This document shows, one piece after another, positions 1 through 64,000 of a DNA stretch of 64,000 bases. A program made the position numbers and the translations under genes. The notes beneath the pieces are model-generated. The model was given only the letters and a program-made list of their open reading frames with translations, did no database searches and had not been told where the DNA came from. Within the stretch, counting starts at the first letter, position 1, and every line of letters starts with the position of its first letter. The DNA comes from Rhizobium grahamii (GTDB lineage: Bacteria > Pseudomonadota > Alphaproteobacteria > Rhizobiales > Rhizobiaceae), in the NCBI RefSeq assembly GCF_009498215.1, contig NZ_CP043498.1, forward strand, positions 62,001 to 126,000. Reading direction: 5' to 3'.

Positions 1-33
1 GTGTCCGTGGTTCAAATCCGCGTCTGGGCACCA
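1..33 (+). tRNA. tRNA 3' end, probably tRNA-Phe (partial)
   Basis: The window opens inside a tRNA. Positions 6-10 and 18-22 form a five-pair T stem (CGTGG / CCGCG, one G-T pair) around the T loop TTCAAAT at 11-17. Positions 23-29 (TCTGGGC) are the 3' acceptor strand, A30 is the discriminator and CCA is encoded at 31-33. The acceptor strand and the variable-loop sequence resemble alphaproteobacterial tRNA-Phe. The anticodon is outside the window, so the identity is an inference from these parts. Confidence 0.75.
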
Positions 34-202
34 CTACCTTAGATCCGATTTTCTGAGCAGATTTCTTATCTTCCGGTGTTCTCATTGTGAGTTCAATCGC
101 GGTTTGCGTGATTTGCCGTCGCCCCCGCTGGACTCCGGCCGGTGCAAGCCTGTAGGTGCTGGGGGATGGTTCATCTGGCGGCGGATTCGGAGCGGCAACG
201 AC

Positions 203-463
203 ATGGCTAAGAAGCAGAAGATCGAGCATTCGGAACTGTCCGGCGAGTTCACCGATGACGATGTCACTGTGCTGGTCGATATCTCCCGTCCGGCCGGAAC
301 CAACGGCGACTGGAAGCTCGAAGTCGTGACGCAGGACGAGGATCTGATCGAGTGGGAAGAGGGTTTTGCGACCGATCGCGAAGCCTTCGACGAGTTTCTG
401 GCAACCGTCGAACGCGAAGGCATCCGGACCTTTCTTGAAGACACGGATCCGTCGATCCACTAA
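203..463 (+). CDS. Small conserved hypothetical protein (86 aa)
   Basis: An 86-residue acidic protein of unknown function. The ATG at 203 is chosen over an upstream in-frame start at 104 because GGAGCGG lies just before it and the 5' extension is arginine/proline-rich in a non-coding manner. The chain starts with a basic MAKKQK stretch and then becomes rich in Asp/Glu. No membrane segment or catalytic motif is visible. It stands alone downstream of the tRNA. Confidence 0.7.
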   Translation: MAKKQKIEHSELSGEFTDDDVTVLVDISRPAGTNGDWKLEVVTQDEDLIEWEEGFATDREAFDEFLATVEREGIRTFLEDTDPSIH

Positions 464-589
464 CTTCTCCTGGTGAAATGTCGCTCTATAGACAGAAAAT
501 GTCGTATATGATAAATCGCGAAAATAATACGAAACTAAAGTGAGCGACTTCGAAGATTAGTGCGCGAAAAACGCGCCGGGAACAGCCAA

Positions 590-841
590 ATGAAAGCGTC
601 GGAATACAGAGCCGCTATTGCAGTGGTCGGACTGACTGCTGCCGCCGTGGAAAAGCTGTTCGGTGTGGACCAGCTGACCAGCCGCCGTTGGGCGTCCGGT
701 GAGCTGGAGGTTCCGCGCGCTGTTTCGCTGTGCCTGCTTCTCATGGCATCTCACAACACGTCGGTTGTACAGGCGCAGATACTGGCGGATGGGGCTGATG
801 ACTCCCTGGTCGGCTATCTCGCCGCCGGTCACGCCGCCTGA
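590..841 (+). CDS. Small putative helix-turn-helix protein (83 aa)
   Basis: An 83-residue protein. Residues about 14-42 read as a helix-turn-helix: an Ala-rich helix, FGVDQLTSRRWASG as turn plus recognition helix, then VPRAVSL. This resembles small Cro/XRE-like DNA-binding proteins found singly in rhizobial genomes. A GTG at 560 would add ten residues; the ATG at 590 is taken as the simpler start, but neither has a strong ribosome binding site. DNA binding is inferred from the pattern only. It converges with the next gene, five bases away. Confidence 0.6.
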   Translation: MKASEYRAAIAVVGLTAAAVEKLFGVDQLTSRRWASGELEVPRAVSLCLLLMASHNTSVVQAQILADGADDSLVGYLAAGHAA

Positions 842-846
842 TCGTC

Positions 847-1095
847 TCAGGCGGCTGACGTCTTCGCCATCTGTCTCAGGACATCCAGTAGAGCCCTAGC
901 GTCGTCATTGGCCGCCAGCGTCTGCAGGCGTTCCTCCGCGAGGCAGATGATTGCTTGCAGGCACTCCCGCTCGCCCCAGGTGGCAGCCGTCGACGCCGCC
1001 ACGAGATCCTCAAACGCAAATTGCATGGCGTCCTGGCAGCGGATATCCCGATCCGGATCGTCGTCGGTGACAAACGGCTTGTAGATGTCTCTCAT
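847..1095 (-). CDS. Conserved hypothetical protein (82 aa)
   Basis: An 82-residue acidic, helical protein of unknown function. The start ATG at 1095 follows GGGGCATGAG. No signal peptide, membrane segment or known motif is seen. The Asp-rich N-terminal part (DDDPDRD) and the Ala/Leu-rich remainder look like a soluble all-helical protein. Composition is clearly coding compared with the overlapping frames. Confidence 0.6.
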   Translation of the reverse strand: MRDIYKPFVTDDDPDRDIRCQDAMQFAFEDLVAASTAATWGERECLQAIICLAEERLQTLAANDDARALLDVLRQMAKTSAA

Positions 1096-1278
1096 CTCAT
1101 GCCCCGCATATTGGCTGTGGCATCATCATAGCAGCTTGGTCTTAATGAAGTCCTGACGGAACGAGGGATGTGTCATCAAAACGCACAGTAAGAGCGACAT
1201 CGGTGGATAACTGGTCTCCATTCTCATCGGGGCGATACAATGGTAATACTGTCCCTCCCAAAGAGGAGGGGAAAAACT

Positions 1279-1683
1279 ATGCCACGGATCGCACAGCTAT
1301 ATTTCAAGACGGCAATCCTGTTTCTTATCCTTGGGATAGGAATGGGTCTGAACATGGCCATTTCACAGGACCACAGCGTCATCGGGGCGCACGCACACTG
1401 TAATCTGCTGGGCTGGGTGACGATGGCGATCTTCGGGGGATATCATGCGCTCAATCCGCGCAAGGCCGAGCGGCGGCTCGCCATGATCCAGTACTATGTC
1501 TACACGGCCGGCCTCGTGCTGATGATCCCGAGCCTCTATATGTTCCTGCTCGGGAACATGGCAATGGAACCCGTCGTGGCGGTCGCGTCCATCATAACGT
1601 TCATCGGCGTCCTGCTCTTCGCCGTCATCATCTTCACGGGCGAACAGGTCGCCGTGACGCCGTCTGCGCAGTCCTATCGCTGA
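1279..1683 (+). CDS. Small four-helix membrane protein, heme-copper-oxidase subunit I-like
   Basis: A 134-residue integral membrane protein with about four hydrophobic segments (near residues 8-28, 37-57, 72-92 and 100-122). The stretch HAHCNLLGW followed by GGYHALNP resembles the histidine-containing helices of the cytochrome c oxidase subunit I fold, as seen in a family of short membrane proteins often annotated as cytochrome-c-oxidase-like. The ATG at 1279 is chosen because GAGGAGGGG (1263-1271) precedes it; an earlier start at 1240 has no such site. Whether it binds heme is unknown. A terminator-like hairpin follows. Confidence 0.65.
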   Translation: MPRIAQLYFKTAILFLILGIGMGLNMAISQDHSVIGAHAHCNLLGWVTMAIFGGYHALNPRKAERRLAMIQYYVYTAGLVLMIPSLYMFLLGNMAMEPVVAVASIITFIGVLLFAVIIFTGEQVAVTPSAQSYR

Positions 1684-1702
1684 AGCGAGTGCCGATATGT
1701 AT

Positions 1703-1740
1703 GACCCGGCAGGCCCGCATAGGCGGGTCGGTCGGGTTTT
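1703..1740 (+). terminator. Putative intrinsic terminator after the small membrane protein gene
   Basis: An inner stem CCCGC/GCGGG with loop ATAG (1714-1727) sits inside an outer ACCCG/CGGGT pairing (1704-1708 with 1733-1737), followed by TTTT. It lies between two convergent genes. Confidence 0.5.
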
Positions 1741-1742
1741 GC

Positions 1743-1949
1743 CTAGTGGATGACCTGGATGCGGATCTGCTCACTGACGGCGTAGGAATGACAATCGCTC
1801 GCTGCATCGCCGACGAAAATTACATCTCCGTCGGAATCGAACAAACCCCAGCAGGGCTCGTCATCGACAAAGACCTTCCGGATGTAACCGAAGGGTTCGG
1901 CATCGATGATGATGGTGGGTGCAACAGCAACGGTCTCAAGTGCTCGCAT
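1743..1949 (-). CDS. Small protein, DUF1150-like
   Basis: A 68-residue acidic protein. The pattern of a short N-terminal arm, then YIR-V-VD-E-CWGLFDSDGDVIFVGD, then a C-terminal helix ending in IQVIH resembles the DUF1150 family of small alphaproteobacterial proteins, whose function is unknown. The ATG at 1949 is preferred over a TTG at 1961 because GGAG lies six bases before it. The family match is from memory of the pattern. Confidence 0.55.
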   Translation of the reverse strand: MRALETVAVAPTIIIDAEPFGYIRKVFVDDEPCWGLFDSDGDVIFVGDAASDCHSYAVSEQIRIQVIH

Positions 1950-2018
1950 GGATAACTCCAATGAGTCATTTCTGTTTTAGTGCATTCGCATATTGCATCC
2001 CGAAGCTGACCCGGAGCT

Positions 2019-2036
2019 ATCCCGAAAAATAGGGAT
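2019..2036. promoter_or_regulatory. Dyad ATCCC-N8-GGGAT upstream of the OsmC gene
   Basis: ATCCC at 2019-2023 and GGGAT at 2032-2036 form an inverted repeat with eight bases between, about 140 bp before the OsmC-family gene. The same arms and spacing recur at 14338-14355 before a luxR-type gene. Operator function is an inference from symmetry and position. Confidence 0.3.
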
Positions 2037-2173
2037 GGGAAACTGACCTTGACCATCGCGCGTCTGCGCGAATCGATTCGACGCGCAAAACGCCTGTCGA
2101 TACCGGAGGAAGTACGTTGCAGTGGTGGCAGGAAGATCCTATCTAACGTCCTGATTGTCGTAAGAGGTTCTCC

Positions 2174-2602
2174 ATGGCCGATTTGAAGGTTCGCACTCGT
2201 CCCGTTGGCGCAACGGCTGTTCTCGGCCGCACGGGTTTTCCACATGTTACATCGGCGACGAAGGGCGAAATCGACATCGTCACCGGCCCCTCACAGCCGG
2301 GATTCAATCCCCTCGATCTCCTCTATTCGTCCCTGTCCGCCTGCCTCGTGCTGAGCGCGCGCATGGCCGCAAGCCAGTTCGGCGTTCTCGACAAGATCAC
2401 CGAGATCACCGCTGACGTTACGGGTGAGAAGGCGACCGAAGGTCTATCCCGGGTACAGAAGTTCAACATCGCCTTCGCCATCAAGGGCGATCTCGATGAC
2501 GAGATGCGTTCGAAAATCGCCCACGCGGCGGAAGATGAAATCTGCACGGTCAGCAACACGATCCGCGGCAATCCCGAATTTTCCACCGTGGTCTCGGGCT
2601 AG
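2174..2602 (+). CDS. OsmC-family peroxide reductase-like protein
   Basis: A 142-residue OsmC/Ohr-fold protein. Members of this family reduce organic peroxides with two cysteines. Cys57 lies in LYSSLSACLVLS, the expected N-terminal end of the central helix, and Cys124 in EDEICTVSNTIRG, the second conserved position. Length and order fit the YhfA/OsmC branch; the exact substrate cannot be told. The start ATG at 2174 follows AAGAGG. The gene stands alone, with a dyad upstream. Confidence 0.85.
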   Translation: MADLKVRTRPVGATAVLGRTGFPHVTSATKGEIDIVTGPSQPGFNPLDLLYSSLSACLVLSARMAASQFGVLDKITEITADVTGEKATEGLSRVQKFNIAFAIKGDLDDEMRSKIAHAAEDEICTVSNTIRGNPEFSTVVSG

Positions 2603-2748
2603 AACCTCGACCGACTGATGCCTATCGGTCGCGCGTGGCGGAATAGCGCCGCGCCTGTCGCTCTTCGGCTATCATCGCCCAGTCGTATCTGCTACTCGGC
2701 TGCAACTGGCGTCGCTGCGATCGAGGCGGCGCGGAAAGCACCGAAAGC

Positions 2749-3648
2749 ATGTCTCAAGCCGTTTCCGCCGCATCCCCGTCGTCTCCATCCAACCGTTTCG
2801 CTCTGGCCGCCCTCATTCTCGGCGGCGCCGCGATTGGCGGTTCGCCGATCTTCGTGCGTCTGTCGGAGGTCGGGCCGATGGCGACCGCCTTCTGGCGTGT
2901 GGCGCTTGCGCTCATTCCGATCTTCGCCTTTTCTCTGATCAGAGGCGGGAAGGATGCGGGACCGAAGCCCGCTAACCTGACGGATTGCGGTCTGCTCGTG
3001 CTTCCCGGCGTCATTCTGGCGATGGATCTCGCCGCCTGGCATCTCTCCATCACCATGACATCGGTCGCGAACGCCACGTTGCTCGCCAATCTGGCGCCCG
3101 TGTTCGTGACGGTAATCGGGTTGCTGTTCTTCCGCGCCTCGGTTAGCCGGATCTTCGTTATCGGCCTTGCCCTTGCCCTTGCCGGCGTCGTCATCCTCAA
3201 AGGCGGGCCGTCCGCTCTCGGAAACGGCGACCTGCGCGGCGATGGGGTCGCGATCATCGCAGCAGTTTTCTATGCGGGTTACATTCTCTCGATCGGTCGC
3301 CTGCGAAGCCGTTTCGACACCATCCGCATCATGCTCTGGAGCACGGCGTCAGCGGCAGTCTGCGTATTTCCGCTCGGCTTCTTCTTCGAAGATCACATGC
3401 TGCCGGCGACGGCCTACGGCTGGTCCATAGTTTTTGGCTTGGCGTTCATAAGCCACGCCAGCGGCCAGGTGGCGATCGCCTACGCTCTTGCCTACCTGCC
3501 GGCTGCATTCTCGTCGCTGACGCTGTTGCTGCAGCCCGTCGTCGCCGCCATCCTTGCGTGGATCCTGCTCAGCGAGCCGATCGGTCTCATGCAGGCGCTC
3601 GGCGGCGTCGTCGTGCTCGCCGGGATCATGATCGCCCGGCGAGGCTGA
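2749..3648 (+). CDS. DMT-superfamily transporter (EamA domains)
   Basis: A 299-residue inner-membrane protein with about ten hydrophobic segments arranged as two EamA repeats (roughly residues 16-145 and 160-297). Characteristic pieces include GGSPIFVRLSEVGPMATAFWRV at the start of repeat one and LLLQPVVAAILAWILLSEP near the end of repeat two, typical of RhaT/YdcZ-like drug/metabolite exporters. Substrate is unknown. It converges with the pyruvyl transferase gene, leaving six bases between stop codons. Confidence 0.85.
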   Translation: MSQAVSAASPSSPSNRFALAALILGGAAIGGSPIFVRLSEVGPMATAFWRVALALIPIFAFSLIRGGKDAGPKPANLTDCGLLVLPGVILAMDLAAWHLSITMTSVANATLLANLAPVFVTVIGLLFFRASVSRIFVIGLALALAGVVILKGGPSALGNGDLRGDGVAIIAAVFYAGYILSIGRLRSRFDTIRIMLWSTASAAVCVFPLGFFFEDHMLPATAYGWSIVFGLAFISHASGQVAIAYALAYLPAAFSSLTLLLQPVVAAILAWILLSEPIGLMQALGGVVVLAGIMIARRG

Positions 3649-3654
3649 TTGCGA

Positions 3655-4674
3655 TCAGGCGACCGCCCGTGTCTGCATGCGCCGTGCGTCGAGAATGGCC
3701 AGCGCCTCGTCGACAGTCGCTGCCAGCTCCGCCTTTTCCGTGTTGCAGGTATTCCAGGCTTCGATGAAGCTGCTGGTCTTGCCGTAGCTGTTGTCGAGCA
3801 CGCAATGGTCCGCGCCGATCAGCACGCACATGATATGGCCGTGCATGCGGTCGGTTATGACCTGCCGTGCCGAGCCGAGCAGCGCCACACCGCGGTCGAA
3901 GCGCTGCTGCGCGCGCTCGCGGTAGGCGAGTTCCGTCATGCGGGCGCGGCCGCCGATCTTGCCGGACAGCAGGCCCTTCAGGATTGCCGCGTGCTTGGTC
4001 TGCTTCTGGAAATCGGCGGGCTCATCCGGCCAATCCGACTTCACCGTTCCCGGGCGCTGTGTCGCCGCTGTCAGGTCCTGCGGCGTGCCGACTTCCTGGT
4101 CTTCGCGCAGGTTCAAGAGCAGCTCATGCTGAGGCACCGGCTTGGCGACCGGACCGATGCAGAAGGCCATGTCGGGGCACAGACGCGTCTCGCACTGGAA
4201 CCAGCGCTGCGCAAACGCCAGGCTCTTCTTGTCGCGCACGAGCAGCGTGAACTGGCCATGCTTCTCGATCGCGCGCGCCGTGCTGTCGACGTTGGCCTGA
4301 TCCTTGAAATGGATGGTCTGCGGCAGCTGCACGATCGGCCGTCCCTTATGCCGCTCCAGCATGTTCTCGCGGAACAGGCGGTAGCCCGCCCAGATGTCAC
4401 CGAAGTTGCCGCCGCCATGCAGAAAGATCCGGCCGTCGCCAATGGCGCCGAGCATGCGGTCCTCGTCGAAGGTCGGGATTTCGGTCACATAGGACGGGCG
4501 CGAGCGCTTCTTGTCGAAATATGCAAGTTCACCCAGCCAGATCGCGCTGTCGCCGATATTGTAGTGGTTCGGAAAGTCGAGCAGCGCATAACGCTCCGAG
4601 GGGTCGAAAACGTCCGCCAGGTTCTTCTCGATCACGCCCTGCAGGCGGTTGATGATCGTCAGGTTAGATTCCAT
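3655..4674 (-). CDS. Polysaccharide pyruvyl transferase family protein
   Basis: A 339-residue cytoplasmic enzyme of the polysaccharide pyruvyl transferase family, which adds a pyruvyl ketal from phosphoenolpyruvate to sugars of exopolysaccharide or lipopolysaccharide. Family marks are NYHNIGDSAIW near residue 37, FLHGGGNFGDIW near residue 103, and VITDRMHGHIM near residue 280 followed by DNSYGK. The start at 4674 follows AAGGAG. It is the last gene of a three-gene minus-strand operon with a flippase and a glycosyltransferase, which suggests a decorated surface polysaccharide. The acceptor sugar cannot be inferred. Confidence 0.85.
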   Translation of the reverse strand: MESNLTIINRLQGVIEKNLADVFDPSERYALLDFPNHYNIGDSAIWLGELAYFDKKRSRPSYVTEIPTFDEDRMLGAIGDGRIFLHGGGNFGDIWAGYRLFRENMLERHKGRPIVQLPQTIHFKDQANVDSTARAIEKHGQFTLLVRDKKSLAFAQRWFQCETRLCPDMAFCIGPVAKPVPQHELLLNLREDQEVGTPQDLTAATQRPGTVKSDWPDEPADFQKQTKHAAILKGLLSGKIGGRARMTELAYRERAQQRFDRGVALLGSARQVITDRMHGHIMCVLIGADHCVLDNSYGKTSSFIEAWNTCNTEKAELAATVDEALAILDARRMQTRAVA

Positions 4675-4723
4675 TGAAGGCTCCTTGTTTTAGGGACAAG
4701 AGGTCCGAAAGTAGTGCGCGGGC

Positions 4724-6214
4724 TCAGGCCTGCGCGTGTTTGCGAAACGGATTGAGCGACATTGCAAGCGCGATGTAGGGGCGGATGACCGACCGGCCGA
4801 AGATCGGCAGGAAGGCCAGATAGATCACCGCGCCGAGGCCGATGCTGAGGCCGAGCGACAGCCAGCGGTTCTGGATATGCTCGACGATGACAGGATGAGC
4901 GAGCCAGACGCCGGCGGCCATCAGAAGCGAACCGCAGAGCGGCAGCGCCACGGCCTTCAGCGTGCTCATCGCATCGATGCTGGCGAAGCGGGCCAGCACA
5001 TATTGCTGGTAGGGCAGCGTCAGCCAGGCTCGCAGCGTATAGCCTGCCGCGACGGCAACCACGCCGTAGGGCACGAGCAGCCAGGTCAGCACCAGCGTCG
5101 CGGCAAGCTGCAGGGCTGCCACCGAGAGGATCGATTCCGCGCGGTTGACCGCCGACAGCGCCGACGAGGCGAAGAAGTTCATCACGAAGGGCACAGCCAT
5201 CAGCACGAGCACCGTGGCGATGTCGCCGGCGTTGCCCCACTTGTCGCCGAACAGCATGGCGATCATGTCGTTGGACAGCGCCCCGAAACCAAGCAGCAGC
5301 GGGATGGTGCCGAGTGCGGCCGCGCCGACAATCTTGTTGTAGGCGTTGCGGAAGGCGATACGGTCGTTCTGCAGGCGCGACAGCGTCACCAGTGCAACGC
5401 TGCCGATCGGCGCCAGCACAGCCTGTCCGATCAGCTCGATCAGGCGCCAGGCGATACGATAACGGCCGACTTCGACCGGGCCATACCAGCGCGAAATGAA
5501 AATGTCCTGCACGCGGGCAAGCAGCATCCACATCAACTGCGTGACCACAAGGCTGATGGAAAATAGGAAGACCGAGCGGAACAGCGGCACGTTGAAGCGG
5601 AACCTCGGCATCCAGGGATAGGCGACCCAGCCGAGCAGCACCGTGACGACGGCGTTGACGGCGGTTTGGGCGACTAGCGCCCACACGCCCCAGCCCATGA
5701 AGGCGCAGGCAACGGCGGTGATGCCGGAAAGCAGGCTGGCGGCGATCGCCTGGGCTGCGAGGTTCTTGTGTCCGAATTCGCGCGCCAGCCGCGCATTGTG
5801 GATCACAGCAAGCGACGACACCGGCAGCAGCGGCGCTAGCCAGCGCAGGATCTCCGACACTTTCGGGTCGCGGACGAGATCGCCGTAATAGGGCGCGAAG
5901 ACGAAGACGACAGCGGCGACGATGGCGCTGAAGGCAATCGTCGCCCAGAAGGCGGTGTCCGCAAGTTCCTCGTCGAGATCCAGTTGCCGCGTGATGGCAT
6001 CACCCAGGCCAGCATACGCCAGAACGCGACCGATCTCGACGAACAGGCTGGCAAGCGCAAAGGTCCCGAAATCGCCGGGACCGAGAATACGCGCCAGTAT
6101 GACGAAGATGATGAAGGTTGCCACCGTACTCCAGGCAACCCGGATGACCGACCATAGAACGGAGAGGGCGGTCTTCTTCTTCAGTTCGGCGTGGGCGATT
6201 GCCGTATCTGCCAT
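4724..6214 (-). CDS. Wzx-like oligosaccharide flippase (MOP superfamily)
   Basis: A 496-residue integral membrane protein with about twelve to fourteen hydrophobic segments, of the polysaccharide-synthesis arm of the MOP exporter superfamily. It would move lipid-linked oligosaccharide across the inner membrane. The N-terminal region (SVLWSVIRVAWSTVATF, then ILARILGPGDFGTFALAS) is the usual family opening. The gene lies 49 bases before the pyruvyl transferase start and 58 after the glycosyltransferase stop, so the three are probably co-transcribed. Confidence 0.85.
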   Translation of the reverse strand: MADTAIAHAELKKKTALSVLWSVIRVAWSTVATFIIFVILARILGPGDFGTFALASLFVEIGRVLAYAGLGDAITRQLDLDEELADTAFWATIAFSAIVAAVVFVFAPYYGDLVRDPKVSEILRWLAPLLPVSSLAVIHNARLAREFGHKNLAAQAIAASLLSGITAVACAFMGWGVWALVAQTAVNAVVTVLLGWVAYPWMPRFRFNVPLFRSVFLFSISLVVTQLMWMLLARVQDIFISRWYGPVEVGRYRIAWRLIELIGQAVLAPIGSVALVTLSRLQNDRIAFRNAYNKIVGAAALGTIPLLLGFGALSNDMIAMLFGDKWGNAGDIATVLVLMAVPFVMNFFASSALSAVNRAESILSVAALQLAATLVLTWLLVPYGVVAVAAGYTLRAWLTLPYQQYVLARFASIDAMSTLKAVALPLCGSLLMAAGVWLAHPVIVEHIQNRWLSLGLSIGLGAVIYLAFLPIFGRSVIRPYIALAMSLNPFRKHAQA

Positions 6215-6272
6215 TCACTGTCCATTCGAATAGGCGCGACGAGCGCGCATTGATCGTGCAGGCGTGGTTCTG

Positions 6273-7190
6273 TCAGGCGGGGTTCTGTAGTCGTGGGCTG
6301 CGCCAATAGGCGATCATCCCCGTCAGGTTGTCGCGCAGCTGGCTGCGATAGGTAAGGCCGAGATCGCCATCGAGCTTGCGCTTGCCGATGGCTTCCAGCG
6401 CGGCTTGCCGGATATCCCACCGCAGCATGCCCCGCATGTTCGACCGACGGTCGAACAGATATTTGGCGTAGAGCGCGCCGTTGCCGAAGGCATAGCCGCT
6501 CTGCAGCTTCTTGACATCGCCGAGCTCGCGGCGTCCATGAAAATGCTTGACGGCAAAGTCCGGCAGATATTCGACCCGTATTCCGGCGTTGAAGGCGCGA
6601 TGGACGTAATCAGTATCCTCGCCCGAGCGGAAGGGCGAACCAGCGCCGAAACGCGTGTCGAAGAGCCCGACCTTGTCGGCGATGGCGCGGGGGAAGGCCA
6701 TGTTAGCGCCGTGGATGAAGCCGCCGGCGTGAAGATCGCTGCTGAGTACAGCCGGCTCCAGCTCCGGCTTGATGGTCACCGGCAGGTCTCTTGCATCTCC
6801 AAGCTCGATGCGACCGCCGCGCATCACGAGTTCGCGATCGGCCGCGAATAGGGCGGCGATGCTGGTGAAGTAATCAGGGAACACTTCGCAATCGTCGTCG
6901 GTAAAGGCGAGGACGCGACCGGTAGCCGCGCCCATTCCGCTGTTGCGAGCGACCGCGAGGCCGGGTTTTGCCTCGTAGACGAGCGTGGTCTTGATCGGTG
7001 CGTTTGCAGCCCATTCGCGCACAACGTCCGAGGTAGAATCGCTAGAGCCGTTGTCGACGAAAACGAGCTCCAGCCGCAAGTAGCTTGCCTGGCGCGCGGC
7101 GACAGAAATGGCATCCAGGCAGTTCGTCAGTCCATATGCCCGATTTCTCGAAGAGATAATCAGGCTGATGTCCACGGGCTGAGGAGGCAT
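6273..7190 (-). CDS. Family 2 glycosyltransferase
   Basis: A 305-residue GT-A fold glycosyltransferase. The nucleotide-sugar binding part begins with ISLIISSRNRAYGL-type sequence at residues 6-20, followed by FVDNGSSDST near 48, ARNSGMGAATG near 80, the metal-binding FTDDDCE near 97, and an SGEDTDY motif near 196. The ATG at 7190 is chosen because AGAAGGGG precedes it; an upstream open stretch to 7364 has a non-coding, Cys/Phe-rich composition. It leads the polysaccharide operon with the flippase and pyruvyl transferase. Donor and acceptor are unknown. Confidence 0.88.
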   Translation of the reverse strand: MPPQPVDISLIISSRNRAYGLTNCLDAISVAARQASYLRLELVFVDNGSSDSTSDVVREWAANAPIKTTLVYEAKPGLAVARNSGMGAATGRVLAFTDDDCEVFPDYFTSIAALFAADRELVMRGGRIELGDARDLPVTIKPELEPAVLSSDLHAGGFIHGANMAFPRAIADKVGLFDTRFGAGSPFRSGEDTDYVHRAFNAGIRVEYLPDFAVKHFHGRRELGDVKKLQSGYAFGNGALYAKYLFDRRSNMRGMLRWDIRQAALEAIGKRKLDGDLGLTYRSQLRDNLTGMIAYWRSPRLQNPA

Positions 7191-7663
7191 GCAATTTCCC
7201 CTTCTGCGATCGATGTCGAAGCGGAGGATAGGGCGCACATCCGCGTTCGACAAGGAGCATTTTGCGTTGCAGCAAAATAGTACATGGCGTTGAAAAAACA
7301 AAAGAATGTGGTGATTTCTAGCCGATATATTGCTTCTGAATAGAACGGCGATCGACTGTTCCAATAACAGTCGCGACGATCGCCGATGAAGATAAAATCT
7401 TGGAAATATAAATATCGCGAGAGAGGAATTGTTCTCTTCGATGCGATGGTTTGCTTCGTCGCAAGTCGCGACGGACGAAGCGATACTTGTATATTCTACG
7501 CTGCGCTGCGAACGGCGGGAAATGCCGTCGCGCCCATGTGCTTTCCAAGCTTAGCGGCCGGTATCGCAAGAATTGCAGAAGATGGTTTAGTTTCCGAAAG
7601 CGCGAGCGGTGCTCGTACTGACAGGAAATCGCCGACTAACTTCGGCGATTTCGAGGGCTCATC
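7191..7663. other. 473-bp gene-free, AT-richer stretch with several strong hairpins
   Basis: No convincing coding frame is visible here. It contains three clear inverted repeats: 7346-7360 with 7366-7385 (two perfect blocks of 7 and 8 bp around loop CCAAT, with a five-base bulge), GCTTCGTC/GACGAAGC at 7453-7460 and 7474-7481, and the 11-bp hairpin at 7625-7652 treated separately as a terminator. The first two lie upstream of the polysaccharide operon on the minus strand and may be leader structure or a small RNA. Confidence 0.4.
7625..7652 (-). terminator. Hairpin downstream of the VOC-hydrolase gene
   Basis: An 11-bp perfect stem GAAATCGCCGA / TCGGCGATTTC with a six-base loop. On the minus strand it begins 12 bases after the stop codon (7664) that ends the frame-corrected VOC-hydrolase gene. 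There is no long T run, so termination is inferred from position and stem strength. Confidence 0.45.
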
Positions 7664-9219
7664 TCACTGAATGCCGCCATCAAGCCATTTGCGGATGACC
7701 GGAACATCCGAATCCCCGAGTTCGTGGCCGGTGGGAAGAATGCTCGAATCGACAGTGGCGCCGGATTTCTTCAGGCGATTCTCCAACTCGCTCGCATATT
7801 TCCATAGGCATCCGTCTTGCCGCTGATCACAAGGAGGTCGGTGCCCTTGAGATCGGTCGTCGGGAAAGACGTCAGTACCGGCATGGAACGCAGGAGCACG
7901 GCCTTGTGAACAAGGTTTGGATGCAGGTAGAGCAGCGAATTCAAAAGGTTGGCGCCGTTGGAATAGCCCACGTAGACAAGCTTGTTCGGATCGAGGCCAT
8001 AGGATTTGACAGCGCCTTCGATGAAGGAGGCGAAGGCTTCGGCCTCGTTCTTGATGTCCTGCTGGTCGAAGGAAAACGGCGTGATTCGCTTGTACCAGCG
8101 CGGAATGCCTTCTTCCGTTGCTCGTCCGCGGACGCCAAGCAGCGTTGCGCGTGGCGCCACCTTGTGGAGGAGCGGCATCAGCGTCGTTTCGTTGCCGCCC
8201 GATCCGTGCAGCAGGACGAGGACGCTGCCGTCTGGATCCGGCGGTGTGTAGAAGCGATGGACGAAAGGCAGGTCGCGATAGTTGACGCGCGGCTCACCGG
8301 GCATGGAGAACTGCGGCAAGGCGACCTTCAGGTCGTTGAGATCGGTGATCGGGTCCTTGGGGAGGAAGAGTTTGCTCCCGAGCGTGGCTTCGGGCTCGTC
8401 AACCGTCATACCAGGCTTGTCGGTTGCCAGTTCGATCAGCGAACCGCCGGGTTCGCGCACATAGAGCGACCGGAAATATTTCCGGTCATGCATGGTGGTG
8501 GTGTGGATGCCGTCCTTCTCGAGAGCATTGTGCACGCCGACGAGAACCTCGTCGTTGGCGGCCCGGAAGGCGACATGGTCGAAGGTTCCGGTTCCCAGCG
8601 CACCCGCCCAGAATCCTTTCGCATTGCGAACGTCGATGATGTCTCCGGTCTCGGAGGCCAGACGATCGATGTTGCCGTGACTGGCGGCAAAGCGATAACC
8701 GAAATGGCCCTCGATGAAGGCGCGGGTCTCGGCCGGTTGTTCCGTCAGCATGGTCGCGCCGCGGACGCGCTGGATTGCATGCTCGGCGGGAATGCCGGCG
8801 CCATCCCACACTGCCGGCGAGACCACCTGCCGCGTACCGGCGAGCTTGACGATGATGTTGTCGGGATCCTTCAACCGAAGCACGGGCTCGCCGAATTCAT
8901 CAGCCGGGCCCTCGGTGCGAAAGCCGAAACTCATCGCGCGGGTCAGCCAATAGCCGATGCTGGCCGGATCGATCGCGAGCGACAGTTCGCTGAGCTGGCC
9001 ATGTCCCGCACGCCCTTGCGATCCGTCTTCCCAGACGAGGAAAGTGACCAGCGAGCCAGGTGTTCCCAGCGCATCCCCATAAAAGAGGTGCAACTGCGAT
9101 GCATCTTCGAATCCGGCGGTCTGCTTGACCAGCCTCATTCCGAGAAAGCCGGCGTAGAAGTCGACGTTTGCCTGCACTTTGCGGGTGATGAGGGTGACGT
9201 GATGGATACCAGAGACCAT
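7664..9219 (-). pseudogene. Glyoxalase-fold ring-cleaving dioxygenase fused to alpha/beta hydrolase; frame broken by 1-nt deletion
   Basis: With one base restored this encodes about 518 residues. Residues about 1-320 carry two glyoxalase/VOC halves (start VSGIHHVTLITRK; second half GTFDHVAFRA with a later glutamate in GSLIELAT), as in MhqO/PcpA-type extradiol dioxygenases acting on hydroquinones. From about residue 335 there is an alpha/beta hydrolase like MhqD: VLLHGSGGNE, nucleophile motif GYSNG, and acid region ISGKTDAYG. As written, the frame ends early at 7771 after a nonsense tail. Adding one T to TTT at 7799-7801 (one A in the coding strand) restores YASELENRLKKSG and a catalytic-His motif LPTGHELGD, ending at 7664. 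The start at 9219 is favoured by domain homology; upstream in-frame starts exist. Probably quinone or aromatic detoxification. The broken frame is likelier a sequence error than decay. Confidence 0.75.
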
Positions 9220-9281
9220 TGAATGCAGTCCGGATTGCATGGGAGAAAGGATGAGTGCCAGTAGTAGGGTCGATATAAGCG

Positions 9282-10895
9282 TCATGCTGCCGAATGTGGA
9301 GGTTGCTGTGAACGTTCTGCACATAGAACTAGGGCATCACCGTTTGGCTGCAAATCGAGCGTGTCGACGTTTTCGATCGCGAGTTCGAGCTGCTGCAATG
9401 TTGGCGGCTTGACCATGTAGGCGCACGCGCCGAGCGCCTTGGCGCGTTCCATGTCGTCCTCGTCGCTGGACGTGCTGAGAATGCAGACCGGGATATCGCT
9501 CAGCCGGCGATCCGCCGACATGGCGCTCAAAACCTCGAAACCGTCCATGATCGGCATGTTGATGTCGAGCAGCATCAGGTCGACCGAGGGCGCATGGTGG
9601 TCTGCCAGCCGCGCTTCGAGCAGCCGCATGGCATCACGGCCGTTGGCCGCGACATGAAGGTTGAAGGCGACCTTTTCCCGCTTCATCAACTTGATCTTGA
9701 GGATCTGGACGTCTGCGGGACTGTCCTCGACAAGCAGCACCTCGGCAACCCGTGCCGGATCGGCAGGGCGCTGGATCGGCTTGCCGCTCTCCGCGGCTGG
9801 CGACGAGGGCTGCTCGACCGGCGAGGCGAGCGGAATTTCGAAGACGAAGACGCTACCGCGTTCACGTCTCTGCTCGCACCATATCGAGCCGCCATGCAGC
9901 TGCGCGATACGGCGACAGATGGCGAGCCCGAGCCCGGTCCCTTCGATGCCGCGGCCGACCAGCCGCTTGAAAGGCTGGAAGATCAGTTCGCGATACTCGG
10001 GATCGATGCCGGGACCATTATCGCCGATCGAGAGCCGGCACATCGCGCTGTCGATGCTGGCCGAGATCTGCACGTGCGGCATATCGGAATCGCAGTAGTG
10101 GATGGCGTTGGAGACAAGGTTCTGCAGCAACTGGACGAGCAGCGTCATGTCACCCATGACCTCAGGCAGCGTCGTCTGCCTCAAGATCGTCGCGCCCCGG
10201 CTGCCGATCTGTTCGCTGAGGTTGCTTTCCACCCGGGCAAGAACCGAGGAGAGTTGCACCGGCTTCAGCTCCAGATCGCTGGAGGCCTCGAGTTTGGTGA
10301 AACCCGAGACCTTCACGATGAGGTCTTCCATATGCCCGGCGGCGTTCAGGACATAGTCGAGCAAATCCCGGTCCTCGCCCGACAGCGTCGGCGAGACCTG
10401 CAGCAGCTTTGAAAACGACCTGATGGTCCGCAACGGCTCTTTCAGATCATGCGCCATCGCGCGCGTGAAGATCTCCAGGGATTGCCGCTTGTACTCAAGC
10501 TTAGCTTCCAGGTCGCCGTGCATGATGGCGCCCTGGATGCAGCGATGCAGCCCCTCCGGAGAGAGCATGTCCTTTGTCAGGTAGTCGCGCGCGCCAACCT
10601 TCATGACCTCGACTGCGATCGTTTCACTGCCCTGGCCGGTCAGCATCACGATGTTTGCCATCGGATCCCGCTTCAGGATCTCTTCGAGCACACCAACGCC
10701 GTTCCGGCCGGGCAGCGAGTAGTCGAGAAGAATGCAGGCCGGACGTTTCTGCTCGTTGAGCGCAAGGCCCTCGTCGCCATTCTCTGCTTCGAAAACGCTG
10801 TAGCGCGCGCCCGGCACACGCGAGAGCATCCGCCGATACACTTCGCGGTCATCGATGTTGTCGTCGATAATCAGGACCGGGATGTCGTCTGCCAC
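9282..10895 (-). CDS. Hybrid REC - histidine kinase - REC protein
   Basis: A 537-residue soluble signalling protein. Order: receiver at about 1-125 (acidic pair IIDDN, phospho-acceptor in CILLDYSLPG, Lys in YLTKD), HisKA at about 145-215 with phospho-His in AHDLKEPLRT, HATPase_c with NLVSNAIHY, DNGPGIDPE and GTGLGLAIC, then a second receiver at about 380-510 (VLLVEDSPAD, LMLLDINMPIMDG, MVKPPT). The GTG start at 10895 is chosen because GGAGGG lies just upstream, overlapping the stop of the preceding receiver gene. It is the third gene of a minus-strand operon with a membrane kinase and a lone receiver, suggesting a phosphorelay. No sensor domain is present, so input is likely through the first receiver. 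Confidence 0.85.
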   Translation of the reverse strand: MADDIPVLIIDDNIDDREVYRRMLSRVPGARYSVFEAENGDEGLALNEQKRPACILLDYSLPGRNGVGVLEEILKRDPMANIVMLTGQGSETIAVEVMKVGARDYLTKDMLSPEGLHRCIQGAIMHGDLEAKLEYKRQSLEIFTRAMAHDLKEPLRTIRSFSKLLQVSPTLSGEDRDLLDYVLNAAGHMEDLIVKVSGFTKLEASSDLELKPVQLSSVLARVESNLSEQIGSRGATILRQTTLPEVMGDMTLLVQLLQNLVSNAIHYCDSDMPHVQISASIDSAMCRLSIGDNGPGIDPEYRELIFQPFKRLVGRGIEGTGLGLAICRRIAQLHGGSIWCEQRRERGSVFVFEIPLASPVEQPSSPAAESGKPIQRPADPARVAEVLLVEDSPADVQILKIKLMKREKVAFNLHVAANGRDAMRLLEARLADHHAPSVDLMLLDINMPIMDGFEVLSAMSADRRLSDIPVCILSTSSDEDDMERAKALGACAYMVKPPTLQQLELAIENVDTLDLQPNGDALVLCAERSQQPPHSAA

Positions 10896-10900
10896 AGTCG

Positions 10901-11323
10901 TCAGCCCTCCAAAGGCAGGATGGCAATCTCGAACCAATATTCCTTCAGGCGCTGAATGGCTGCAAAAAGTCCGTCGAGGTCGACCGGCTTCTGCACATAG
11001 GTATTGGCGCCGAGTGCGTAGCAACCCTCGATGTCGCGCTCATCGTCAGACGTGGTGAGGATGACGACCGGTATCTTGCGCCATGTGTCGTTCGACTTGA
11101 TCATCTCCAGCGTCTTGCGCCCATCGAGGCCCGGCATGTTCAGGTCCAGGAGGATCAGGCCAGGCCGCGGCATCTTCTCGAGAAGTTCGAGCGCCTCGTA
11201 GCCCGAGGAGGCCCAGTGCACCGGGTTCTTCAGGTTCGCTCGCTTGAAGGCGCGAATGGTTGCTTCGAAATCGTCCTCGCTGTCTTCGACGATGAGGATC
11301 GGTTGTGTTTCACGCTGCGGCAT
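10901..11323 (-). CDS. Single-domain response regulator, Rcp1-like
   Basis: A 140-residue lone receiver. It has the Rcp1-type start (ILIVEDSEDD), phospho-acceptor Asp60 in LILLDLNMPGLDG, Thr in VVILTTSDDE and Lys in YVQKPVDL. Such receivers usually sit next to phytochrome-like kinases and pass phosphate by protein contact rather than DNA binding. The start overlaps the end of the upstream kinase gene by 14 bases and the stop is five bases before the next GTG, so the three genes are tightly coupled. Confidence 0.88.
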   Translation of the reverse strand: MPQRETQPILIVEDSEDDFEATIRAFKRANLKNPVHWASSGYEALELLEKMPRPGLILLDLNMPGLDGRKTLEMIKSNDTWRKIPVVILTTSDDERDIEGCYALGANTYVQKPVDLDGLFAAIQRLKEYWFEIAILPLEG

Positions 11324-13457
11324 GCTGGTTCTCGCGTTTGTGCCCGAGTGTAAAATAGAAAGTGGTGCCCTGGCCGATTTCGGAGTCTAGCCAGATGTCG
11401 CCCTCGTGGCGAGCGATGATCTTGCGGACAAAGGTAAGTCCAGCCCCGGTTCCGTCATCGGATTCCTGAGACTTTTCCAGCCGTTTGAAAATGCGGAAAA
11501 TGTCTTCGTAGAATTCCTTGGGGATGCCTTTGCCATTGTCGCGGACGAAATAGACGTCTTTCGTCACGAGGCCGTTGTCATCGCGGAGCTGATCGAGATG
11601 GCCGATCGTGACAAGGGGCTCCGGCTTGTCGTTGTATTTGACGGCATTGGTGATGAGGTTACGGTAGACCTCGGTAATCCGCAGCGCATCACAGACGACG
11701 GCGGGCAGCTTCCCTTCGACAACGACCTTCGCGTGCCGTTCCTCAAGATAGAGTTCCATCGTCGAAACCACATCCTTGACGATGGCCTCGACGTCGGTGC
11801 GCTTGATCGCAAGTTGCTGGCGGCCGATACGCGAGAAATACAGCAGGTCGTTCACCAGCTTCTCCATGCGCTGGCTCAATCGCACGATACGGTTGAGACG
11901 CCTGACGCCGTCCTCATCGAGAACCTTTTCGTAGTCCTCGAGGAGAAAGCGGGAATGGTTGTGCATCCCGCGCAACGGCTCCTTCAGGTCATGCGAGGCG
12001 ATGTAGGCGAACTCGTCGAGGTCCGCATTGCTCCGCTCGAGGTCAGCCGTATAGGCCTGCAACTGGCCAAACATCGTCTTCAGCTGTTCCTCGTGCGCGA
12101 CGCGTTCAGTGATGTCGCGAAGGATGGCGACATAGGTAACGGTCGTGCCAGCGGTAAACGTGCTCACCGAAAGATCGAGCGGAAATTCCTCTCCATTGCT
12201 ACGTCGGCCCGTAACGGTGCGGGTCGTGCCGATGATCTTCTTTTCGCCGGTTCGTGCGTGATGCGAGAGGTAGCCGTCATGCTCGGACCGGTAGGGCTCC
12301 GCCATCAGCATCTTCACGTTCTTCCCCATGACATCAGCCACGTCGTAGCCGAACATCGCTTCGGCGGCAGGATTGAACATGGAGATCCGCCCTTGTGTGT
12401 CGGCGGTGATCACGGCATTCGGCGTGTTGCGTGTGACGCTGTCGAAGCGGATGCGTTCGGCTGTCAGGTTGGCACTGTTGCGGTGGAAGTAGGAGATGAA
12501 GATCGCGACCAGCCACAGGGTCGTGATGGTGATCGCGCGGTTCGTCGCCTCATAGACGAAGCCATCGCCCTGGCGGTTGATGGCGAAGAAGCCAAGCAGG
12601 ATCAGGATGGAGCAGGCAAACGCGAGCGAGAAGGGCGCGGAACGCGAACTGAACCACAGGGAGGTGAGAACCAGCGGGACATAGAGCACGCCGCTGGCAA
12701 CACCGAGCGGCGTATAGAGATCGACCAGTAGGCCGAGCATGCAGATGGCGGCCGGGAACCAGACCGGCATGTCGCCATGGCCCTGCGGCTGAAGCCACCA
12801 TGAACGCACCAGCATCGCCAACCCGAGAAGTACCACGCCAACCGCAGTCTGAAACGCCATGCCGATATTCGGCCCCCAGCGATAGATATATTCCGCTCCC
12901 ACCGCGTAACCGGCAAGCGCCGCCAACCCGAGGCCCATGACCACATAGCCGATCAGCTCCTCGACCAGCGGCGCCCTGATGTTTCGATCTGGCGGCGTCA
13001 ATGCCAGCGAGAGGCTGGCGAGAAACAGAATGATCGCGGTATTCGGCGCCATGCCTCCGCCGACCGCGGCCGCGAAATCCGGTTCGACGATCATGCTTGC
13101 CAGGAACTGCTCGGTGATCTGCACATGATGGCCGATGAACACCAGCTCGATCAGCCGCGTGCCGCTGAGCGCCGTCGCGAGCGAAAACAGCAGAAAGGCC
13201 GACATCTGCGACCGCTCTCCGCGCTGGACGGAAAAGATCAGGCCGCAGCCGGCCATCGAAAAGCAGATTGCCGTCGTCAGCGCCATCGCCGACGAGCTGG
13301 GCACAATTGTCAGAAGCTCGCGGATCTGCCAGACCCAGCCGTTCACGACGGAGGCACCGAGCAGCAGCATGACCGCGCCGAGAATCGCTACCGTCAGGCG
13401 GTGGCGTTGCTGGCGCCTTTCGGTGCCGCTATCTCGGCCGCTGAACGGCTTGGCCAC
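11310..13457 (-). CDS. Membrane histidine kinase with FixL-like PAS domain
   Basis: A 715-residue sensor kinase. Residues about 20-325 hold eight or nine membrane segments, with no large periplasmic domain. A PAS domain follows (about 335-455): SMFNPAAEAMFGYD, then SEHDGY with His393, and IIGTTR with Arg413. In heme-binding FixL PAS domains the proximal His and the ligand-controlling Arg are also 20 residues apart in the same local sequence. The HisKA phospho-His lies in IASHDLKEPLRG, and HATPase_c shows NLITNAVKYND, DNGKGIPKE and GTGAGLTFV. It is first in an operon with an Rcp1-like receiver and a hybrid kinase, divergent from another receiver gene. Oxygen or redox sensing is an inference from the PAS residues. 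Confidence 0.85.
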   Translation of the reverse strand: MAKPFSGRDSGTERRQQRHRLTVAILGAVMLLLGASVVNGWVWQIRELLTIVPSSSAMALTTAICFSMAGCGLIFSVQRGERSQMSAFLLFSLATALSGTRLIELVFIGHHVQITEQFLASMIVEPDFAAAVGGGMAPNTAIILFLASLSLALTPPDRNIRAPLVEELIGYVVMGLGLAALAGYAVGAEYIYRWGPNIGMAFQTAVGVVLLGLAMLVRSWWLQPQGHGDMPVWFPAAICMLGLLVDLYTPLGVASGVLYVPLVLTSLWFSSRSAPFSLAFACSILILLGFFAINRQGDGFVYEATNRAITITTLWLVAIFISYFHRNSANLTAERIRFDSVTRNTPNAVITADTQGRISMFNPAAEAMFGYDVADVMGKNVKMLMAEPYRSEHDGYLSHHARTGEKKIIGTTRTVTGRRSNGEEFPLDLSVSTFTAGTTVTYVAILRDITERVAHEEQLKTMFGQLQAYTADLERSNADLDEFAYIASHDLKEPLRGMHNHSRFLLEDYEKVLDEDGVRRLNRIVRLSQRMEKLVNDLLYFSRIGRQQLAIKRTDVEAIVKDVVSTMELYLEERHAKVVVEGKLPAVVCDALRITEVYRNLITNAVKYNDKPEPLVTIGHLDQLRDDNGLVTKDVYFVRDNGKGIPKEFYEDIFRIFKRLEKSQESDDGTGAGLTFVRKIIARHEGDIWLDSEIGQGTTFYFTLGHKRENQHAAA

Positions 13458-13636
13458 TTCGCTGTTCTCCCAACCTTTTGGTGTATCTATTGTTGGAAGC
13501 CAAAATTATGCAATAACCAATAGCCATGGTCTGCGAGTTTCCACACGTCACCCAAAAACTGCCGGAGTTTGATCCGTATCATATGGCAGCGCCTCTCTTG
13601 ATGTAGTTTGAGACAAGGCAGTTGAAGCGAGGTGCG

Positions 13637-14005
13637 ATGCCAGCAGTACTTTACGTCGACGACAGCAGCGACGATCTGTTCTACGCGAGATATACGCGCG
13701 ATAAATGGCAGCTGGATATCGACCTTACCTGCTTCTCCACGACGCAGGCGGCCCAAGGAGCCCTGGAGGCCCTGCTTGCCGACGGAAAGTCGTTGCCGGA
13801 TATCCTTATCGTGGATCTCTATATGCCGTTGGAAAGCGGAATAAGCCTGATTTCCCGACTGCGGGCGGACAACCGCTTCAACGCTATGCGGCTGGGTGTG
13901 TGTTCGGGGTCGGATGCGAGGGAGGACCATGACCGAGCGATGGCCGCCGGCGCGGATTTCTTCATGGAAAAACCGCTGGACCTGAAATCGGTAGCCGCGC
14001 GGTGA
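13637..14005 (+). CDS. Single-domain response regulator
   Basis: A 122-residue lone receiver with acidic pair VDDSSDD, phospho-acceptor Asp60 in DILIVDLYMP, and Lys in FMEKPLDL. The usual Thr/Ser region reads GVCSGSD. There is no output domain. The ATG at 13637 follows GAGG. It is divergent from the FixL-like kinase operon, with a 179-bp shared intergenic region, and may be a further phosphate acceptor for it. Confidence 0.8.
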   Translation: MPAVLYVDDSSDDLFYARYTRDKWQLDIDLTCFSTTQAAQGALEALLADGKSLPDILIVDLYMPLESGISLISRLRADNRFNAMRLGVCSGSDAREDHDRAMAAGADFFMEKPLDLKSVAAR

Positions 14006-14390
14006 AAAAAGCGTTGCCATATCGCATCGGTTGCAGCCGCGATTGACACGCGCCGACCGCTGTCTAAGATCATGCTAAGCAAGAAGATAGTGAGAGAGCC
14101 GATCGCCCCGTGTTTGCCGCCACAAACTCAGCCAACCCCTTGACTGTCAGGCTGTCGGCTCTCTCCGATGCCTACATTGGCACCGCCCTCCGCAAACAAG
14201 GGGTATTGAATGCGGAAAGATGCAAGACTTCGGTGAGATTTGGTCTGGGCGTACCGACCCCTCGTGATCGCCCCCGTTCCTATCTCTTTCCTCCATAGTC
14301 TCGTAGATGCTATTAACTGTCCCGATTTAGGACGGGTATCCCCAAATCTTGGGATAAGCCTATGTCATCGGATGAACCAGGTAGGGTGGG
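14006..14390. other. 385-bp intergenic stretch before the luxR-type gene
   Basis: No credible gene is seen; an open stretch at 14110-14298 lacks a ribosome binding site and protein-like composition. The 3' part holds two adjacent dyads at 14320-14356, described separately. Confidence 0.5.
14320..14356. promoter_or_regulatory. Tandem dyads upstream of the luxR-type gene
   Basis: TCC/GGA arms at 14320-14332 (TCCCGATTTAGGA) are followed by TATCCC/GGGATA arms at 14337-14356 with eight bases between. The second dyad has the same ATCCC-N8-GGGAT layout as the one at 2019-2036. They lie 35-71 bp before the start codon, a usual place for operators. Autoregulation by the LuxR-type protein is a guess. 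Confidence 0.35.
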
Positions 14391-15095
14391 ATGAGTAGCG
14401 CAGCAGCAATTCCGTTTCATACCGGCCCCGAACTGGCGCGGGCGATCAATCGAACGGATTTCTTTCGCCTGCTGAAAGCCGAGGCGCACCACTACCAGTT
14501 CGAGACGTTTGCCCTGGCCCGCGTGTCGGAGGTATCCCCGCCATTCAGCGCCCGTGAGATGGTCATCACGAATGTGCCGGAGCGCCGGTCGGGACTGTTT
14601 ATCTATGCGTTGTCCCAGGCGCTTGGCCGGGTGAAAACCAATGCGGCCCAGTTTCTGGCGACACCGCTGACCGGCAAGGGCAGCCTGCCGGAGAACTACC
14701 CGGCTGACCTTGTGCTGAACGAATTCGACACGAACTCTTTCCTGCTAATCCCGCTATTCACGCCGGAGGGGCGTCGTTACTGCGTCGCCTTCAGCGGTGC
14801 GCGGCAGCCGCCCGAGGAAGCGGAGATTGCCGAAATCCTGCTCGATACCATGCGCATCTTCGGCAAGTTCTACGAAGAGATCCTGGCGCAGGAGATGTCC
14901 GGCCGCCTGACCCAGCGTGAGAACGAGGTTGTCAAATGGACGAGCGAGGGCAAGACCTCGGCGGAGATCGCCATCATTCTGGGGCTGTCCGAGCATACGG
15001 TGAACTCCCATATCGCGGCTTCTGTCCGCAAACTCGATGCGGTCAATCGCGTGCACATGGTCGCGATCGCCTTGCGCATGGGTCTGGTTTCTTGA
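14391..15095 (+). CDS. LuxR-family transcriptional regulator
   Basis: A 234-residue protein with an N-terminal domain of about 165 residues, like the autoinducer-binding/VisR-type domains, and a C-terminal LuxR helix-turn-helix (LTQRENEVVKWTSEGKTSAE, then ILGLSEHTVNSHI). No luxI gene is seen nearby, so it is an orphan. It resembles VisR and VisN, which lie 18 kb downstream, in length and C-terminal pattern. The start at 14391 follows AGGGTGGG. A divergent receiver gene follows 13 bases after the stop, so the two are probably co-transcribed. Confidence 0.85.
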   Translation: MSSAAAIPFHTGPELARAINRTDFFRLLKAEAHHYQFETFALARVSEVSPPFSAREMVITNVPERRSGLFIYALSQALGRVKTNAAQFLATPLTGKGSLPENYPADLVLNEFDTNSFLLIPLFTPEGRRYCVAFSGARQPPEEAEIAEILLDTMRIFGKFYEEILAQEMSGRLTQRENEVVKWTSEGKTSAEIAIILGLSEHTVNSHIAASVRKLDAVNRVHMVAIALRMGLVS

Positions 15096-15108
15096 GGAAG
15101 AGAACGGC

Positions 15109-15546
15109 ATGAAGCGTGCAGTCAGCCAGAGATCGGCCGTCAATGTGCTGTTCGTCGACGATGAGTTTATTGAGTTTCGCTCACTCAAGAAAAAGATCGC
15201 GGATCAGACGGAGCCGCAGATCAATCTCGACTATGCCCAGTCGGTGGACGATGCCCTCACCAAGCTTGGTGACGTGAAGTTCGATCTCATTCTTCTGGAT
15301 AACCGGCTTTTGCCGAATTCCGATTTCCGCGAAAGCGTGCCCAAACTGCGCGGCAGCGGCTACACAGGTCCGATCGGCGTGGTTTCCACCGACGTCTCAG
15401 ATAGCTATTTTCAGCAATTCCCGGATTACGGTGTCGATTTCCGGGTCGGCAAGGACGAGATCGACGCCGACACGCTGCAACACATCATTCGCGAATATGT
15501 CGACTACGATGTGCCTGAATTCTGGAAGGATGATTACAACAGCTAG
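15109..15546 (+). CDS. Divergent single-domain response regulator
   Basis: A 145-residue receiver-like protein with acidic residues in LFVDDEF (Asp17, Asp18) and a probable phospho-acceptor Asp64 in LILLDNRLL. The usual MPxxDG after the acceptor is replaced by LLPNSDF, and the conserved Lys region reads RVGKDEID, so it is an atypical receiver. The start at 15109 follows GAGGAAGAGAACGGC. It overlaps the stop of the convergent kinase gene by four bases, which suggests a functional link with that kinase and with the LuxR-type protein. Confidence 0.75.
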   Translation: MKRAVSQRSAVNVLFVDDEFIEFRSLKKKIADQTEPQINLDYAQSVDDALTKLGDVKFDLILLDNRLLPNSDFRESVPKLRGSGYTGPIGVVSTDVSDSYFQQFPDYGVDFRVGKDEIDADTLQHIIREYVDYDVPEFWKDDYNS

Positions 15547-16232
15547 CGCGCGCCCGGCAGCGTTATCGTAAAGCGGTTTCCTGGCTCGCCGGAGTGGTCG
15601 AGATGTACGTCCCCGCCCAGTGCGGTCGCGAGGTCACGGACAACGGCAAGCCCGAGGCCTAGCCCTGGCGTTATTCCTTCGGTGGGCGCCGCCCAGAAAG
15701 CGTCGAAGATCTTGTCCCTTGTTGCGGGATCGATGGCAGGCCCGTTGTCGGAAACATGGATCGCGCACTGCGAACCGGCTACGTCAGCGTCAACCCGCAC
15801 CTGTACCGGCCCGTCGCCGTGATGGGTCAAGGCATTGGCAATCACGTTCTTCAGAATGAGCCGGAGGATCGATCGATCGGTACGAATTTTAGGGAGGGAT
15901 CCGACCTCTAGCGCTACCTCGGATGTTGCGTTTGGCTGCTCCAGCTCCTGCCAGATTTCGGCGACGAGCGGATCAAGCTCGACATCGGAGACGGCAATCT
16001 GCGGCGCTCCTGCCGCAAAGCTCATGAGCGTCTTGGTGAGCTTCTGCGCTGCCTGCGCCTTGTCGAGGATGGTCCGCAGGCTCTTTACCTGGTCCGCATC
16101 GATCGAGCTTTCCAGGTCTTCCAGCAGGATTTCCGCGTACATCGCAATGTGCCGCAGCGGCGATTGCAGATCGTGTGATGCAATTGCCAGAAAGCGTTTG
16201 ATCCGTTCCTCTTCCGATGTCGGCTGCGACAT
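15543..16232 (-). CDS. Short sensor-less histidine kinase
   Basis: A 229-residue cytoplasmic kinase made only of HisKA (phospho-His in IASHDLQSPLRHI, about residue 21) and HATPase_c (NVIANALTHHGDG, DNGPAIDP, GLGLGLAVVRD). It has no sensor or membrane domain, so it must be controlled through partner proteins. The ATG at 16232 follows GGAGGATCGAAC, and a longer frame to 16310 overlaps the secDF terminator and is rejected. It converges with the receiver gene with a four-base overlap. Confidence 0.8.
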   Translation of the reverse strand: MSQPTSEEERIKRFLAIASHDLQSPLRHIAMYAEILLEDLESSIDADQVKSLRTILDKAQAAQKLTKTLMSFAAGAPQIAVSDVELDPLVAEIWQELEQPNATSEVALEVGSLPKIRTDRSILRLILKNVIANALTHHGDGPVQVRVDADVAGSQCAIHVSDNGPAIDPATRDKIFDAFWAAPTEGITPGLGLGLAVVRDLATALGGDVHLDHSGEPGNRFTITLPGAR

Positions 16233-16263
16233 GTTCGATCCTCCAACCCCAGGCCGCGGACAA

Positions 16264-16307
16264 TAAAAAGCGGGCGCCGGTTCTGCAATCGGCGCCCGCA
16301 TGTTTTT
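16264..16307 (-). terminator. Intrinsic terminator of secDF
   Basis: A ten-pair GC-rich stem, GCGGGCGCCG / CGGCGCCCGC (16270-16279 with 16290-16299), is followed on the minus strand by TTTTTATT. It begins 19 bases after the secDF stop. On the plus strand it is followed by TGTTTTTC, so it could act in both directions. Confidence 0.85.
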
Positions 16308-16325
16308 CACGATAACAACCTGAAT

Positions 16326-18878
16326 TTAGCTTGCGGACTTGCGTCCTGCCTCGGGCGGAAGGATTTCCGCGTCGTTGGCCTGAACTGTCACAGCTGCCTT
16401 GGCGTGGCGGCGACGCCAGTCGCCGAGGAAGAGCAGGATCGGCGCTGCGATGAAGACCGAGGATGCGCCGGCAACGAGGATGCCGAAGACCATCGGAACA
16501 GCAAAGCTCTCGACTGCGCTGCCGCCCCAGATTGCCATCGGCAGCAGGGCGAGGAAGGCCGTCGCGTTGGTGTAGAGGCTTCGTGCCAGCGTCTCGTTGA
16601 TCGACCGGTCGATGATTTCGCGCAGCGGCATCGACTTGTAGAGACGCATGTTTTCACGCATGCGGTCATAGACCACGACCTTGTCGTTCACGGAGTAGCC
16701 GACGAGCGTCAGGATTGCCGCGATAGCCGTCAGGTTGAAGTCGAGGCCGGTCAGCGCGAAGAAGCCGATCGCCTTGGTCACGTCGAGGATGAGCGTGACG
16801 ATGGCGCCGACTGCGAATGGCCATTCGAAGCGGTACCAGATGTAGAACAGCATCGCCAAGCTGGCGATGACGACAGACAGGATACCCGCCCATGCGAGCT
16901 CGCCGCTCACCTTCGGACCGATGACGTCGGTGCCGGTGACGGTTGCCGACGGGTCGATCTTGACGATCTCCGCCTTCAGCTTTTCAACCGCGGCAGTCTG
17001 CGCCTCCTCACCACCATCCTGGCGCTGCGCACGCACGGCCATGGTGTTGTTGTCACCATAGGACTGCAGGGACACTTCGCCGAGGCCAAGGCTGTTCAGG
17101 CCTTCGCGGAAGCGGCCAAGATCGCTTGCTTCAGCGGTCTTCACCGACATCTGAATACCACCACGGAAGTCGACGCCGTAGTTGAGGCCCGGATGGATGA
17201 AGAGGACGACAGAGGCGATCGACAGAAGCGCCGAAACCGTCACGCCGAAGAAGCGCGCCTTCATGAACTGGATGTGGCGGCCGTAAGGGTTGAACATCAT
17301 CGGGATCAGCGGCTTGATGTTCAGAACCTTGAGCTTACGACGACGGGTGATCTCGATCATTGTGACGCGAACGAAGGCGACCGATGTGAACATCGAGATG
17401 ATCAGGCCGAGCGCCATGGTGACCGCGAAGCCGCGGACCGGGCCGGTGCCGAACCAGAACAGGATCGCCGCTGCGATCAGCGCCGTCATGTTGCCGTCGA
17501 TAATCGTCGAGTAAGCGCGGCGGAAGCCGGTGTCGATGGCGGCAAAGGCGCTCTTGCCCTTGCGCGTCTCTTCACGGATGCGCTCGTTGATGAGAACGTT
17601 CGCGTCAACCGCAAGGCCGATACCGAGAACGACACCCGCGATACCTGGCAGCGTCAGCGTTGCGCCGACGAGCGTTAGTGCCGAGAAGGTCAGGATCGTG
17701 TGGATGAGCAGCGCGAAGTTCGCGAGGAAACCCCACTTGCCGTAGAGGATGAAGATGAAGGCCGCGACGAGCACGAAGCCGACGAGACCCGAATAGATGC
17801 CCATCTTGATGGCGTCCGCGCCGAGGTCGGCACCGACGGTGCGCTCTTCGATGACGGTGAGCTTGGCGGGCAGGGCGCCGGCGCGCAGCATGGCGGCAAG
17901 CGTCGTTGCGCTGTCAGCCGAGAAGCTGCCGGAGATCTGGCCGGAGCCGCCGGTGATCGGTTCGCGGATAACAGGCGCGCTCAGCACCTTGTCGTCGAGA
18001 ACGATGGCAAACGGATTGCCGACGTTCTGGCGGGTGATGTCGGCGAAGCGGGTTGCGCCGGCGCTGTCGAAGCGGAAGCTGACAACAGGCTCATGCGTGT
18101 TCGGGTCGAAGGAGACGCGGGCATCCGACAGGCGGTCGCCCGAGATTTCGACGCGATCGAGAACCGGATAGCTGTTGCCCTGCTCGTCCTTGAGCATCGT
18201 CACGCCCGGTCCCGGCTGGTTGTTCGGGGCGAGCATGTGGAAGGACATCTTCGCGGTCGAGCCGAGAAGCTGGCGAAGGCGGGACGGATCCTGTGCGCCC
18301 GGAAGCTGCACGAGAACGCGGTTTCCGCCGATACGCTGAATGGTCGGTTCTGCAACGCCGACCTGGTCGACGCGCTGACGGATGACTTCAAGGCTCTGCT
18401 GAACGGCGGAGTCGACGTTGGCCGCGATGCCAGCCGGTGAGAAGGCCACGAGAATATTGCTGCCGCTGGTCGTCACGGCGAGATCCGACTGGCCGGCGCT
18501 GAGGCCGGTGGCAATGGCGTTGCCGAGCGTCTTCAGCTGCGTGACGGCTTTGTCGGTCTGGGCCTGATCGTTCAGGGTAACGACGATCTGGTTCTGATTG
18601 CGGACGATCGACTTCGTCTGGATGTTCTTCTCGCGAAGGACGCGACGGGCATCCTGCAGGAGAGACTGCAGACGTTCGCGGGTCAGGTCCGCTTCGTCGA
18701 CTTCCAGAACGAGATGCGAGCCGCCGCGCAGGTCGAGACCGAGCGAAACGCGGTTGTGTGGCAGCCACGAGGGCAGACGGTCGAGCGTCGATTGCGGCAG
18801 TGCGTTCGGCAAAGCGATCAGAATGCCGAGGAGAATGATCACCGTATAGGTGAACACCAGCCATGGTGAATTACGCAT
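16326..18878 (-). CDS. secDF: SecD-SecF fusion, protein translocase subunit
   Basis: An 850-residue inner-membrane protein with SecD (about residues 1-510) and SecF (about 530-830) in one chain, as is common in Rhizobiales. It uses proton motive force to help pull secreted proteins out of SecYEG. SecD marks are LGLDLRGGSHLVLEVD near residue 47 and the six-helix bundle with GIGLAVDANVLINERIREE. The SecF part begins with GVDFRGGIQMSV and has VGYSVNDKVVVYDRMREN. The ATG at 18878 is chosen because the first membrane helix follows at once; a longer frame to 18923 adds a non-hydrophobic piece. A strong terminator follows. No yajC is seen beside it. Confidence 0.95.
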   Translation of the reverse strand: MRNSPWLVFTYTVIILLGILIALPNALPQSTLDRLPSWLPHNRVSLGLDLRGGSHLVLEVDEADLTRERLQSLLQDARRVLREKNIQTKSIVRNQNQIVVTLNDQAQTDKAVTQLKTLGNAIATGLSAGQSDLAVTTSGSNILVAFSPAGIAANVDSAVQQSLEVIRQRVDQVGVAEPTIQRIGGNRVLVQLPGAQDPSRLRQLLGSTAKMSFHMLAPNNQPGPGVTMLKDEQGNSYPVLDRVEISGDRLSDARVSFDPNTHEPVVSFRFDSAGATRFADITRQNVGNPFAIVLDDKVLSAPVIREPITGGSGQISGSFSADSATTLAAMLRAGALPAKLTVIEERTVGADLGADAIKMGIYSGLVGFVLVAAFIFILYGKWGFLANFALLIHTILTFSALTLVGATLTLPGIAGVVLGIGLAVDANVLINERIREETRKGKSAFAAIDTGFRRAYSTIIDGNMTALIAAAILFWFGTGPVRGFAVTMALGLIISMFTSVAFVRVTMIEITRRRKLKVLNIKPLIPMMFNPYGRHIQFMKARFFGVTVSALLSIASVVLFIHPGLNYGVDFRGGIQMSVKTAEASDLGRFREGLNSLGLGEVSLQSYGDNNTMAVRAQRQDGGEEAQTAAVEKLKAEIVKIDPSATVTGTDVIGPKVSGELAWAGILSVVIASLAMLFYIWYRFEWPFAVGAIVTLILDVTKAIGFFALTGLDFNLTAIAAILTLVGYSVNDKVVVYDRMRENMRLYKSMPLREIIDRSINETLARSLYTNATAFLALLPMAIWGGSAVESFAVPMVFGILVAGASSVFIAAPILLFLGDWRRRHAKAAVTVQANDAEILPPEAGRKSAS

Positions 18879-18970
18879 GTTGTTGTTTATCCTTGATAAC
18901 GCTTGAGCCTGCGCTCCTCGCACAGGCGGCGTGTCTTAAAAGCAATGGAAAGCGCCGCATTGGCGCGCAT

Positions 18971-19354
18971 TCATGCCGCTATCGCCGGAGGACCGTGCGA
19001 ATCGTAGGCCTTGCCATCGGCGGCGCGAAGCTGCGGATGGAAGGCGACGGGATGGGCGGGCGCCCCAAACGAAAGGAGCGCAATTCCAGGGACTGCTCCG
19101 ACTACGGCATTGCCGGAATCGTAAGGAGCATATTTCGGTGTCGCCTTGCGCTCGGCGGCCAGAATGCCACGGACGACGTCTCGCACGCTGACCTGCAGCG
19201 GCTGGCCATCCTTGCTGGACGAGGAGACAGAGTTCGGGCCGCGCGTTGGGCCGATCACGAGGCTGCCGCCGAGCAACAGGCCAAGATAGGCGAAAATGGC
19301 GACGACCAGAGAGAGCGCAACGCGACTGCTCATGCGGCGCGCATCGAGCCTCAT
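18971..19354 (-). CDS. Hypothetical single-pass membrane protein (about 127 aa)
   Basis: A protein with a short basic N-terminus, one membrane helix (ALSLVVAIFAYLGLLLGGSLVI) and a soluble C-terminal part of about 90 residues. No family is recognised. The start is uncertain: ATG at 19354 is used, but a TTG at 19393 and an ATG at 19333 are also in frame, and none has a clear ribosome binding site. The same frame continues upstream, past a TGA at 19409, into the small reading frame listed next. The gene lies 92 bases before secDF on the same strand. Confidence 0.5.
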   Translation of the reverse strand: MRLDARRMSSRVALSLVVAIFAYLGLLLGGSLVIGPTRGPNSVSSSSKDGQPLQVSVRDVVRGILAAERKATPKYAPYDSGNAVVGAVPGIALLSFGAPAHPVAFHPQLRAADGKAYDSHGPPAIAA

Positions 19355-19408
19355 CTCGTGATCGTTTGGATTTTCAGCCTCGTACCGGCTCAACGGCGCA
19401 AAAGTCTC

Positions 19409-19522
19409 TCATTTTTTATCGGGAGAAGGCGTTTCCTCGGCTGCGATTGTAGCAGTCTCGGCCTCGTCTTCATAGCGCACACTGTCATGATGCACTTGAG
19501 CCAGCCGGTCAACCATGCCCAT
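19409..19522 (-). CDS. Candidate small protein (37 aa)
   Basis: A 37-codon frame, MGMVDRLAQVHHD to PSPDKK, with an AGGA site seven bases before its ATG. Composition is acidic and protein-like. It ends with TGA at 19409, in the same frame as the next gene, with no other stop between them. It may be a separate small gene, or the 5' part of the membrane protein gene interrupted by a stop. No homolog is recognised. Confidence 0.3.
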   Translation of the reverse strand: MGMVDRLAQVHHDSVRYEDEAETATIAAEETPSPDKK

Positions 19523-19559
19523 GGCAATTTCCTGGTCTCGTGCGCTCAGGGCGCCGAGC

Positions 19560-20981
19560 TTAGTTGACCGAAAGGCAGCTCGACGAAAGCTTGTATGCAG
19601 AGATGGCTTTGCCGCGATAGTAGCCGTCTGTCCCCTGCCATGACCGGATCACCTGCTGTCCGGAAGGGCAGTTGAAGGGCTCGGTCGTCACGAAGAGAAC
19701 ATCCTGGCTGATGGTTGCCGGCAGCGCGAACGTCTGCTCGTAGTAATTCTCCGGGGCGCCCTGCGGCGGCCGAGCAAAGATCGTCAGTGGCTGGTCCCTG
19801 AGCGTATGGAACATGTCCGCGAGCAGATCCCTGTTGTCGCTGACGATGATCGAGACTTCAGACTGCCGCGCAAGATCGGCCGCTTCCCGGCTGATTTCGC
19901 TCCGGCCAAGGTAGCGTTTCATCACCTCGTCGCCATTGGGCAGGACGAGCTGATGCGCAAAGATGGTGGCCAGCGGGAAAAGGACGCTTGCGGCACCGTT
20001 GATGCCGAGCGAAATGCGCAGGCCCTTCGGCCACAGGCGCTGCAGCAGCCAAACAGCAAGCAGCGTTCCGGCCACATAAGCCGTTACCGCCCAGTTCGCA
20101 TAAGCCTTGGCGATCAGCGCCTGAAGCGTGATCAGCGCGACAATCGGAACCGAGAGCCAGATCAGCAGCTGTTCGAACGCGTTGCTTCGTCCCCTGAGGG
20201 CGCGATAGGTTGCCCAGAGGATCGCGGCGAACACGATCGGCCCGACGACGCCGAACTGTGCGGCGAAGAACTCAAGGCCGCGGCGAAGGTCAATTCCGAT
20301 CGTGCCCCAGTGCGCTATATCGGTCGTGTGCCTGACGGTCGTCGCATCGTGCGTGACGTTCCACCAGAGATTGGGCGCAGCAACCAGCAGGGCGGTAAGC
20401 ACCGCTATGAAGAAATCGCGCCAGGAGATCCGGGCCGTCGGCAACAGGATCAGTGCCAGAAGACCGCCGGGAACGACGAAGAGTATCGCATATTTGGACA
20501 GGAAGGCGCAGCCGACGCCCAGCCCCATTGCCAGCGCGAGTGCTACGGACCGGCGTTCGCGCAGTCCGAAATAGGCAAACAGCGCTATCGCCAGGAAGAG
20601 CAGCAGCACAACGTCTGTCGAAAAGAACACCGACGACAAGGCGACGCCCGGCAGGGTAATGTAGGTTGCTCCGACCCAGCCCTCGACCTCAGGCCCGATG
20701 AAGCGTCTGCTGATCTTCATCAGAACAACAGCCGTCGCCATGTGCACGAGCGGGCCGCAAAGCCTGATCCAGAAGATCGACGTCGATCCCGCGAGATCGG
20801 TCATGAGGCGAATGACCCATGCGATCATCGGCGGCTTCGAATAGTAGCCGAAATCGAGATGCTGGGACCAAAGCCAGTACTGCGCTTCGTCGACGAACAG
20901 ATCAGTCGTGTCGAAGTGAAGCGCAATCACGCGCCACAGCGTGAAGGCGATGATGACGAAAAGACCTTGCCGTGCAGACAT
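19560..20981 (-). CDS. GT39-type (ArnT/PMT-like) membrane glycosyltransferase
   Basis: A 473-residue polytopic membrane protein of the dolichyl-phosphate-mannose/ArnT-like family, which uses lipid-linked sugars on the outer face of the inner membrane. The N-terminal loop has the catalytic acidic pair in LFVDEAQYWLWS, followed by YYSKPPMIAWV, then about ten hydrophobic helices and a soluble C-terminal domain. The ATG at 20981 is chosen because the membrane helix begins eight residues later. The target could be lipid A, another glycolipid or protein; the sequence does not tell. Confidence 0.8.
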   Translation of the reverse strand: MSARQGLFVIIAFTLWRVIALHFDTTDLFVDEAQYWLWSQHLDFGYYSKPPMIAWVIRLMTDLAGSTSIFWIRLCGPLVHMATAVVLMKISRRFIGPEVEGWVGATYITLPGVALSSVFFSTDVVLLLFLAIALFAYFGLRERRSVALALAMGLGVGCAFLSKYAILFVVPGGLLALILLPTARISWRDFFIAVLTALLVAAPNLWWNVTHDATTVRHTTDIAHWGTIGIDLRRGLEFFAAQFGVVGPIVFAAILWATYRALRGRSNAFEQLLIWLSVPIVALITLQALIAKAYANWAVTAYVAGTLLAVWLLQRLWPKGLRISLGINGAASVLFPLATIFAHQLVLPNGDEVMKRYLGRSEISREAADLARQSEVSIIVSDNRDLLADMFHTLRDQPLTIFARPPQGAPENYYEQTFALPATISQDVLFVTTEPFNCPSGQQVIRSWQGTDGYYRGKAISAYKLSSSCLSVN

Positions 20982-21082
20982 CAGCCGGATTTCCAATTGA
21001 ACCGGCCTCCGATCGATCTCCGATCGGCACGACCACGGCGCCAAGGGCCGGCGCCCTCGTAGCGATTAATTGTGACGGAAAT

Positions 21083-21196
21083 TCAAAGGACGCGAAGGGA
21101 AGGGGCGACCCGGCTGGCTGCGAAGCTTTCGAGAATCGCGACCGCCGCCAGAACCGAGATGGCGAGGAAGCAGGAGCCCAGTCCGAGAACAATCAT
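21083..21196 (-). CDS. Small single-pass membrane protein (37 aa)
   Basis: A 37-residue frame that begins MIVLGLGSCFLAISVLAAVA, a single membrane helix, and ends in a short basic tail ending in SLRVL. AAGGATT precedes the ATG at a good distance. It lies about 100 bases upstream of the GT39 gene on the same strand and may be co-transcribed with it. No family is recognised. Confidence 0.4.
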   Translation of the reverse strand: MIVLGLGSCFLAISVLAAVAILESFAASRVAPSLRVL

Positions 21197-21629
21197 TGCC
21201 CAATCCTTTTGACGTCATGTCAGGGTATTGGGAGGCATATATCACGAAGCTTGCTTCGAACTTGTAGCAAGGCGGCAACGCCCGCCCCAGTAATTCATAG
21301 ATGGTTATTCGCATCGTTCCGAAAGTAGGTGTTCATAAAATGCGCATTAACTTTCACGCAAGGAATTAACCATAAACATTGCACGATACGTCGGAATGGG
21401 AAGTTTGACTCGTCCCCACCAGGCATGACGCCGTACCGCCGTACCGGGTCGATCCGGTATCCATCTCTCAAGAAGCTTTGCAGTGTGCATTGATCGGGAA
21501 GCCGTGGTCGCCGCTTTGGCCGGTGTCGGGCTGCCACCCTATCCGTGTACCATTGGACAAAGCAGGCGATTTCAGATCGGGCGTAAGCGCGTCCGGACAC
21601 ATGGTTAGGGACAGGCGTTGGGGCAGGAC
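21197..21629. other. 433-bp intergenic stretch before the chemotaxis operon
   Basis: No gene is seen. The left part is AT-rich with several TTAA steps. The right part holds a copy of the flagellin-type element at 21422-21462. The start of the che operon transcript probably lies here. Confidence 0.5.
21422..21462 (+). promoter_or_regulatory. Flagellin-type GGCATGA-CCGG-CCGG element upstream of icpA
   Basis: GGCATGACGC is followed by CCGG at element positions 23-26 and 33-36 and ends in TATCC, the same order and nearly the same spacing as the elements before the four flagellin genes. Here it lies 167 bases before the icpA start codon. This supports a role in transcription for a shared flagellar gene class, though that is inferred. 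Confidence 0.5.
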
Positions 21630-23240
21630 ATGCCATCGGATCAGGCTCGAGGAGCACAGGCAGGTAGCCTGCGCGATCGCCTGCGCTTTGTCGGCCTGGA
21701 TGCCGATCAATGCGATACCGTGCGCCGCAACCGCCTGCTTCTGCAGCAGCATCTCACCGTCGGCCTGCGTGATCTCTTCCAGCGGCTCCAGTCCTTCCCG
21801 GACGCGGCCCGGAATTTCGAGAGCGAACGGCAGGTCGAACGCCTTCATGATTTGCAGACGTCCCATTGGGATGTGCTGACGGATGCCCGCTTTGACAGCC
21901 TCTATGCCGAGCGGGTGAAAGTCCTTTCCGATTCCGAAAGCAAGATGGGCCTCGACCCGCGCTGGCATGTCGCCGGCCACGGTGTCGTTCTTGAGCATAT
22001 TGTCTCGGGCCTCGCCAGCGACCTTGCCGGACGCCCCTTCCTGCCGGGCGCCAAGCGTCGGGCACGCGAGATCACCGACCTGATGACGGCCGTGATCCGT
22101 CTCGTCATGGTTGATGTCGAAATAGCCGTTTCACTGCGCTTCAATGCTTTGCGCGCTTCCCAGCAGCGGCAGCTTGCCGACCAGCGTAGCGCCGACAAGG
22201 CTGAAGTTGTCAGCATTTTTGCCGACGTGATCGCCGGGTTGGCGGAACGCGACCTCACCGTTCGCTCCGAAGTCGAACCGCAAAGTGCCCATCGCGAGAT
22301 AGCGGAAGCGCTGAACGGCGCGCTCGATACGCTCCAGCACGAATTCACAAGCATCAGCGAGCGCACGGCAACCGCCGAAACCTCGGTCCAGGCGCTTGGC
22401 GATGCAAGCCGGCGCATTGCAGCCGACACGTCGGCCCATGCCGAAGAGTTGGTCGCCTCATCCTCCATGCTGTCGGGTCTTTCCGACAGCGTGCGCCGCG
22501 GTGCAGCCAATAGCCGCGCCGCAGAGCAGGCTGCGGCCTCGACGCGCCATGCCGCCGAGGAGAGCGGACAGGTCGTCGGTCGGGCGATATCCGCCATGGC
22601 CGATATCGAGAAATCCGCCGAGCGCATCGGCCAGATCATCGGCGCGATCGACGAGATCGCCTTCCAGACGAACCTTCTTGCGCTCAACGCTGGTATCGAA
22701 GCAGCGCGCGCCGGCGATTCCGGTCGTGGCTTCGCAGTCGTTGCCCAGGAAGTGCGCGCGCTTGCGCAGCGTTCCGCCGACGCGGCACGCGAGATCAAAA
22801 CCTTGGTCAGTACGACGAAATCCCAGGTCGACGCCGGCGTCCAGATGGTTGGCCGCACCCAGGATTCGATCGGCAACATCGTTCGCCAGGTGACAGAGAT
22901 CAACTCGGCAATCGCAACCGTCGCTGGCCAGGCCGGCGAACATGCGGATGCGCTCGATACCGTGGTGTCCGACGTCAGGGGATTGGGTGCGCGGCTCGGC
23001 AGTTCGGCCGGTGCGGCGCTTCATTCGGCCGGCGGCGCAAACGATCTGCATACGGTTATCGTCGAGCTCGGCAAGACGGTGCGCGAGTTCCGCATCGCCC
23101 GCCGGCAGGCAGAGGCCGACCAGAAGGCGAGGCGCGTCATCGAGCCGCAGCCAGCCGTCGCGGCGTTCGAGGAACAGGACGATTCATTGGACTTCATCCG
23201 CCCGGCTATCGGCCTCGGTGGAGGGCGAAATGTTTACTAA
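21630..23240 (+). CDS. icpA: Soluble chemoreceptor with globin-like sensor domain (IcpA)
   Basis: A 536-residue methyl-accepting chemotaxis protein without membrane segments. Residues about 15-170 match the globin-coupled-sensor/protoglobin fold (LHDLQTSHW, then MGLDPRWHVAGH). The signalling domain has the receptor hairpin tip IDEIAFQTNLLALNAGIEAARAG-type sequence near residue 345. At the position where globin-coupled sensors carry the heme-binding proximal His (HxxIGL), this protein has Glu103 (ESKMGL), so heme binding is doubtful. The ATG at 21630 is preferred over a TTG at 21618 because GGGGCAGGAC lies before it. It heads the che operon, as icpA does in S. meliloti. Confidence 0.9.
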   Translation: MPSDQARGAQAGSLRDRLRFVGLDADQCDTVRRNRLLLQQHLTVGLRDLFQRLQSFPDAARNFESERQVERLHDLQTSHWDVLTDARFDSLYAERVKVLSDSESKMGLDPRWHVAGHGVVLEHIVSGLASDLAGRPFLPGAKRRAREITDLMTAVIRLVMVDVEIAVSLRFNALRASQQRQLADQRSADKAEVVSIFADVIAGLAERDLTVRSEVEPQSAHREIAEALNGALDTLQHEFTSISERTATAETSVQALGDASRRIAADTSAHAEELVASSSMLSGLSDSVRRGAANSRAAEQAAASTRHAAEESGQVVGRAISAMADIEKSAERIGQIIGAIDEIAFQTNLLALNAGIEAARAGDSGRGFAVVAQEVRALAQRSADAAREIKTLVSTTKSQVDAGVQMVGRTQDSIGNIVRQVTEINSAIATVAGQAGEHADALDTVVSDVRGLGARLGSSAGAALHSAGGANDLHTVIVELGKTVREFRIARRQAEADQKARRVIEPQPAVAAFEEQDDSLDFIRPAIGLGGGRNVY

Positions 23241-23303
23241 AACAATGGAATATGACCGCGGCTCAGCTTTGAGGGGCCAAGATCAGGGGACAAGGGAAAG
23301 CTG

Positions 23304-23600
23304 ATGGCAGCAAAGAAGAATGGGAAGACGCTGAACCTGTCAGCGATCATCGACCTAAACGAAGCATCGTCCATGCGTGACAAGTTTCTGTCGCTGCGTG
23401 GCAGCGACCTTTCCATTGATGCTTCGGCTGTCGAGCGCGTCGGCACCCTCGGCGCGCAGGTTCTCATGGCGGCCGCCAAGACCTGGGACCAGGACAACCT
23501 CGCGTTCACCTTCAGCAAGGCTTCGGACGCATTTCAGAAAACCATGCAGCTGATTGGTGTCGATATCCACCATCTGCTCGCCAAGGAGATCCGGCAATGA
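23304..23600 (+). CDS. cheS: STAS-domain protein CheS
   Basis: A 98-residue single STAS domain. In S. meliloti, CheS binds CheA and speeds removal of phosphate from the sink regulator CheY1; position between icpA and cheY1 and length agree. The usual phospho-site DSxG of anti-sigma antagonists reads GTLG here (residues about 47-50), so the classic serine is absent. The start follows AGGGAAAG. The stop overlaps the cheY1 start by four bases, indicating translational coupling. Confidence 0.88.
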   Translation: MAAKKNGKTLNLSAIIDLNEASSMRDKFLSLRGSDLSIDASAVERVGTLGAQVLMAAAKTWDQDNLAFTFSKASDAFQKTMQLIGVDIHHLLAKEIRQ

Positions 23601-23962
23601 AGAAAAAAGTGCTTACCGTGGATGATTCACGGACGATCAGGAACATGCTTCTCGTCACCCTCAACAATGCGGGCTTCGAGACGATCCAGGCCGAAGACGG
23701 CATCGAAGGCCTCGAGGTTCTGGAAGAATCCAACCCCGACGTCATCGTCACCGACATCAACATGCCGCGCCTTGACGGTTTTGGCTTCATCGAAGGCGTT
23801 CGCCGCAACGACAAGTATCGCGCGATCCCGATCCTGGTCCTGACGACCGAAAGCGACGCGGAAAAGAAGAACCGCGCGCGCCAGGCCGGTGCGACCGGCT
23901 GGATCGTAAAGCCTTTCGACCCTGCCAAGCTGATCGATGCGATTGAGCGTGTAACCGCTTAA
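23597..23962 (+). CDS. cheY1: Chemotaxis response regulator CheY1
   Basis: A 121-residue receiver: Asp9/Asp10, phospho-acceptor Asp53 in VTDINMPRLDG, Thr-Thr in LVLTTES and Lys in IVKPFDP. In rhizobia CheY1 acts as a phosphate sink for CheA rather than as the main motor effector. It overlaps cheS by four bases and precedes cheA by 17 bases. Confidence 0.93.
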   Translation: MKKKVLTVDDSRTIRNMLLVTLNNAGFETIQAEDGIEGLEVLEESNPDVIVTDINMPRLDGFGFIEGVRRNDKYRAIPILVLTTESDAEKKNRARQAGATGWIVKPFDPAKLIDAIERVTA

Positions 23963-23979
23963 ACCCAGGAATTTCTCCT

Positions 23980-26247
23980 ATGGATATGAACGAAATCAAA
24001 GAGATCTTTTTCCAGGAGTGCGAGGAACAGCTCGCCGAACTGGAATCCGGTCTTCTGAAAATGAATGATGGCGATCGCGATCCGGAAACCGTCAATGCGG
24101 TGTTCCGTGCCGTCCATTCGATCAAGGGCGGCGCTGGCGCCTTCGGTCTGGATGATCTCGTCGCTTTCGCGCATGTCTTCGAGACCACACTTGATTGCGT
24201 TCGTTCCAACAAGCTTGAGCCGACCCAGGATGTCCTGAAGGTCATGCTCAAGTCAGCAGACGTCCTGGCCGATCTGACCAACGCTGCCCGCGATGGCGGC
24301 AGCGTTGACGAAAGCCGTAGCCGCGGCCTGGTGAAGGAACTGGAAGCGCTCGCCAACGGCGAGCTGCCAACGCCTTCCGCAGCCGCGGAGGCTCCGGCCC
24401 CCAAGGCGGCTCCTGTTGCCGCCGCTCCTGCGCCGAAGCCGACCGACGACAGTGGGTTCGAACCAATTCCCTTCTCCTTCGATGACTTCGGCGGCGAAGA
24501 GGAGGCGGGCTCCGACCTGCCGGCCTACGAAATCGTCTTCAAGCCGCGTTCGGACCTCTACTCCAAGGGCAACGACGCCACGCTGCTGCTCCGCGATCTC
24601 TCGCGTCTCGGCGAGATGAGCGTCTACTGCAACATGGATGAGCTGCCGGGCCTCGATGAGCTCGACCCGGAAGCCGCCTACTTCTACTGGAACGTCACGC
24701 TCAAGACCGACAAGGGCGAGGACGCGATCCGCACGGTGTTCGAGTTCGCCGAGTGGGACTGCGACCTGCAGATCACCGCAGCCGAAGCCAAGGCGGCTGT
24801 CGCCGACGCCGAAGAGCTGCCGATGATCCCGGTTCCCTTCGATCTGTCGATCCTCGATGACGGCGCTGCTGAAACCACGGTCTCACAGCCGAAGAGCGAC
24901 GCAGCTGCTGCCGTGGCCGCCGCCGAAACAGCGTCGAACGTCACACAGATTGCCGCGGCTCGTGTTGAAAAGAAGGAAACCGCTAGCGCTGCTGCCGCAA
25001 ATGCAGCCGCAGCTGCGCAGAACAACGCCGCCGCCGGTGCCGGTCAGACGATCCGCGTCGACCTCGACCGCGTCGATCGCCTGATCAACCTCGTCGGCGA
25101 GCTCGTCATCAACCAGGCGATGCTCTCGCAGAGCGTCATCGAGAATGACACGACCGGCACGTCTTCGATCAACATGGGCCTCGAGGAGCTGCAGCAGCTC
25201 ACCCGCGAGATCCAGGACTCGGTCATGGCGATCCGCGCACAGCCGGTGAAGCCGGTCTTCCAGCGCATGTCGCGTATCGTCCGCGAAGTCGCAGACATGG
25301 TCGGCAAGTCGATCCGCCTCGTCACTGAAGGTGAAAACACCGAAGTCGACAAGACGGTCATCGACAAGCTTGCCGAGCCTCTGACCCACATGATCCGCAA
25401 TGCCGTCGACCACGGCATCGAAAGCCCGGAAAAGCGCACCGCCGCCGGCAAGGATCCCGAGGGCACGATCAAGCTGACCGCGAAGCATCGTTCCGGCCGC
25501 ATCCTGATCGAACTGCAGGACGACGGCGCGGGCATCAACCGCGAACGCGTCAAGCAGAAGGCCATCGACAACGACCTGATCTCGCCGGACGCCAACCTGA
25601 CGGATGAGGAAATCGACAACCTGATCTTCGCGCCGGGCTTCTCCACGGCCGACAAGATCTCCGACATCTCCGGCCGCGGCGTCGGCATGGACGTCGTCAA
25701 GCGTTCGATCCAGGCACTCGGCGGCCGTATCAACATCACCTCCAGGCCGGGCCAGGGCTCCGTATTCACGATGAGCCTGCCTCTGACGCTCGCCGTTCTC
25801 GACGGCATGGTCGTTACGGTCGCAGGCCAGACGCTGGTCGTGCCGCTGACGGCTATCGTCGAGACACTGCAGCCGGAAGCCGCCGCGATCCACTCCTTCG
25901 GGGCGGGCCATCGCCTGATCTCGATCCGCAACAGCTTCTGCCCGCTGGTCGATGTCGGTCGCATCCTGAACTTCCGCGCCACCCAGGCCAATCCGGTGGA
26001 AGGCGTTGCCCTTCTCGTCGAATCCGAAGGTGGCGGGCAGCGCGCTCTCATGGTCGATGCGATCCAGGGGCAGCGTCAGGTCGTCATCAAGAGCCTCGAG
26101 GCGAACTATACGCATGTTCCGGGCATCGCTGCCGCAACCATCCTTGGTGATGGCCGCGTGGCGCTCATTCTGGACGTCGATGCAGTGGTCGGTGCTTCGC
26201 GCGGTCAAGCGCTGAAGCAGGACGTATCACTGGCAGCAGTGGGTTGA
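23980..26247 (+). CDS. cheA: Chemotaxis histidine kinase CheA
   Basis: A 755-residue kinase. The P1 domain has phospho-His46 in [17 protein letters not shown]2-like region covers about 170-280 between two Ala/Pro-rich linkers. P3 dimerisation starts near [19 protein letters not shown] (about 355). The P4 ATP-binding domain has [19 protein letters not shown] and [10 protein letters not shown], and the P5 CheW-like domain spans about 615-750. It receives input through CheW and receptors and phosphorylates CheY1, CheY2 and CheB. Length matches rhizobial CheA. Confidence 0.96.
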
Positions 26248-26251
26248 GATA

Positions 26252-26719
26252 ATGTCGTACGCCGTAAAAAGTCTGAATGAGACGGATCGCGAACTGATCG
26301 CGTTCCGTGTCGGGGATCAGGAGTTTTGCGTAAACATCATGTCGGTTCGCGAGATCCGCGGCTGGACGCCGGCAACGGCCATGCCGCACTCGCCTTCCTA
26401 CATGAAGGGTGTCATCAATTTGCGCGGCGCCGTGTTGCCGATCATCGATCTTTCGGCCCGCCTGGGCATGAAGGCCGCTGAACCGACTGCACGCCACGTC
26501 ATCATCGTGGCGCAGGTCCGCAGCAAGGTGGTGGGCCTGCTGGTCGATGCCGTGTCCGACATTCTGACGGTCAACCAGGAACATGTGCAGCCAACGCCTG
26601 AGATCGCTTCCGAACTGCAGCGCCAGTTCGCGCGTGGCATCCTGGCGATCGACAAGCGCATGATCTGCCTCCTCGAACTCGAGGCGATTTTCCCGGATAT
26701 CGAAAGCGAAGCTGCATGA
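26252..26719 (+). CDS. cheW: Chemotaxis adaptor CheW
   Basis: A 155-residue CheW that couples receptors to CheA. It has the usual SH3-like repeat marks: [20 protein letters not shown], the [17 protein letters not shown] core near residue 50, and [12 protein letters not shown] near residue 92. It starts four bases after the cheA stop and overlaps the cheR start by four bases. Confidence 0.95.
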
Positions 26720-27626
26720 ATGTCATGAGTGCAAAGGATGCGCGGCAAGGCAGCCCGGACGAGGTACTGGCGAGCGGCGAGTATCCGCTGACCCGCCGCG
26801 ACCTCACGGAAATCGCCGCGATGATCTACTCGGATGCCGGGATTTACCTGAACGAGACGAAAGCCTCGCTCGTCTACTCGCGGTTGTCGAAGCACATCCG
26901 CAATCTCGGCCTGTCGGGCTTCCGGGAATATTGCGCACTGGTGTCGTCGCCGGCGGGGCAGCCCCACGTCGCGAGATGCTCTCGCATCTGACGACGAACT
27001 TCACCCGCTTCTTCCGCGAAAACCATCACTTCGAGCATCTTCGTGATCACGTGCTGCCCGAGCTGCTGCATCGCGCCAAGACGGGTGGCCGTGTGCGCAT
27101 CTGGTCTGCTGCCTCCTCGGATGGGCAGGAGCCCTATTCGATCGCGCTGACGGTTCTGTCGATGATGCCGAATATCGCCGACTACGACTTCAAGATCCTG
27201 GCGACCGATATCGACCCGAAGATCCTGGCGATCGCTCGTGCCGGTGCCTATGACGAGAGCGCGCTTGAAACCGTGTCGCCTGCCATGCGCAAGCAGTGGT
27301 TCAGCGAAGTCAACGTCCAGGGACGGCGCAAGTTTCAGGTCGACGACCGCGTCAAGCGGCTGATTACCTACAACGAACTGAACCTGATGGCGCAGTGGCC
27401 GTTCAAGGGCAAGTTCGACGTGATCTTCTGTCGAAATGTCGTGATCTACTTCGATGAGCCGACCCAGATGAAAATCTGGTCGCGCTTCGCCGAGCTGCTG
27501 CCCGAAGGCGGACACCTCTATATCGGCCATTCCGAGCGCGTGTCCGGCGACGCCAAGAACGTCTTCGACAACATCGGCATCACGACCTATCGCTACACGA
27601 CCAAGGGTGTGGGGAGGAAGGCATGA
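26716..27626 (+). pseudogene. cheR: Chemotaxis methyltransferase cheR, frame broken by 1-nt deletion
   Basis: CheR transfers methyl groups from S-adenosylmethionine to receptor glutamates. The N-terminal helical domain is read in one frame from 26716 (LTRRDLTEIAAMIY...GFREYCALVSSPAG) and the rest in another (RREMLSHLTTNFTRFFREN, AdoMet motif RIWSAASSDGQEPYS, DVIFCRNVVIYF). The switch is at GGGG 26955-26958; one more base gives SSPAGAAPRREML and a 303-residue protein, close to the S. meliloti length. Everything on both sides is well conserved, and the stop overlaps the cheB start, so the gene is probably intact in the organism and the deletion a sequence error. Confidence 0.88.
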
Positions 27627-28666
27627 GCGTACCGGCACGTGTTCTCGTCGTCGATGACTCCGCCACCATGCGCGGCCTGATTACCGCCGTGCTCAGCGCC
27701 GACCCCGAGGTCAGCGTCATCGGCCAGGCGGGTGATGCGCTCGAGGCACGCGAGGCGATCAAGAAGCTCAATCCCGATGTCGTAACGCTCGACATCGAGA
27801 TGCCCAACATGAACGGCCTCGATTTCCTCGAGAAGATCATGCGCCTGCGCCCGATGCCCGTCATCATGGTCTCGACGCTGACGCACCGCGGCGCCGACGC
27901 CTCGCTGGCCGCACTCGAAATCGGCGCCTTCGATTGCGTCGGCAAGCCTCTGCCGGGTGATGCACGTCCGTTTGGCGACCTCGCCGAGAAGGTGAAGGCG
28001 GCTGCCCGGTCGCAGCGCCGTCAATATACGCAGCCCGCGCCCGCTACGCCGCCGCCCGCCGTTGCGGACTTCCGCGTTGGACGCAAGATCGTTGCGATCG
28101 GCTCGTCGACCGGTGGCGTCGAGGCTCTGATCGCCGTGTTGCAGAAGTTCCCGGCGAATTGCCCGCCGACCGTGATTACGCAGCATATGCCGCCGACCTT
28201 CACGAAGAGCTTCGCGGAGCGCCTCAACCGGCTCTGTGCTCCTGTCGTGCAGGAAGCGACCGACGGCGCGCGTCTCGAGATCGGCAAGATTTATCTTGCA
28301 CCGGGCGGCGAACGCCACCTGCAGGTCACGAGCGCGCACGCTCCCTGCTGCCGTCTTGTCGAGCGCGATCCGGTCAACGGTCACAGGCCGTCCGTCGACG
28401 TCTTGTTCGACTCGGTTGCCGAACTGGCCGGCCGCAACGCGGTCGGTGTGATTCTGACTGGCATGGGGCGCGATGGTGCCGCGGGGCTCCTGAAGATGCG
28501 CCACGCCGGCGCACGCACCCTTGGCCAGAACGAAAAGACCTCGGTGGTCTACGGAATGCCCAGGGTCGCTTACGAACTTGGTGCCGTCGAGCAGCAATTG
28601 CCCCTCAACGCTATCGGCGAAGAAATCTTAAAAATGACAGCCGCCCGAAAGGAAGGAACTGACTAA
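27623..28666 (+). CDS. cheB: Chemotaxis methylesterase/deamidase CheB
   Basis: A 347-residue protein with an N-terminal receiver (phospho-acceptor Asp57 in [13 protein letters not shown]) and a C-terminal methylesterase. The catalytic Ser lies in [11 protein letters not shown], the His in [10 protein letters not shown] and the Asp in [10 protein letters not shown]. It removes receptor methyl groups when phosphorylated by CheA. It overlaps cheR by four bases and cheY2 by one. Confidence 0.96.
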
Positions 28667-29055
28667 TGTCAATCGCAGAGAAAATCAAAGTTCTGATCGT
28701 CGACGATCAGGTCACCAGCCGTCTGCTGCTCAGCGACGCGCTGACCCAGCTCGGCTTCAAGCAGATCACCGCCGCCGGCGATGGCGAACAGGGCATGAAG
28801 ATCATGGCCGCCCAGCCCCATCACCTCGTCATCTCGGATTTCAACATGCCGAAGATGGACGGCCTCGGGCTGTTGCAGGCTGTTCGAAGCAACCCAACGA
28901 CGAAGAAGGCGGCCTTTATCATCCTCACAGCTCAGGGCGACCGCGCCTTGGTGACAAAGGCTGCGGCATTGGGCGCCAACAACGTGCTGGCCAAACCCTT
29001 CACGATCGAGAAGATGAAAGCGGCTATCGAAGCCGTATTTGGAGCATTGAAATGA
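28666..29055 (+). CDS. cheY2: Chemotaxis response regulator CheY2
   Basis: A 129-residue receiver with Asp13/Asp14, phospho-acceptor Asp58 in [12 protein letters not shown], Thr in IILTAQGD and Lys in LAKPFT. In S. meliloti CheY2-P is the form that acts on the motor and slows it; Asp58 is the same residue number as reported there. It overlaps cheB (TAATG) and cheD (ATGA). Confidence 0.93.
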
Positions 29056-29606
29056 ATCTCGAGGTTGCGGCCCGCCGCGTGCACATCATTCAGGGCGAAT
29101 GGAAGGTCCTGAATGATCCGAACGCGGTCTTGACGACCATTCTTGGTTCGTGTGTGGCTGCATGCCTTCGGGATCCCGTGGCCGGCGTTGGGGGAATGAA
29201 TCACTTTCTTCTGCCGGGCACTGCCAACACGCCGATGACCGGCGGCGATGCCACGCGCTACGGCGTGCATCTGATGGAACTGCTGATCAACGGTCTTTTG
29301 AAGCAGGGCGCGCGGCGCGACCGCCTGGAGGCCAAGATCTTCGGCGGGGCAAAGACGATCTCGACGTTCTCGAACGTCGGCGAGCAGAATGCCGCGTTTG
29401 CCGTGCAGTTCCTGAAGGATGAAGGCATTCCTGTCGTGGGCTCCAGCACGGGTGGCGATCACGGACGCAAACTTGAGTACTGGCCGGTTTCCGGCCGGGC
29501 TCGGCAATACCCCCTGACGGGTGCGGAAACACAGAGAACCGTCGCGCTCGAACAGCGCCCGGTGGCTCCGCAAAAGCCGGTCGAAAGCAGCATCGAATTC
29601 TTCTGA
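29052..29606 (+). CDS. cheD: Chemoreceptor glutamine deamidase CheD
   Basis: A 184-residue CheD. The catalytic Cys is in [10 protein letters not shown] (about residue 36), the His in [10 protein letters not shown], and the conserved KIFGGAKT and [13 protein letters not shown] segments follow. It deamidates receptor glutamines. It overlaps cheY2 by four bases and lies 12 bases before cheT. Confidence 0.94.
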
Positions 29607-29618
29607 GGCGAAACACGG

Positions 29619-30011
29619 ATGACCTTCAATACCCAAACGGACCAGCCATCGCCTTCAGAAGCGCTCCCCGACGTTCTCATGCGGATCGTTTCGGAGTTGC
29701 ATGATGTCGCCTACCTGATCGAACGGATAGAACCGCAACTTCTGGAGCTCGGCGGCGGCGCCGCGTTTCTCAATTCTCCCGAAAGCATGAAAGTCATGCA
29801 GGGCATAGACCTCGCCGTCCAGAAGACGCGCGGGCTCGCGGAGTTCATCGACACCATCACCGGCGAAATACCGCAGAGCTGGGTAGTCGATGTCGCGACG
29901 GCCCTCAGCCTGGTGAAGTTGAGCGAAATGCAGCGTGCGCTGGGCGGTGCCATGCGTCATGGGCATTCGCAGCCGCTCAACAAGGCCGCAGGCGACTTTG
30001 ACTTCTTCTGA
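29619..30011 (+). CDS. cheT: Chemotaxis protein CheT
   Basis: A 130-residue, mostly helical small protein at the cheT position of rhizobial che operons. No enzyme motif is visible except a short DTITGEIPQSWVVDVATA stretch; remote CheZ-like phosphatase character has been proposed for the family but is not certain. It ends in DFDFF. It is last in the operon, 105 bases before fliF. Confidence 0.75.
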   Translation: MTFNTQTDQPSPSEALPDVLMRIVSELHDVAYLIERIEPQLLELGGGAAFLNSPESMKVMQGIDLAVQKTRGLAEFIDTITGEIPQSWVVDVATALSLVKLSEMQRALGGAMRHGHSQPLNKAAGDFDFF

Positions 30012-30018
30012 TTAAACT

Positions 30019-30112
30019 TTCTCGCACGATCACGAAACGCTCGCACAAGTTTCGAGGTCTATAGCCGAATGAGGCAATAGGCCAAGCTTTGTCGATGACG
30101 ATCGTGCGAGAA
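30019..30112. promoter_or_regulatory. 13-bp inverted repeat in the cheT-fliF gap
   Basis: TTCTCGCACGATC at 30019-30031 is repeated in inverse at 30100-30112, four bases before the fliF start codon. Inside lies a smaller repeat, CGAAAC 30033-30038 / GTTTCG 30049-30054. In RNA the outer stem would enclose the fliF ribosome binding region; as DNA it could be two operator halves. Function unknown. Confidence 0.4.
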
Positions 30113-30116
30113 CAGA

Positions 30117-31805
30117 ATGAATCTGTTAAATCAATTACTTCAGGTCTTTAAGAACTTCAGCTCACTAGGGCGGAACAAGCTGCTGGCGCTAGCCGGCGTA
30201 GGCGTCGTGTCCGTCGCTCTCATTTTGGCTGCGGCCCTTCTCGTCAACAAGCCTGCGCAGGAAACGCTCTATGTCGGCCTCGACGCTGCCGATCTGAACC
30301 AGATCAGCATGGCGCTCGCCGAATCGAATATTGCCTTTCAGACCGGCACTGATGGCGCCAGCATCAGCGTTCCGGCCGGCATGACCGGCAAGGCGCGCCT
30401 CCTTCTCGCGGAGCGTGGTCTGCCAAACAGCGCCAACGCCGGCTACGAACTCTTCGACAACGTCGGCTCTCTCGGCCTGACGTCCTTCATGCAGGAAGTC
30501 ACGCGCGTCCGCGCCCTCGAAGGCGAAATCGGCCGTACGATCCAGTCGATCAACGGCATCATGGCAGCGCGCGTTCATATCGTCATGCCTGAAGTCGGCA
30601 ACTTCCGGAAGGCTGAACAGAAGCCGACGGCTTCTGTCATGATCCGCGCCAGCGCCGCGACCGGCCGCAACGCCGCAAGCTCCATCCGTCACCTCGTCGC
30701 TTCCGCCGTTCCCGGCCTCGATGTCGGCGACGTCACTATTCTCGATTCGGCCGGCCAGCTTCTCGCCTCCGGCGACGACGCGAGCAACAACACCCTGAAC
30801 CGTTCGCTCACCATCGTGCAGAACGTCCAGGGCGAGGTCGAGTCCAACATCGACAAGGCGCTCGCACCGTTCCTCGGCATGGACAACTTCCGTTCCAGCG
30901 TCACCGCGGAACTGAACACCGACAGCCAGCAGATCCAGGAAACGACATACGATCCGGAATCCAAGGTCGAGCGCTCCATCCGCACGACCAAGGAAGCCTC
31001 GCAGTCGCAGCAGAAGCAGTCCGACAACGCAACGACCGTGGAGCAGAACGTTCCGCAGGCCGCACCGGACTCGGGTGGTAGCAACGGACCGGAATCGCAG
31101 GACAAGTCTGACAAGAAAGAAGAGCAGACCAACTACGAGATCAACAGCAAGACGACCGCGACCACGCGCAACAGCTATCGCGTCGACAAGCTCTCCATCG
31201 CCGTCGTCGTCAACAAGGGCCGTATCGCCCAGATGGTTGGCGAACCGGCCGACCAGGCGAAGATCGACGCCTACCTCGCTGAGATGCAGAAGATCGTGGC
31301 GTCGGCTGCCGGCATCAACGGAACCCGCGGCGACGTTGTTACCGTCACGGCGATGAACTTCCTCGAGAACCAGCTTCTCGAAGACACCGGCAGCGGCGTC
31401 CGCGTCATGGACATGCTGAGCCGCAACCTCGCAGGCATCATCAACTCGCTGGCCTTCGTCGCCGTCGCATTCCTCGTCATCTGGATGGGTGTCCGTCCGA
31501 TGGTCCGCAGCATGACGGGCGGCGCCTCGATCGGTGGCGACACCTCGGTGGAAAGTGCCGGCCTGGAGCTGCCCGATTTCGCACCTGCGGTTGGCGGCGA
31601 AGGTTCCGGCGCCCTCATGGAAGGCTTCGGATCGGACTTCGGCTTCGACAGCACGGAAGATCTGCTCAGCCTTGGCGACGACGACGGCAACTTCAACCGC
31701 CGCGTCAAGGAAGGCCCGGAGCGCAAGCTTTCGAGGATGGTCGAAATCAACGAGGAGCGCGCCGCGAAAATCCTCAGGAAATGGGCAGTCGAGAACGCTG
31801 CCTAA
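30117..31805 (+). CDS. fliF: Flagellar MS-ring protein FliF
   Basis: A 562-residue protein that forms the inner-membrane MS ring. It has membrane helices at about 23-45 and 442-462, the ring-building domain between (ALEGEIGRTIQSINGIMAARVHIVMPE), a Ser/Gln/Asp-rich linker at about 290-345, and a C-terminal tail (RVKEGPERKLSRMVEINEERAAKILRKW) that binds FliG. A strong terminator follows. Confidence 0.96.
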   Translation: MNLLNQLLQVFKNFSSLGRNKLLALAGVGVVSVALILAAALLVNKPAQETLYVGLDAADLNQISMALAESNIAFQTGTDGASISVPAGMTGKARLLLAERGLPNSANAGYELFDNVGSLGLTSFMQEVTRVRALEGEIGRTIQSINGIMAARVHIVMPEVGNFRKAEQKPTASVMIRASAATGRNAASSIRHLVASAVPGLDVGDVTILDSAGQLLASGDDASNNTLNRSLTIVQNVQGEVESNIDKALAPFLGMDNFRSSVTAELNTDSQQIQETTYDPESKVERSIRTTKEASQSQQKQSDNATTVEQNVPQAAPDSGGSNGPESQDKSDKKEEQTNYEINSKTTATTRNSYRVDKLSIAVVVNKGRIAQMVGEPADQAKIDAYLAEMQKIVASAAGINGTRGDVVTVTAMNFLENQLLEDTGSGVRVMDMLSRNLAGIINSLAFVAVAFLVIWMGVRPMVRSMTGGASIGGDTSVESAGLELPDFAPAVGGEGSGALMEGFGSDFGFDSTEDLLSLGDDDGNFNRRVKEGPERKLSRMVEINEERAAKILRKWAVENAA

Positions 31806-31807
31806 GC

Positions 31808-31834
31808 AAAGGGCCGGGAAACCGGCCCTTTTTT
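31808..31834 (+). terminator. Intrinsic terminator after fliF
   Basis: Stem AAGGGCCGG / CCGGCCCTT (31809-31817 with 31822-31830), loop GAAA, followed by TTTT. It starts four bases after the fliF stop and should end the che-fliF transcript. Confidence 0.92.
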
Positions 31835-31863
31835 GTTGCTTAATTGTCGCCATCCACAGGGCG

Positions 31864-31886
31864 CGATTCGCGTCAAACGCGAATCG
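31864..31886. promoter_or_regulatory. Palindrome upstream of visNR
   Basis: CGATTCGCGT / ACGCGAATCG, ten perfect pairs around CAA. It lies about 230 bp before visN and 30 bp after the fliF terminator. No T run follows, so it is more likely an operator or promoter-linked dyad than a second terminator. The regulator is unknown. Confidence 0.4.
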
Positions 31887-32114
31887 TATTGCCAGCCGAC
31901 CTAGAATCATCCTAATTTTAATATGCTTTTAACGATTTAGATCGATGTGCGAATCGGCGCACAAAATGTAGCCAAAGTAAATCCCAAGAACTCGGAGATG
32001 GTACTTTTTAGTGCCTGTCGTAATCTTGGATGATTCGCGGAGAAGCTGCATATCTGTTTAAAAAACCGCGGATCGAATTTGTGCCGTGATGGTTTTCAGC
32101 CGCAGGATTTGCCA

Positions 32115-32861
32115 ATGGACATGCATATATTGCAAGCTCTCAAGAGCGATACGCACACGGCAAACTTCGTTGGCCTTGCCGCAACCAACTTGTCATCACG
32201 CGACGAACTTATTTGTCAGTTGAGCGAGGCTGTCGGCACGGGTAGGTTGCAGCCTGGGCTTCGGATCCTGACCGACTATGTGGGCGCATCGCATTACCTG
32301 CTTGCGCGCGCTGACCTCGTGCAGGAAGCTGGCCTCGACTTCGTGGTGTCGTCCGACTGGCCGTTCGATCTGGTAACCAATCTGGCGGAAACGTTTGTGG
32401 GCGGCTTTGCGCGGGCGACGGAGCTCGAGAAGTGCATGCAGCTCTTCCGACCGCAGTTTGCGCTGCTGCCGGAGACCGCAGACGTTCCCGATGGCGCCAG
32501 CCAGCAGTATTGCTCTCTCCTCTTCAATATCGGCCGCTCGCGGCTCGCCCTGATGTTCCTGTTCGATGATGGCTTCATCCTCTCGCAGGAGCGGCTGCGG
32601 GACGTCGGCCTGCTGACGGCCTATTTCACCAGCCTGCTGCAGTGCGGCGTGGCCAAGAGCGATCGGGATTTCGAACTGACGGATCGCGAACTGGAATGCC
32701 TCTTCTGGATCGCAGAGGGCAAGACCAGCGACGAAATCGCCATGATCCTCGGCATCTCGCGCAACACAATCAACAACTACATCACCAGCGTCATGCGGAA
32801 AACGGCAACGAAAACACGTTCCGAAGCCATTGCCTTCGCTGTCCGTAACAATCTCGTTTAA
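32115..32861 (+). CDS. visN: LuxR-type motility master regulator VisN
   Basis: A 248-residue LuxR-family protein with an N-terminal ligand-type domain and a C-terminal helix-turn-helix (LTDRELECLFWIAEGKTSDE, GISRNTINNYI). In S. meliloti VisN and VisR act together at the top of the flagellar cascade and switch on rem and class II genes. The ATG at 32115 follows AGGA; a longer frame to 32079 lacks a site. visR starts 12 bases after the stop. Confidence 0.92.
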   Translation: MDMHILQALKSDTHTANFVGLAATNLSSRDELICQLSEAVGTGRLQPGLRILTDYVGASHYLLARADLVQEAGLDFVVSSDWPFDLVTNLAETFVGGFARATELEKCMQLFRPQFALLPETADVPDGASQQYCSLLFNIGRSRLALMFLFDDGFILSQERLRDVGLLTAYFTSLLQCGVAKSDRDFELTDRELECLFWIAEGKTSDEIAMILGISRNTINNYITSVMRKTATKTRSEAIAFAVRNNLV

Positions 32862-32873
32862 GGGGACAGCCCA

Positions 32874-33620
32874 ATGGCGCAACCATCCAGCAGGACAATC
32901 GGCACCCCAGAGACATCACGGGGCGTGCGCGTCGGCAAAGTGACGAGCCGCTCCGATCTCTTCCCGCGGTTGATCGCCATGCAGAAGCTGGCCGACGCGC
33001 AGAACTTCGCTGTCTTTCGCGTCAATGGATCTGGCCTTCCTGCCAAGCAGCGCCTGGTCTGCGAGCTTGAGAACTGGGGTGCCACCAACGCTGGTGCCTG
33101 CAAGGGCTTCGTCGACGCCCATGGCGACGCTCTGCTCGAACACATCGAGAAGTCGCTGCTGCCGCTCACCTGGGCAGGCAGCCACGATGCTGGCGTTCCC
33201 GGTGCATCGGGAATGGCGCCGTTCGTGGAGCGCCTGGCGGCCGGTCTCGTGCCATTCTCCGGCATGGCGTTCCCGGTTCGGCTGGGCGCAATCGGCAACG
33301 GCTTCGTCATCTTCGCCGGCGATGATCTCGATCCCCCGAGCGACATGATCGTCGAGCTGCACGGACGTGCCTGCCACATCATGATCGACCTGCTTTCGCT
33401 CGACGAGCGGCGCGTCAGCGCCGCCGAGGCCCTGAGCGAGCGCGAGATTGCCTGCCTGCAGCTTGCTGGCGACGGCCGGATCAGCGAAGAGATCGCCGAG
33501 AAGCTCGGCCTCTCGGTTCACACCGTCAATGCCTATCTCGGCTCGGCAACCATCAAGCTGGATTCGGTCAACCGAATTCAGGCAATCGCAAAGGCAATCC
33601 GGCTCGGCTATATCAGCTGA
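32874..33620 (+). CDS. visR: LuxR-type motility master regulator VisR
   Basis: A 248-residue partner of VisN. The C-terminal helix-turn-helix reads LSEREIACLQLAGDGRISEE and LGLSVHTVNAYLG. AAGGGGACAG precedes the ATG. The pair order, length and location between fliF and the flhB operon match S. meliloti. It converges with a hypothetical gene 27 bases away and no terminator is evident between them. Confidence 0.92.
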   Translation: MAQPSSRTIGTPETSRGVRVGKVTSRSDLFPRLIAMQKLADAQNFAVFRVNGSGLPAKQRLVCELENWGATNAGACKGFVDAHGDALLEHIEKSLLPLTWAGSHDAGVPGASGMAPFVERLAAGLVPFSGMAFPVRLGAIGNGFVIFAGDDLDPPSDMIVELHGRACHIMIDLLSLDERRVSAAEALSEREIACLQLAGDGRISEEIAEKLGLSVHTVNAYLGSATIKLDSVNRIQAIAKAIRLGYIS

Positions 33621-33647
33621 GATCAGATTAGCGACGGTGATTTGAGG

Positions 33648-34088
33648 TTAGCTGGCGAGCGCCTGGAGCGATGGCGCGATGTAGCGCGATTGCAGTAGGC
33701 TCCGTTCCAGAAAAGCCGTGTTCTCGTCAGGATCGACGGAAGGGTTTTCGAACGCGATGTGGTTGATCTCGATGCCGGCGTGTTCGGCGGCGAGCGTCAG
33801 CTGGGCGTAAACGGTGACGCCGCGTGGCTTGATCTCGAGATCGATAACGACCTCCGGCTTGCCACCCCATTCCAGCGTATAGCTGCCGCCATGGCCGAAA
33901 TTGACGGTGCCGGGATGGAAGAACATCTCTGCTGCCGAGGATACGAGATCGGAAAGATTGCCGTAGTACTCAAAGCGCAGGATCGAAATCAGGTCCGAGG
34001 CATCGAGGAGACGAAGCTCCGTCGCCACGGGGCTGATTGCTTCAGCAAGAATTCTCTCGCGCTGGGTAGAGTAGGGGCATTTTTTCAT
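33648..34088 (-). CDS. Conserved hypothetical protein at the end of the flhB operon (146 aa)
   Basis: A 146-residue soluble protein of unknown function. It has a basic Cys-containing start (MKKCPYSTQRER), a hydrophobic middle and a long acidic segment (FENPSVDPDENT) near residue 115. No signal peptide or known motif is seen. It starts four bases after the flhB stop, so it is almost certainly co-transcribed with flhB and may have a motility role. Confidence 0.7.
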   Translation of the reverse strand: MKKCPYSTQRERILAEAISPVATELRLLDASDLISILRFEYYGNLSDLVSSAAEMFFHPGTVNFGHGGSYTLEWGGKPEVVIDLEIKPRGVTVYAQLTLAAEHAGIEINHIAFENPSVDPDENTAFLERSLLQSRYIAPSLQALAS

Positions 34089-34092
34089 TCGG

Positions 34093-35172
34093 CTATCTTA
34101 CCCGTTGGTTCTTGGCTTTCGCCGCGTAAACCCGATGAATGAGTTCGGCGACTGCCTTGTAGAATACAGACGGGATCACACTATCCACCGAGACTTGCGC
34201 AAACATGGAGCGTGCGAGCGGCGGATCTTCAAAAACGGGAATTCCGTTCGACTCGGCCATCTCTCTGATTTTCAACGCAATTAGGTCCTGTCCCTTGGCA
34301 ACGACGACAGGAGCGTCGTTTTCTTCGCGCACATAGCGCAGCGCCACGGCAAAGTGGGTCGGGTTGGCGATGACAAGCGTGGCGCGTTGAACGTCGGCAA
34401 TCATCCGGCGGCGTGCGCGGTCGCGCATCACCGAGCGCTGGCGGCTTTTGACGAAGGGGTCGCCCTGGGATTGCTTGTTTTCTTCCTTGATTTCGTGCCG
34501 CGTCATTCGCAGCTCGGAGAACCAGTGATAGCGGGTCCAGAAGAAGTCGGCGATCGCCACCACGGCCGTTGCGATGAGAACGACGATGGTAATCTTCTGC
34601 ATGCCCGACATCATTCGGGTGAAGATGGTCGAGGGGTCGGAGAACATCGCGTCGATCGCGCTGAAATACTCGCTCTTCATGATGAAGAACATGACGACGC
34701 CGACGATCAAGATCTTGACGAGCGATTTACCGAACTCGATCAGGCCAGGCAGGCTGAACATCCGCGTGAAGCCCTTGGCAGGCGAGATTCGCGAGAATTG
34801 CGGCCGGATGCGTTCGAGAACCGGTCGCGGCATGTTCTGGGCGACCGAAGCCGCGACGCCGAAGGCCATGAACAGAATCATTGCCGGCGCCAGGAGGGCG
34901 GCGCAAACCCAGCCGAGATGGACAAAAAGCGACATAACGTCGGGCCCGGTCTCGATCTTCCACTGGTCCGGTTGCTCGAAGATATCCTTCAGCGCCGCGC
35001 CCGTGCGAGTGAGTGCGTCGGGCAGAAAGAATATCAGGTAGACGTAGCTGGCAAGGACCGTGGCGAAAAGCGGCAGCTCGCGTGAGAAAGGCACATTACC
35101 TTTGTCTGCGGCGTCGGTTTTCTTTTTCTGGGTCGGGTCTTCTGTTTTGCTGTCCTTGTCGTCATCGGCCAA
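34093..35172 (-). CDS. flhB: Flagellar export switch protein FlhB
   Basis: A 359-residue component of the flagellar type III export gate. It has four membrane helices in residues about 30-215 and a cytoplasmic domain containing the self-cleavage motif NPTH ([13 protein letters not shown], near residue 266), which governs the switch from hook to filament export. The N-terminal Lys/Asp-rich start ([16 protein letters not shown]) is typical. Translation appears to start at TTG 35172 after GGAGAGCAGCGACC. Confidence 0.95.
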
Positions 35173-35195
35173 GGTCGCTGCTCTCCATCAAAAAG

Positions 35196-35224
35196 AAAAA
35201 GCCGCACCTGAGCGCGGCCTTTTC
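35196..35224 (-). terminator. Terminator-like hairpin between fliG and flhB
   Basis: On the minus strand AAAAGGCCGC pairs with GCGGCTTTTT (one G-T pair), with an eight-base loop, followed by CTTTTTG. It lies between two genes of the same direction, just 23 bases before the flhB start, so it may reduce read-through from fliG or mark a separate flhB transcript. Confidence 0.7.
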
Positions 35225-35299
35225 AAAAATAGCTGGGACGGGACATCCGATCAATGCGGCCGAACCGCCCGCAGTCGTTCTGTGCACAACAAGAGCGCC

Positions 35300-36340
35300 T
35301 TAGGCGGCCTCGGCGCCGCCGGCCTCCGTTTCCTTGAGCTGGATCTGGCCGGAGTTCGACAAGCGAATCGCTTCCTGCGCGATGGCGCGACGGGCAATCG
35401 CGATCTCGCGAGGATTGATGCCGGTAGTGCCGCTCTGCAGATCCGATTCGATCATGCGGCGCTGGCGCGGGCTGATCGAGGCGAGAACGATTTCGCGCAT
35501 CTCTCCCGAGGCGCCGCGAAGCGCCATCGTGAGGATATCCGCGGAGATATCGTTGAGCAGCATGACGCGGCTGCGCTGCGGCATGAGCATGAGGTCTTCG
35601 AAGAGGAAGATCTTCGGGCGGACCTTGTTGACCGATTCGCGGCTGATCGATTCGAGCGAGGTGAGCAAGGTATCGACCTGCGGCTTGTCCATCTCGTTCA
35701 TGAGTTCGGCAACCTTCGTCGAGCCGATTGCGTTCTTCTCGGCATCGATTTCCGCCAGCAGCGACATCACCTGTTTCTCGATGATCTGCGCCGCCTTCGG
35801 GCTGACTGCCTTCAGGTTGACGGTACGGTTCATGATGTCGGCTCTGCGGCTGTCCGGGATCTGCATCAGAACCTTGGCGCCGAAGGAGGAGGGCATCATG
35901 GAGAGGATATAGGCCACTGTCTGCGGATGCTCGCGCAGCAGGAACTTGCCGATGAAGGCGGGATCGCCTTCGCCGAGGCGGTCCCAGATGGACGTTTCAT
36001 AGGCTTGGAAAGTCGTGCGGCGACCAAGCAGGCTGTCGACTTCGTCGGGTGTAAGGCCCTCTTCGAGAATGCTCTCGATGGCCCGCGCGTTATCCATCAG
36101 ACCGGCGCCCTCGGTGAAGAGGTCTTCGAATTCCGCAACGAGTTGCAGAAGTTCATCCGGCGGAATGGCGCGCAGGGTCTGGGCCGATCCGATGATCGTC
36201 TGCAGCTCTGCCTGCGTGAAATATTTCAACAGTCTGCCTGCAACCCCTTTCCCCATAGCGAGGAGAACGGCTGCTGCTTTTTCAGCCTGGGTCAACGGTT
36301 TCTCGGCTAGAGCGCCGCCGAAATCGTCAAAGTCCATCAT
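35300..36340 (-). CDS. fliG: Flagellar motor switch protein FliG
   Basis: A 346-residue C-ring protein that touches FliF, FliM and MotA. The N-terminal domain (EKAAAVLLAMGKGVAGRLLKYF), the middle domain with its EHPQTVAYILS motif near residue 134, and the C-terminal torque helix region (about 240-330, FEDLMLMPQRSRVMLLNDI) are all present. GGAGAGG precedes the tandem ATGATG; the first is used. Confidence 0.96.
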   Translation of the reverse strand: MMDFDDFGGALAEKPLTQAEKAAAVLLAMGKGVAGRLLKYFTQAELQTIIGSAQTLRAIPPDELLQLVAEFEDLFTEGAGLMDNARAIESILEEGLTPDEVDSLLGRRTTFQAYETSIWDRLGEGDPAFIGKFLLREHPQTVAYILSMMPSSFGAKVLMQIPDSRRADIMNRTVNLKAVSPKAAQIIEKQVMSLLAEIDAEKNAIGSTKVAELMNEMDKPQVDTLLTSLESISRESVNKVRPKIFLFEDLMLMPQRSRVMLLNDISADILTMALRGASGEMREIVLASISPRQRRMIESDLQSGTTGINPREIAIARRAIAQEAIRLSNSGQIQLKETEAGGAEAA

Positions 36341-36369
36341 GGTCTAACCTCTCCGTCCCTGCACCGGGA

Positions 36370-36924
36370 TCAGGCTTTCTTGGTACTCAGAACTTCTATC
36401 AGTTTTACGCCAAAACGCGTGTCGTCATTTTCAAGAACGGTGATCTCGCCGCGAGCAATCTTGCGGCCATTCACCATGATTTCCACCGGCTCGCCGATCT
36501 TCTTGTCGAGCGCGATCGTTGCACCTTCGTTCAGGTTCATCAGACCCGAAACCTGCATCCGGCTGCTTCCGAGCATGATCTGAACATCGATCGGGATGTC
36601 CATGATCAGGTCGAGGTTCGACTGCATCGCGCTTCCGAGCGGCGCCGGCTGTCCGCCGGACGTCGTGAAGGACGAATCACCGAAATCGGACGAACCGCCG
36701 AAATCGCCGCCGAACGCATTGTCGTCGGAACCACCGAGGTCACCGCCGAAAGCTGCGAGATCCGTGCCTCCGAACGCGGCATCGTCGCCGAACTCCGGCA
36801 GACCACCGTCCGCATCGGTCTTGAGAACGCCGCGCAGGTCGTCGATAGCCTGATCGAGCTCGGCCTCGTTGCCTGGGAGCTCTGGTGAGAGATCGCTGTT
36901 CTGCTGTGTCTTCTTCGTCGCCAT
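36370..36924 (-). CDS. fliN: Flagellar motor switch protein FliN with long Gly/Asp-rich N-terminus
   Basis: A 184-residue C-ring protein. The conserved FliN domain fills residues about 100-184 ([65 protein letters not shown]). The first 100 residues are acidic and contain repeated AFGG / DLGG / DFGG units between about 46 and 80, likely disordered. Such extensions are seen in rhizobia; the repeat is well developed here. It lies between fliM and fliG. Confidence 0.94.
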
Positions 36925-36986
36925 GAAATCACTATTCCAGTTGAAACTTGCCTCAACCTGCCTTGAGGCAGGCAGGTGTAAATGGA

Positions 36987-37928
36987 CTAATTCATCAGGT
37001 GCCGGATGAGGTCGTCATCCGAATTGATCGTATCCTTGACCCGGACGGTATAATTCTCGCCGGACCGTCCGAACTCGCAGACATACAGTTCCTTGCCGTT
37101 GGCGCTGACGTCGACACGGACGTCTCCATTGTCGTGGAACGGTATTACGTCGCCTGCCGCGAGCTTCGAGATGGTGCGAAGCGTCAGCTCCTGCAGACGG
37201 ATTTTTGCGTCGAGAGTGACCTGGGAACGGCGAACCTGTTCCGTGATTTGGTCGGTCCACTCCGATGACTTGGCAGACTGATTCTTCGCGCGCGGTGCCG
37301 TAACGGTCGTCTTCAGAAGCGCAGACTGCGGTACGATCAGCGCGAACTCGGACGTGATGCCGGACAGCTTGATCGACATGTTGATCGCGGCTGCGAATTC
37401 GTCCGGCTTGTCCTCGGCGGGCTTCGGCCTGTCTTCGATCGCATGCGGAAGTTCGAGGGCGGGTTCGAAGCCGCCAGGCGCGTCGACTGCCGAGCGCAGG
37501 ACGTTGGCGATCTTCTCGAACACCGTCACTGCCAGCTCAAGCTCGATCACCGAAAGGATACGATCGGCAGGCTGCTCGACCGTGTCAGGCGATGCGCCGA
37601 GCAGATGTTCCATCAGGGTGATGATGAAACCGTTGCCGCAGGCAAGTGTGATGTCCTGCGACCAGTTGCGCAGCGAGGCGTTGACGAGCGTATGGCTGTC
37701 GCCGAGATCCGCGATTAGGTCGTTCCTGTGGCCGCTGTGGCAGCCGAGATAGGCAACCTCGACGTCGAGGCCGGTCTCGCTCTTGATGACGTCCGGCAGG
37801 AACTCGCAGTAGACGTCGCCGAAGGCGGCACAGAGCTTTTCGACCGTCGCCTTGTCGCCGAGCCGACCGGTCAGCTTTGCCAGCAGGGCTTCGTCGATGA
37901 CGGGTTTTGTTTTGAGTTGAGCGTTCAT
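36987..37928 (-). CDS. fliM: Flagellar motor switch protein FliM
   Basis: A 313-residue rhizobial-type FliM, the CheY2-P receiver of the motor switch. The C-terminal FliN-like domain is recognisable ([61 protein letters not shown]). The N-terminal CheY-binding peptide of enteric FliM is not obvious. It starts six bases after the motA stop. Confidence 0.92.
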
Positions 37929-37934
37929 ATGGGT

Positions 37935-38807
37935 TTATGCCGCCTTGTTCTCGCCGCCCGGGTTCATCATCTCCTGCTCGACAGCGTCGATGGACGGACG
38001 CTCGTATGCCGAGATCGTCTTGCGGCCGTACTCCAGGGCGACCTGCGGCACGGAGCCGTTCATGTAGGCCAGGAGGGTCTGCTTGACGACGACATAGAGG
38101 CGGTGCTGCTTCGAGCGAACGATCTTGATCTGCGAGACGATAGGCGAGCAGACGCAGTAGGAGAGAAGAATACCGAGGAAGGTACCGACGAGGGCCGAGC
38201 CGATCAGGTGGCCGAGCACTTCCGGTGAGTCGTTGATGTGCGCCATGGCCTTGATGACGCCGAGAACCGCCGCGACGATACCGATGGCCGGAAACGCGTC
38301 GCCCATGGTCTGGATCGCGTGATACGGCTTCATCTTGTCGTGGAGGATGGTGTTGATTTCTTCGTCCATCAACGCTTCGATTTCGTGCGATCGGGCATTG
38401 CCGATGATGATCAGGCGGACGTAATCGCAGATGAAGGCCGTCAGTTCCTTGTTCTTGAGAACCGTTGGCGCGGACTGGAAGATCGAGGACTCGGCCGGAT
38501 TGTCGATATGTGCTTCGATTTCGTTGCGGGACTTCGTGCGCAGGTCGCGCATCAGCGAATAGAGAACGCCGAGCGTATCGAGATAGTTGCGTTCCTTCGG
38601 CACGGTGTGCTTGAAGGCCTCGCCCAGCGCCTTGCCGGAATCCTTGACGACTTTCATGGGGTTGCCCATGATGAAGCTTCCCAGGCCAGCACCGCCGATG
38701 ATGACGAGCTCGAAGGGCTGCCAGAGCGCGTCGAGGTGACCGCCCATGGCCATGAAGCTGCCGATGATGCAGCCGCAAACAATCACAAATCCGATAATGA
38801 TATTCAT
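37935..38807 (-). CDS. motA: Flagellar motor stator protein MotA
   Basis: A 290-residue proton-channel subunit with four membrane helices (near residues 1-22, 30-50, 165-190 and 200-222) and a large cytoplasmic loop that contacts FliG. Marks include [23 protein letters not shown] and [21 protein letters not shown]. The ATG at 38807 is chosen because GGACTGACG precedes it; an upstream TTG would add ten polar residues. It heads the minus-strand operon motA-fliM-fliN-fliG-flhB. Confidence 0.96.
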
Positions 38808-39059
38808 CGTCAGTCCAAACCTGATCGTTATTTTCAACCGAAGGGATAGGAGCGCTGGCTTGCGTGAGGCTGATGATTGCCTTGCAGATCAAGCTTTTCG
38901 CATGCCAGTTTCGCACAAGGATTTGCTGTCAGGTTGAAGGTGACGAATGGGCATCCGTGCCCGTTTCTGAGATGCCGCCTCAGCGAGATCCGCGCCGAAC
39001 CAATCTTAAAAGCGCCCGGATTTCGTACCGTTCATCGCCAATGCCAGGAGCCTATCTGG
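38808..39059. promoter_or_regulatory. Divergent promoter region between motA and flgF
   Basis: 252 bases separate the start codons of two divergent flagellar operons, so promoters for both should lie here. No perfect dyad and no copy of the flagellin-type element was found. Individual promoter boxes cannot be assigned with confidence. Confidence 0.5.
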
Positions 39060-39794
39060 ATGCAATCCGGTCTTTATGTTTCGCTGTCGTCGCAGATCGC
39101 ACTCGAACGTCGCCTCACCACGATCGCCGACAACATGGCAAACGTGAACACGACGGGCTTCCGGGGCACCGAGGTCAAGTTCAACGAGCTTCTTGGCGAG
39201 ACCGGCAACAAGATCAATGCCAAGGTTGCTTACGTCTCCCAGGGCAACGACTACCTCTCGGGCGATAGCGGTGAACTTCAGCACACCGGCAACATGCTCG
39301 ACTTTGCGATCAAGGGCGACGCATGGTTTTCGATCGATACGCCTGCCGGCAAGGTCCTCACGAAGGACGGCCGTTTCACCTTGAAGGACTCCGGCGAACT
39401 GGTGACGGTTCGCGGTTATCCGGTCCTTGATGCCGGCGGCTCGCCGATCCAGCTCGACAAGGCTGGTGGCGAACCGAAAGTCGGCTCGGACGGCATGATC
39501 TACCAGAACGGCAAACAGGCCGGCTCTCTCGGTCTGTTCGAGGCCGATATCAGCAAGGGCTACCTGCGTTACGAAAACAGCGGCGTCATGACGACGGATA
39601 CGCCGCGCGCCGTTACCGACCGCTTCAATGTCGGCGTCCAGCAGGGTTACCTGGAAAACTCCAACGTCAACGCGATGCGCGAAATCACCCAGCTGATCGA
39701 AGTCAACCGCGCCTTCGAAAGCATGACCTCGCTCACCAAGGACAGCGAGGATTCCTTCAACGAGGCAATCAAGACGCTCGGTGGCAGCCGCTAA
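39060..39794 (+). CDS. flgF: Flagellar basal-body rod protein FlgF
   Basis: A 244-residue proximal rod protein. It has the flagellar rod/hook N-terminal motif (IALERRLTTIADNMANVNTTGF) and the C-terminal motif (QQGYLENSNVNAMREITQLIEVNRAFE). The ATG at 39060 follows AGGAG. It is the first gene of the plus-strand operon leading to fliP, 17 bases before fliI. Confidence 0.95.
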   Translation: MQSGLYVSLSSQIALERRLTTIADNMANVNTTGFRGTEVKFNELLGETGNKINAKVAYVSQGNDYLSGDSGELQHTGNMLDFAIKGDAWFSIDTPAGKVLTKDGRFTLKDSGELVTVRGYPVLDAGGSPIQLDKAGGEPKVGSDGMIYQNGKQAGSLGLFEADISKGYLRYENSGVMTTDTPRAVTDRFNVGVQQGYLENSNVNAMREITQLIEVNRAFESMTSLTKDSEDSFNEAIKTLGGSR

Positions 39795-39811
39795 GCCAGA
39801 AGGTCTGACGC

Positions 39812-41203
39812 ATGTCGAATCCGCCTCTCGTTGAAGACGTTCTCTCGCCGAAGCTTGCGCATCTCGGCAGTCTTGTCGCGCGCTATGCAAAACCGGAATT
39901 TCTGGTCGCGCCCGGCGGGCACGTACAGACTATCGCTGCCGGGCACTATACCGTCACCGGCCTGTCGCGGCACGTCCGCCTGGGCGAGTTCGTTGCCCAC
40001 AAGTCGGCGACCGGGGTGCATCTCGGTGAAGTCGTCCGCGTCGAGCCCGATCTTACCTATGTCTGCCCGATCGAACCGGGCGAGCCGATCGGCATTCACG
40101 ACACAGTCATTCGCAAGGGCGCATTTCGCATCGCGCCATCGGACAGCTGGTGCGGGCGCACGATCAATTCGCTTTGCGAGCCGATCGATGGTCTCGGTCC
40201 TGTCGTCGAAGGGCTGACGCGTCGCTCGATCTCCAACAATGCGCCGCCCTCGATGACGCGTCAGCGCGTCGAGAAGGGTTTCAAGACCGGCGTGCGTGCG
40301 GTCGATATCTTTTCGCCACTCTGCCTTGGCCAGCGCCTCGGCATTTTCGCCGGCTCGGGCGTCGGCAAGTCGACGCTGCTTTCGATGCTTGCGCGGGCGG
40401 ATGCCTTCGACAAGGTCGTCATCGCGCTTGTCGGCGAGCGCGGCCGCGAAGTGCGCGAATTCATCGAGGACACGCTCGGCGCCAACATGAAGAAGTCGAT
40501 CGCGGTGGTTGCCACGAGCGATGAAAGTCCGATGCTGCGCAAGATGGCGCCGCTGACAGCCGTGACGATCGCCGAGCATTTTCGCGATCAGGGCGAGAAC
40601 GTTCTGCTGATCGTCGATAGCGTCACGCGCTTTGCACACGCCATCCGTGAAGTCGCGACCGCCTCTGGCGAGCCGCCGATTGCACGCGGCTACCCCGCAT
40701 CGGTCTTTACCGAATTGCCGCGACTGCTGGAACGCGCCGGCCCGGGTCCGGAAGGCACCGGAACGATCACGGCGATCATCTCCATTCTGGTTGATGGCGA
40801 CAATCACAACGACCCGATCGCCGACTCCACTCGCGGCATTCTCGACGGTCATATCGTTCTGCAGCGCAGCCTCGCCGAGGAAGGGCGCTATCCGCCGATC
40901 GATCCGTTGGCGTCGATCTCGCGTCTCGCCCGCAAGGCCTGGACGCCCGATCAGGAGAAGCTCGTCTCGCGCCTGAAGACGCTGATTCACCGCTTCGAGG
41001 AAACGCGCGACCTCAGATTGATCGGCGGCTATCGCCAGGGCGCCGACCCGGATCTGGACATGGCGGTGAAGCAGGTACCGATTATTTACGATGTTTTGAA
41101 ACAGTCCCCGGGAGATGCTGATTCGAGGGATGCCTTCGCCGATCTGGCGAGCGCTCTGAAGGCTGCCGCCGGCGCCGGCAACCAGCCCGGCATTCGCAGA
41201 TAG
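39812..41203 (+). CDS. fliI: Flagellar export ATPase FliI
   Basis: A 463-residue type III secretion ATPase. Walker A is GSGVGKST near residue 182, and Walker B lies in VLLIVDSVTRFA near residue 266, followed by the PASVFTELPRLLERAG segment. It powers unloading of export substrates. No fliH gene lies beside it; a FliH-like gene is at 55037. Confidence 0.96.
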   Translation: MSNPPLVEDVLSPKLAHLGSLVARYAKPEFLVAPGGHVQTIAAGHYTVTGLSRHVRLGEFVAHKSATGVHLGEVVRVEPDLTYVCPIEPGEPIGIHDTVIRKGAFRIAPSDSWCGRTINSLCEPIDGLGPVVEGLTRRSISNNAPPSMTRQRVEKGFKTGVRAVDIFSPLCLGQRLGIFAGSGVGKSTLLSMLARADAFDKVVIALVGERGREVREFIEDTLGANMKKSIAVVATSDESPMLRKMAPLTAVTIAEHFRDQGENVLLIVDSVTRFAHAIREVATASGEPPIARGYPASVFTELPRLLERAGPGPEGTGTITAIISILVDGDNHNDPIADSTRGILDGHIVLQRSLAEEGRYPPIDPLASISRLARKAWTPDQEKLVSRLKTLIHRFEETRDLRLIGGYRQGADPDLDMAVKQVPIIYDVLKQSPGDADSRDAFADLASALKAAAGAGNQPGIRR

Positions 41204-41214
41204 AGAGGCGACCC

Positions 41215-41766
41215 GTGACCGATTTCGACGATGATGAAAAGATCGCGCCGCTGAAGCCGAAAGGCCGCAGGACGACGATGCTCGACCGGACGCTGACCGT
41301 CACCGGTCTCTTGCTGGCGGGCGCCTCGGCATTCTTCCCCTGGTACGTCTTCTTTAACGAGGACAAGTTCGGCATCAACGTCGCGCAGGGCGATCGGACG
41401 CGCGAGCTTCCGGATTGGCCTGCCCGCAACGTCTTCAGTGTGTCACCGCTCGCGATGGCGAACAAGAACCCGCCTGAGAAGAAACCCGAGCTGCCCGTCG
41501 ATCCGTTGACGACGGCGACGGTCTCAAGCCTCGGCAAGGAAGATGACAAGGGAATCCCGGCGGAAGATCAGCCATTCCCTGGCAAGTCGAGCTTCCGCCT
41601 TCTCCATGTCGCCAACGGCCGGGCGCTGATCGAAGACAACTCCGGCATGTATGTCGTCCGCGTCGGCTCGATCCTCCCGGATGAGAGTCGTCTGGCAACG
41701 CTTGAAGAGCGTGATGGAAAGTGGGTCATCGTGACGTCGAAAGGCGATGTCTATCAGCGGAACTGA
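41215..41766 (+). CDS. Single-pass membrane protein of the flagellar operon (183 aa)
   Basis: A 183-residue protein with an acidic/basic cytoplasmic start, one membrane helix (TLTVTGLLLAGASAFFPWYVFF, about residues 25-46), a Pro/Lys-rich linker and a C-terminal periplasmic domain from about residue 120 (SFRLLHVANGRALIEDNSG to SKGDVYQRN) resembling a small beta-rich domain. No family is recognised. It starts with GTG 11 bases after fliI, with GAGAGG upstream, and is followed by a terminator-like hairpin. A role in basal-body assembly is inferred from position only. Confidence 0.75.
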   Translation: MTDFDDDEKIAPLKPKGRRTTMLDRTLTVTGLLLAGASAFFPWYVFFNEDKFGINVAQGDRTRELPDWPARNVFSVSPLAMANKNPPEKKPELPVDPLTTATVSSLGKEDDKGIPAEDQPFPGKSSFRLLHVANGRALIEDNSGMYVVRVGSILPDESRLATLEERDGKWVIVTSKGDVYQRN

Positions 41767-41788
41767 CCCGCTCGACCAGATTTCATCC

Positions 41789-41822
41789 GAAAGCCCCGCC
41801 CAATCCAGGCGGGGCTTTCGTC
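41789..41822 (+). terminator. Hairpin between the membrane-protein gene and flgB
   Basis: Twelve pairs, GAAAGCCCCGCC / GGCGGGGCTTTC (41789-41800 with 41808-41819), followed by only a weak T-containing tail. It implies that flgB and later genes may have their own promoter in the 100 bases that follow. Confidence 0.6.
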
Positions 41823-41925
41823 GTTTCAGGGTGCATGAAACATCGGCGCCAAAGAACCCGCTCTTCCGTAAGGTTAACGCAAGATTACCGCCGTAGGTTT
41901 GCGACAGTAAAAACGGAGAGTTCCC

Positions 41926-42317
41926 ATGCAACCGATTCAACTGTTCGACTTGGCCTCGCGGCAGGCGGAATGGCTGACGATCCGGCAGGAGGTTGTTGCC
42001 GGCAACATCGCGAATGCGAACACGCCGAAATTCCGCGCGAAGGACATCACGCCTTTCGAGGCCGTTCTCGACAAGTCGGACGTTACCATGGCGCGCACCA
42101 ACCTGCGCATCTGACCGGCAACGACCTGAGCACGAAGAGCGACATCGACGTCAAGGACGCGAATCTCGATCAGGAAATCGGCGTGCAGGAGTCCGGCAAC
42201 ACTGTCGGTCTCGCGGAAGAACTCTCCAAGTCCGGTGAAATCAAGCGGCAGTACGAGCTGAACACCTCGCTCGTCAGCTCGTTCAACCGGTTGATGCTCA
42301 TGACGGTGAAGAGCTAA
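41926..42317 (+). pseudogene. flgB: Flagellar rod protein gene flgB, frame broken by 1-nt deletion
   Basis: The N-terminal part (LFDLASRQAEWLTIRQEVVAGNIANANTPKFRA) runs in one frame to a premature TGA at 42112. The rest (HLTGNDLSTKSDIDVKDANLDQEIGVQESGNTVG, ending in [13 protein letters not shown]) is in another. One added C at CC 42102-42103 gives MARTNPAHLTGND and a 130-residue FlgB. Both halves are well conserved for a proximal rod protein, and flgC begins two bases after the stop, so the gene is likely intact in the organism. Confidence 0.88.
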
Positions 42318-42319
42318 TT

Positions 42320-42736
42320 ATGGATCCTTTGTCAGCAGCCCTCAAAATTGCCGGATCGGGCCTCGAGGCGCAGTCCACGCGCCTTCGCATCGTTTCGGAA
42401 AACATCGCGAACGCCCGTTCGACCGGTGATACGCCAGGTGCCGACCCTTATCGCCGCAAGACGATTACATTTGGCGAGGCAGTCGATCGCGCATCCGGCG
42501 TCAAGACCGTCAACGTCAAGAAGCTCGGCGTCGACGAATCGAAATTCACGACCGAATTCGATCCGAGCAATCCCGCCGCTGACGAGAAGGGCGTGGTCAA
42601 GCTGCCAAACGTCAACATGCTCGTAGAGATGGCGGACATGCGCGAAGCGAACCGCTCCTACGATGCAAACCTGCAGACCATCAAGCAGTCCCGTGACCTG
42701 ATCTCCTCGACGATCGACCTTCTGAAGAGCCAATAA
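42320..42736 (+). CDS. flgC: Flagellar rod protein FlgC
   Basis: A 138-residue proximal rod protein with the N-terminal motif [22 protein letters not shown] and the C-terminal motif [22 protein letters not shown]. It overlaps the fliE start by one base (TAATG). Confidence 0.96.
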
Positions 42737-43062
42737 TGATCAACACTGTAAACAATATCAGCTCCCTGTCGGTTACGCGCGATCTCGCGGGCGTCGATCT
42801 CGGAAAGACGACACCTTCCTCCGCGGCCGAAAGCGCGGCTAGCGACGGCAGCTTTGCCTCGGTGCTCAGCAACGTCGCCAATGGCGCGGTCAACACCCTG
42901 AAGAACGCGGAAAGCATGTCTTTCGCGGGCATCAAGGGTACCGCCACCACCCGTGAAGTTGTCGATGCCGTCATGCAGGCACAGCAGACGCTCCAGACGG
43001 CAATCGCCATTCGAGACAAGGTCGTTTCGTCCTTCCTCGAAGTCACCAAGATGCAGATGTAG
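42736..43062 (+). CDS. fliE: MS-ring/rod junction protein FliE
   Basis: A 108-residue FliE, which joins the MS ring to the rod. The N-terminus is Ser/Thr-rich and the C-terminal part has the usual TTREVVDAVMQAQQTLQTAIAIRDKVV pattern. It lies between flgC and flgG. Confidence 0.94.
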   Translation: MINTVNNISSLSVTRDLAGVDLGKTTPSSAAESAASDGSFASVLSNVANGAVNTLKNAESMSFAGIKGTATTREVVDAVMQAQQTLQTAIAIRDKVVSSFLEVTKMQM

Positions 43063-43081
43063 TTGATTTAAGGACGAAGCC

Positions 43082-43870
43082 ATGAGAGCGCTTGCCATTG
43101 CTGCCACGGGTATGGATGCCCAGCAGACCAATCTTGAAGTCATCGCCAACAACATCGCGAACATCAACACGACCGGCTTCAAGCGTGCCCGTGCCGAATT
43201 CACGGACCTGCTGTACCAGACCGAGCGTGCCAAGGGCGTGTCGAACCGCGCCAACCAGGCGATCGTTCCCGAGGGTGCCAACATCGGTCTCGGCGTTCAG
43301 ACATCATCCGTTCGCAACCTGCACATCCAGGGTGAGCTGGCGCAGACCGGCAACGATCTTGACGTTGCGCTGGTGGGCCGCGGGTTCTTCCAGATCCAGG
43401 CGCCGGACGGCACGACGCTCTACACCCGCGCCGGCGCCTTCAACAAGAACGAAACCGGCCAGATCGTGACGGTCGACGGCTATACCGTCGCTCCGACGAT
43501 CACGATTCCGACGGGCTCTACCGAACTGACGATCAGCCGCTCGGGCGAAGTCACCGCGAAGCTTCCGGGCGCAACGGCAGCGACCACCCTCGGCCAGCTG
43601 CAGATCGCCGACTTCGTCAACGAAGCCGGTCTCCAGCCTCTCGGCGATAACCTTTTTGCCGAAACGCCAGCGTCCGGACAGCCGGTCGTCGGCACGCCCG
43701 GTGATGAAAACTACGCCTACCTGAAGCAGAGCTATCTCGAGTCGTCGAACGTCGACCCGGTAAAGGAAATCACCGAGCTGATCTCGGCACAGCGCGCCTA
43801 CGAAATGAACTCCAAGGTCATCACCACAGCCGACGAGATGGCCTCCGTCGTCAGCAAGAACCTGAAGTAG
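43082..43870 (+). CDS. flgG: Flagellar distal rod protein FlgG
   Basis: A 262-residue distal rod protein. N-terminal motif [25 protein letters not shown], the FlgG-type middle segment from about residue 75 ([22 protein letters not shown]), and C-terminal [33 protein letters not shown] precedes the ATG. Confidence 0.97.
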
Positions 43871-43887
43871 CAGGGAAGAGCCGAAAC

Positions 43888-44370
43888 ATGATGTTTTGCC
43901 GGGTTGGAACCGTTCGCGGATGGGCATCCGCCATCGCAATCGTTATCGCCGCCTTATCCGCGCCGAACGCCTGGGCGTCCGGCAGGGGTCTCGCGGTGGT
44001 GCCGACGACGATTATCTACCCCGGCGATACAATCTCGAGCGCCCAGGTGCAGGAAGTCGAAGTCACAAACCCCAATCTGGTCGGCGACTATGCAAAGTCG
44101 GTCGGACAGGTCGAGGGAATGATTTCGAAGAGAACCTTCCTGCCGGGGCGGACGATCTCCTTGTCGGGCCTGCGCGAACCGTACACGGTGACGCGCGGCT
44201 CTTCGATCCGTTTGGTCTTCACGCTCGGCGCGATGATGATCTCCGCAGCCGGTTCGCCTCTTGAAGACGGCATGACCGGACAGATGGTCCGCGTTCGCAA
44301 CATGGATTCCGGCGTCATTGTCAGCGGCACGGTGCTTGCCGACGGCACAATCCACGTGGCCGCAAAATGA
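43888..44370 (+). CDS. flgA: P-ring assembly chaperone FlgA
   Basis: A 160-residue periplasmic chaperone. It has a signal peptide (about residues 1-30, ending near NAWASG) and an SAF-type domain with FLPGRTISLSGLREPYTVTRGSSIRLVF near the middle and GMTGQMVRVRNMDSGVIVSGTV at the end. It overlaps flgI by four bases. Confidence 0.93.
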   Translation: MMFCRVGTVRGWASAIAIVIAALSAPNAWASGRGLAVVPTTIIYPGDTISSAQVQEVEVTNPNLVGDYAKSVGQVEGMISKRTFLPGRTISLSGLREPYTVTRGSSIRLVFTLGAMMISAAGSPLEDGMTGQMVRVRNMDSGVIVSGTVLADGTIHVAAK

Positions 44371-45482
44371 AGATAATCTCCCGTCTTTTCATCGCTCTCG
44401 CATTTGTGTCATCGACCTTCGTCAATGTGGCGCCGGCTGCCGCAATGAAGTCGCGCATCAAGGACATTGCCTCCCTTCAGGCGGGCCGAGACAACCAGCT
44501 GATCGGCTACGGCCTGATCGTTGGTCTCCAGGGCACGGGTGACGGCTTCAGATCGTCCCCGTTTACCGAGCAGTCCATGCGCGCGATGCTGCAGAACCTC
44601 GGCATTTCCACGCAGGGCGGTAACGCGAAGAACACTGCTGCCGTCATGGTCACGGCAAACCTGCCGCCGTTCGCGAGCCCCGGCAGCCGCATCGATGTCA
44701 ATGTCAGCTCACTCGGCGATGCAACGTCGCTGCGCGGCGGAACGCTCATCATGACGTCGCTCTCGGGCGCCGATGGCCAGATCTACGCCGTCGCGCAAGG
44801 ATCGATCGTCGTTTCCGGCTTTACGGCGCAGGGACAGGCATCGAGCGTTACCGAAGGCGTGACGACAGCCGGCCGCGTTCCCGGTGGCGCGATCATCGAG
44901 CGTGAACTGCCTTCGCGCTTCAAGGATTCCGTCAACCTCGTCCTGCAGCTGCGCAACCCCGATTTCTCGACGGCGGTTCGCATTGCCGATGTCGTCAACG
45001 GCTATGCAAGGTCCCGCTTCGGCGGTCCGGTTGCCGATGCGAAGGATGCCCAGGAAGTCATCGTCCAGAAGCCGCGCGAAGCCGACCTGACGCGCCTGAT
45101 GGCGGACATCGAAAACTTGCAGGTCGAGACCGATACGCCGGCCAAGGTGGTGGTCAACGAGCGAACTGGCACCATCGTCATCGGCGCCGATGTGCGCGTC
45201 TCACCGGTTGCCGTGAGCTATGGCACCCTGACTGTTCAGGTCACCGAGACGCCGCAGATCATCCAGCCTGAGCCGTTCTCCCGAGGGGTGACCGCAGTTC
45301 AGCCGCAGACCGATATCGCCGCGCAGAAGACCGGTGGCAAGGTGGCGCTGCTCGACGGTCCGGATCTCAAGACCCTTGTCGCCGGCCTCAATAATATCGG
45401 CGTGAAGCCTGACGGCATCATTGCGATCCTCCAGGGCATCAAGTCCGCCGGGGCACTGCAAGCGGAGCTCGTACTGCAATGA
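44367..45482 (+). CDS. flgI: Flagellar P-ring protein FlgI
   Basis: A 371-residue periplasmic ring protein with a signal peptide (cleavage probably after AAAM region near residue 26), followed by SRIKDIASLQAGRDNQLIGYGLIVGLQGTGD. The rest follows the family pattern to the end (GVKPDGIIAILQGIKSAGALQAELVLQ). It overlaps flgA and motE by four bases each. Confidence 0.96.
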   Translation: MKIISRLFIALAFVSSTFVNVAPAAAMKSRIKDIASLQAGRDNQLIGYGLIVGLQGTGDGFRSSPFTEQSMRAMLQNLGISTQGGNAKNTAAVMVTANLPPFASPGSRIDVNVSSLGDATSLRGGTLIMTSLSGADGQIYAVAQGSIVVSGFTAQGQASSVTEGVTTAGRVPGGAIIERELPSRFKDSVNLVLQLRNPDFSTAVRIADVVNGYARSRFGGPVADAKDAQEVIVQKPREADLTRLMADIENLQVETDTPAKVVVNERTGTIVIGADVRVSPVAVSYGTLTVQVTETPQIIQPEPFSRGVTAVQPQTDIAAQKTGGKVALLDGPDLKTLVAGLNNIGVKPDGIIAILQGIKSAGALQAELVLQ

Positions 45483-46030
45483 TGGTGAAGATGGGTGGCC
45501 AGAACACGGTGGTGTCCGATCTGCTGCGGCGTGTCGCCTTGCCGGCGGTCGCGTTGGTAATGCTGACGATCCCGGGCGCTTTCGCGCAGGAGGCCCGCAC
45601 CCCTGCCGGAGGCGAGCTGACGTCCGAAGAGGAAATCAAGCAGTTCTGCACGAACATCGCCGACCCGGCGCGCGACCAGCGTTATCTCCTGCAGAAGCAG
45701 GAGCTTGAGAAGCTGCGCACCGATGTGGATGGCCGCATCGCCGAAATGCAGAAGCGCAAGGACGAATACCAGGACTGGCTGAAGCGCCGCGACGACTTCC
45801 TGAAGCAGGCAGAAGCTGGTCTCACAGACATCTACAAGAAAATGAAGCCGGACGCTGCCGCAACGCAGCTGCAGGAAATGAGGATCGAAGTGGCGGCCGC
45901 CGTCATCATGCGGCTGAACCCGACGCAGTCGAGCCTCATCCTCAACGAGATGGATCCGAAAAAGGCTGCCGTCATCGCCAACATCATCGCCAGCGCGTCC
46001 GATCCAAATACCTCGAAGGATCCATCATGA
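45479..46030 (+). CDS. motE: Periplasmic chaperone MotE
   Basis: A 183-residue exported protein with a signal-type N-terminus to about residue 36, then a long coiled coil (RYLLQKQELEKLRTDVDGRIAEMQKRKDEYQDW) and a C-terminal MgtE_N-like helical segment (AAAVIMRLNPTQSSLILNEMDPKKAAVIANII). In S. meliloti MotE is the chaperone of the motility protein MotC. It overlaps flgI and flgH by four bases. Confidence 0.93.
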   Translation: MMVKMGGQNTVVSDLLRRVALPAVALVMLTIPGAFAQEARTPAGGELTSEEEIKQFCTNIADPARDQRYLLQKQELEKLRTDVDGRIAEMQKRKDEYQDWLKRRDDFLKQAEAGLTDIYKKMKPDAAATQLQEMRIEVAAAVIMRLNPTQSSLILNEMDPKKAAVIANIIASASDPNTSKDPS

Positions 46031-46743
46031 AGAAATACTTCCCGGTCGCCATAGCTGCCGCGGCCATGCTCGCCGGCTGCCAGTCGCCGCAAGCCGTCAA
46101 CGAGATCGGTCGCGCGCCCGCGATGAGCCCGATCGGAAGCGGTCTTGCTTATGGTCAGACGCAGCAGATGTCGATGTATCCGAAACAGCCGCACCAGGTG
46201 GCGCAGGGCTATTCGCTCTGGAGTGATTCGCAGGCCGCTCTTTTCAAGGATTCCCGTGCCCTCAACGTCGGCGACATCCTGACCGTTGACATCCAGATCA
46301 ACGACAAGGGCTCGTTTGAGAACAACAGCAAGCGCAGTCGCGAAAACAGCAGCGGATTGAACTGGGACGTCGCGGCCAACATTCTCGGTTGGAACCCCTC
46401 ATCGAAGACCGATGTGACCTACGGCTCCGATACCAGCACCGACGGCAAGGGCAAGATCGAGCGCACCGACAAGCTGCAGCTGATGGTCGCAGCAGTCGTC
46501 ACCGGCATTCTTGAGAACGGAAACCTTGTAATCAGCGGCTCGCAGGAAGTCCGGCTGAACCAGGAACTCCGGATTCTCAACGTGGCCGGTATCGTGCGTC
46601 CGCAGGACGTCAATGCCGACAACCAGATCTCCTACGACAAGATCGCCGAGGCGCGTATCTCTTATGGCGGCCGTGGTCGCCTGATGGAAGTGCAGCAGCC
46701 GCCTCGTGGCCAGCAGGCCATCGATCTCTTCTCGCCGCTCTGA
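46027..46743 (+). CDS. flgH: Flagellar L-ring lipoprotein FlgH
   Basis: A 238-residue outer-membrane lipoprotein. The lipobox is LAGC with Cys at residue 18. Later marks are LWSDSQAALFKDSRALNVGDILTVDIQINDKGSF near residue 60 and LNVAGIVRPQDVNADNQISYDKIAEARISYGGRG near the end. It forms the L ring. Confidence 0.96.
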   Translation: MKKYFPVAIAAAAMLAGCQSPQAVNEIGRAPAMSPIGSGLAYGQTQQMSMYPKQPHQVAQGYSLWSDSQAALFKDSRALNVGDILTVDIQINDKGSFENNSKRSRENSSGLNWDVAANILGWNPSSKTDVTYGSDTSTDGKGKIERTDKLQLMVAAVVTGILENGNLVISGSQEVRLNQELRILNVAGIVRPQDVNADNQISYDKIAEARISYGGRGRLMEVQQPPRGQQAIDLFSPL

Positions 46744-46752
46744 GGCTGACCC

Positions 46753-47268
46753 ATGGCAGAAGCAGAGGCCGCCGAAGGCCAACCGAAGAAGAAATCGGCC
46801 GCAATGATGACGATCATCGGCGTGGCCGTGCTGACACTCCTGGGCGCCGGTGGCGGCTGGGTGGTCGGCGGCATGGTTTCGCCGAACGTCAAGGCTGCGG
46901 TTCAGGAAGAGCAGGCCAAGGAATCCAAGGAGGCCTCGGCCAAGAAGGAAGGCGAGGGCGGGCTCCCGCATATATCGACGGAAGCAAACAACATCGTTCA
47001 GCTCGAGCCTATCACCTCGAACCTCGCCTACCCGTCGGAGAACTGGGTGCGACTGGAGGTCGCGCTGATGTTCAACGGGCCGCCTGATGTCAAGCTGGCC
47101 GAGGATATCCATCAGGATATCATGGCCTATATCCGCACCGTTTCGCTGCAGCAGATCGAAGGCCCGCGCGGCTTTCAATATCTTAGGGATGACGTCCAGG
47201 AACGTGTTGACCTTCGCGCGCAGGGCCGCGTATCGAAGGTCATGTTCAGGACCTTCGTCATCGAATGA
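46753..47268 (+). CDS. fliL: Flagellar basal-body protein FliL
   Basis: A 171-residue inner-membrane protein with one helix (about residues 18-40, MMTIIGVAVLTLLGAGGGWVVGG), a charged linker and a periplasmic FliL domain (LEPITSNLAYPSENWVRLEVALMF). It helps stator function. It overlaps fliP by four bases. Confidence 0.94.
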   Translation: MAEAEAAEGQPKKKSAAMMTIIGVAVLTLLGAGGGWVVGGMVSPNVKAAVQEEQAKESKEASAKKEGEGGLPHISTEANNIVQLEPITSNLAYPSENWVRLEVALMFNGPPDVKLAEDIHQDIMAYIRTVSLQQIEGPRGFQYLRDDVQERVDLRAQGRVSKVMFRTFVIE

Positions 47269-48002
47269 TTCGATTCCTTCTGCTTTTTGCTGCCATGATG
47301 GCGGCACCGGAGCTGGCGCACGCCCAGCAACTGCCGACGAACCTGTTGAACCTGCCGGTCGACGGTTCGGTTGCAGCATGGATCATCAGGACCTTCGGGC
47401 TGCTGACCGTTCTTTCGGTCGCGCCGGGCATCCTGATCATGGTCACGAGCTTTCCGCGCTTCGTCATCGCTTTCTCGATTCTTCGCTCCGGCATGGGCCT
47501 CGCGTCCACGCCGTCCAACATGATCCTGCTGTCGCTGTCGCTGTTCATGACCTTCTACGTCATGCAGCCGACCTTTGATCAGGCATGGCAGACAGGCGTC
47601 CAGCCACTCCTTTCCAACCAGATCAATGAGCAGCAGGCGATCGAGCGCATCGCCGAGCCGTTTCGCACGTTCATGAGCCTGAACACCCGTGAAAAGGATC
47701 TGGCGCTCTTTGTCGATCTCGCTCGGGAACGCGGCCAGGAGGTCGCGACAGGCGAAAAGACCGACTACCGCGTGCTTGTTCCGGCCTTCATGATCTCCGA
47801 AATCCGTCGTGGCTTCGAAATCGGATTCCTCGTGGTCTTGCCGTTCCTGGTGATAGACCTGATCGTGGCAACAATCACCATGGCCATGGGTATGATGATG
47901 CTGCCGCCGACATCCATTTCATTGCCCTTCAAGATCCTGTTCTTCGTCCTGATCGACGGCTGGAACCTTCTCGTCGGAAGTCTGGTTCGCTCGTTCCACT
48001 GA
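47265..48002 (+). CDS. fliP: Flagellar export gate protein FliP
   Basis: A 245-residue core export-gate protein with a signal peptide (about residues 1-20) and four later hydrophobic helices. Marks are MVTSFPRFVIAFSILRSGMGLASTPSNM and IGFLVVLPFLVIDLIVATITMAMGMMMLPPTSISLPFKILFFV. It ends the flgF-fliP gene string and is followed by a terminator. Confidence 0.96.
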   Translation: MIRFLLLFAAMMAAPELAHAQQLPTNLLNLPVDGSVAAWIIRTFGLLTVLSVAPGILIMVTSFPRFVIAFSILRSGMGLASTPSNMILLSLSLFMTFYVMQPTFDQAWQTGVQPLLSNQINEQQAIERIAEPFRTFMSLNTREKDLALFVDLARERGQEVATGEKTDYRVLVPAFMISEIRRGFEIGFLVVLPFLVIDLIVATITMAMGMMMLPPTSISLPFKILFFVLIDGWNLLVGSLVRSFH

Positions 48003-48055
48003 GATAAGACGTCTTCTCCAAGAGCCGGCTTCGGTTTCATTGAAATTGCTCAAAC

Positions 48056-48092
48056 AGAAAGCCCCACAGGCACTGGCCGGCGGGGCTTTTTG
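48056..48092 (+). terminator. Intrinsic terminator after fliP
   Basis: AAAGCCCC (48058-48065) pairs with GGGGCTTT (48082-48089) around a GC-rich loop, followed by TTTTTGT. It may also serve the convergent glycosyltransferase gene, whose stop is 16 bases away. Confidence 0.8.
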
Positions 48093-48107
48093 TATTGCTG
48101 CGTAGCT

Positions 48108-50033
48108 TTAGTCGAAGCTGAAGAAGGGCTCACTGCGGGCCGGGAGCGCCGGCACGTCGAAGTGGTCTGGCGCCTGCCCGAGCTTCTCGCGCTCGACCAT
48201 CATCTCGTAGGCCTTCTCCAGATGCAGGCGGAAGCGATCGGCGTCGAAGAGCGGCTTGATGACCGCGTTCTCCCGGATGCGCTGCCTGTATTCGACAAGC
48301 CGGCCCGGATCCGTGGCCAGCTCGACGGCCATGTCTTCGTAGGCTTGCTTGTCGAGTGCAACGAGTTCCGGCAGCCCAATGGTATTCAGGAGGCTCTCGC
48401 TGACGCGCGAAGCGAAGTTGGTACCCTTGACCGTCAGAACCGGCAGGCCGCCCCACAGCTGTTCCGACGTGGTCGTATGGCCGTTTACGGGGAAGGTGTC
48501 GAGGCCGAGGTCGGCCGCCTGCTGGCGATCGATATGTTCCTCGTAGCTGACGCGAGGGCAGAAGATGATCCGTTCGGACGAGATGCCCTGCTTGTTGATG
48601 TAGTTGAGCAGGTTCGCCTGCGTGCGCGGCGACGAAAGCATCAGCCACAACACGCTGTTCGGCGTCCGCTTCAGGATCCGGCACCAGATGTCGAGAACCT
48701 CGGTGTTGATCTTGCGGTTTGCGTTGAACGAAGCGAAGACGAAAGCGTCTTCGGGCAGTCCCGCCTGCGCGCGGCTCATCGGCTTCGGCTTCGGGCGGTT
48801 CTCCGAGTCGTTCGGCTGGTAGCTATCGGGCATGCGGACGAGCTTCTCGTGATAATTCGCTTCGCTCGATGCCGGCAGCACGAAACGGTCGCCGATCTGA
48901 TAGTCCAGATCGACATCGTTGACGCTGCCCGGGAAGCCTAGCCAGGCCGCCTGTATCGGCGCGCCGCCGTAGTTCAGGATGCGCGAACGTCCGCCGAAGG
49001 TGTGACCCTTCAGGTCGACGAGAATATCGATATTCCGCTCGCGGACCGCGCGTGCAGCAGCCTCGTCGTCCATGTCGCGGACGATGCAGACATCGCCCCA
49101 GCTCGAACGATCGATCCTTCCGGCTTCGTGTTCCAGGTACTTTTCGTCCGTGTGGCAGAAGAGTGTGATTTCGAATTTGTTGCGATCGTGCAGTTCGAGC
49201 ACGCGGCGCAGCAGCTTCATCGTTGCATGGCCGGCCCAAAGGTCGGACGAAAGGTAGCCGATACGGATCTTGTCACCCCAGGCATGCGGCACGGCCTTGC
49301 GCCGCTCGGCGGCTTCCTTCAGCTGGATTGCCGGATTGTGCGAAGCAAGCGCGTTCAGCTTCTCATCTTCGCACCAATGCAGATTGTAGAAGGGATTGTC
49401 GCGACCGAGGAAGCTGAGATTGCCGTCCTCAAGCAGCTTCTTGATCGGCAGGAATTCCTTGGCCGCGACGTCGAAGTCGCAGACTTCTCGCGAGAAGACC
49501 AGCTTCAAAAGCCGCAGCGGCAGGATGTCGGGAAACTTCTTGAACAGGTTTCCGACGAGCGTCTCGTTCGTGATGTCGAGAATGTCGTCGCTGAGCAGAT
49601 GCACGGCGAAGCGAACATGCTCCGGGTTGCTGCTCTCCGAAATCACCTTGCGATAGGGGCTGAGGAGATCCTTCCGGCCCTGCTTCAGATGAATGGAGGC
49701 GAGCACGTAGGCGACATCGGCATCGGAGCGCGCCAGGGACATGATCCTGAGCGCCTGCAACAGTGCCTGTTCCTCGTCGCCCACAGCGAAGTAGAGCAGG
49801 GCTGCCTCACGGGTATAGGGTGACTCTGCCAGGGTATCGAGCTCGCCGGCAAGCGAATAGGCACTGGCCGCTTCCGCCTTGAAGCCAAGCTTCAGGAGGT
49901 TCTTGGCCAGCAGGACGTATGTTTTGACGTCTCGTTGGGTATCGACCAGCTTGTTCAGGACTTCGAGCGACTTGAGGTACTGCCCTTTTTGATAATCCTT
50001 GGACGCCGCTGCAAACGAGATGTTGGTATTCAA
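48108..50033 (-). CDS. SPINDLY/OGT-like protein O-glycosyltransferase with N-terminal TPR region
   Basis: A 641-residue protein. Residues about 1-230 are helical and TPR-like (YQKGQYLKSLEVLNKLV...KTYVLLAKNLLKLGFKAEAASAYSLAGE). The C-terminal half is an OGT/SPINDLY catalytic region: IRIGYLSSDLWAGHATMKLL near residue 255, IDILVDLKGHTFGGRSRIL near 333, AAWLGFPGSVNDVDLDYQIGD near 360, and LGLDTFPVNGHTTTSEQLWGGLPVLT near 512. Such enzymes transfer a sugar to Ser/Thr of proteins. The gene is opposite in direction to both flanking flagellar groups and ends next to fliP; its TTG start (50033) is divergent from flaA. Flagellin is the obvious candidate substrate, by position only. Confidence 0.85.
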   Translation of the reverse strand: MNTNISFAAASKDYQKGQYLKSLEVLNKLVDTQRDVKTYVLLAKNLLKLGFKAEAASAYSLAGELDTLAESPYTREAALLYFAVGDEEQALLQALRIMSLARSDADVAYVLASIHLKQGRKDLLSPYRKVISESSNPEHVRFAVHLLSDDILDITNETLVGNLFKKFPDILPLRLLKLVFSREVCDFDVAAKEFLPIKKLLEDGNLSFLGRDNPFYNLHWCEDEKLNALASHNPAIQLKEAAERRKAVPHAWGDKIRIGYLSSDLWAGHATMKLLRRVLELHDRNKFEITLFCHTDEKYLEHEAGRIDRSSWGDVCIVRDMDDEAAARAVRERNIDILVDLKGHTFGGRSRILNYGGAPIQAAWLGFPGSVNDVDLDYQIGDRFVLPASSEANYHEKLVRMPDSYQPNDSENRPKPKPMSRAQAGLPEDAFVFASFNANRKINTEVLDIWCRILKRTPNSVLWLMLSSPRTQANLLNYINKQGISSERIIFCPRVSYEEHIDRQQAADLGLDTFPVNGHTTTSEQLWGGLPVLTVKGTNFASRVSESLLNTIGLPELVALDKQAYEDMAVELATDPGRLVEYRQRIRENAVIKPLFDADRFRLHLEKAYEMMVEREKLGQAPDHFDVPALPARSEPFFSFD

Positions 50034-50390
50034 GATCCGCTCCGTTCCGGAAATTCATCAAAAGGCGCAACACGGCCGACGGACCATCAGGCGGATTCTG
50101 CACCTAGTTTGCATCACCTTAGACAGGTGAACCTTGCTTGAAACAGGAGCCGTGGTTCGCGAGCGGGCTGACCCTAGATTTTAGGGGGCTGTTAACCACC
50201 CTACCACTAGCGCTGGATTTGAAAGCGCTTTTAATGAGTTGGCAAGAAATGGCTGCGAGATTGTCCCTCGACATGACGGGTTTGGTTGCTCAATTGGAAC
50301 GGCACCGAGTGGCATGAAGCTGGTCCGTCATCGCCGGTACACAAGTCCGGTATGTCCTCATTTTGTATCTTGTTTCCAGGGGACAGACTC
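50034..50390. other. 357-bp divergent region upstream of the first flagellin gene
   Basis: No gene is visible. It includes an imperfect dyad CCCTA...TTAGGG (50172-50186), GTTAAC-type AT-rich sequence near 50190-50200 and the flagellin element at 50311-50357. Promoters for flaA and for the opposite-strand glycosyltransferase must lie here. Confidence 0.5.
50311..50357 (+). promoter_or_regulatory. Conserved flagellin element, copy 1
   Basis: GGCATGAAGCTG, then CCGG at element positions 24-27 and 37-40, then TATGTCC. It ends 33 bases before the flaA start codon. The two CCGG blocks can pair as a small hairpin with AC/GT inside. Confidence 0.65.
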
Positions 50391-51278
50391 ATGACAAGCA
50401 TTAACACGAACACTTCCGCAATGGCGGCTCTCCAGACGCTGCGTAACGTCAATAATGGCCTGAAGGATACGCAGAACGCCGTTTCGTCTGGTCTGCGCGT
50501 CGGCAAGGCATCTGACAACGCTGCTTACTGGTCGATCGCAACGACCATGAAGTCGGACAACAAGGCTCTTTCGGCTGTTTCCGACGCCCTCGGCATGGGT
50601 GCTGCAAAGCTCGACACCGCTTACACGGCTGTTGACAGCTCGATCGACATCGTCGGCGAAATCAAGGCCAAGCTCGTCGCAGCCAGCGAAAAGGGCGTCG
50701 ACAAGGGCAAGCTTCAGGACGAAATCACGCAGCTCCAGGCACAGCTCTACAGCGTTGCCCAGTCTGCTTCGTTCAACGGCGAAAACTGGGTCAACAACGC
50801 AGGCGGCACCGTCAGCGTCGTTTCCTCCTTCGTCCGTGGCACCAACGGCACCGTCTCGATCAAGACGACCGACTACTCGCTCGGCGCAACGAACACCCTG
50901 TTCAACGGCACCACGAGCGGCGGTATCCTCGGCGCGACCGGCACGGCTTCCAGCAAGTCGGTCTTCGGCTTCACGATCGGTGCGAACACGACGCAGGGCG
51001 ACATCGACAACCTGCTGACGGACGTTGAAAGCGCTCTGAAGAACATGACGACCCTCGGCTCGCAGCTCGGTTCGCTGCAGACCCGCGTCGACATCCAGAC
51101 GGACTTCGTTTCGTCGCTGAGCGACTCGATCGACACCGGTATCGGCCGCCTGGTCGACGCCGATATGGAAGAAGAATCCTCCAAGCTGACCGCGCTCCAG
51201 ACCCAGCAGTCGCTGGCGATCCAGTCGCTGTCGATCGCGAACTCTTCTTCGCAGAACATCCTGCAGCTGTTCCGCTAA
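50391..51278 (+). CDS. flaA: Flagellin FlaA
   Basis: A 295-residue filament protein with the conserved flagellin ends: N-terminal MTSINTNTSAMAALQTLRNV and C-terminal LQTQQSLAIQSLSIANSSSQ and ILQLFR, with a short variable middle typical of rhizobial complex filaments. The ATG at 50391 follows CAGGGGACAGACTC; a longer frame to 50286 would run through the conserved leader element. It is nearly identical to the next gene. A terminator follows. Confidence 0.96.
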   Translation: MTSINTNTSAMAALQTLRNVNNGLKDTQNAVSSGLRVGKASDNAAYWSIATTMKSDNKALSAVSDALGMGAAKLDTAYTAVDSSIDIVGEIKAKLVAASEKGVDKGKLQDEITQLQAQLYSVAQSASFNGENWVNNAGGTVSVVSSFVRGTNGTVSIKTTDYSLGATNTLFNGTTSGGILGATGTASSKSVFGFTIGANTTQGDIDNLLTDVESALKNMTTLGSQLGSLQTRVDIQTDFVSSLSDSIDTGIGRLVDADMEEESSKLTALQTQQSLAIQSLSIANSSSQNILQLFR

Positions 51279-51305
51279 TAGCGGTCAGAAAGCAGTCAGA
51301 CACAG

Positions 51306-51341
51306 TTTGCGGCCGGGCATTGCCCGGCCGCAAATGTTTTA
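51306..51341 (+). terminator. Intrinsic terminator after flaA
   Basis: Thirteen pairs, TTTGCGGCCGGGC / GCCCGGCCGCAAA (51306-51318 with 51322-51334), loop ATT, followed by TGTTTT. It suggests that each flagellin gene is its own transcript. Confidence 0.88.
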
Positions 51342-51482
51342 ACGCCAGGTTAACAAGACAAACGTTAACCCACGGAAATTTTTAACCATTTTCATTTTCC
51401 AGTTCAGTCTTTCTTAACCATCTTGGGTTCTTATGTGCCTATCGAAGCGGCGAGTTAACCCAGCGAAAAAGACCGGTTAACA

Positions 51483-51528
51483 GGCATGATGCTGACCGTC
51501 GCTCCCGGTACTGAATCCGGAATGTCCC
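51483..51528 (+). promoter_or_regulatory. Conserved flagellin element, copy 2
   Basis: GGCATGATGCTG, CCGG at element positions 23-26 and 35-38, then AATGTCCC. It ends 33 bases before the start codon of the second flagellin gene. Confidence 0.65.
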
Positions 51529-51561
51529 TTCGTATACATTCTGCCAAAAGGGGCACTTTAA

Positions 51562-52452
51562 ATGACCAGCATTCTGACCAACACTTCTGCAATGGCGGCT
51601 CTCCAGACGCTGCGTAGCGTCAACAGCAGCCTGTCGGACACGCAGAGCGCCGTTTCGTCTGGCCTGCGCGTCGGCAAGGCGTCGGACAACGCTGCTTACT
51701 GGTCGATCGCAACGACCATGAAGTCGGACAACAAGGCCCTTTCGGCTGTTTCCGACGCCCTCGGCATGGGTGCTGCAAAGCTCGACACCGCTTACACGGC
51801 TGTTGACAGCTCGATCGACCTCGTCGGCGAAATCAAGGCCAAGCTCGTCGCAGCCAGCGAAAAGGGCGTCGACAAGACCAAGCTTCAGGACGAAATCACG
51901 CAGCTCCAGGCACAGCTCTACAGCGTTGCCCAGTCTGCTTCGTTCAACGGCGAAAACTGGGTCAACAACGCAGGCGGCACCGTCAGCGTCGTTTCCTCCT
52001 TCGTCCGTGGCACCAACGGCACCGTCTCGATCAAGACGACCGACTACTCGCTCGGCGCAACGAACACCCTGTTCAACGGCTCCACGGCCGGCGGTATCCT
52101 CGGCGCGACCGGCACGGCTTCCAGCAAGTCGATCTACGGCTTCACGATCGGTGCGAACACGACGCAGGGCGACATCGACAACCTGCTGACGGACGTTGAA
52201 ACCGCTCTGAAGAACATGACGACCCTCGGCTCGCAGCTCGGTTCGCTGCAGACCCGCGTCGACATCCAGACGGACTTCGTTTCCTCGCTGAGCGACTCGA
52301 TCGACTCCGGTATCGGCCGCCTGGTCGACGCCGATATGGAAGAAGAATCCTCCAAGCTGACCGCGCTTCAGACCCAGCAGTCGCTGGCGATCCAGTCGCT
52401 GTCGATCGCGAACTCTTCTTCGCAGAACATCCTGCAGCTGTTCCGCGGCTAA
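51562..52452 (+). CDS. flaB: Flagellin FlaB
   Basis: A 296-residue flagellin that differs from FlaA at about 15 residues, mostly near the N-terminus (LRSVNSSLSDTQSAV in place of LRNVNNGLKDTQNAV) and in the variable centre, and has one extra C-terminal Gly. A 201-bp stretch (51880-52080) is identical to the same part of flaA, including third codon positions. AAAAGGGGCAC precedes the ATG. Confidence 0.95.
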   Translation: MTSILTNTSAMAALQTLRSVNSSLSDTQSAVSSGLRVGKASDNAAYWSIATTMKSDNKALSAVSDALGMGAAKLDTAYTAVDSSIDLVGEIKAKLVAASEKGVDKTKLQDEITQLQAQLYSVAQSASFNGENWVNNAGGTVSVVSSFVRGTNGTVSIKTTDYSLGATNTLFNGSTAGGILGATGTASSKSIYGFTIGANTTQGDIDNLLTDVETALKNMTTLGSQLGSLQTRVDIQTDFVSSLSDSIDSGIGRLVDADMEEESSKLTALQTQQSLAIQSLSIANSSSQNILQLFRG

Positions 52453-52515
52453 TAAGCGAAGCTTATCAGCGATTTATCGAGAGATTGGTCGCCGGTTTCC
52501 GGCGGCTTCCAAGAC

Positions 52516-52545
52516 AAGCCACGCTCCCCGAGCGTGGCTTTTTTT
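52516..52545 (+). terminator. Intrinsic terminator after flaB
   Basis: Eleven pairs, AAGCCACGCTC / GAGCGTGGCTT (52516-52526 with 52530-52540), loop CCC, followed by TTTTT. Confidence 0.93.
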
Positions 52546-52631
52546 ATGCCCGTTAACCACTCGTTAACTATAGTTATGTTTTCTACAGCCAACGAAACGG
52601 TATGTTAACCAAGCTTAAGAAGCGGTTAGCA

Positions 52632-52676
52632 GGCATGAAGCTGATCCACCGTTCCCGGCGCGGACCGGAATGTCCC
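52632..52676 (+). promoter_or_regulatory. Conserved flagellin element, copy 3
   Basis: GGCATGAAGCTG, CCGG at element positions 24-27 and 34-37, then AATGTCCC. It ends 32 bases before the start codon of the third flagellin gene. Confidence 0.65.
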
Positions 52677-52708
52677 TTTTTATTCTTGCCATTGAGGGGC
52701 GCTTTTTC

Positions 52709-53617
52709 ATGACCAGCATTTTGACCAATGTCGCCGCAATGTCTGCCCTCCAGACGCTGCGCAGCATCAACTCCAACCTCGAAGACACACAGAACCGCGT
52801 TTCGTCCGGTTACCGTGTCGCCGAGGCCAAGGACAATGCGGCCTATTGGTCTATCGCAACCACCATGCGTTCCGACAACAAGGCGCTGTCGGCCGTCTCC
52901 GACGCGCTCGGCCTCGGCGCCGCCAAGGTCGACACGGCCTATTCGGCCATGGACAGCGCGATCGACATCGTCAGCGAGATCAAGGCCAAGATCGTTGCCG
53001 CGACCGAAAAGGGCGTCGACAAGACGAAGATCCAGGACGAAATCTCTCAGTTGCAGCAGCAGCTCCTTAGCGTAGCCCAGTCGGCTTCCTTCTCCGGTGA
53101 AAACTGGGTAGCCGGCAACACCACGAAGAGCGTCGTCTCGTCCTTCATCCGCGATGCCAACGGCCAGGTCTCCGTACAGACCACCGAATACGTGCTCGAC
53201 GACACCTCGATGGGCAACGTTCTCTTCGGCGGCGACGGTTCGGGCGGCATCGACACGGCAAGCGGCATTCTCGGAACCGCAACCGGCACGGTCGGTTCGA
53301 TCTACGGCATGAACATCAGCACCTTCAGCACCGACGCCATCAACAGCGCCCTGACGACAGTCGAATCCGGCATCAAGGCGATGACGAAGGCGGCCTCGCA
53401 GCTGGGGTCGATCTCGACCCGCATCGACCTGCAGGAAAGCTTTGTTTCGAACCTCAGCGACTCCATCGACTCGGGCGTCGGCCGTCTCGTCGATGCCGAC
53501 ATGGAAGAAGAATCGAGCAAGCTGACAGCGCTCCAGACGCAGCAGCAGCTGGCCATCCAGTCGCTCTCGATCGCCAACAGCAGCGCGCAGAACGTCCTCA
53601 CCCTGTTCAAGGGCTGA
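52709..53617 (+). CDS. Flagellin (third copy)
   Basis: A 302-residue flagellin with the same ends (MTSILTNVAAMSALQTLRSI; LQTQQQLAIQSLSIANSSAQ) but a clearly different middle region (DDTSMGNVLFGGDGSGGIDTASG). By order it corresponds to flaD of S. meliloti or flaC of Agrobacterium, so no letter is assigned. The ATG at 52709 follows GAGGGGCG; a longer frame to 52670 runs into the leader element. Confidence 0.94.
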   Translation: MTSILTNVAAMSALQTLRSINSNLEDTQNRVSSGYRVAEAKDNAAYWSIATTMRSDNKALSAVSDALGLGAAKVDTAYSAMDSAIDIVSEIKAKIVAATEKGVDKTKIQDEISQLQQQLLSVAQSASFSGENWVAGNTTKSVVSSFIRDANGQVSVQTTEYVLDDTSMGNVLFGGDGSGGIDTASGILGTATGTVGSIYGMNISTFSTDAINSALTTVESGIKAMTKAASQLGSISTRIDLQESFVSNLSDSIDSGVGRLVDADMEEESSKLTALQTQQQLAIQSLSIANSSAQNVLTLFKG

Positions 53618-53667
53618 GGCGGCTAAGCTCCTCTATAGCGTTACCGGGCGCTCGCTTGCGCCGGTCC

Positions 53668-53704
53668 GGAAAGCCGCATCTTATGGTGCGGCTTTCCCTT
53701 TGTT
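53668..53704 (+). terminator. Intrinsic terminator after the third flagellin gene
   Basis: Eleven pairs, GGAAAGCCGCA / TGCGGCTTTCC (53668-53678 with 53687-53697), followed by CTTTGTTTTT. A second stem, ACCGG / CCGGT, lies just upstream. Confidence 0.88.
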
Positions 53705-53839
53705 TTTGAAGCGATATTCAAGATTGCGCGAGGCTTGCGCGGGCGATTTCCGAGGTCTTGCGTTGGTCGCGTGGCTTGGTTAACCTCGCTTAATAATTGA
53801 TTTGTCTAAGCGACAAACCGGCACAGGAAAGCTGGCCGG

Positions 53840-53883
53840 GGCATGACGCCAGGTCAGTCGCTGCCGGTCTCCGGCCTTGTCCC
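53840..53883 (+). promoter_or_regulatory. Conserved flagellin element, copy 4
   Basis: GGCATGACGCC, CCGG at element positions 25-28 and 32-35, then TTGTCCC. It ends 23 bases before the fourth flagellin start codon, about ten bases closer than in the other copies. Confidence 0.6.
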
Positions 53884-53906
53884 GTTCCCTATTTTAGAGC
53901 CAGATT

Positions 53907-54872
53907 ATGACCTACAAGATCACGAGTAGCGCGCAGGTAAATGCGCTGGCCGCACTGCGCATCATCAACAAGGAAGCTGCTGAGACACAACAGCAGGTTT
54001 CATCGGGCTACCGGGTGGAAACGGCCGCCGATGATGCCACCTACTGGTCGTTCGCTAGCGTCTTGCGGTCTGACAGCAGCTCTCTCCAGAACATCCATGA
54101 TGCTCTCGGCGTGGGCGCCTCGAAGGTCGATACCGCCTACACTGCAATGGACAGTCTGATCGACCAGCTCGGCGATATCCGCGCGACCCTCGTCAGCGCG
54201 AAGGAAGCCGGCGTCGACAAGGAAAAGCTCAACACGACGCTGACCGAGCTGAAGAACCAGATGAAGACGACGGTGACGACGAGCAACATCGCCGGCGAGA
54301 ACTGGTTGCTGAACCGGGATGCGAGCATGCCGACGTCGCGAAGCGTTATCGGCGGCTTCACGCGAGGTACCAACGGCGCGTTTCAGCCGCAGCTCATCAG
54401 CTACCCGTCGGATCAGGCGGTAATGATCGACACGCAGGACGCCAGCCGCGGTCTCCTAACGAAGTCGATCGACGCCAATACGCTGAACCCGGACGGCAGC
54501 TCGACGGCGAGAGACTACTACCTGCTGGACGCCGGCTCGACCACTGGCGCGAGCGGTAGCGAGATCAAGCTCGACGCGAACACCACGAACGACCAGATCT
54601 CGGACATGCTTTCAGTGGTCGATTCCATGCTGTCGTCCCTGACGACGACGGCGGCCGGCCTCGGAACGATGAGCGCTCGAATCAGCGACCGCGTTGATTA
54701 CACGGCCAATCTTTCAGACCTGATCGACAAAGGCGTCGGCGCTCTTGTCGATACCGACATGGACGAGGCCTCGACCCGCCAGAAGGCGCTGGAGACACAG
54801 CAGCAGATGGGTGTTCAGGCGATCTCGATTCTGAATACCGCGGCAAGCAAGGTGATGATTCTGCTGCAGTAG
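53907..54872 (+). CDS. Divergent flagellin (fourth copy)
   Basis: A 321-residue flagellin that keeps the filament-core pattern (QVNALAALRIINKEAAETQQ; ALETQQQMGVQAISILNTAAS) but differs strongly from the other three and has a longer middle (about residues 135-240). It has the fewest shared residues and is likely a minor or special-position filament subunit. By order it fits flaC of S. meliloti. A weak stem without a T run follows. Confidence 0.92.
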   Translation: MTYKITSSAQVNALAALRIINKEAAETQQQVSSGYRVETAADDATYWSFASVLRSDSSSLQNIHDALGVGASKVDTAYTAMDSLIDQLGDIRATLVSAKEAGVDKEKLNTTLTELKNQMKTTVTTSNIAGENWLLNRDASMPTSRSVIGGFTRGTNGAFQPQLISYPSDQAVMIDTQDASRGLLTKSIDANTLNPDGSSTARDYYLLDAGSTTGASGSEIKLDANTTNDQISDMLSVVDSMLSSLTTTAAGLGTMSARISDRVDYTANLSDLIDKGVGALVDTDMDEASTRQKALETQQQMGVQAISILNTAASKVMILLQ

Positions 54873-55036
54873 GGTGGTCGGTCGCGGACCACGCTGACCG
54901 CCCCCTTCATCTTCGCACAAGTTTGGCTTCCTAGGGTCGAACCAGAATGGCACAGGCGCGATCGGCGTCGGTGCAGTGGCGGATCCAGAGTAGGGCGCGG
55001 CATGTCGCAGGTTTCTGCAGAGACGAGGTGGTTTCG

Positions 55037-55672
55037 GTGAGTGCTCTGCTTTCTCGTTACCTAAAGGACTTCGGCGAGCCCGTCGTGGTGGCGCCGACCG
55101 TCGACACCTTCGATTTCGCCGAGGACTTTACCAGCCAGGTGGATGTGGAGGCCGAGCCGACGCTGGATCCCGAATCTCTGCGGCGTGAAGCATACGATCA
55201 CGGTTACGCAGAGGCGACCGCGGCGCTCGCCGAGAAATACGAGCTCGAAGCACAGACCGTCGCCGAAGTGCATCAGCGCGAGATCGAAGAGCTTCGAAGC
55301 CACTACGAGAATGAGGTGGCGAGCCTCGTCGCATCAGGCATGCTGACCATTTCGAACGAGCTTGCCGATCTCGTCAGTGCGGCCGTCACGAAGGCTTTGG
55401 CGCCGGTGATGACCGAGGCACTGTCGCATCGCGCCGCAGTCGAGCTCGCAGCCGAACTGCGCACGGCGATCGGAGCCGGTGAAGCTGGTGCTGTGGTGGT
55501 GAAGGGACCGACCGCGCTTTTCGAGACGCTGCGCACAGCGCTCGGAGAGCATGCCGGCGTTGTCCGCCATGTTGAGACGACGGATATCGATTTGACTGCC
55601 GAATTCGGCGATGCGGTCCTGATGACCCGCATGTCGGCCTGGGCCGCGAGCTTGAAGAAAGTTCTGGAATGA
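55037..55672 (+). CDS. FliH-like flagellar export protein (211 aa)
   Basis: A 211-residue soluble protein: an N-terminal segment with SALLSRYLKDFGEP, a long acidic coiled coil (about 50-110, ALAEKYELEAQTVAEVHQREIEELRSHYENE) and a globular C-terminal domain (about 115-211). This plan fits FliH, the regulator of the export ATPase FliI, for which no other gene is seen here. The GTG at 55037 follows AGGTGG, and a longer frame to 54947 is rejected on composition. It overlaps motB by four bases. The FliH call is an inference from architecture. Confidence 0.6.
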   Translation: MSALLSRYLKDFGEPVVVAPTVDTFDFAEDFTSQVDVEAEPTLDPESLRREAYDHGYAEATAALAEKYELEAQTVAEVHQREIEELRSHYENEVASLVASGMLTISNELADLVSAAVTKALAPVMTEALSHRAAVELAAELRTAIGAGEAGAVVVKGPTALFETLRTALGEHAGVVRHVETTDIDLTAEFGDAVLMTRMSAWAASLKKVLE

Positions 55673-56940
55673 GTGACAGCGAAAACCATCACCACGGCAA
55701 GAACGAGGTCATCATCATCAAGCGGCATGGTGGTGGTGATCACGACGGCGCGCATGGCGGTGCGTGGAAAATTGCCTATGCCGACTTCATGACCGCGTTG
55801 ATGGCGTTCTTCCTCGTCATGTGGCTTGTCAACGCTGCAAACGAGGAGACGAAGGCCTCCGTCGCGACCTATTTCAACCCGATCAAGCTCGCGGATGAGA
55901 AGCCGACCGAGAAGGGGCTGAAGAAGCCGGTCGATCAGGCAGACGGCGAAGAGAAGCAGGATAAATCGAAGGAAAAGGAAGATCAGCCGAACAATGGCGC
56001 CGCAGCGGCGACCGGCGAAGATCAGACCTCGACCTCCGGTGACCAGACCAACTACTCGGAAGCCGACTTCTTCGAAAACCCCTATTCCGTTCTCGCCGAG
56101 ATCGCGCAGGAAGTCGGTCAGCAGGCAAACGTCAGCGCCAAGGGCGAGGGCGGTGCAGCGGATTCGGGACCGGCCACCGGTGCCGATGGCGGCGAAGCCT
56201 ATCGCGATCCCTTCGATCCCGATTTCTGGACGAAGCAGGTTGAAGTAACGCACGCCGACAAGGCGCAGCTGGCCGCAAGCGATACGCCGGCTGATCCGGC
56301 TGAAGCCGCGACCGAGGTTGCGAAGGCTGAAGTGCAGAAGCCGGAAAGCGAGACGGCGGCCGAAAAGGAACAGGCCGAGAAATCCGAGACGAAGCCCAAT
56401 GAGGCGGCCGCGAAGAAGCTCGACAAGGACGGCATCGAAAACGAGCAGATGACCGAAGAGCAGAAGGCCGTCGAGGAACAGCAGCAGGCGAAGGATCTGC
56501 AGGCCGAGATCGCCAAGCAGATCGGCGGCGTTGCCGGGAAGCTCGCGGAAGGCCTGACGGTGACGCCGGCCGAGGGCGGTCTGCTCGTAAGCCTGTCGGA
56601 TCAGAGCGAAGATTCCATGTTCAACGTGGGCTCGGCCGTGCCGCGCAAGGAAATGGTGCTGGCAATGGAGAAGATCGGCGAGGTGCTCAAGGGCAAGCCC
56701 GGCGCGGTCGTGATCCGCGGCCATACGGATGGCCGGCAGTACAAGGGTGAGAACGAGAACTGGCGCCTTTCGATGGATCGCGCCCAGGCGGCCTATTACA
56801 TGCTGGTGCGCGGGGGCGTCGAAGAGAAGCGGGTTTCGCAGGTCTCCGGCTTTGCCGATCGCAAGCTCAAGGATGCGGCCGACCCGTTCAACGCCACCAA
56901 CCGGCGCATCGAAATTCTCGTCCAGGCGGATCAGGGGTAA
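55669..56940 (+). CDS. motB: Flagellar motor stator protein MotB
   Basis: A 423-residue stator subunit. The single membrane helix carries the proton-binding Asp in IAYADFMTALMAFFLVMWLV (Asp36 region). A long charged linker rich in Ala, Glu and Lys (about 70-285) leads to the OmpA-like peptidoglycan-binding domain (VVIRGHTDGRQYKGENENWRLSMDRAQAA near residue 345). The His-rich start (SENHHHGKNE) is usual in rhizobia. Confidence 0.96.
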   Translation: MSDSENHHHGKNEVIIIKRHGGGDHDGAHGGAWKIAYADFMTALMAFFLVMWLVNAANEETKASVATYFNPIKLADEKPTEKGLKKPVDQADGEEKQDKSKEKEDQPNNGAAAATGEDQTSTSGDQTNYSEADFFENPYSVLAEIAQEVGQQANVSAKGEGGAADSGPATGADGGEAYRDPFDPDFWTKQVEVTHADKAQLAASDTPADPAEAATEVAKAEVQKPESETAAEKEQAEKSETKPNEAAAKKLDKDGIENEQMTEEQKAVEEQQQAKDLQAEIAKQIGGVAGKLAEGLTVTPAEGGLLVSLSDQSEDSMFNVGSAVPRKEMVLAMEKIGEVLKGKPGAVVIRGHTDGRQYKGENENWRLSMDRAQAAYYMLVRGGVEEKRVSQVSGFADRKLKDAADPFNATNRRIEILVQADQG

Positions 56941-56943
56941 TCG

Positions 56944-58242
56944 ATGGGTCGTCGGCAACGCCGGTATCTTCTGCCCCTTCTCATCGGCCTCGCAACCGCG
57001 GGGCCGGTCGCGGCCGTCGCGGAAGAGCAGGAAGATATCGTCCCCTACAAGATGCTCCGCTCGCTGCAGTTCGTGCAGGATTCGGTCGTGCTCGGCGATC
57101 ATTCGGCGGCGGAGATGCAGCGCTTCATGCTGAACACCATCGACAAGCGCCTGAGGTCTGTCGATCAGTCCGTGTTCGATGATGATCGGAATGTCGATGC
57201 GGCGCTGGTCTACGCGATGAGCGGCGGCAATCCGCAGACATTGGAATTCCTGGTTGCCCGTGACGTCAACGGCTACTTCGACAATCGTGTCACGGACGTG
57301 CTGCGCAAATATCTGAGCGGCAAGGGGTTGCTGGTCGCCAAGACGCTGGTCGAGACGGCCAACGAATACAAAGACAAGAAGATCGGGCCCTATCTCGCGC
57401 TGGTCGGCGGCAACGTGACGATTGCGAAGAGCCCGGGCGAAGCGCTCAAACTCTACGATGAGGCGCGTCTCAATGCGCCCGGCACGATCGTCGAGGAAGC
57501 CGCACTGCGGCGCTCCGTCGCCATCTGCGTCGATGCGGGAATGGTCGACAAGGGGCTGGACTATTCCCAGCGCTATGTGCGCCGTTTCCTGCATTCGCCT
57601 TATGCGAGCCAGTTCGCCGATCTCTTCGTGAGGCTGCTGGTCGAGCACGATCATCAGGTAAAGCCGAACGACGTCATCGACATTCTTTCCTTCATGGACG
57701 AGGCGCGGCAGCGCGAAGTCTATCTGCGCATCGCGCGCGCCGCGGCCATTTCGGGCAAGGGCGAGCTGGCGCGGATGGCGGCGGGCAAAGCACAGTCGCT
57801 GGCTGGTAACGCCAGCAACGCCTTCGGCGCCTTGGCGGACTTCTATGGTGGCATGGCGGCTATCCCGACCGACAAGATCGACATCGCGGCCAAGGACATC
57901 AGCACGATCCCCGACACCGACCTGTCGCCGCGCGACAAGGCATTGAGAGCGGCGGCAAGAGCTGTGGCCGAACAGGTACTTACTCCGCCGGACCCGGCAA
58001 GCCTGACACAAGCCACGGCCCCTAAATCTAGCGGGCAAGAAATGACTTCTGAACAGGCCGCGACCGATCCGCAGGCGCCCTCCGAGGCGGCGCCCGAGCC
58101 TGTTGTCGGAGAAAAGGCATCGGCAGGCGGGACGACCGCAGAGGGGCCACAGGATGCCGACCCTTCATTCAGCTCATTTGTCACGTCAAGTCGATCGAAG
58201 CTCGATGAGATCGATGGCCTTTTGAACAAAGAAAGCAACTGA
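56944..58242 (+). CDS. motC: Periplasmic motility protein MotC
   Basis: A 432-residue exported protein with a signal peptide (about residues 1-27, ending near AVAEEQ). MotC is a rhizobial-type motor protein that works with MotB and needs the chaperone MotE. The middle is helical (VLRKYLSGKGLLVAKTLVETANEYKDKKIG). The C-terminal tail after about residue 340 is rich in Pro, Ala and Glu. It starts three bases after motB and ends one base before fliK. Confidence 0.93.
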   Translation: MGRRQRRYLLPLLIGLATAGPVAAVAEEQEDIVPYKMLRSLQFVQDSVVLGDHSAAEMQRFMLNTIDKRLRSVDQSVFDDDRNVDAALVYAMSGGNPQTLEFLVARDVNGYFDNRVTDVLRKYLSGKGLLVAKTLVETANEYKDKKIGPYLALVGGNVTIAKSPGEALKLYDEARLNAPGTIVEEAALRRSVAICVDAGMVDKGLDYSQRYVRRFLHSPYASQFADLFVRLLVEHDHQVKPNDVIDILSFMDEARQREVYLRIARAAAISGKGELARMAAGKAQSLAGNASNAFGALADFYGGMAAIPTDKIDIAAKDISTIPDTDLSPRDKALRAAARAVAEQVLTPPDPASLTQATAPKSSGQEMTSEQAATDPQAPSEAAPEPVVGEKASAGGTTAEGPQDADPSFSSFVTSSRSKLDEIDGLLNKESN

Positions 58243-58243
58243 C

Positions 58244-59644
58244 ATGGTGGACATCAGTGTTTCTGCAGGGGCTTCTGGCGCGGACGCCGTCACATCCGGT
58301 CGTCCGACCGGCAAGGGCGCCGCAGACGGAAACAGCGGTTTCTCCGACGTCTTGAACAAGGCCGGCGGCGCGAACCGCCAGGATAGCGGTGCGGCCAGCG
58401 GCCAGACTGCAAATGCACAGAATCCGAACGACACCGCAGCCGTGAATGCGAACCATCGCCCCACGACGCGACCGGTCATCGATCTCGACGACGCGTCGCT
58501 TGCCGCCCAGGCCGAGGTACAGCCAGAAACGATGAAGGCCATCGTCGTCGACAAGGACACCCCGAAGACGGGCAAGGCTGACGGAAAAACGGGCAAGCGC
58601 GCCGCGAGCGACAAGGATGCCGAAGCCGATCTGAAGCTTGGTGATGAGCACGAGACGAAAGCCAGCGGCAAACCGGCAAAATCTGAAAGCAAGGATGCTG
58701 CCGACGATGACAGTGCAGCTTCCGACGTGCTGAGCCTGCTGAAGCAGACCCAATCCAACAGCGCGACATCGATTCTCGCCGACGCCTCCGTGCTGGCAGG
58801 TCAGAAGGCCGCCGGTGGATCTACCATCGATCCGAAGGAAAAGGTGACCGGTGAGCGCGCAAAGGATGATGCCATTGCTGACATCGGTGCCCTGACGGCG
58901 AAAACGACCAGCACCGATGAAGTCGAGTTGCCGACGGATGCAACGGACACCACTCAGCAGACCTTCCGGTTGACGCGGGCGGATAATCGCGGTGCGTCGA
59001 TGGATATGCATCTCGGCATCGACACCGATGCCGCTGAAGCCAACGGAAAAGCGTCTGTCGACACTGTGACGGTTCTCGATTCCCGGCGCTTTATAGGCCT
59101 CGCGCAGAACACCAATTCTGCAGCGGTGACGGCGGCCATCTCCGGCGATTCAGAATGGGCGCATGCGATGCAGGCAAGCTCGTCGCTTTCGAACGCGGCC
59201 GAGTTGAGCAGCACCGGCAAGGTCGTCAATACGCTGAAGATCCAGATGAACCCGATCGATCTCGGTCTGGTAACGGCCACGCTACGCCTCCAGGGCGACG
59301 CGCTGAACGTCGATCTGAAGGTATCGACTGGAGCTGCCTACCGGCAGCTCAAGGAAGATCATGGCAAGATGCTGGAGGCACTGCGCGCACAGGGCTACGC
59401 CGTCGACAGCGTGACCATCAGCATGGCGCCAACGCCGACATCGGATGCCGGCCAGGCGAACACACAGAATGGCGGATCGCAGCAGCAGGCCTTCGCCCAG
59501 GGCCAGGGTGGCGAGGCGCAGGAGCGGCAGAACCAACAGGCCCAGCGCAATACCGGAGGCTTCAATGATGCAGGTGAAAGCGGCGTTGAAGGCGCTTCTT
59601 CTGGCGCCGCTGGCGGCAGCAGCACTGGCGGTGTCTACCTCTAG
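58244..59644 (+). CDS. fliK: Hook-length control protein FliK (formerly MotD)
   Basis: A 466-residue protein that sets hook length and was first named MotD in S. meliloti. The N-terminal 300 residues are low-complexity, rich in Ala, Asp, Lys and Thr. The conserved FliK C-terminal domain follows (about 325-400, VNTLKIQMNPIDLGLVTATLRLQGDALNVDLKVST), then a Gln/Gly-rich tail. It overlaps the transglycosylase gene by 80 bases in a different frame. Confidence 0.93.
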   Translation: MVDISVSAGASGADAVTSGRPTGKGAADGNSGFSDVLNKAGGANRQDSGAASGQTANAQNPNDTAAVNANHRPTTRPVIDLDDASLAAQAEVQPETMKAIVVDKDTPKTGKADGKTGKRAASDKDAEADLKLGDEHETKASGKPAKSESKDAADDDSAASDVLSLLKQTQSNSATSILADASVLAGQKAAGGSTIDPKEKVTGERAKDDAIADIGALTAKTTSTDEVELPTDATDTTQQTFRLTRADNRGASMDMHLGIDTDAAEANGKASVDTVTVLDSRRFIGLAQNTNSAAVTAAISGDSEWAHAMQASSSLSNAAELSSTGKVVNTLKIQMNPIDLGLVTATLRLQGDALNVDLKVSTGAAYRQLKEDHGKMLEALRAQGYAVDSVTISMAPTPTSDAGQANTQNGGSQQQAFAQGQGGEAQERQNQQAQRNTGGFNDAGESGVEGASSGAAGGSSTGGVYL

Positions 59645-60152
59645 CAGCGCACTAGCCAGCGACGGCGCCTGCGAGCAGGAGATCCAGTCGGCAGCCCTCA
59701 AGTACGGCATCCCTGAAGGGATACTCTATTCCGTGGGGCTGACGGAAACCGGCCGCAAGGGATCGCTCTATCCGTATGCCCTCAACATCGAGGGAAAGGC
59801 GTTCTTTCCGCCGTCCGAAAACGCGGCACTGCAGCAGTTCGCCGTTGCCCGCAGATCGGGAGCGAAGCTGATCGACGTCGGCTGCATGCAGATCAACCAG
59901 TACTACCACGGTGAGAATTTCCACTCGACCGAGGAGATGTTCGACCCGCGCCGGAACGTGGAGTACGCGGCCAAATTCCTGCGTAATCTCCACGATCGGC
60001 ACGAGACCTGGACCATGGCGGTTGCCCGCTATCACGCCGGGCCGAACAACGACCCCGCGCAGAAGCAATATGTCTGCCGCGTGATCGCAAATCTGGTCGC
60101 GACCGGCTACGGAAAATGGACTCCGAATGCGAGCAATTTCTGTAAGGCATGA
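59565..60152 (+). CDS. Exported lytic transglycosylase of the flagellar cluster
   Basis: A 195-residue protein with a signal peptide (about residues 1-32, ending near ALAS) and an SLT-type lytic transglycosylase domain. The likely catalytic Glu lies in GLTETGRKGSLYPYALN, followed by VGCMQINQYYHG and ARYHAGPNN, the usual family marks. It would open peptidoglycan for rod growth, the job done by the muramidase part of FlgJ elsewhere; no flgJ is seen here. GGAGG precedes tandem ATGs at 59565 and 59568. Confidence 0.9.
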   Translation: MMQVKAALKALLLAPLAAAALAVSTSSSALASDGACEQEIQSAALKYGIPEGILYSVGLTETGRKGSLYPYALNIEGKAFFPPSENAALQQFAVARRSGAKLIDVGCMQINQYYHGENFHSTEEMFDPRRNVEYAAKFLRNLHDRHETWTMAVARYHAGPNNDPAQKQYVCRVIANLVATGYGKWTPNASNFCKA

Positions 60153-60190
60153 CTCAATCAGAAATAGCGAAAATAGAACAAATCGGAAAT

Positions 60191-60238
60191 GTGACATAAT
60201 GTGGCGAGAATTCGCCACAATGTGGCAAGGCAAGTCAC
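60191..60238. promoter_or_regulatory. Nested dyad upstream of rem
   Basis: TGTGGCGA / TCGCCACA (60200-60207 with 60212-60219) sits inside GTGAC / GTCAC (60191-60195 with 60234-60238). AATGTGGC is also repeated directly at 60198-60205 and 60219-60226, exactly 21 bp apart, two helical turns. It lies about 200 bp before rem and 40 bp after the transglycosylase stop. It could be the site of a rem regulator such as VisN/VisR, which is inference. Confidence 0.45.
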
Positions 60239-60434
60239 TTTTAACCAGCTGTTAACTTTTCCACGAAAGATTTGTGTGAATAACTTTTCGCACCCACTAC
60301 ATGTAGATCAAATCGGGACCCAATTCTTAATCAATTATTAATTCCCGCCTGTGAGTTCCTACACCTTGTCCCGGAATCCCGCGATTCGTACCCATAGGTC
60401 ATCGAGGTGCCACAAGTGATTCGGAGGCGGACGA

Positions 60435-61105
60435 ATGATCGTAGTGGTTGATGAGCGTGAGCTCGTGAAGGATGGCTACACATCACTTTTCGGAAGGGAA
60501 GGAATTCCCTCTACAGGATTTGACCCGAGAGAGTTCGGGGAATGGGTTCAAACGGCTGCGGACTCGGATATCGCGGCCGTCGAAGCCTTTTTGATCGGAC
60601 AGGGTCAGCAGACGTTCGAGCTGCCGCGTGCAATACGCGATCGCACGCAGGCTCCGGTTATTGCGGTGAGCGACCAGCCGTCGCTTGAAAACACGCTCGC
60701 GCTTTTTGATTGCGGCGTTGACGACGTGGTGCGCAAGCCCGTACATCCCGCGAGATCCTTGCTCGCGCAGCGGCCATTCGCCGTCGCCTCAAGGCGATCT
60801 CCAGCCACACGGATATCGGCGCGATCCGCGTCTTCTCCGACGGTCGCGATCCCGAGATCCATGGCGAGGTTTTCGCACTGCCGCGCCGCGAGCGCCGCAT
60901 CCTGGAATATTTGATCGCCAACCGCGGTCGCCGCGTCACGAAGACCCAGATCTTCAACGCCATCTACGGAATCTTCGACGAGGAAGTCGAAGAGAACGTC
61001 GTTGAAAGCCACATTTCGAAGCTCCGTAAAAAGCTGCGCAAGAAGCTCGGTGTCGACCCGGTCGATTCCAAGCGCTTCCTTGGCTACTGCATTGATTGGA
61101 ATTGA
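60435..61105 (+). pseudogene. rem: Motility activator gene rem, frame broken by 1-nt deletion
   Basis: Rem is the OmpR-like activator of late flagellar genes, itself controlled by VisN/VisR. The receiver-like part runs from 60435 ([20 protein letters not shown]) to VVRKPVHP. After CCC at 60747-60749 the frame shifts. With one more C the sequence continues [16 protein letters not shown], then [20 protein letters not shown] and [17 protein letters not shown], a winged helix ending at 61105. The corrected length, 223 residues, equals that of S. meliloti Rem. GGAGGCGGACGA precedes the start. The receiver part lacks the standard phospho-site pattern, as in known Rem. A sequence error is the likeliest cause of the break. 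Confidence 0.9.
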
Positions 61106-61234
61106 TTTTTTAAAGGCCCGGGCTGACGTGCGGCAAATTTTTCGCCCTTATTTCAGAAGCTGCCGATTGCCAGACAGCTTCACGCAAGGCCCGGCAAATA
61201 CTCTTAAGCCTACCAAGGGAATCGAGGTTTTCAG

Positions 61235-62518
61235 ATGAGCATTTTCGGCAGCATGAAGACGGCAGTGTCCGGCATGAACGCACAGGCAAACCGCCTGAGC
61301 ACCGTCGCGGACAATATCGCGAACGCTAATACGACGGGCTACAAGGCCGTCTCTACCGCCTTCTCTTCGCTGGTGCTCCCTTCCACGGCCGGCAACTACA
61401 ACTCCGGCGGCGTTCAGACCTCGGTTCGCCAGTCCGTTTCCGAACAGGGCGACATTTCCTACACGACCTCGGGCTACAATCTGGCGATCTCCGGTGATGG
61501 TTTCTTCATCGTGCAGAGCGCAGACGGCACGCCGGTACTGACCCGCGCTGGTGATTTCACGACCGACGATCAGGGCAACCTGGTTAACTCCGCCGGCTTC
61601 ACGTTGATGGGCTACTCCTACGATGCTGGCGCACCCGCCGTCGTCGTCAACGGCTTCTCCGGCCTCGTTCCGATCAACGTGGCCCAGTCCGGCCTGACCG
61701 CGATCGAATCGACGACCGGCACTTTCTCGGGCAACCTGAATTCGAACGCCAAGCTTGTGGACACGGCAACGACCGACACGCCGCTCGACAACTCGGCTTC
61801 GGTCACGAGCGACACCAAGCAGATGTCGATGGTCGGCTACGACAAGCTCGGCAACACTGTTCAGTACGACTTCTACTTCACCAAGACCGCCGGCGCGACG
61901 GCAACGACGTCGGGAAGCTGGGAAGTCGCCGTTTACAGACATGCAGACGCCGCCACCGGCAGCACTTCTTCATTCCCTTACTCGTCTGCAGCCGTCGGCT
62001 CTGCCACGCTGGACTTCGACCTGAACGGCCAGATGACCTCAGCCGGCTCGCTGACGATCACCGATACCGTCACGGGCGGTTCGATCGATATGGATGTGAG
62101 CGGCTTTACGCAGCTCGCGTCCGAATTCTCCGGCAAGGGTACGCCGAACGGCCAAGCAGCCAGCCCGGTCAAGAGCGTCACGATCGACAAGGACGGCACG
62201 GTTTACGCCAAGTATTCGGATGGCACGTCCAAGCCGGTTTACCGCGTTCCGCTCGCGACTGTCGCCAGCCCGGACAATCTGACGCTGATGAGCGGCAACG
62301 TCTACAGCGCCAATGGTCAGTCGGGCGTTACGGTCACGGGCTTCCCGCAGACCAACGGCTTCGGCGCGATCCAGTCGGGCGCCTTGGAAAGCTCGAACGT
62401 CGACCTCGCCGGCGAGCTGACCGAGATGATCGAATCACAGCGCAGCTACACCGCCAATTCCAAGGTCTTCCAGACGGGCTCCGACATCATGGACGTGCTC
62501 GTCAACCTCAAGAGATAA
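61235..62518 (+). CDS. flgE: Flagellar hook protein FlgE
   Basis: A 427-residue hook subunit with N-terminal MKTAVSGMNAQANRLSTVADNIANANTTGYKAV-type motif, a large variable middle rich in Thr, Ser and Gly, and C-terminal ALESSNVDLAGELTEMIESQRSYTANSK. It lies 129 bases after rem, and flgK follows 18 bases after the stop. Confidence 0.96.
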   Translation: MSIFGSMKTAVSGMNAQANRLSTVADNIANANTTGYKAVSTAFSSLVLPSTAGNYNSGGVQTSVRQSVSEQGDISYTTSGYNLAISGDGFFIVQSADGTPVLTRAGDFTTDDQGNLVNSAGFTLMGYSYDAGAPAVVVNGFSGLVPINVAQSGLTAIESTTGTFSGNLNSNAKLVDTATTDTPLDNSASVTSDTKQMSMVGYDKLGNTVQYDFYFTKTAGATATTSGSWEVAVYRHADAATGSTSSFPYSSAAVGSATLDFDLNGQMTSAGSLTITDTVTGGSIDMDVSGFTQLASEFSGKGTPNGQAASPVKSVTIDKDGTVYAKYSDGTSKPVYRVPLATVASPDNLTLMSGNVYSANGQSGVTVTGFPQTNGFGAIQSGALESSNVDLAGELTEMIESQRSYTANSKVFQTGSDIMDVLVNLKR

Positions 62519-62536
62519 TGTAAGGTACGGGTAGCC

Positions 62537-64000
62537 ATGTCGCTCACTTCGGCACTGAATACGGCACAGAGCATATTCAACAATACCGGCACTCAGAGCA
62601 GTGTGGTATCGAACAATATCTCGAACTCCAGCAACAGCGACTACGTGCGCCGTCAGGCGATGATCACGACGTCTCTGAATGGAGCGCAGGTCGTAAAGAT
62701 CAGCCGCGCGCAGGAAGACGCGCTGATGCGGCAATGGCTGAAGGCCAGCGCGCAGGACAGCGGACAGCAAACTCTGCTGTCCGGCCTGACCGATCTGAAG
62801 TCGATCATGGGCGGCAACGACTACGAGACGTCGCCTGCGACCTATCTCAAGACGTTCCAGGAAAAGCTCCAGGCGTTCCGTACCTCTCCCAGCAGCACGA
62901 TTGCTGCGCAGAGCGCCATAACCGCCGCTCAGGACGTCGCGAATTCGCTGAACAACGCATCGACGTCCGTCCAAGCCGTGCGCCAGGGCGCGGACAAGGA
63001 GATCGGGACGCAGGTTTCGACCCTGAATACGCTTCTCGCGCAGTTCAAGACGGCAAATGATGCGGTCAAGAGCGCGACGTCGACAGGCGGAGACGCCAAC
63101 GACGCGCTCGATGAGCGCGACAAGATCCTGAAACAGATTTCGTCCATCGTCGGCGTGAACGCGGTCGACCGCTCCAACGGCGATATGGCGCTGTACACCA
63201 CCGACGGCACTGTGGTCTTCGACACGATCCCGCGCACCGTGACCTTCGTCGCGCAGGATACCTATACCGCGCAGACCAAGGGCAATGGCGTCTACATCGA
63301 CGGCGTCCTGCTGGCGAGTGGAACGGGATCGACGACGTCATCGCAGGGAAGCCTTCAGTCGCTTCTGCAGGTTCGCGACGACATCGCACCGAAATTCCAG
63401 TCGCAGCTCGACGAAATTGCCAAGTCGCTCGTTTCCATGTTCTCGGAAAGCGACGGCGGCACGCCGGCAACAACCGCTCCTGGCCTCTTCGTATGGAAGA
63501 CCTCTGCTGGTGCCGACGGTGACGTTCCGACCACACCTGACGTGATCGCCGGGATTTCGGCGACGATTTCGGTCAATACCGCGGTCATCACGAACCAGGG
63601 CGGCGACCCGATGAAGCTGCGCGACGGTTCGATCAGCGGATTGACGAACCTGAACACGACCAACAGCAGCGGCTTTTCGGACAATCTCGACGCGCTTTTC
63701 ACGAAGATGAACACCGCGCAGACCTTCTCGTCGGATGCGGGGCTGTCGTCGAACGTCAACATTCTCAGCTATGCGCAGAATTCGCTGGGCTGGCTTGAAC
63801 AGTATCGCAGCGACGCCACCACGGCGTCCGAAAATACCTCCGCAGCGCTCTCGCGCTCCACGGAAGCCTACTCAAACGAGACTGGCGTCAATCTCGACGA
63901 AGAACTGACGCTGCTGCTCGATATCGAACAGTCCTACAAGGCGGCCACGAAGATTCTCAATGCGGTCGACGAGATGTTGAAATCATTGCTGGACATAGCG
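62537..64000 (+). CDS. flgK: Hook-filament junction protein FlgK (3' end cut by window)
   Basis: 488 codons are present and remain open at the window edge. The N-terminal rod/hook motif is present (LTSALNTAQSIFNNTGTQSSVVSNNISNSS), as is the C-terminal part (TGVNLDEELTLLLDIEQSYKAATKILNAVDEML), so only the last few residues and the stop are missing. FlgK caps the hook and joins it to the filament. flgL would be expected just beyond. Confidence 0.95.
   Translation, partial: MSLTSALNTAQSIFNNTGTQSSVVSNNISNSSNSDYVRRQAMITTSLNGAQVVKISRAQEDALMRQWLKASAQDSGQQTLLSGLTDLKSIMGGNDYETSPATYLKTFQEKLQAFRTSPSSTIAAQSAITAAQDVANSLNNASTSVQAVRQGADKEIGTQVSTLNTLLAQFKTANDAVKSATSTGGDANDALDERDKILKQISSIVGVNAVDRSNGDMALYTTDGTVVFDTIPRTVTFVAQDTYTAQTKGNGVYIDGVLLASGTGSTTSSQGSLQSLLQVRDDIAPKFQSQLDEIAKSLVSMFSESDGGTPATTAPGLFVWKTSAGADGDVPTTPDVIAGISATISVNTAVITNQGGDPMKLRDGSISGLTNLNTTNSSGFSDNLDALFTKMNTAQTFSSDAGLSSNVNILSYAQNSLGWLEQYRSDATTASENTSAALSRSTEAYSNETGVNLDEELTLLLDIEQSYKAATKILNAVDEMLKSLLDIA

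Follow-up and report, generated by a model that had tools for sequence, protein, structure and literature searches.

Five copies of one sequence element, located in front of four flagellin genes and the chemotaxis operon of Rhizobium grahamii, probably represent a single RNA element in likely transcribed 5' leaders, on which a flagellar regulator that binds RNA would act, with FlbT the likeliest candidate. Base-pair covariation in related leaders points to a structured RNA, and FlbT is a plausible target-binding regulator by analogy with other Alphaproteobacteria.

Five Copies of a Composite Element

In the window (the whole stretch of DNA analyzed, 64,000 nucleotides), the pattern GGCATGANGC-N11..15-CCGG-N2..10-CCGG matched exactly five times and nowhere else. 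All matches were on the forward strand and at the predicted sites (21422, 50311, 51483, 52632, and 53840). The full pattern was absent from 100 dinucleotide shuffles of the window. Across the whole genome (5,889,319 bases), a slightly looser pattern retrieved only the identical five matches and a reversed control pattern retrieved none. GGCATGANGC alone, with one mismatch allowed, occurred 37 times against 29.7 expected, a count reached in 10 of 100 shuffles. This near-chance count indicated that the combination of blocks is the special part. The conserved block was longer than first noted and included 31–38 bases upstream of GGC.

Pfam domains confirmed the proposed gene identities, with Flagellin_N and Flagellin_C in the four flagellin genes and a protoglobin-MCP receptor as the fifth product. 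Genes for STAS and CheA proteins followed icpA.

21618–23240, forward strand: icpA, which heads the che operon and encodes a protoglobin-MCP receptor (Pfam)
50391–51278, forward strand: flaA, flagellin (Pfam)
51562–52452, forward strand: flaB, flagellin (Pfam)
52709–53617, forward strand: flaC, flagellin (Pfam; scan began at 52670)
53907–54872, forward strand: flaD, flagellin (Pfam)

Between the end of the element as originally delimited and the start codon lay 33, 33, 32, and 23 bases in the four flagellin genes, in agreement with the distances first given. For icpA, the original 167 bases hold for ATG 21630 and become 155 if the in-frame TTG 21618 is used, which by eye agreed better with the N-termini in relatives.

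A Predicted Fold Common to the Five Leaders

Together with approximately 35 upstream bases, the element is predicted to form one RNA fold common to the five leaders. In this fold, an outer stem (P0) encloses hairpins P1 and P2 in a three-way junction, and hairpin P3 follows. P2 would carry the AUGAN loop of GGCATGANGC and P3 would be formed by the CCGG blocks. In flaA, flaB, and flaC only, a further predicted stem (P4) pairs UGUCC(C) with the Shine-Dalgarno (SD) region.

21366–21373, forward strand: TTAACCAT, upstream of the icpA leader, kept in icpA relatives
21388–21458, forward strand: predicted leader of icpA (chemotaxis operon), without P4; P0 21388–21394/21436–21442 (one mismatch), P1 21398–21401/21413–21416, P2 21422–21424/21430–21432 (loop AUGAC), P3 21443–21447/21454–21458
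50273–50385, forward strand: predicted flaA leader, start codon 50391, structure from alignments; P0 50273–50279/50325–50331, P1 50280–50286/50304–50310, P2 50311–50313/50319–50321 (loop AUGAA), P3 50333–50337/50347–50351, P4 50353–50359/50379–50385 (anti-SD/SD)
51446–51555, forward strand: predicted flaB leader, start codon 51562, structure from alignments; P0 51446–51452/51497–51503, P1 51454–51460/51475–51481, P2 51483–51485/51491–51493 (loop AUGAU), P3 51505–51508/51517–51520, P4 51523–51530/51548–51555
52596–52701, forward strand: predicted flaC leader, start codon 52709, structure from alignments; P0 52596–52601/52648–52653, P1 52604–52610/52624–52630, P2 52632–52634/52640–52642 (loop AUGAA), P3 52655–52658/52665–52668, P4 52671–52677/52695–52701
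53809–53875, forward strand: predicted flaD leader, start codon 53907, without clear P4; P0 53809–53814/53857–53862, P1 within 53818–53839, P2 53840–53842/53848–53850 (loop AUGAC), P3 53863–53867/53871–53875

TTAACCAT is likely a promoter element and resembles a CtrA half-site. TTAAC blocks also occurred upstream of flaB, flaC, and flaD and were kept in flaB/flaC relatives.

Base-Pair Covariation and Folding

Leaders of relatives were compared in several alignments. Alignment A1 contained the four own leaders and 95 of 99 representatives drawn from 232 flagellin genes. L034, L067, and L070 were omitted for a wrong start or an incomplete element and L020, which has the element, by the author's choice; alignment A2 also omitted L068:13759 (misaligned). 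Group alignments A3, A4, and A6 held 21, 42, and 14 representatives of sorted groups, respectively, plus own leaders. A6 also held ten of the 38 unsorted representatives; the other 28, several of which pair by eye, were in no group alignment. Row L036, misaligned in A4, was excluded from the tree test only.

In the all-flagellin alignment (99 leaders), 85.3% of cells were paired, against at most 49.6% with partners slid, and 77 cells showed two-sided changes, against 27.5 in shuffles. The flaB/flaC alignment gave 94.1% paired cells (at most 50.1% when slid) and 49 cells with two-sided changes (16.1 in shuffles), a value reached by none of 500 shuffles. For flaA, the corresponding values were 91.0% (at most 49.8%) and 15 (6.7), with a weak result for pair types when taken alone (23 versus 23.0 in shuffles). 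Tree-based counting of independent changes in flaB/flaC yielded 19.2 concordant, 0.3 discordant, and 19.5 without a difference, compared with 8.2/3.7 and 5.3/3.0 (concordant/discordant) for slid controls, which were scored by their two commonest letters and the true pairs by complementary letters. By the same test, flaA alone was again weak (4.8 versus 1.9; slid, 3.2 versus 1.2). In relatives, stems were swapped for other complementary sequence, for example GCCAGA/UCUGGC. The core letters of P3 were almost invariant, so that P3 alone contributed little covariation. Across these flagellin leaders, stems were thus kept by two-sided base changes, weakly so for flaA alone, which argues for a structured mRNA leader. 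The mRNA hairpin that the original prediction offered as an alternative was thereby supported, as part of a larger structure.

When given no structure, RNAalifold returned P0[P1,P2]-P3 separately for the flaB/flaC, flaA, and icpA leader alignments, with small covariation terms (-1.33, -0.67, and -0.11 in three group alignments). Minima of single-sequence folds agreed with the consensus for flaB, flaC, and flaD only; the flaA fold kept P3 and P4 and lacked the junction, and the icpA fold lacked P1 and P2. Most icpA leaders had a mismatch in P0. The full fold was also absent in single-sequence folding of two relatives' stretches (L063 and L079); a third (L202) was cut too short. A complete fold was found in 58 of 232 leaders, compared with 25 of 1160 controls; the duplex test covered 232 unique entries of the 243 matched among 252. 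Folding energies were not exceptional (z from +1.02 for icpA to -2.84 for flaD) and were left out of the evidence.

No Rfam family matched the leaders. Flg-Rhizobiales (RF01736), a candidate cis-regulatory RNA (Weinberg 2010; PMC2864571; PMC3765529), likewise concerns flagellar genes in Rhizobiales but has a different consensus, with three stem-loops over 141 positions. It was rejected, as no leader matched it at E up to 10 and its 55-bit gathering cut-off was not reached. Its best match in the genome (14.7 bits) lay away from the leaders, with none above the cut-off, and none was found in six relatives' loci. The best match met, at L268 (40.9 bits, below 55), lay by eye over the start of a flgF-like gene. 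A pseudoknot between the AUGA loop and UCAU of the flaA linker was also rejected, since by eye the loop variants AUCA and AUUA lacked matching linker changes.

Distribution Among Relatives

Lack of enrichment before flagellar genes of relatives had been named beforehand as a refuting outcome; the element proved strongly enriched before flagellins. A copy scoring 28 bits or more by the short model R1 preceded a flagellin in 44 of 50 flagellin-bearing Rhizobiaceae genomes. By the author's reading of the search output, four others (G001, G033, G038, and G048) had only 23–28 bits before a flagellin and two (G034 and G044) had no R1 match at E ≤ 0.01. Among the model matches preceding a listed flagellin, 96 of 97 ended 33–49 bases before the Flagellin_N match. 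No R1 match of at least 23.6 bits stood in front of 53 of the 150 listed Flagellin_N matches, a set that may mix flagellins with other Flagellin_N proteins such as FlgL. Locus L226 has the hairpin GGC-AUGAA-GCC upstream of a flagellin, which may be an older relative of the element or a chance occurrence.

The fuller, flaB/flaC-trained model R2 ranked the leaders of flaC, flaB, flaA, and icpA highest in the genome, followed by a match at E 3, and missed the flaD leader. It also found 12 of 15 icpA leaders at E ≤ 0.01 (91,618 bases searched). With filters stricter than for R1, R2 matched none of 229 other genomes of the class Alphaproteobacteria. At E ≤ 0.01, R1 had a match in 59 of the 240 genomes of the class, a count that includes the own genome; tblastn detected no flagellin at the best 29 loci outside the own genome, and class-wide R1 matches, which reached 33 bits, were therefore taken as background. 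Own-genome R1 matches below icpA (20 loci, L118–L137) were treated as chance: the best (L118, identical to L244) lay over unrelated reading frames and the other 19 showed no flagellin.

The element preceded icpA at all 15 loci fetched, which had been selected by model match, pattern, or position, and at two more. In most icpA genes, the first aligned residue lay roughly 150–250 bases past P3; in L248, P3 ended 29 bases before the ATG, a flagellin-like spacing. The distance to the start codon was thus fixed at flagellins and not at most icpA genes.

Possible Mechanism and Alternative Explanations

Transcription would start upstream of P0, and the leader RNA would fold in the cell into a three-way junction and hairpins, as covariation suggests. 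At flaA, flaB, and flaC, P4 may hide the SD sequence; its absence at icpA and poor form at flaD-like leaders imply that SD hiding cannot be the common function. A protein would likely contact the AUGAN loop of P2, since its AUGA represented essentially the only conserved unpaired letters. FlbT would be the likely reader, tying expression to hook-basal-body assembly. Through this reading, late (class III) flagellar and chemotaxis mRNAs would be controlled in their translation or stability, by either activation or repression.

FlbT and FlaF are encoded together just past the window, in the same gene cluster. FlbT was present in 51 of 61 Rhizobiaceae genomes, including all 50 with Flagellin_N. 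It was also found in Caulobacter, used as a control, and its presence therefore does not single out the element. Bradyrhizobium diazoefficiens is a rhizobium outside the Rhizobiaceae. In its LafR-FlbT system, FlbT is said to induce the translation of lateral flagellins (PMC8429497); this is another flagellar system, for which the excerpts of that source describe no leader structure. Flagellin mRNA is controlled by FlbT in Caulobacter and Brucella (Anderson and Gober 2000; Ferooz 2011; as cited in PMC4347634, PMC3930126, and PMC8781033), which are Alphaproteobacteria, as is R. grahamii, where flaF-flbT is likewise present. In excerpts of PMC4347634, binding of FlbT to flagellin 5' leaders is proposed for both genera, and its mode of action, even its sign, is called unclear. 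Excerpts of the three citing papers describe no defined conserved RNA structure, whereas here a specific three-way-junction leader is predicted, extending to the chemotaxis operon and not found in the 229 other class genomes.

On account of the icpA copy, the original prediction had favored a signal for transcription, either a class III promoter or a Rem site, over the hairpin. Of these two interpretations only the hairpin found support, because spacing was variable, stems were swapped yet paired, and icpA leaders had the same predicted architecture. That the element is DNA, with the inverted CCGG blocks as protein contacts of a class III promoter or of a site for Rem or another activator, is improbable, even though it precedes co-regulated genes, icpA at a larger distance included, and has TTAACC/CtrA-like blocks close by. 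Unrelated but complementary sequence replaced stems, paired changes occurred in P0 and P1, whose strands lie far apart, spacing to the flagellin start codon was rigid, and the element is predicted to pair with the SD region. A site for Rem (OmpR-type) or another DNA-binding protein would have half-sites at fixed spacing; such a site was set aside as the leading interpretation, as the CCGG–CCGG distance ranged over 2–15 bases (in 224 of 232 leaders) and the linker over 9–15. In sigma-54 promoters (-24/-12), the dinucleotides GG and GC are spaced by ten bases, compared with six in GGCATGANGC and seven in some relatives, and this reading was rejected as well. The published view of class III control does favor DNA: the VisNR-Rem cascade of Sinorhizobium and Rhizobium is transcriptional, with FliM and Orf38 named as presumed class III activators (PMC8429497). 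That cascade ends, as here, at class III targets comprising flagellin and chemotaxis genes, but it acts in transcription and the present element is predicted in RNA, with its pattern at five genes only. Since the pattern has no copy elsewhere in the genome, none precedes the other flagellar operons reported as Rem-activated (excerpts of PMC8429497), which also speaks against a DNA site.

A stronger competitor, although itself rather unlikely, accepts the RNA leader but not FlbT as its reader. The leader would then be acted on by a different RNA-binding protein, by a small RNA, by a nuclease, or by a small molecule, or would serve only to stabilize the mRNA. The structural evidence is silent on the partner, FlbT also occurs outside the Rhizobiaceae (Caulobacter) whereas R2 matched none of the 229 other class genomes, and FlbT had no PDB sequence match at E ≤ 1, hence no relative by which RNA binding could be judged. 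FlbT nevertheless lies in the same gene cluster and is the proposed leader binder in the two genera above. The small-molecule variant, a riboswitch, is unlikely because the extensive conserved unpaired core expected of one was limited essentially to the AUGA letters. Finally, the copies could be functionless, inherited by duplication of a flagellin gene with its upstream region, as the four flagellin genes are paralogs in one row. This is very hard to credit: icpA, not a flagellin, followed the element at every fetched locus, and sequences diverged with pairing kept, so that covariation already contradicts it.

Implications for the Class III Regulon

We tentatively propose, as a possibility somewhat short of an even chance, that an undescribed RNA family defines the class III flagellar regulon in Rhizobiaceae. 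Its three-way-junction leader, read by FlbT through the AUGAN loop, would switch the mRNAs of flagellins and chemotaxis proteins jointly, signaling that the hook-basal body is complete. In rhizobia, the delay of flagellin and chemotaxis genes until completion of the basal body is described as a presumed step (PMC8429497). If the proposal is true, the leader would take at the RNA level the role that sigma-28 and FlgM have in transcription elsewhere. A shared RNA with a predicted secondary structure makes late-gene control and FlbT action directly testable, and the leader offers a sequence handle for recognizing such genes in Rhizobiaceae and could merit an Rfam entry of its own.

Occurrence of the Element in R. 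grahamii and Its Relatives

The five copies of the element described in the original prediction were recovered at their predicted positions. The combined pattern had five occurrences in the window, and 100 shuffled sequences contained none; a search of the 5.9-Mb genome also returned five occurrences, every one within the window, and none for the reversed control. The first ten bases of the element with one mismatch occurred at about chance level. The genes following the copies encode four flagellins and a protoglobin-MCP receptor, with STAS and CheA proteins encoded next after the receptor. Features noted beside these genes were:

21618-23240: icpA, first gene of the che operon, encoding a protoglobin domain fused to an MCP signalling domain
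51306-51334: GC-rich hairpin TTTGCGGCCGGGCATTGCCCGGCCGCAAA after flaA, a weak look-alike of Rfam sX6 (E 3.1)
54947-55672: open frame after flaD (241 aa), in which no Pfam family was found

The icpA receptor is oxygen-sensor-like and may have a sensing role, the hairpin after flaA is likely a terminator, and the frame after flaD could, by its position, be the orf38 or motF of relatives.

A flagellin search yielded 77 named loci with 232 flagellin genes, mostly from Rhizobium, plus Sinorhizobium/Ensifer, Agrobacterium, Shinella, and Allorhizobium. In these loci the strict pattern was found 141 times on the sense strand and never on the other strand or in the reversed control. With a looser form, the block was recognisable in 243 of 252 entries (the 232 flagellin genes, five R. 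grahamii leaders, and 15 icpA leaders, the R. grahamii icpA being counted twice). Both CCGG blocks were present in 224 of the 232 leaders, where they lay 2-15 bases apart. In two loci (L075, L079) the blocks were replaced by GCCAGA/UCUGGC, along with an altered stem around CAUGA. This variable distance and block replacement fit RNA stems rather than a protein site on DNA.

Predicted Fold of the Leader

Three short hairpins were defined on an alignment of 99 flagellin leaders: P2 (GGC-AUGAN-GCC), P3 (the CCGG pair), and P4, in which UGUCCC pairs with GGGGCA at the Shine-Dalgarno position. Together they had 85.3% of cells paired and at most 49.6% when slid, a control biased in favour of the structure, which was drawn from the same 99 sequences; both sides had changed in 77 cells, versus 27.5 in shuffles. 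P4 paired well in leaders of the flaA, flaB, and flaC types, whereas its pairing was poor in those of the flaD type and of minor flagellins. For 32 of the 99 leaders, at most five of the eight P4 pairs or at most three P3 pairs were listed.

Folding of the R. grahamii and icpA leaders suggested pairing of the P2-P3 linker with a conserved upstream block, located in the window leaders at 31-38 bases upstream from GGC, which would enclose a further hairpin, P1. Over 232 leaders, this pairing (P0) outperformed shuffled or swapped partners.

P0 strands in the R. grahamii leaders
flaA: ATGACGG/CCGTCAT
flaB: AGCGGCG/CGTCGCT
flaC: AACGGT/ACCGTT
flaD: AGCGAC/GTCGCT
icpA: ACGTCGG/CCGCCGT, one mismatch

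Separate alignments were made of flaA (22), flaB/flaC (44), icpA (15), and flaD (25) leaders. RNAalifold, run without input structure on the first three, returned for each P0 enclosing P1 and P2, followed by P3, with P4 in both flagellin groups. Pairing was kept through two-sided change at 13 of 27 pairs in flaB/flaC, 5 of 25 in flaA, and 5 of 18 in icpA, with small covariation terms. The flaB/flaC leaders were 94.1% paired (at most 50.1% when slid), with 49 two-sided cells versus 16.1; corresponding values for flaA were 91.0%, at most 49.8%, and 15 versus 6.7, with no excess of pair types (23 versus 23.0). On the flagellin protein tree, independent changes on the two sides agreed 19.2 versus 0.3 in flaB/flaC, and 19.5 were one-sided (slid: 8.2 versus 3.7 and 5.3 versus 3.0). 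For flaA, agreement was only 4.8 versus 1.9 (slid: 1.8 versus 3.3 and 3.2 versus 1.2).

Thermodynamics adds little to the case for the fold. Folding z-scores of the R. grahamii leaders ranged from +1.02 to -2.84, and their single-sequence minimum matched the consensus for flaB, flaC, and flaD only. The full architecture appeared in the minimum-energy fold of 58 of 232 leaders versus 25 of 1160 shuffled controls.

The 15 icpA loci were picked by model match, pattern, or place; each encoded an icpA relative downstream, with one weak case (E 1e-15). P1 was preserved at icpA by exchange (GGGA/UCCC, GGAG/CUCC, GGGG/CCCC). The icpA start usually lay approximately 150-250 bases after P3; in one locus (L248) it lay 29 bases after P3, a spacing similar to that of the flagellins in the window (31-41 bases). 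P4 was not observed at icpA, so that hiding of the Shine-Dalgarno sequence would be a flagellin-only addition to a common P0-P3 core.

Model Searches

Model R1 (P2 and P3) was built from flagellin leaders. In the R. grahamii genome its top matches were the four flagellins together with icpA; the E-value of icpA was 0.0024, closely followed by that of an unrelated match at 0.004. Model R2, the whole fold from flaB/flaC leaders only, ranked flaC, flaB, flaA (E 0.003), and icpA (E 0.055) highest, followed by a match at E 3; the genome search missed flaD, found at 16.2 bits only in a smaller search space. R2 recovered 12 of the 15 icpA leaders at E ≤ 0.01, found another two at 0.016 and 0.16, and missed L200. 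Sixty-one Rhizobiaceae genomes were surveyed with R1 at 23.6 bits or more, against flagellins among the matches listed (150 rows).

R1 matches directly before a listed flagellin in 61 Rhizobiaceae genomes
At least 40 bits: 50 of 52
33-40 bits: 28 of 28
28-33 bits: 8 of 15
25-28 bits: 8 of 24
23-25 bits: 3 of 8

Both exceptions above 40 bits also precede flagellins (R. grahamii flaD and, by its N-terminus, L246). At 28-33 bits there were seven exceptions: five at icpA; one, L247, that appears to lie within coding sequence; and L250 (G050:C10; 28.4 bits). The L250 match falls within a gene for a PAS-GGDEF protein, shortly after its first possible start, and carries GCCGA/UCGGC where the CCGG stem is expected; it is either a chance match or a possible extension of the regulon to c-di-GMP signalling. 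Among listed flagellins, 96 of 97 matches ended 33-49 bases before the Flagellin_N match, and 53 of the 150 rows had no match of at least 23.6 bits in front. As read from the tables of listed flagellins, 44 of 50 flagellin-bearing genomes had a match scoring 28 bits or more ahead of a flagellin; the 11 flagellin-less genomes had none above 26.0 bits. Outside the family, R1 background reached 33 bits, with no flagellin in the 29 loci inspected, and R2 matched none of 229 other alphaproteobacterial genomes.

Rfam 15 gave no match at the leaders; RF01736 was rejected as another RNA. Searches confined to the open-access literature brought up nothing that could be identified as describing this leader. 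The element is therefore taken to be a probable new leader-RNA family, in a setting for which leader control of flagellin had already been proposed.

Two further hairpins were observed. A flagellin-like gene outside the cluster (L241, C1:3888785-3889385 of R. grahamii) has upstream GGCTGCATGAAGCGCC, a P2-like hairpin with an AUGAA loop and no clear P3, possibly a decayed leader copy. In an alphaproteobacterium outside the family (L226), CAATATGGCATGAAGCCGTATTG, approximately 45-70 bases before a flagellin start, forms a hairpin of nine pairs, again with the loop AUGAA, and may represent an older version of P2.

Proposed Transcription Start and Candidate Reader

The sequence TTAACCAT, which we take to resemble a CtrA half-site, or a close form of it was kept upstream of P0 in most flaB/flaC and icpA relatives. 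This conservation would fit a promoter located immediately before P0, in which case the whole element would lie within the mRNA. For S. meliloti, PMC3616915 reports CtrA motifs before flaA, flaC, flaD, and mcpE.

The sole strongly conserved unpaired letters were AUGA of the P2 loop (98, 98, 94, and 97 of 98 rows). Over 232 leaders the loop was AUGA in 227 and AUCA in 5, the search form accepting only AU, then G, C, or U, then A. Such conservation is more suggestive of contact with a protein than of a pocket for a small molecule. FlbT is a candidate reader: flaF and flbT lie just past the window end, and FlbT was present in every flagellin-bearing Rhizobiaceae genome sampled. PMC8429497 presents the class III genes as presumably activated by FliM and Orf38; the interpretation of the element as RNA would supplement or replace that view of class III activation.
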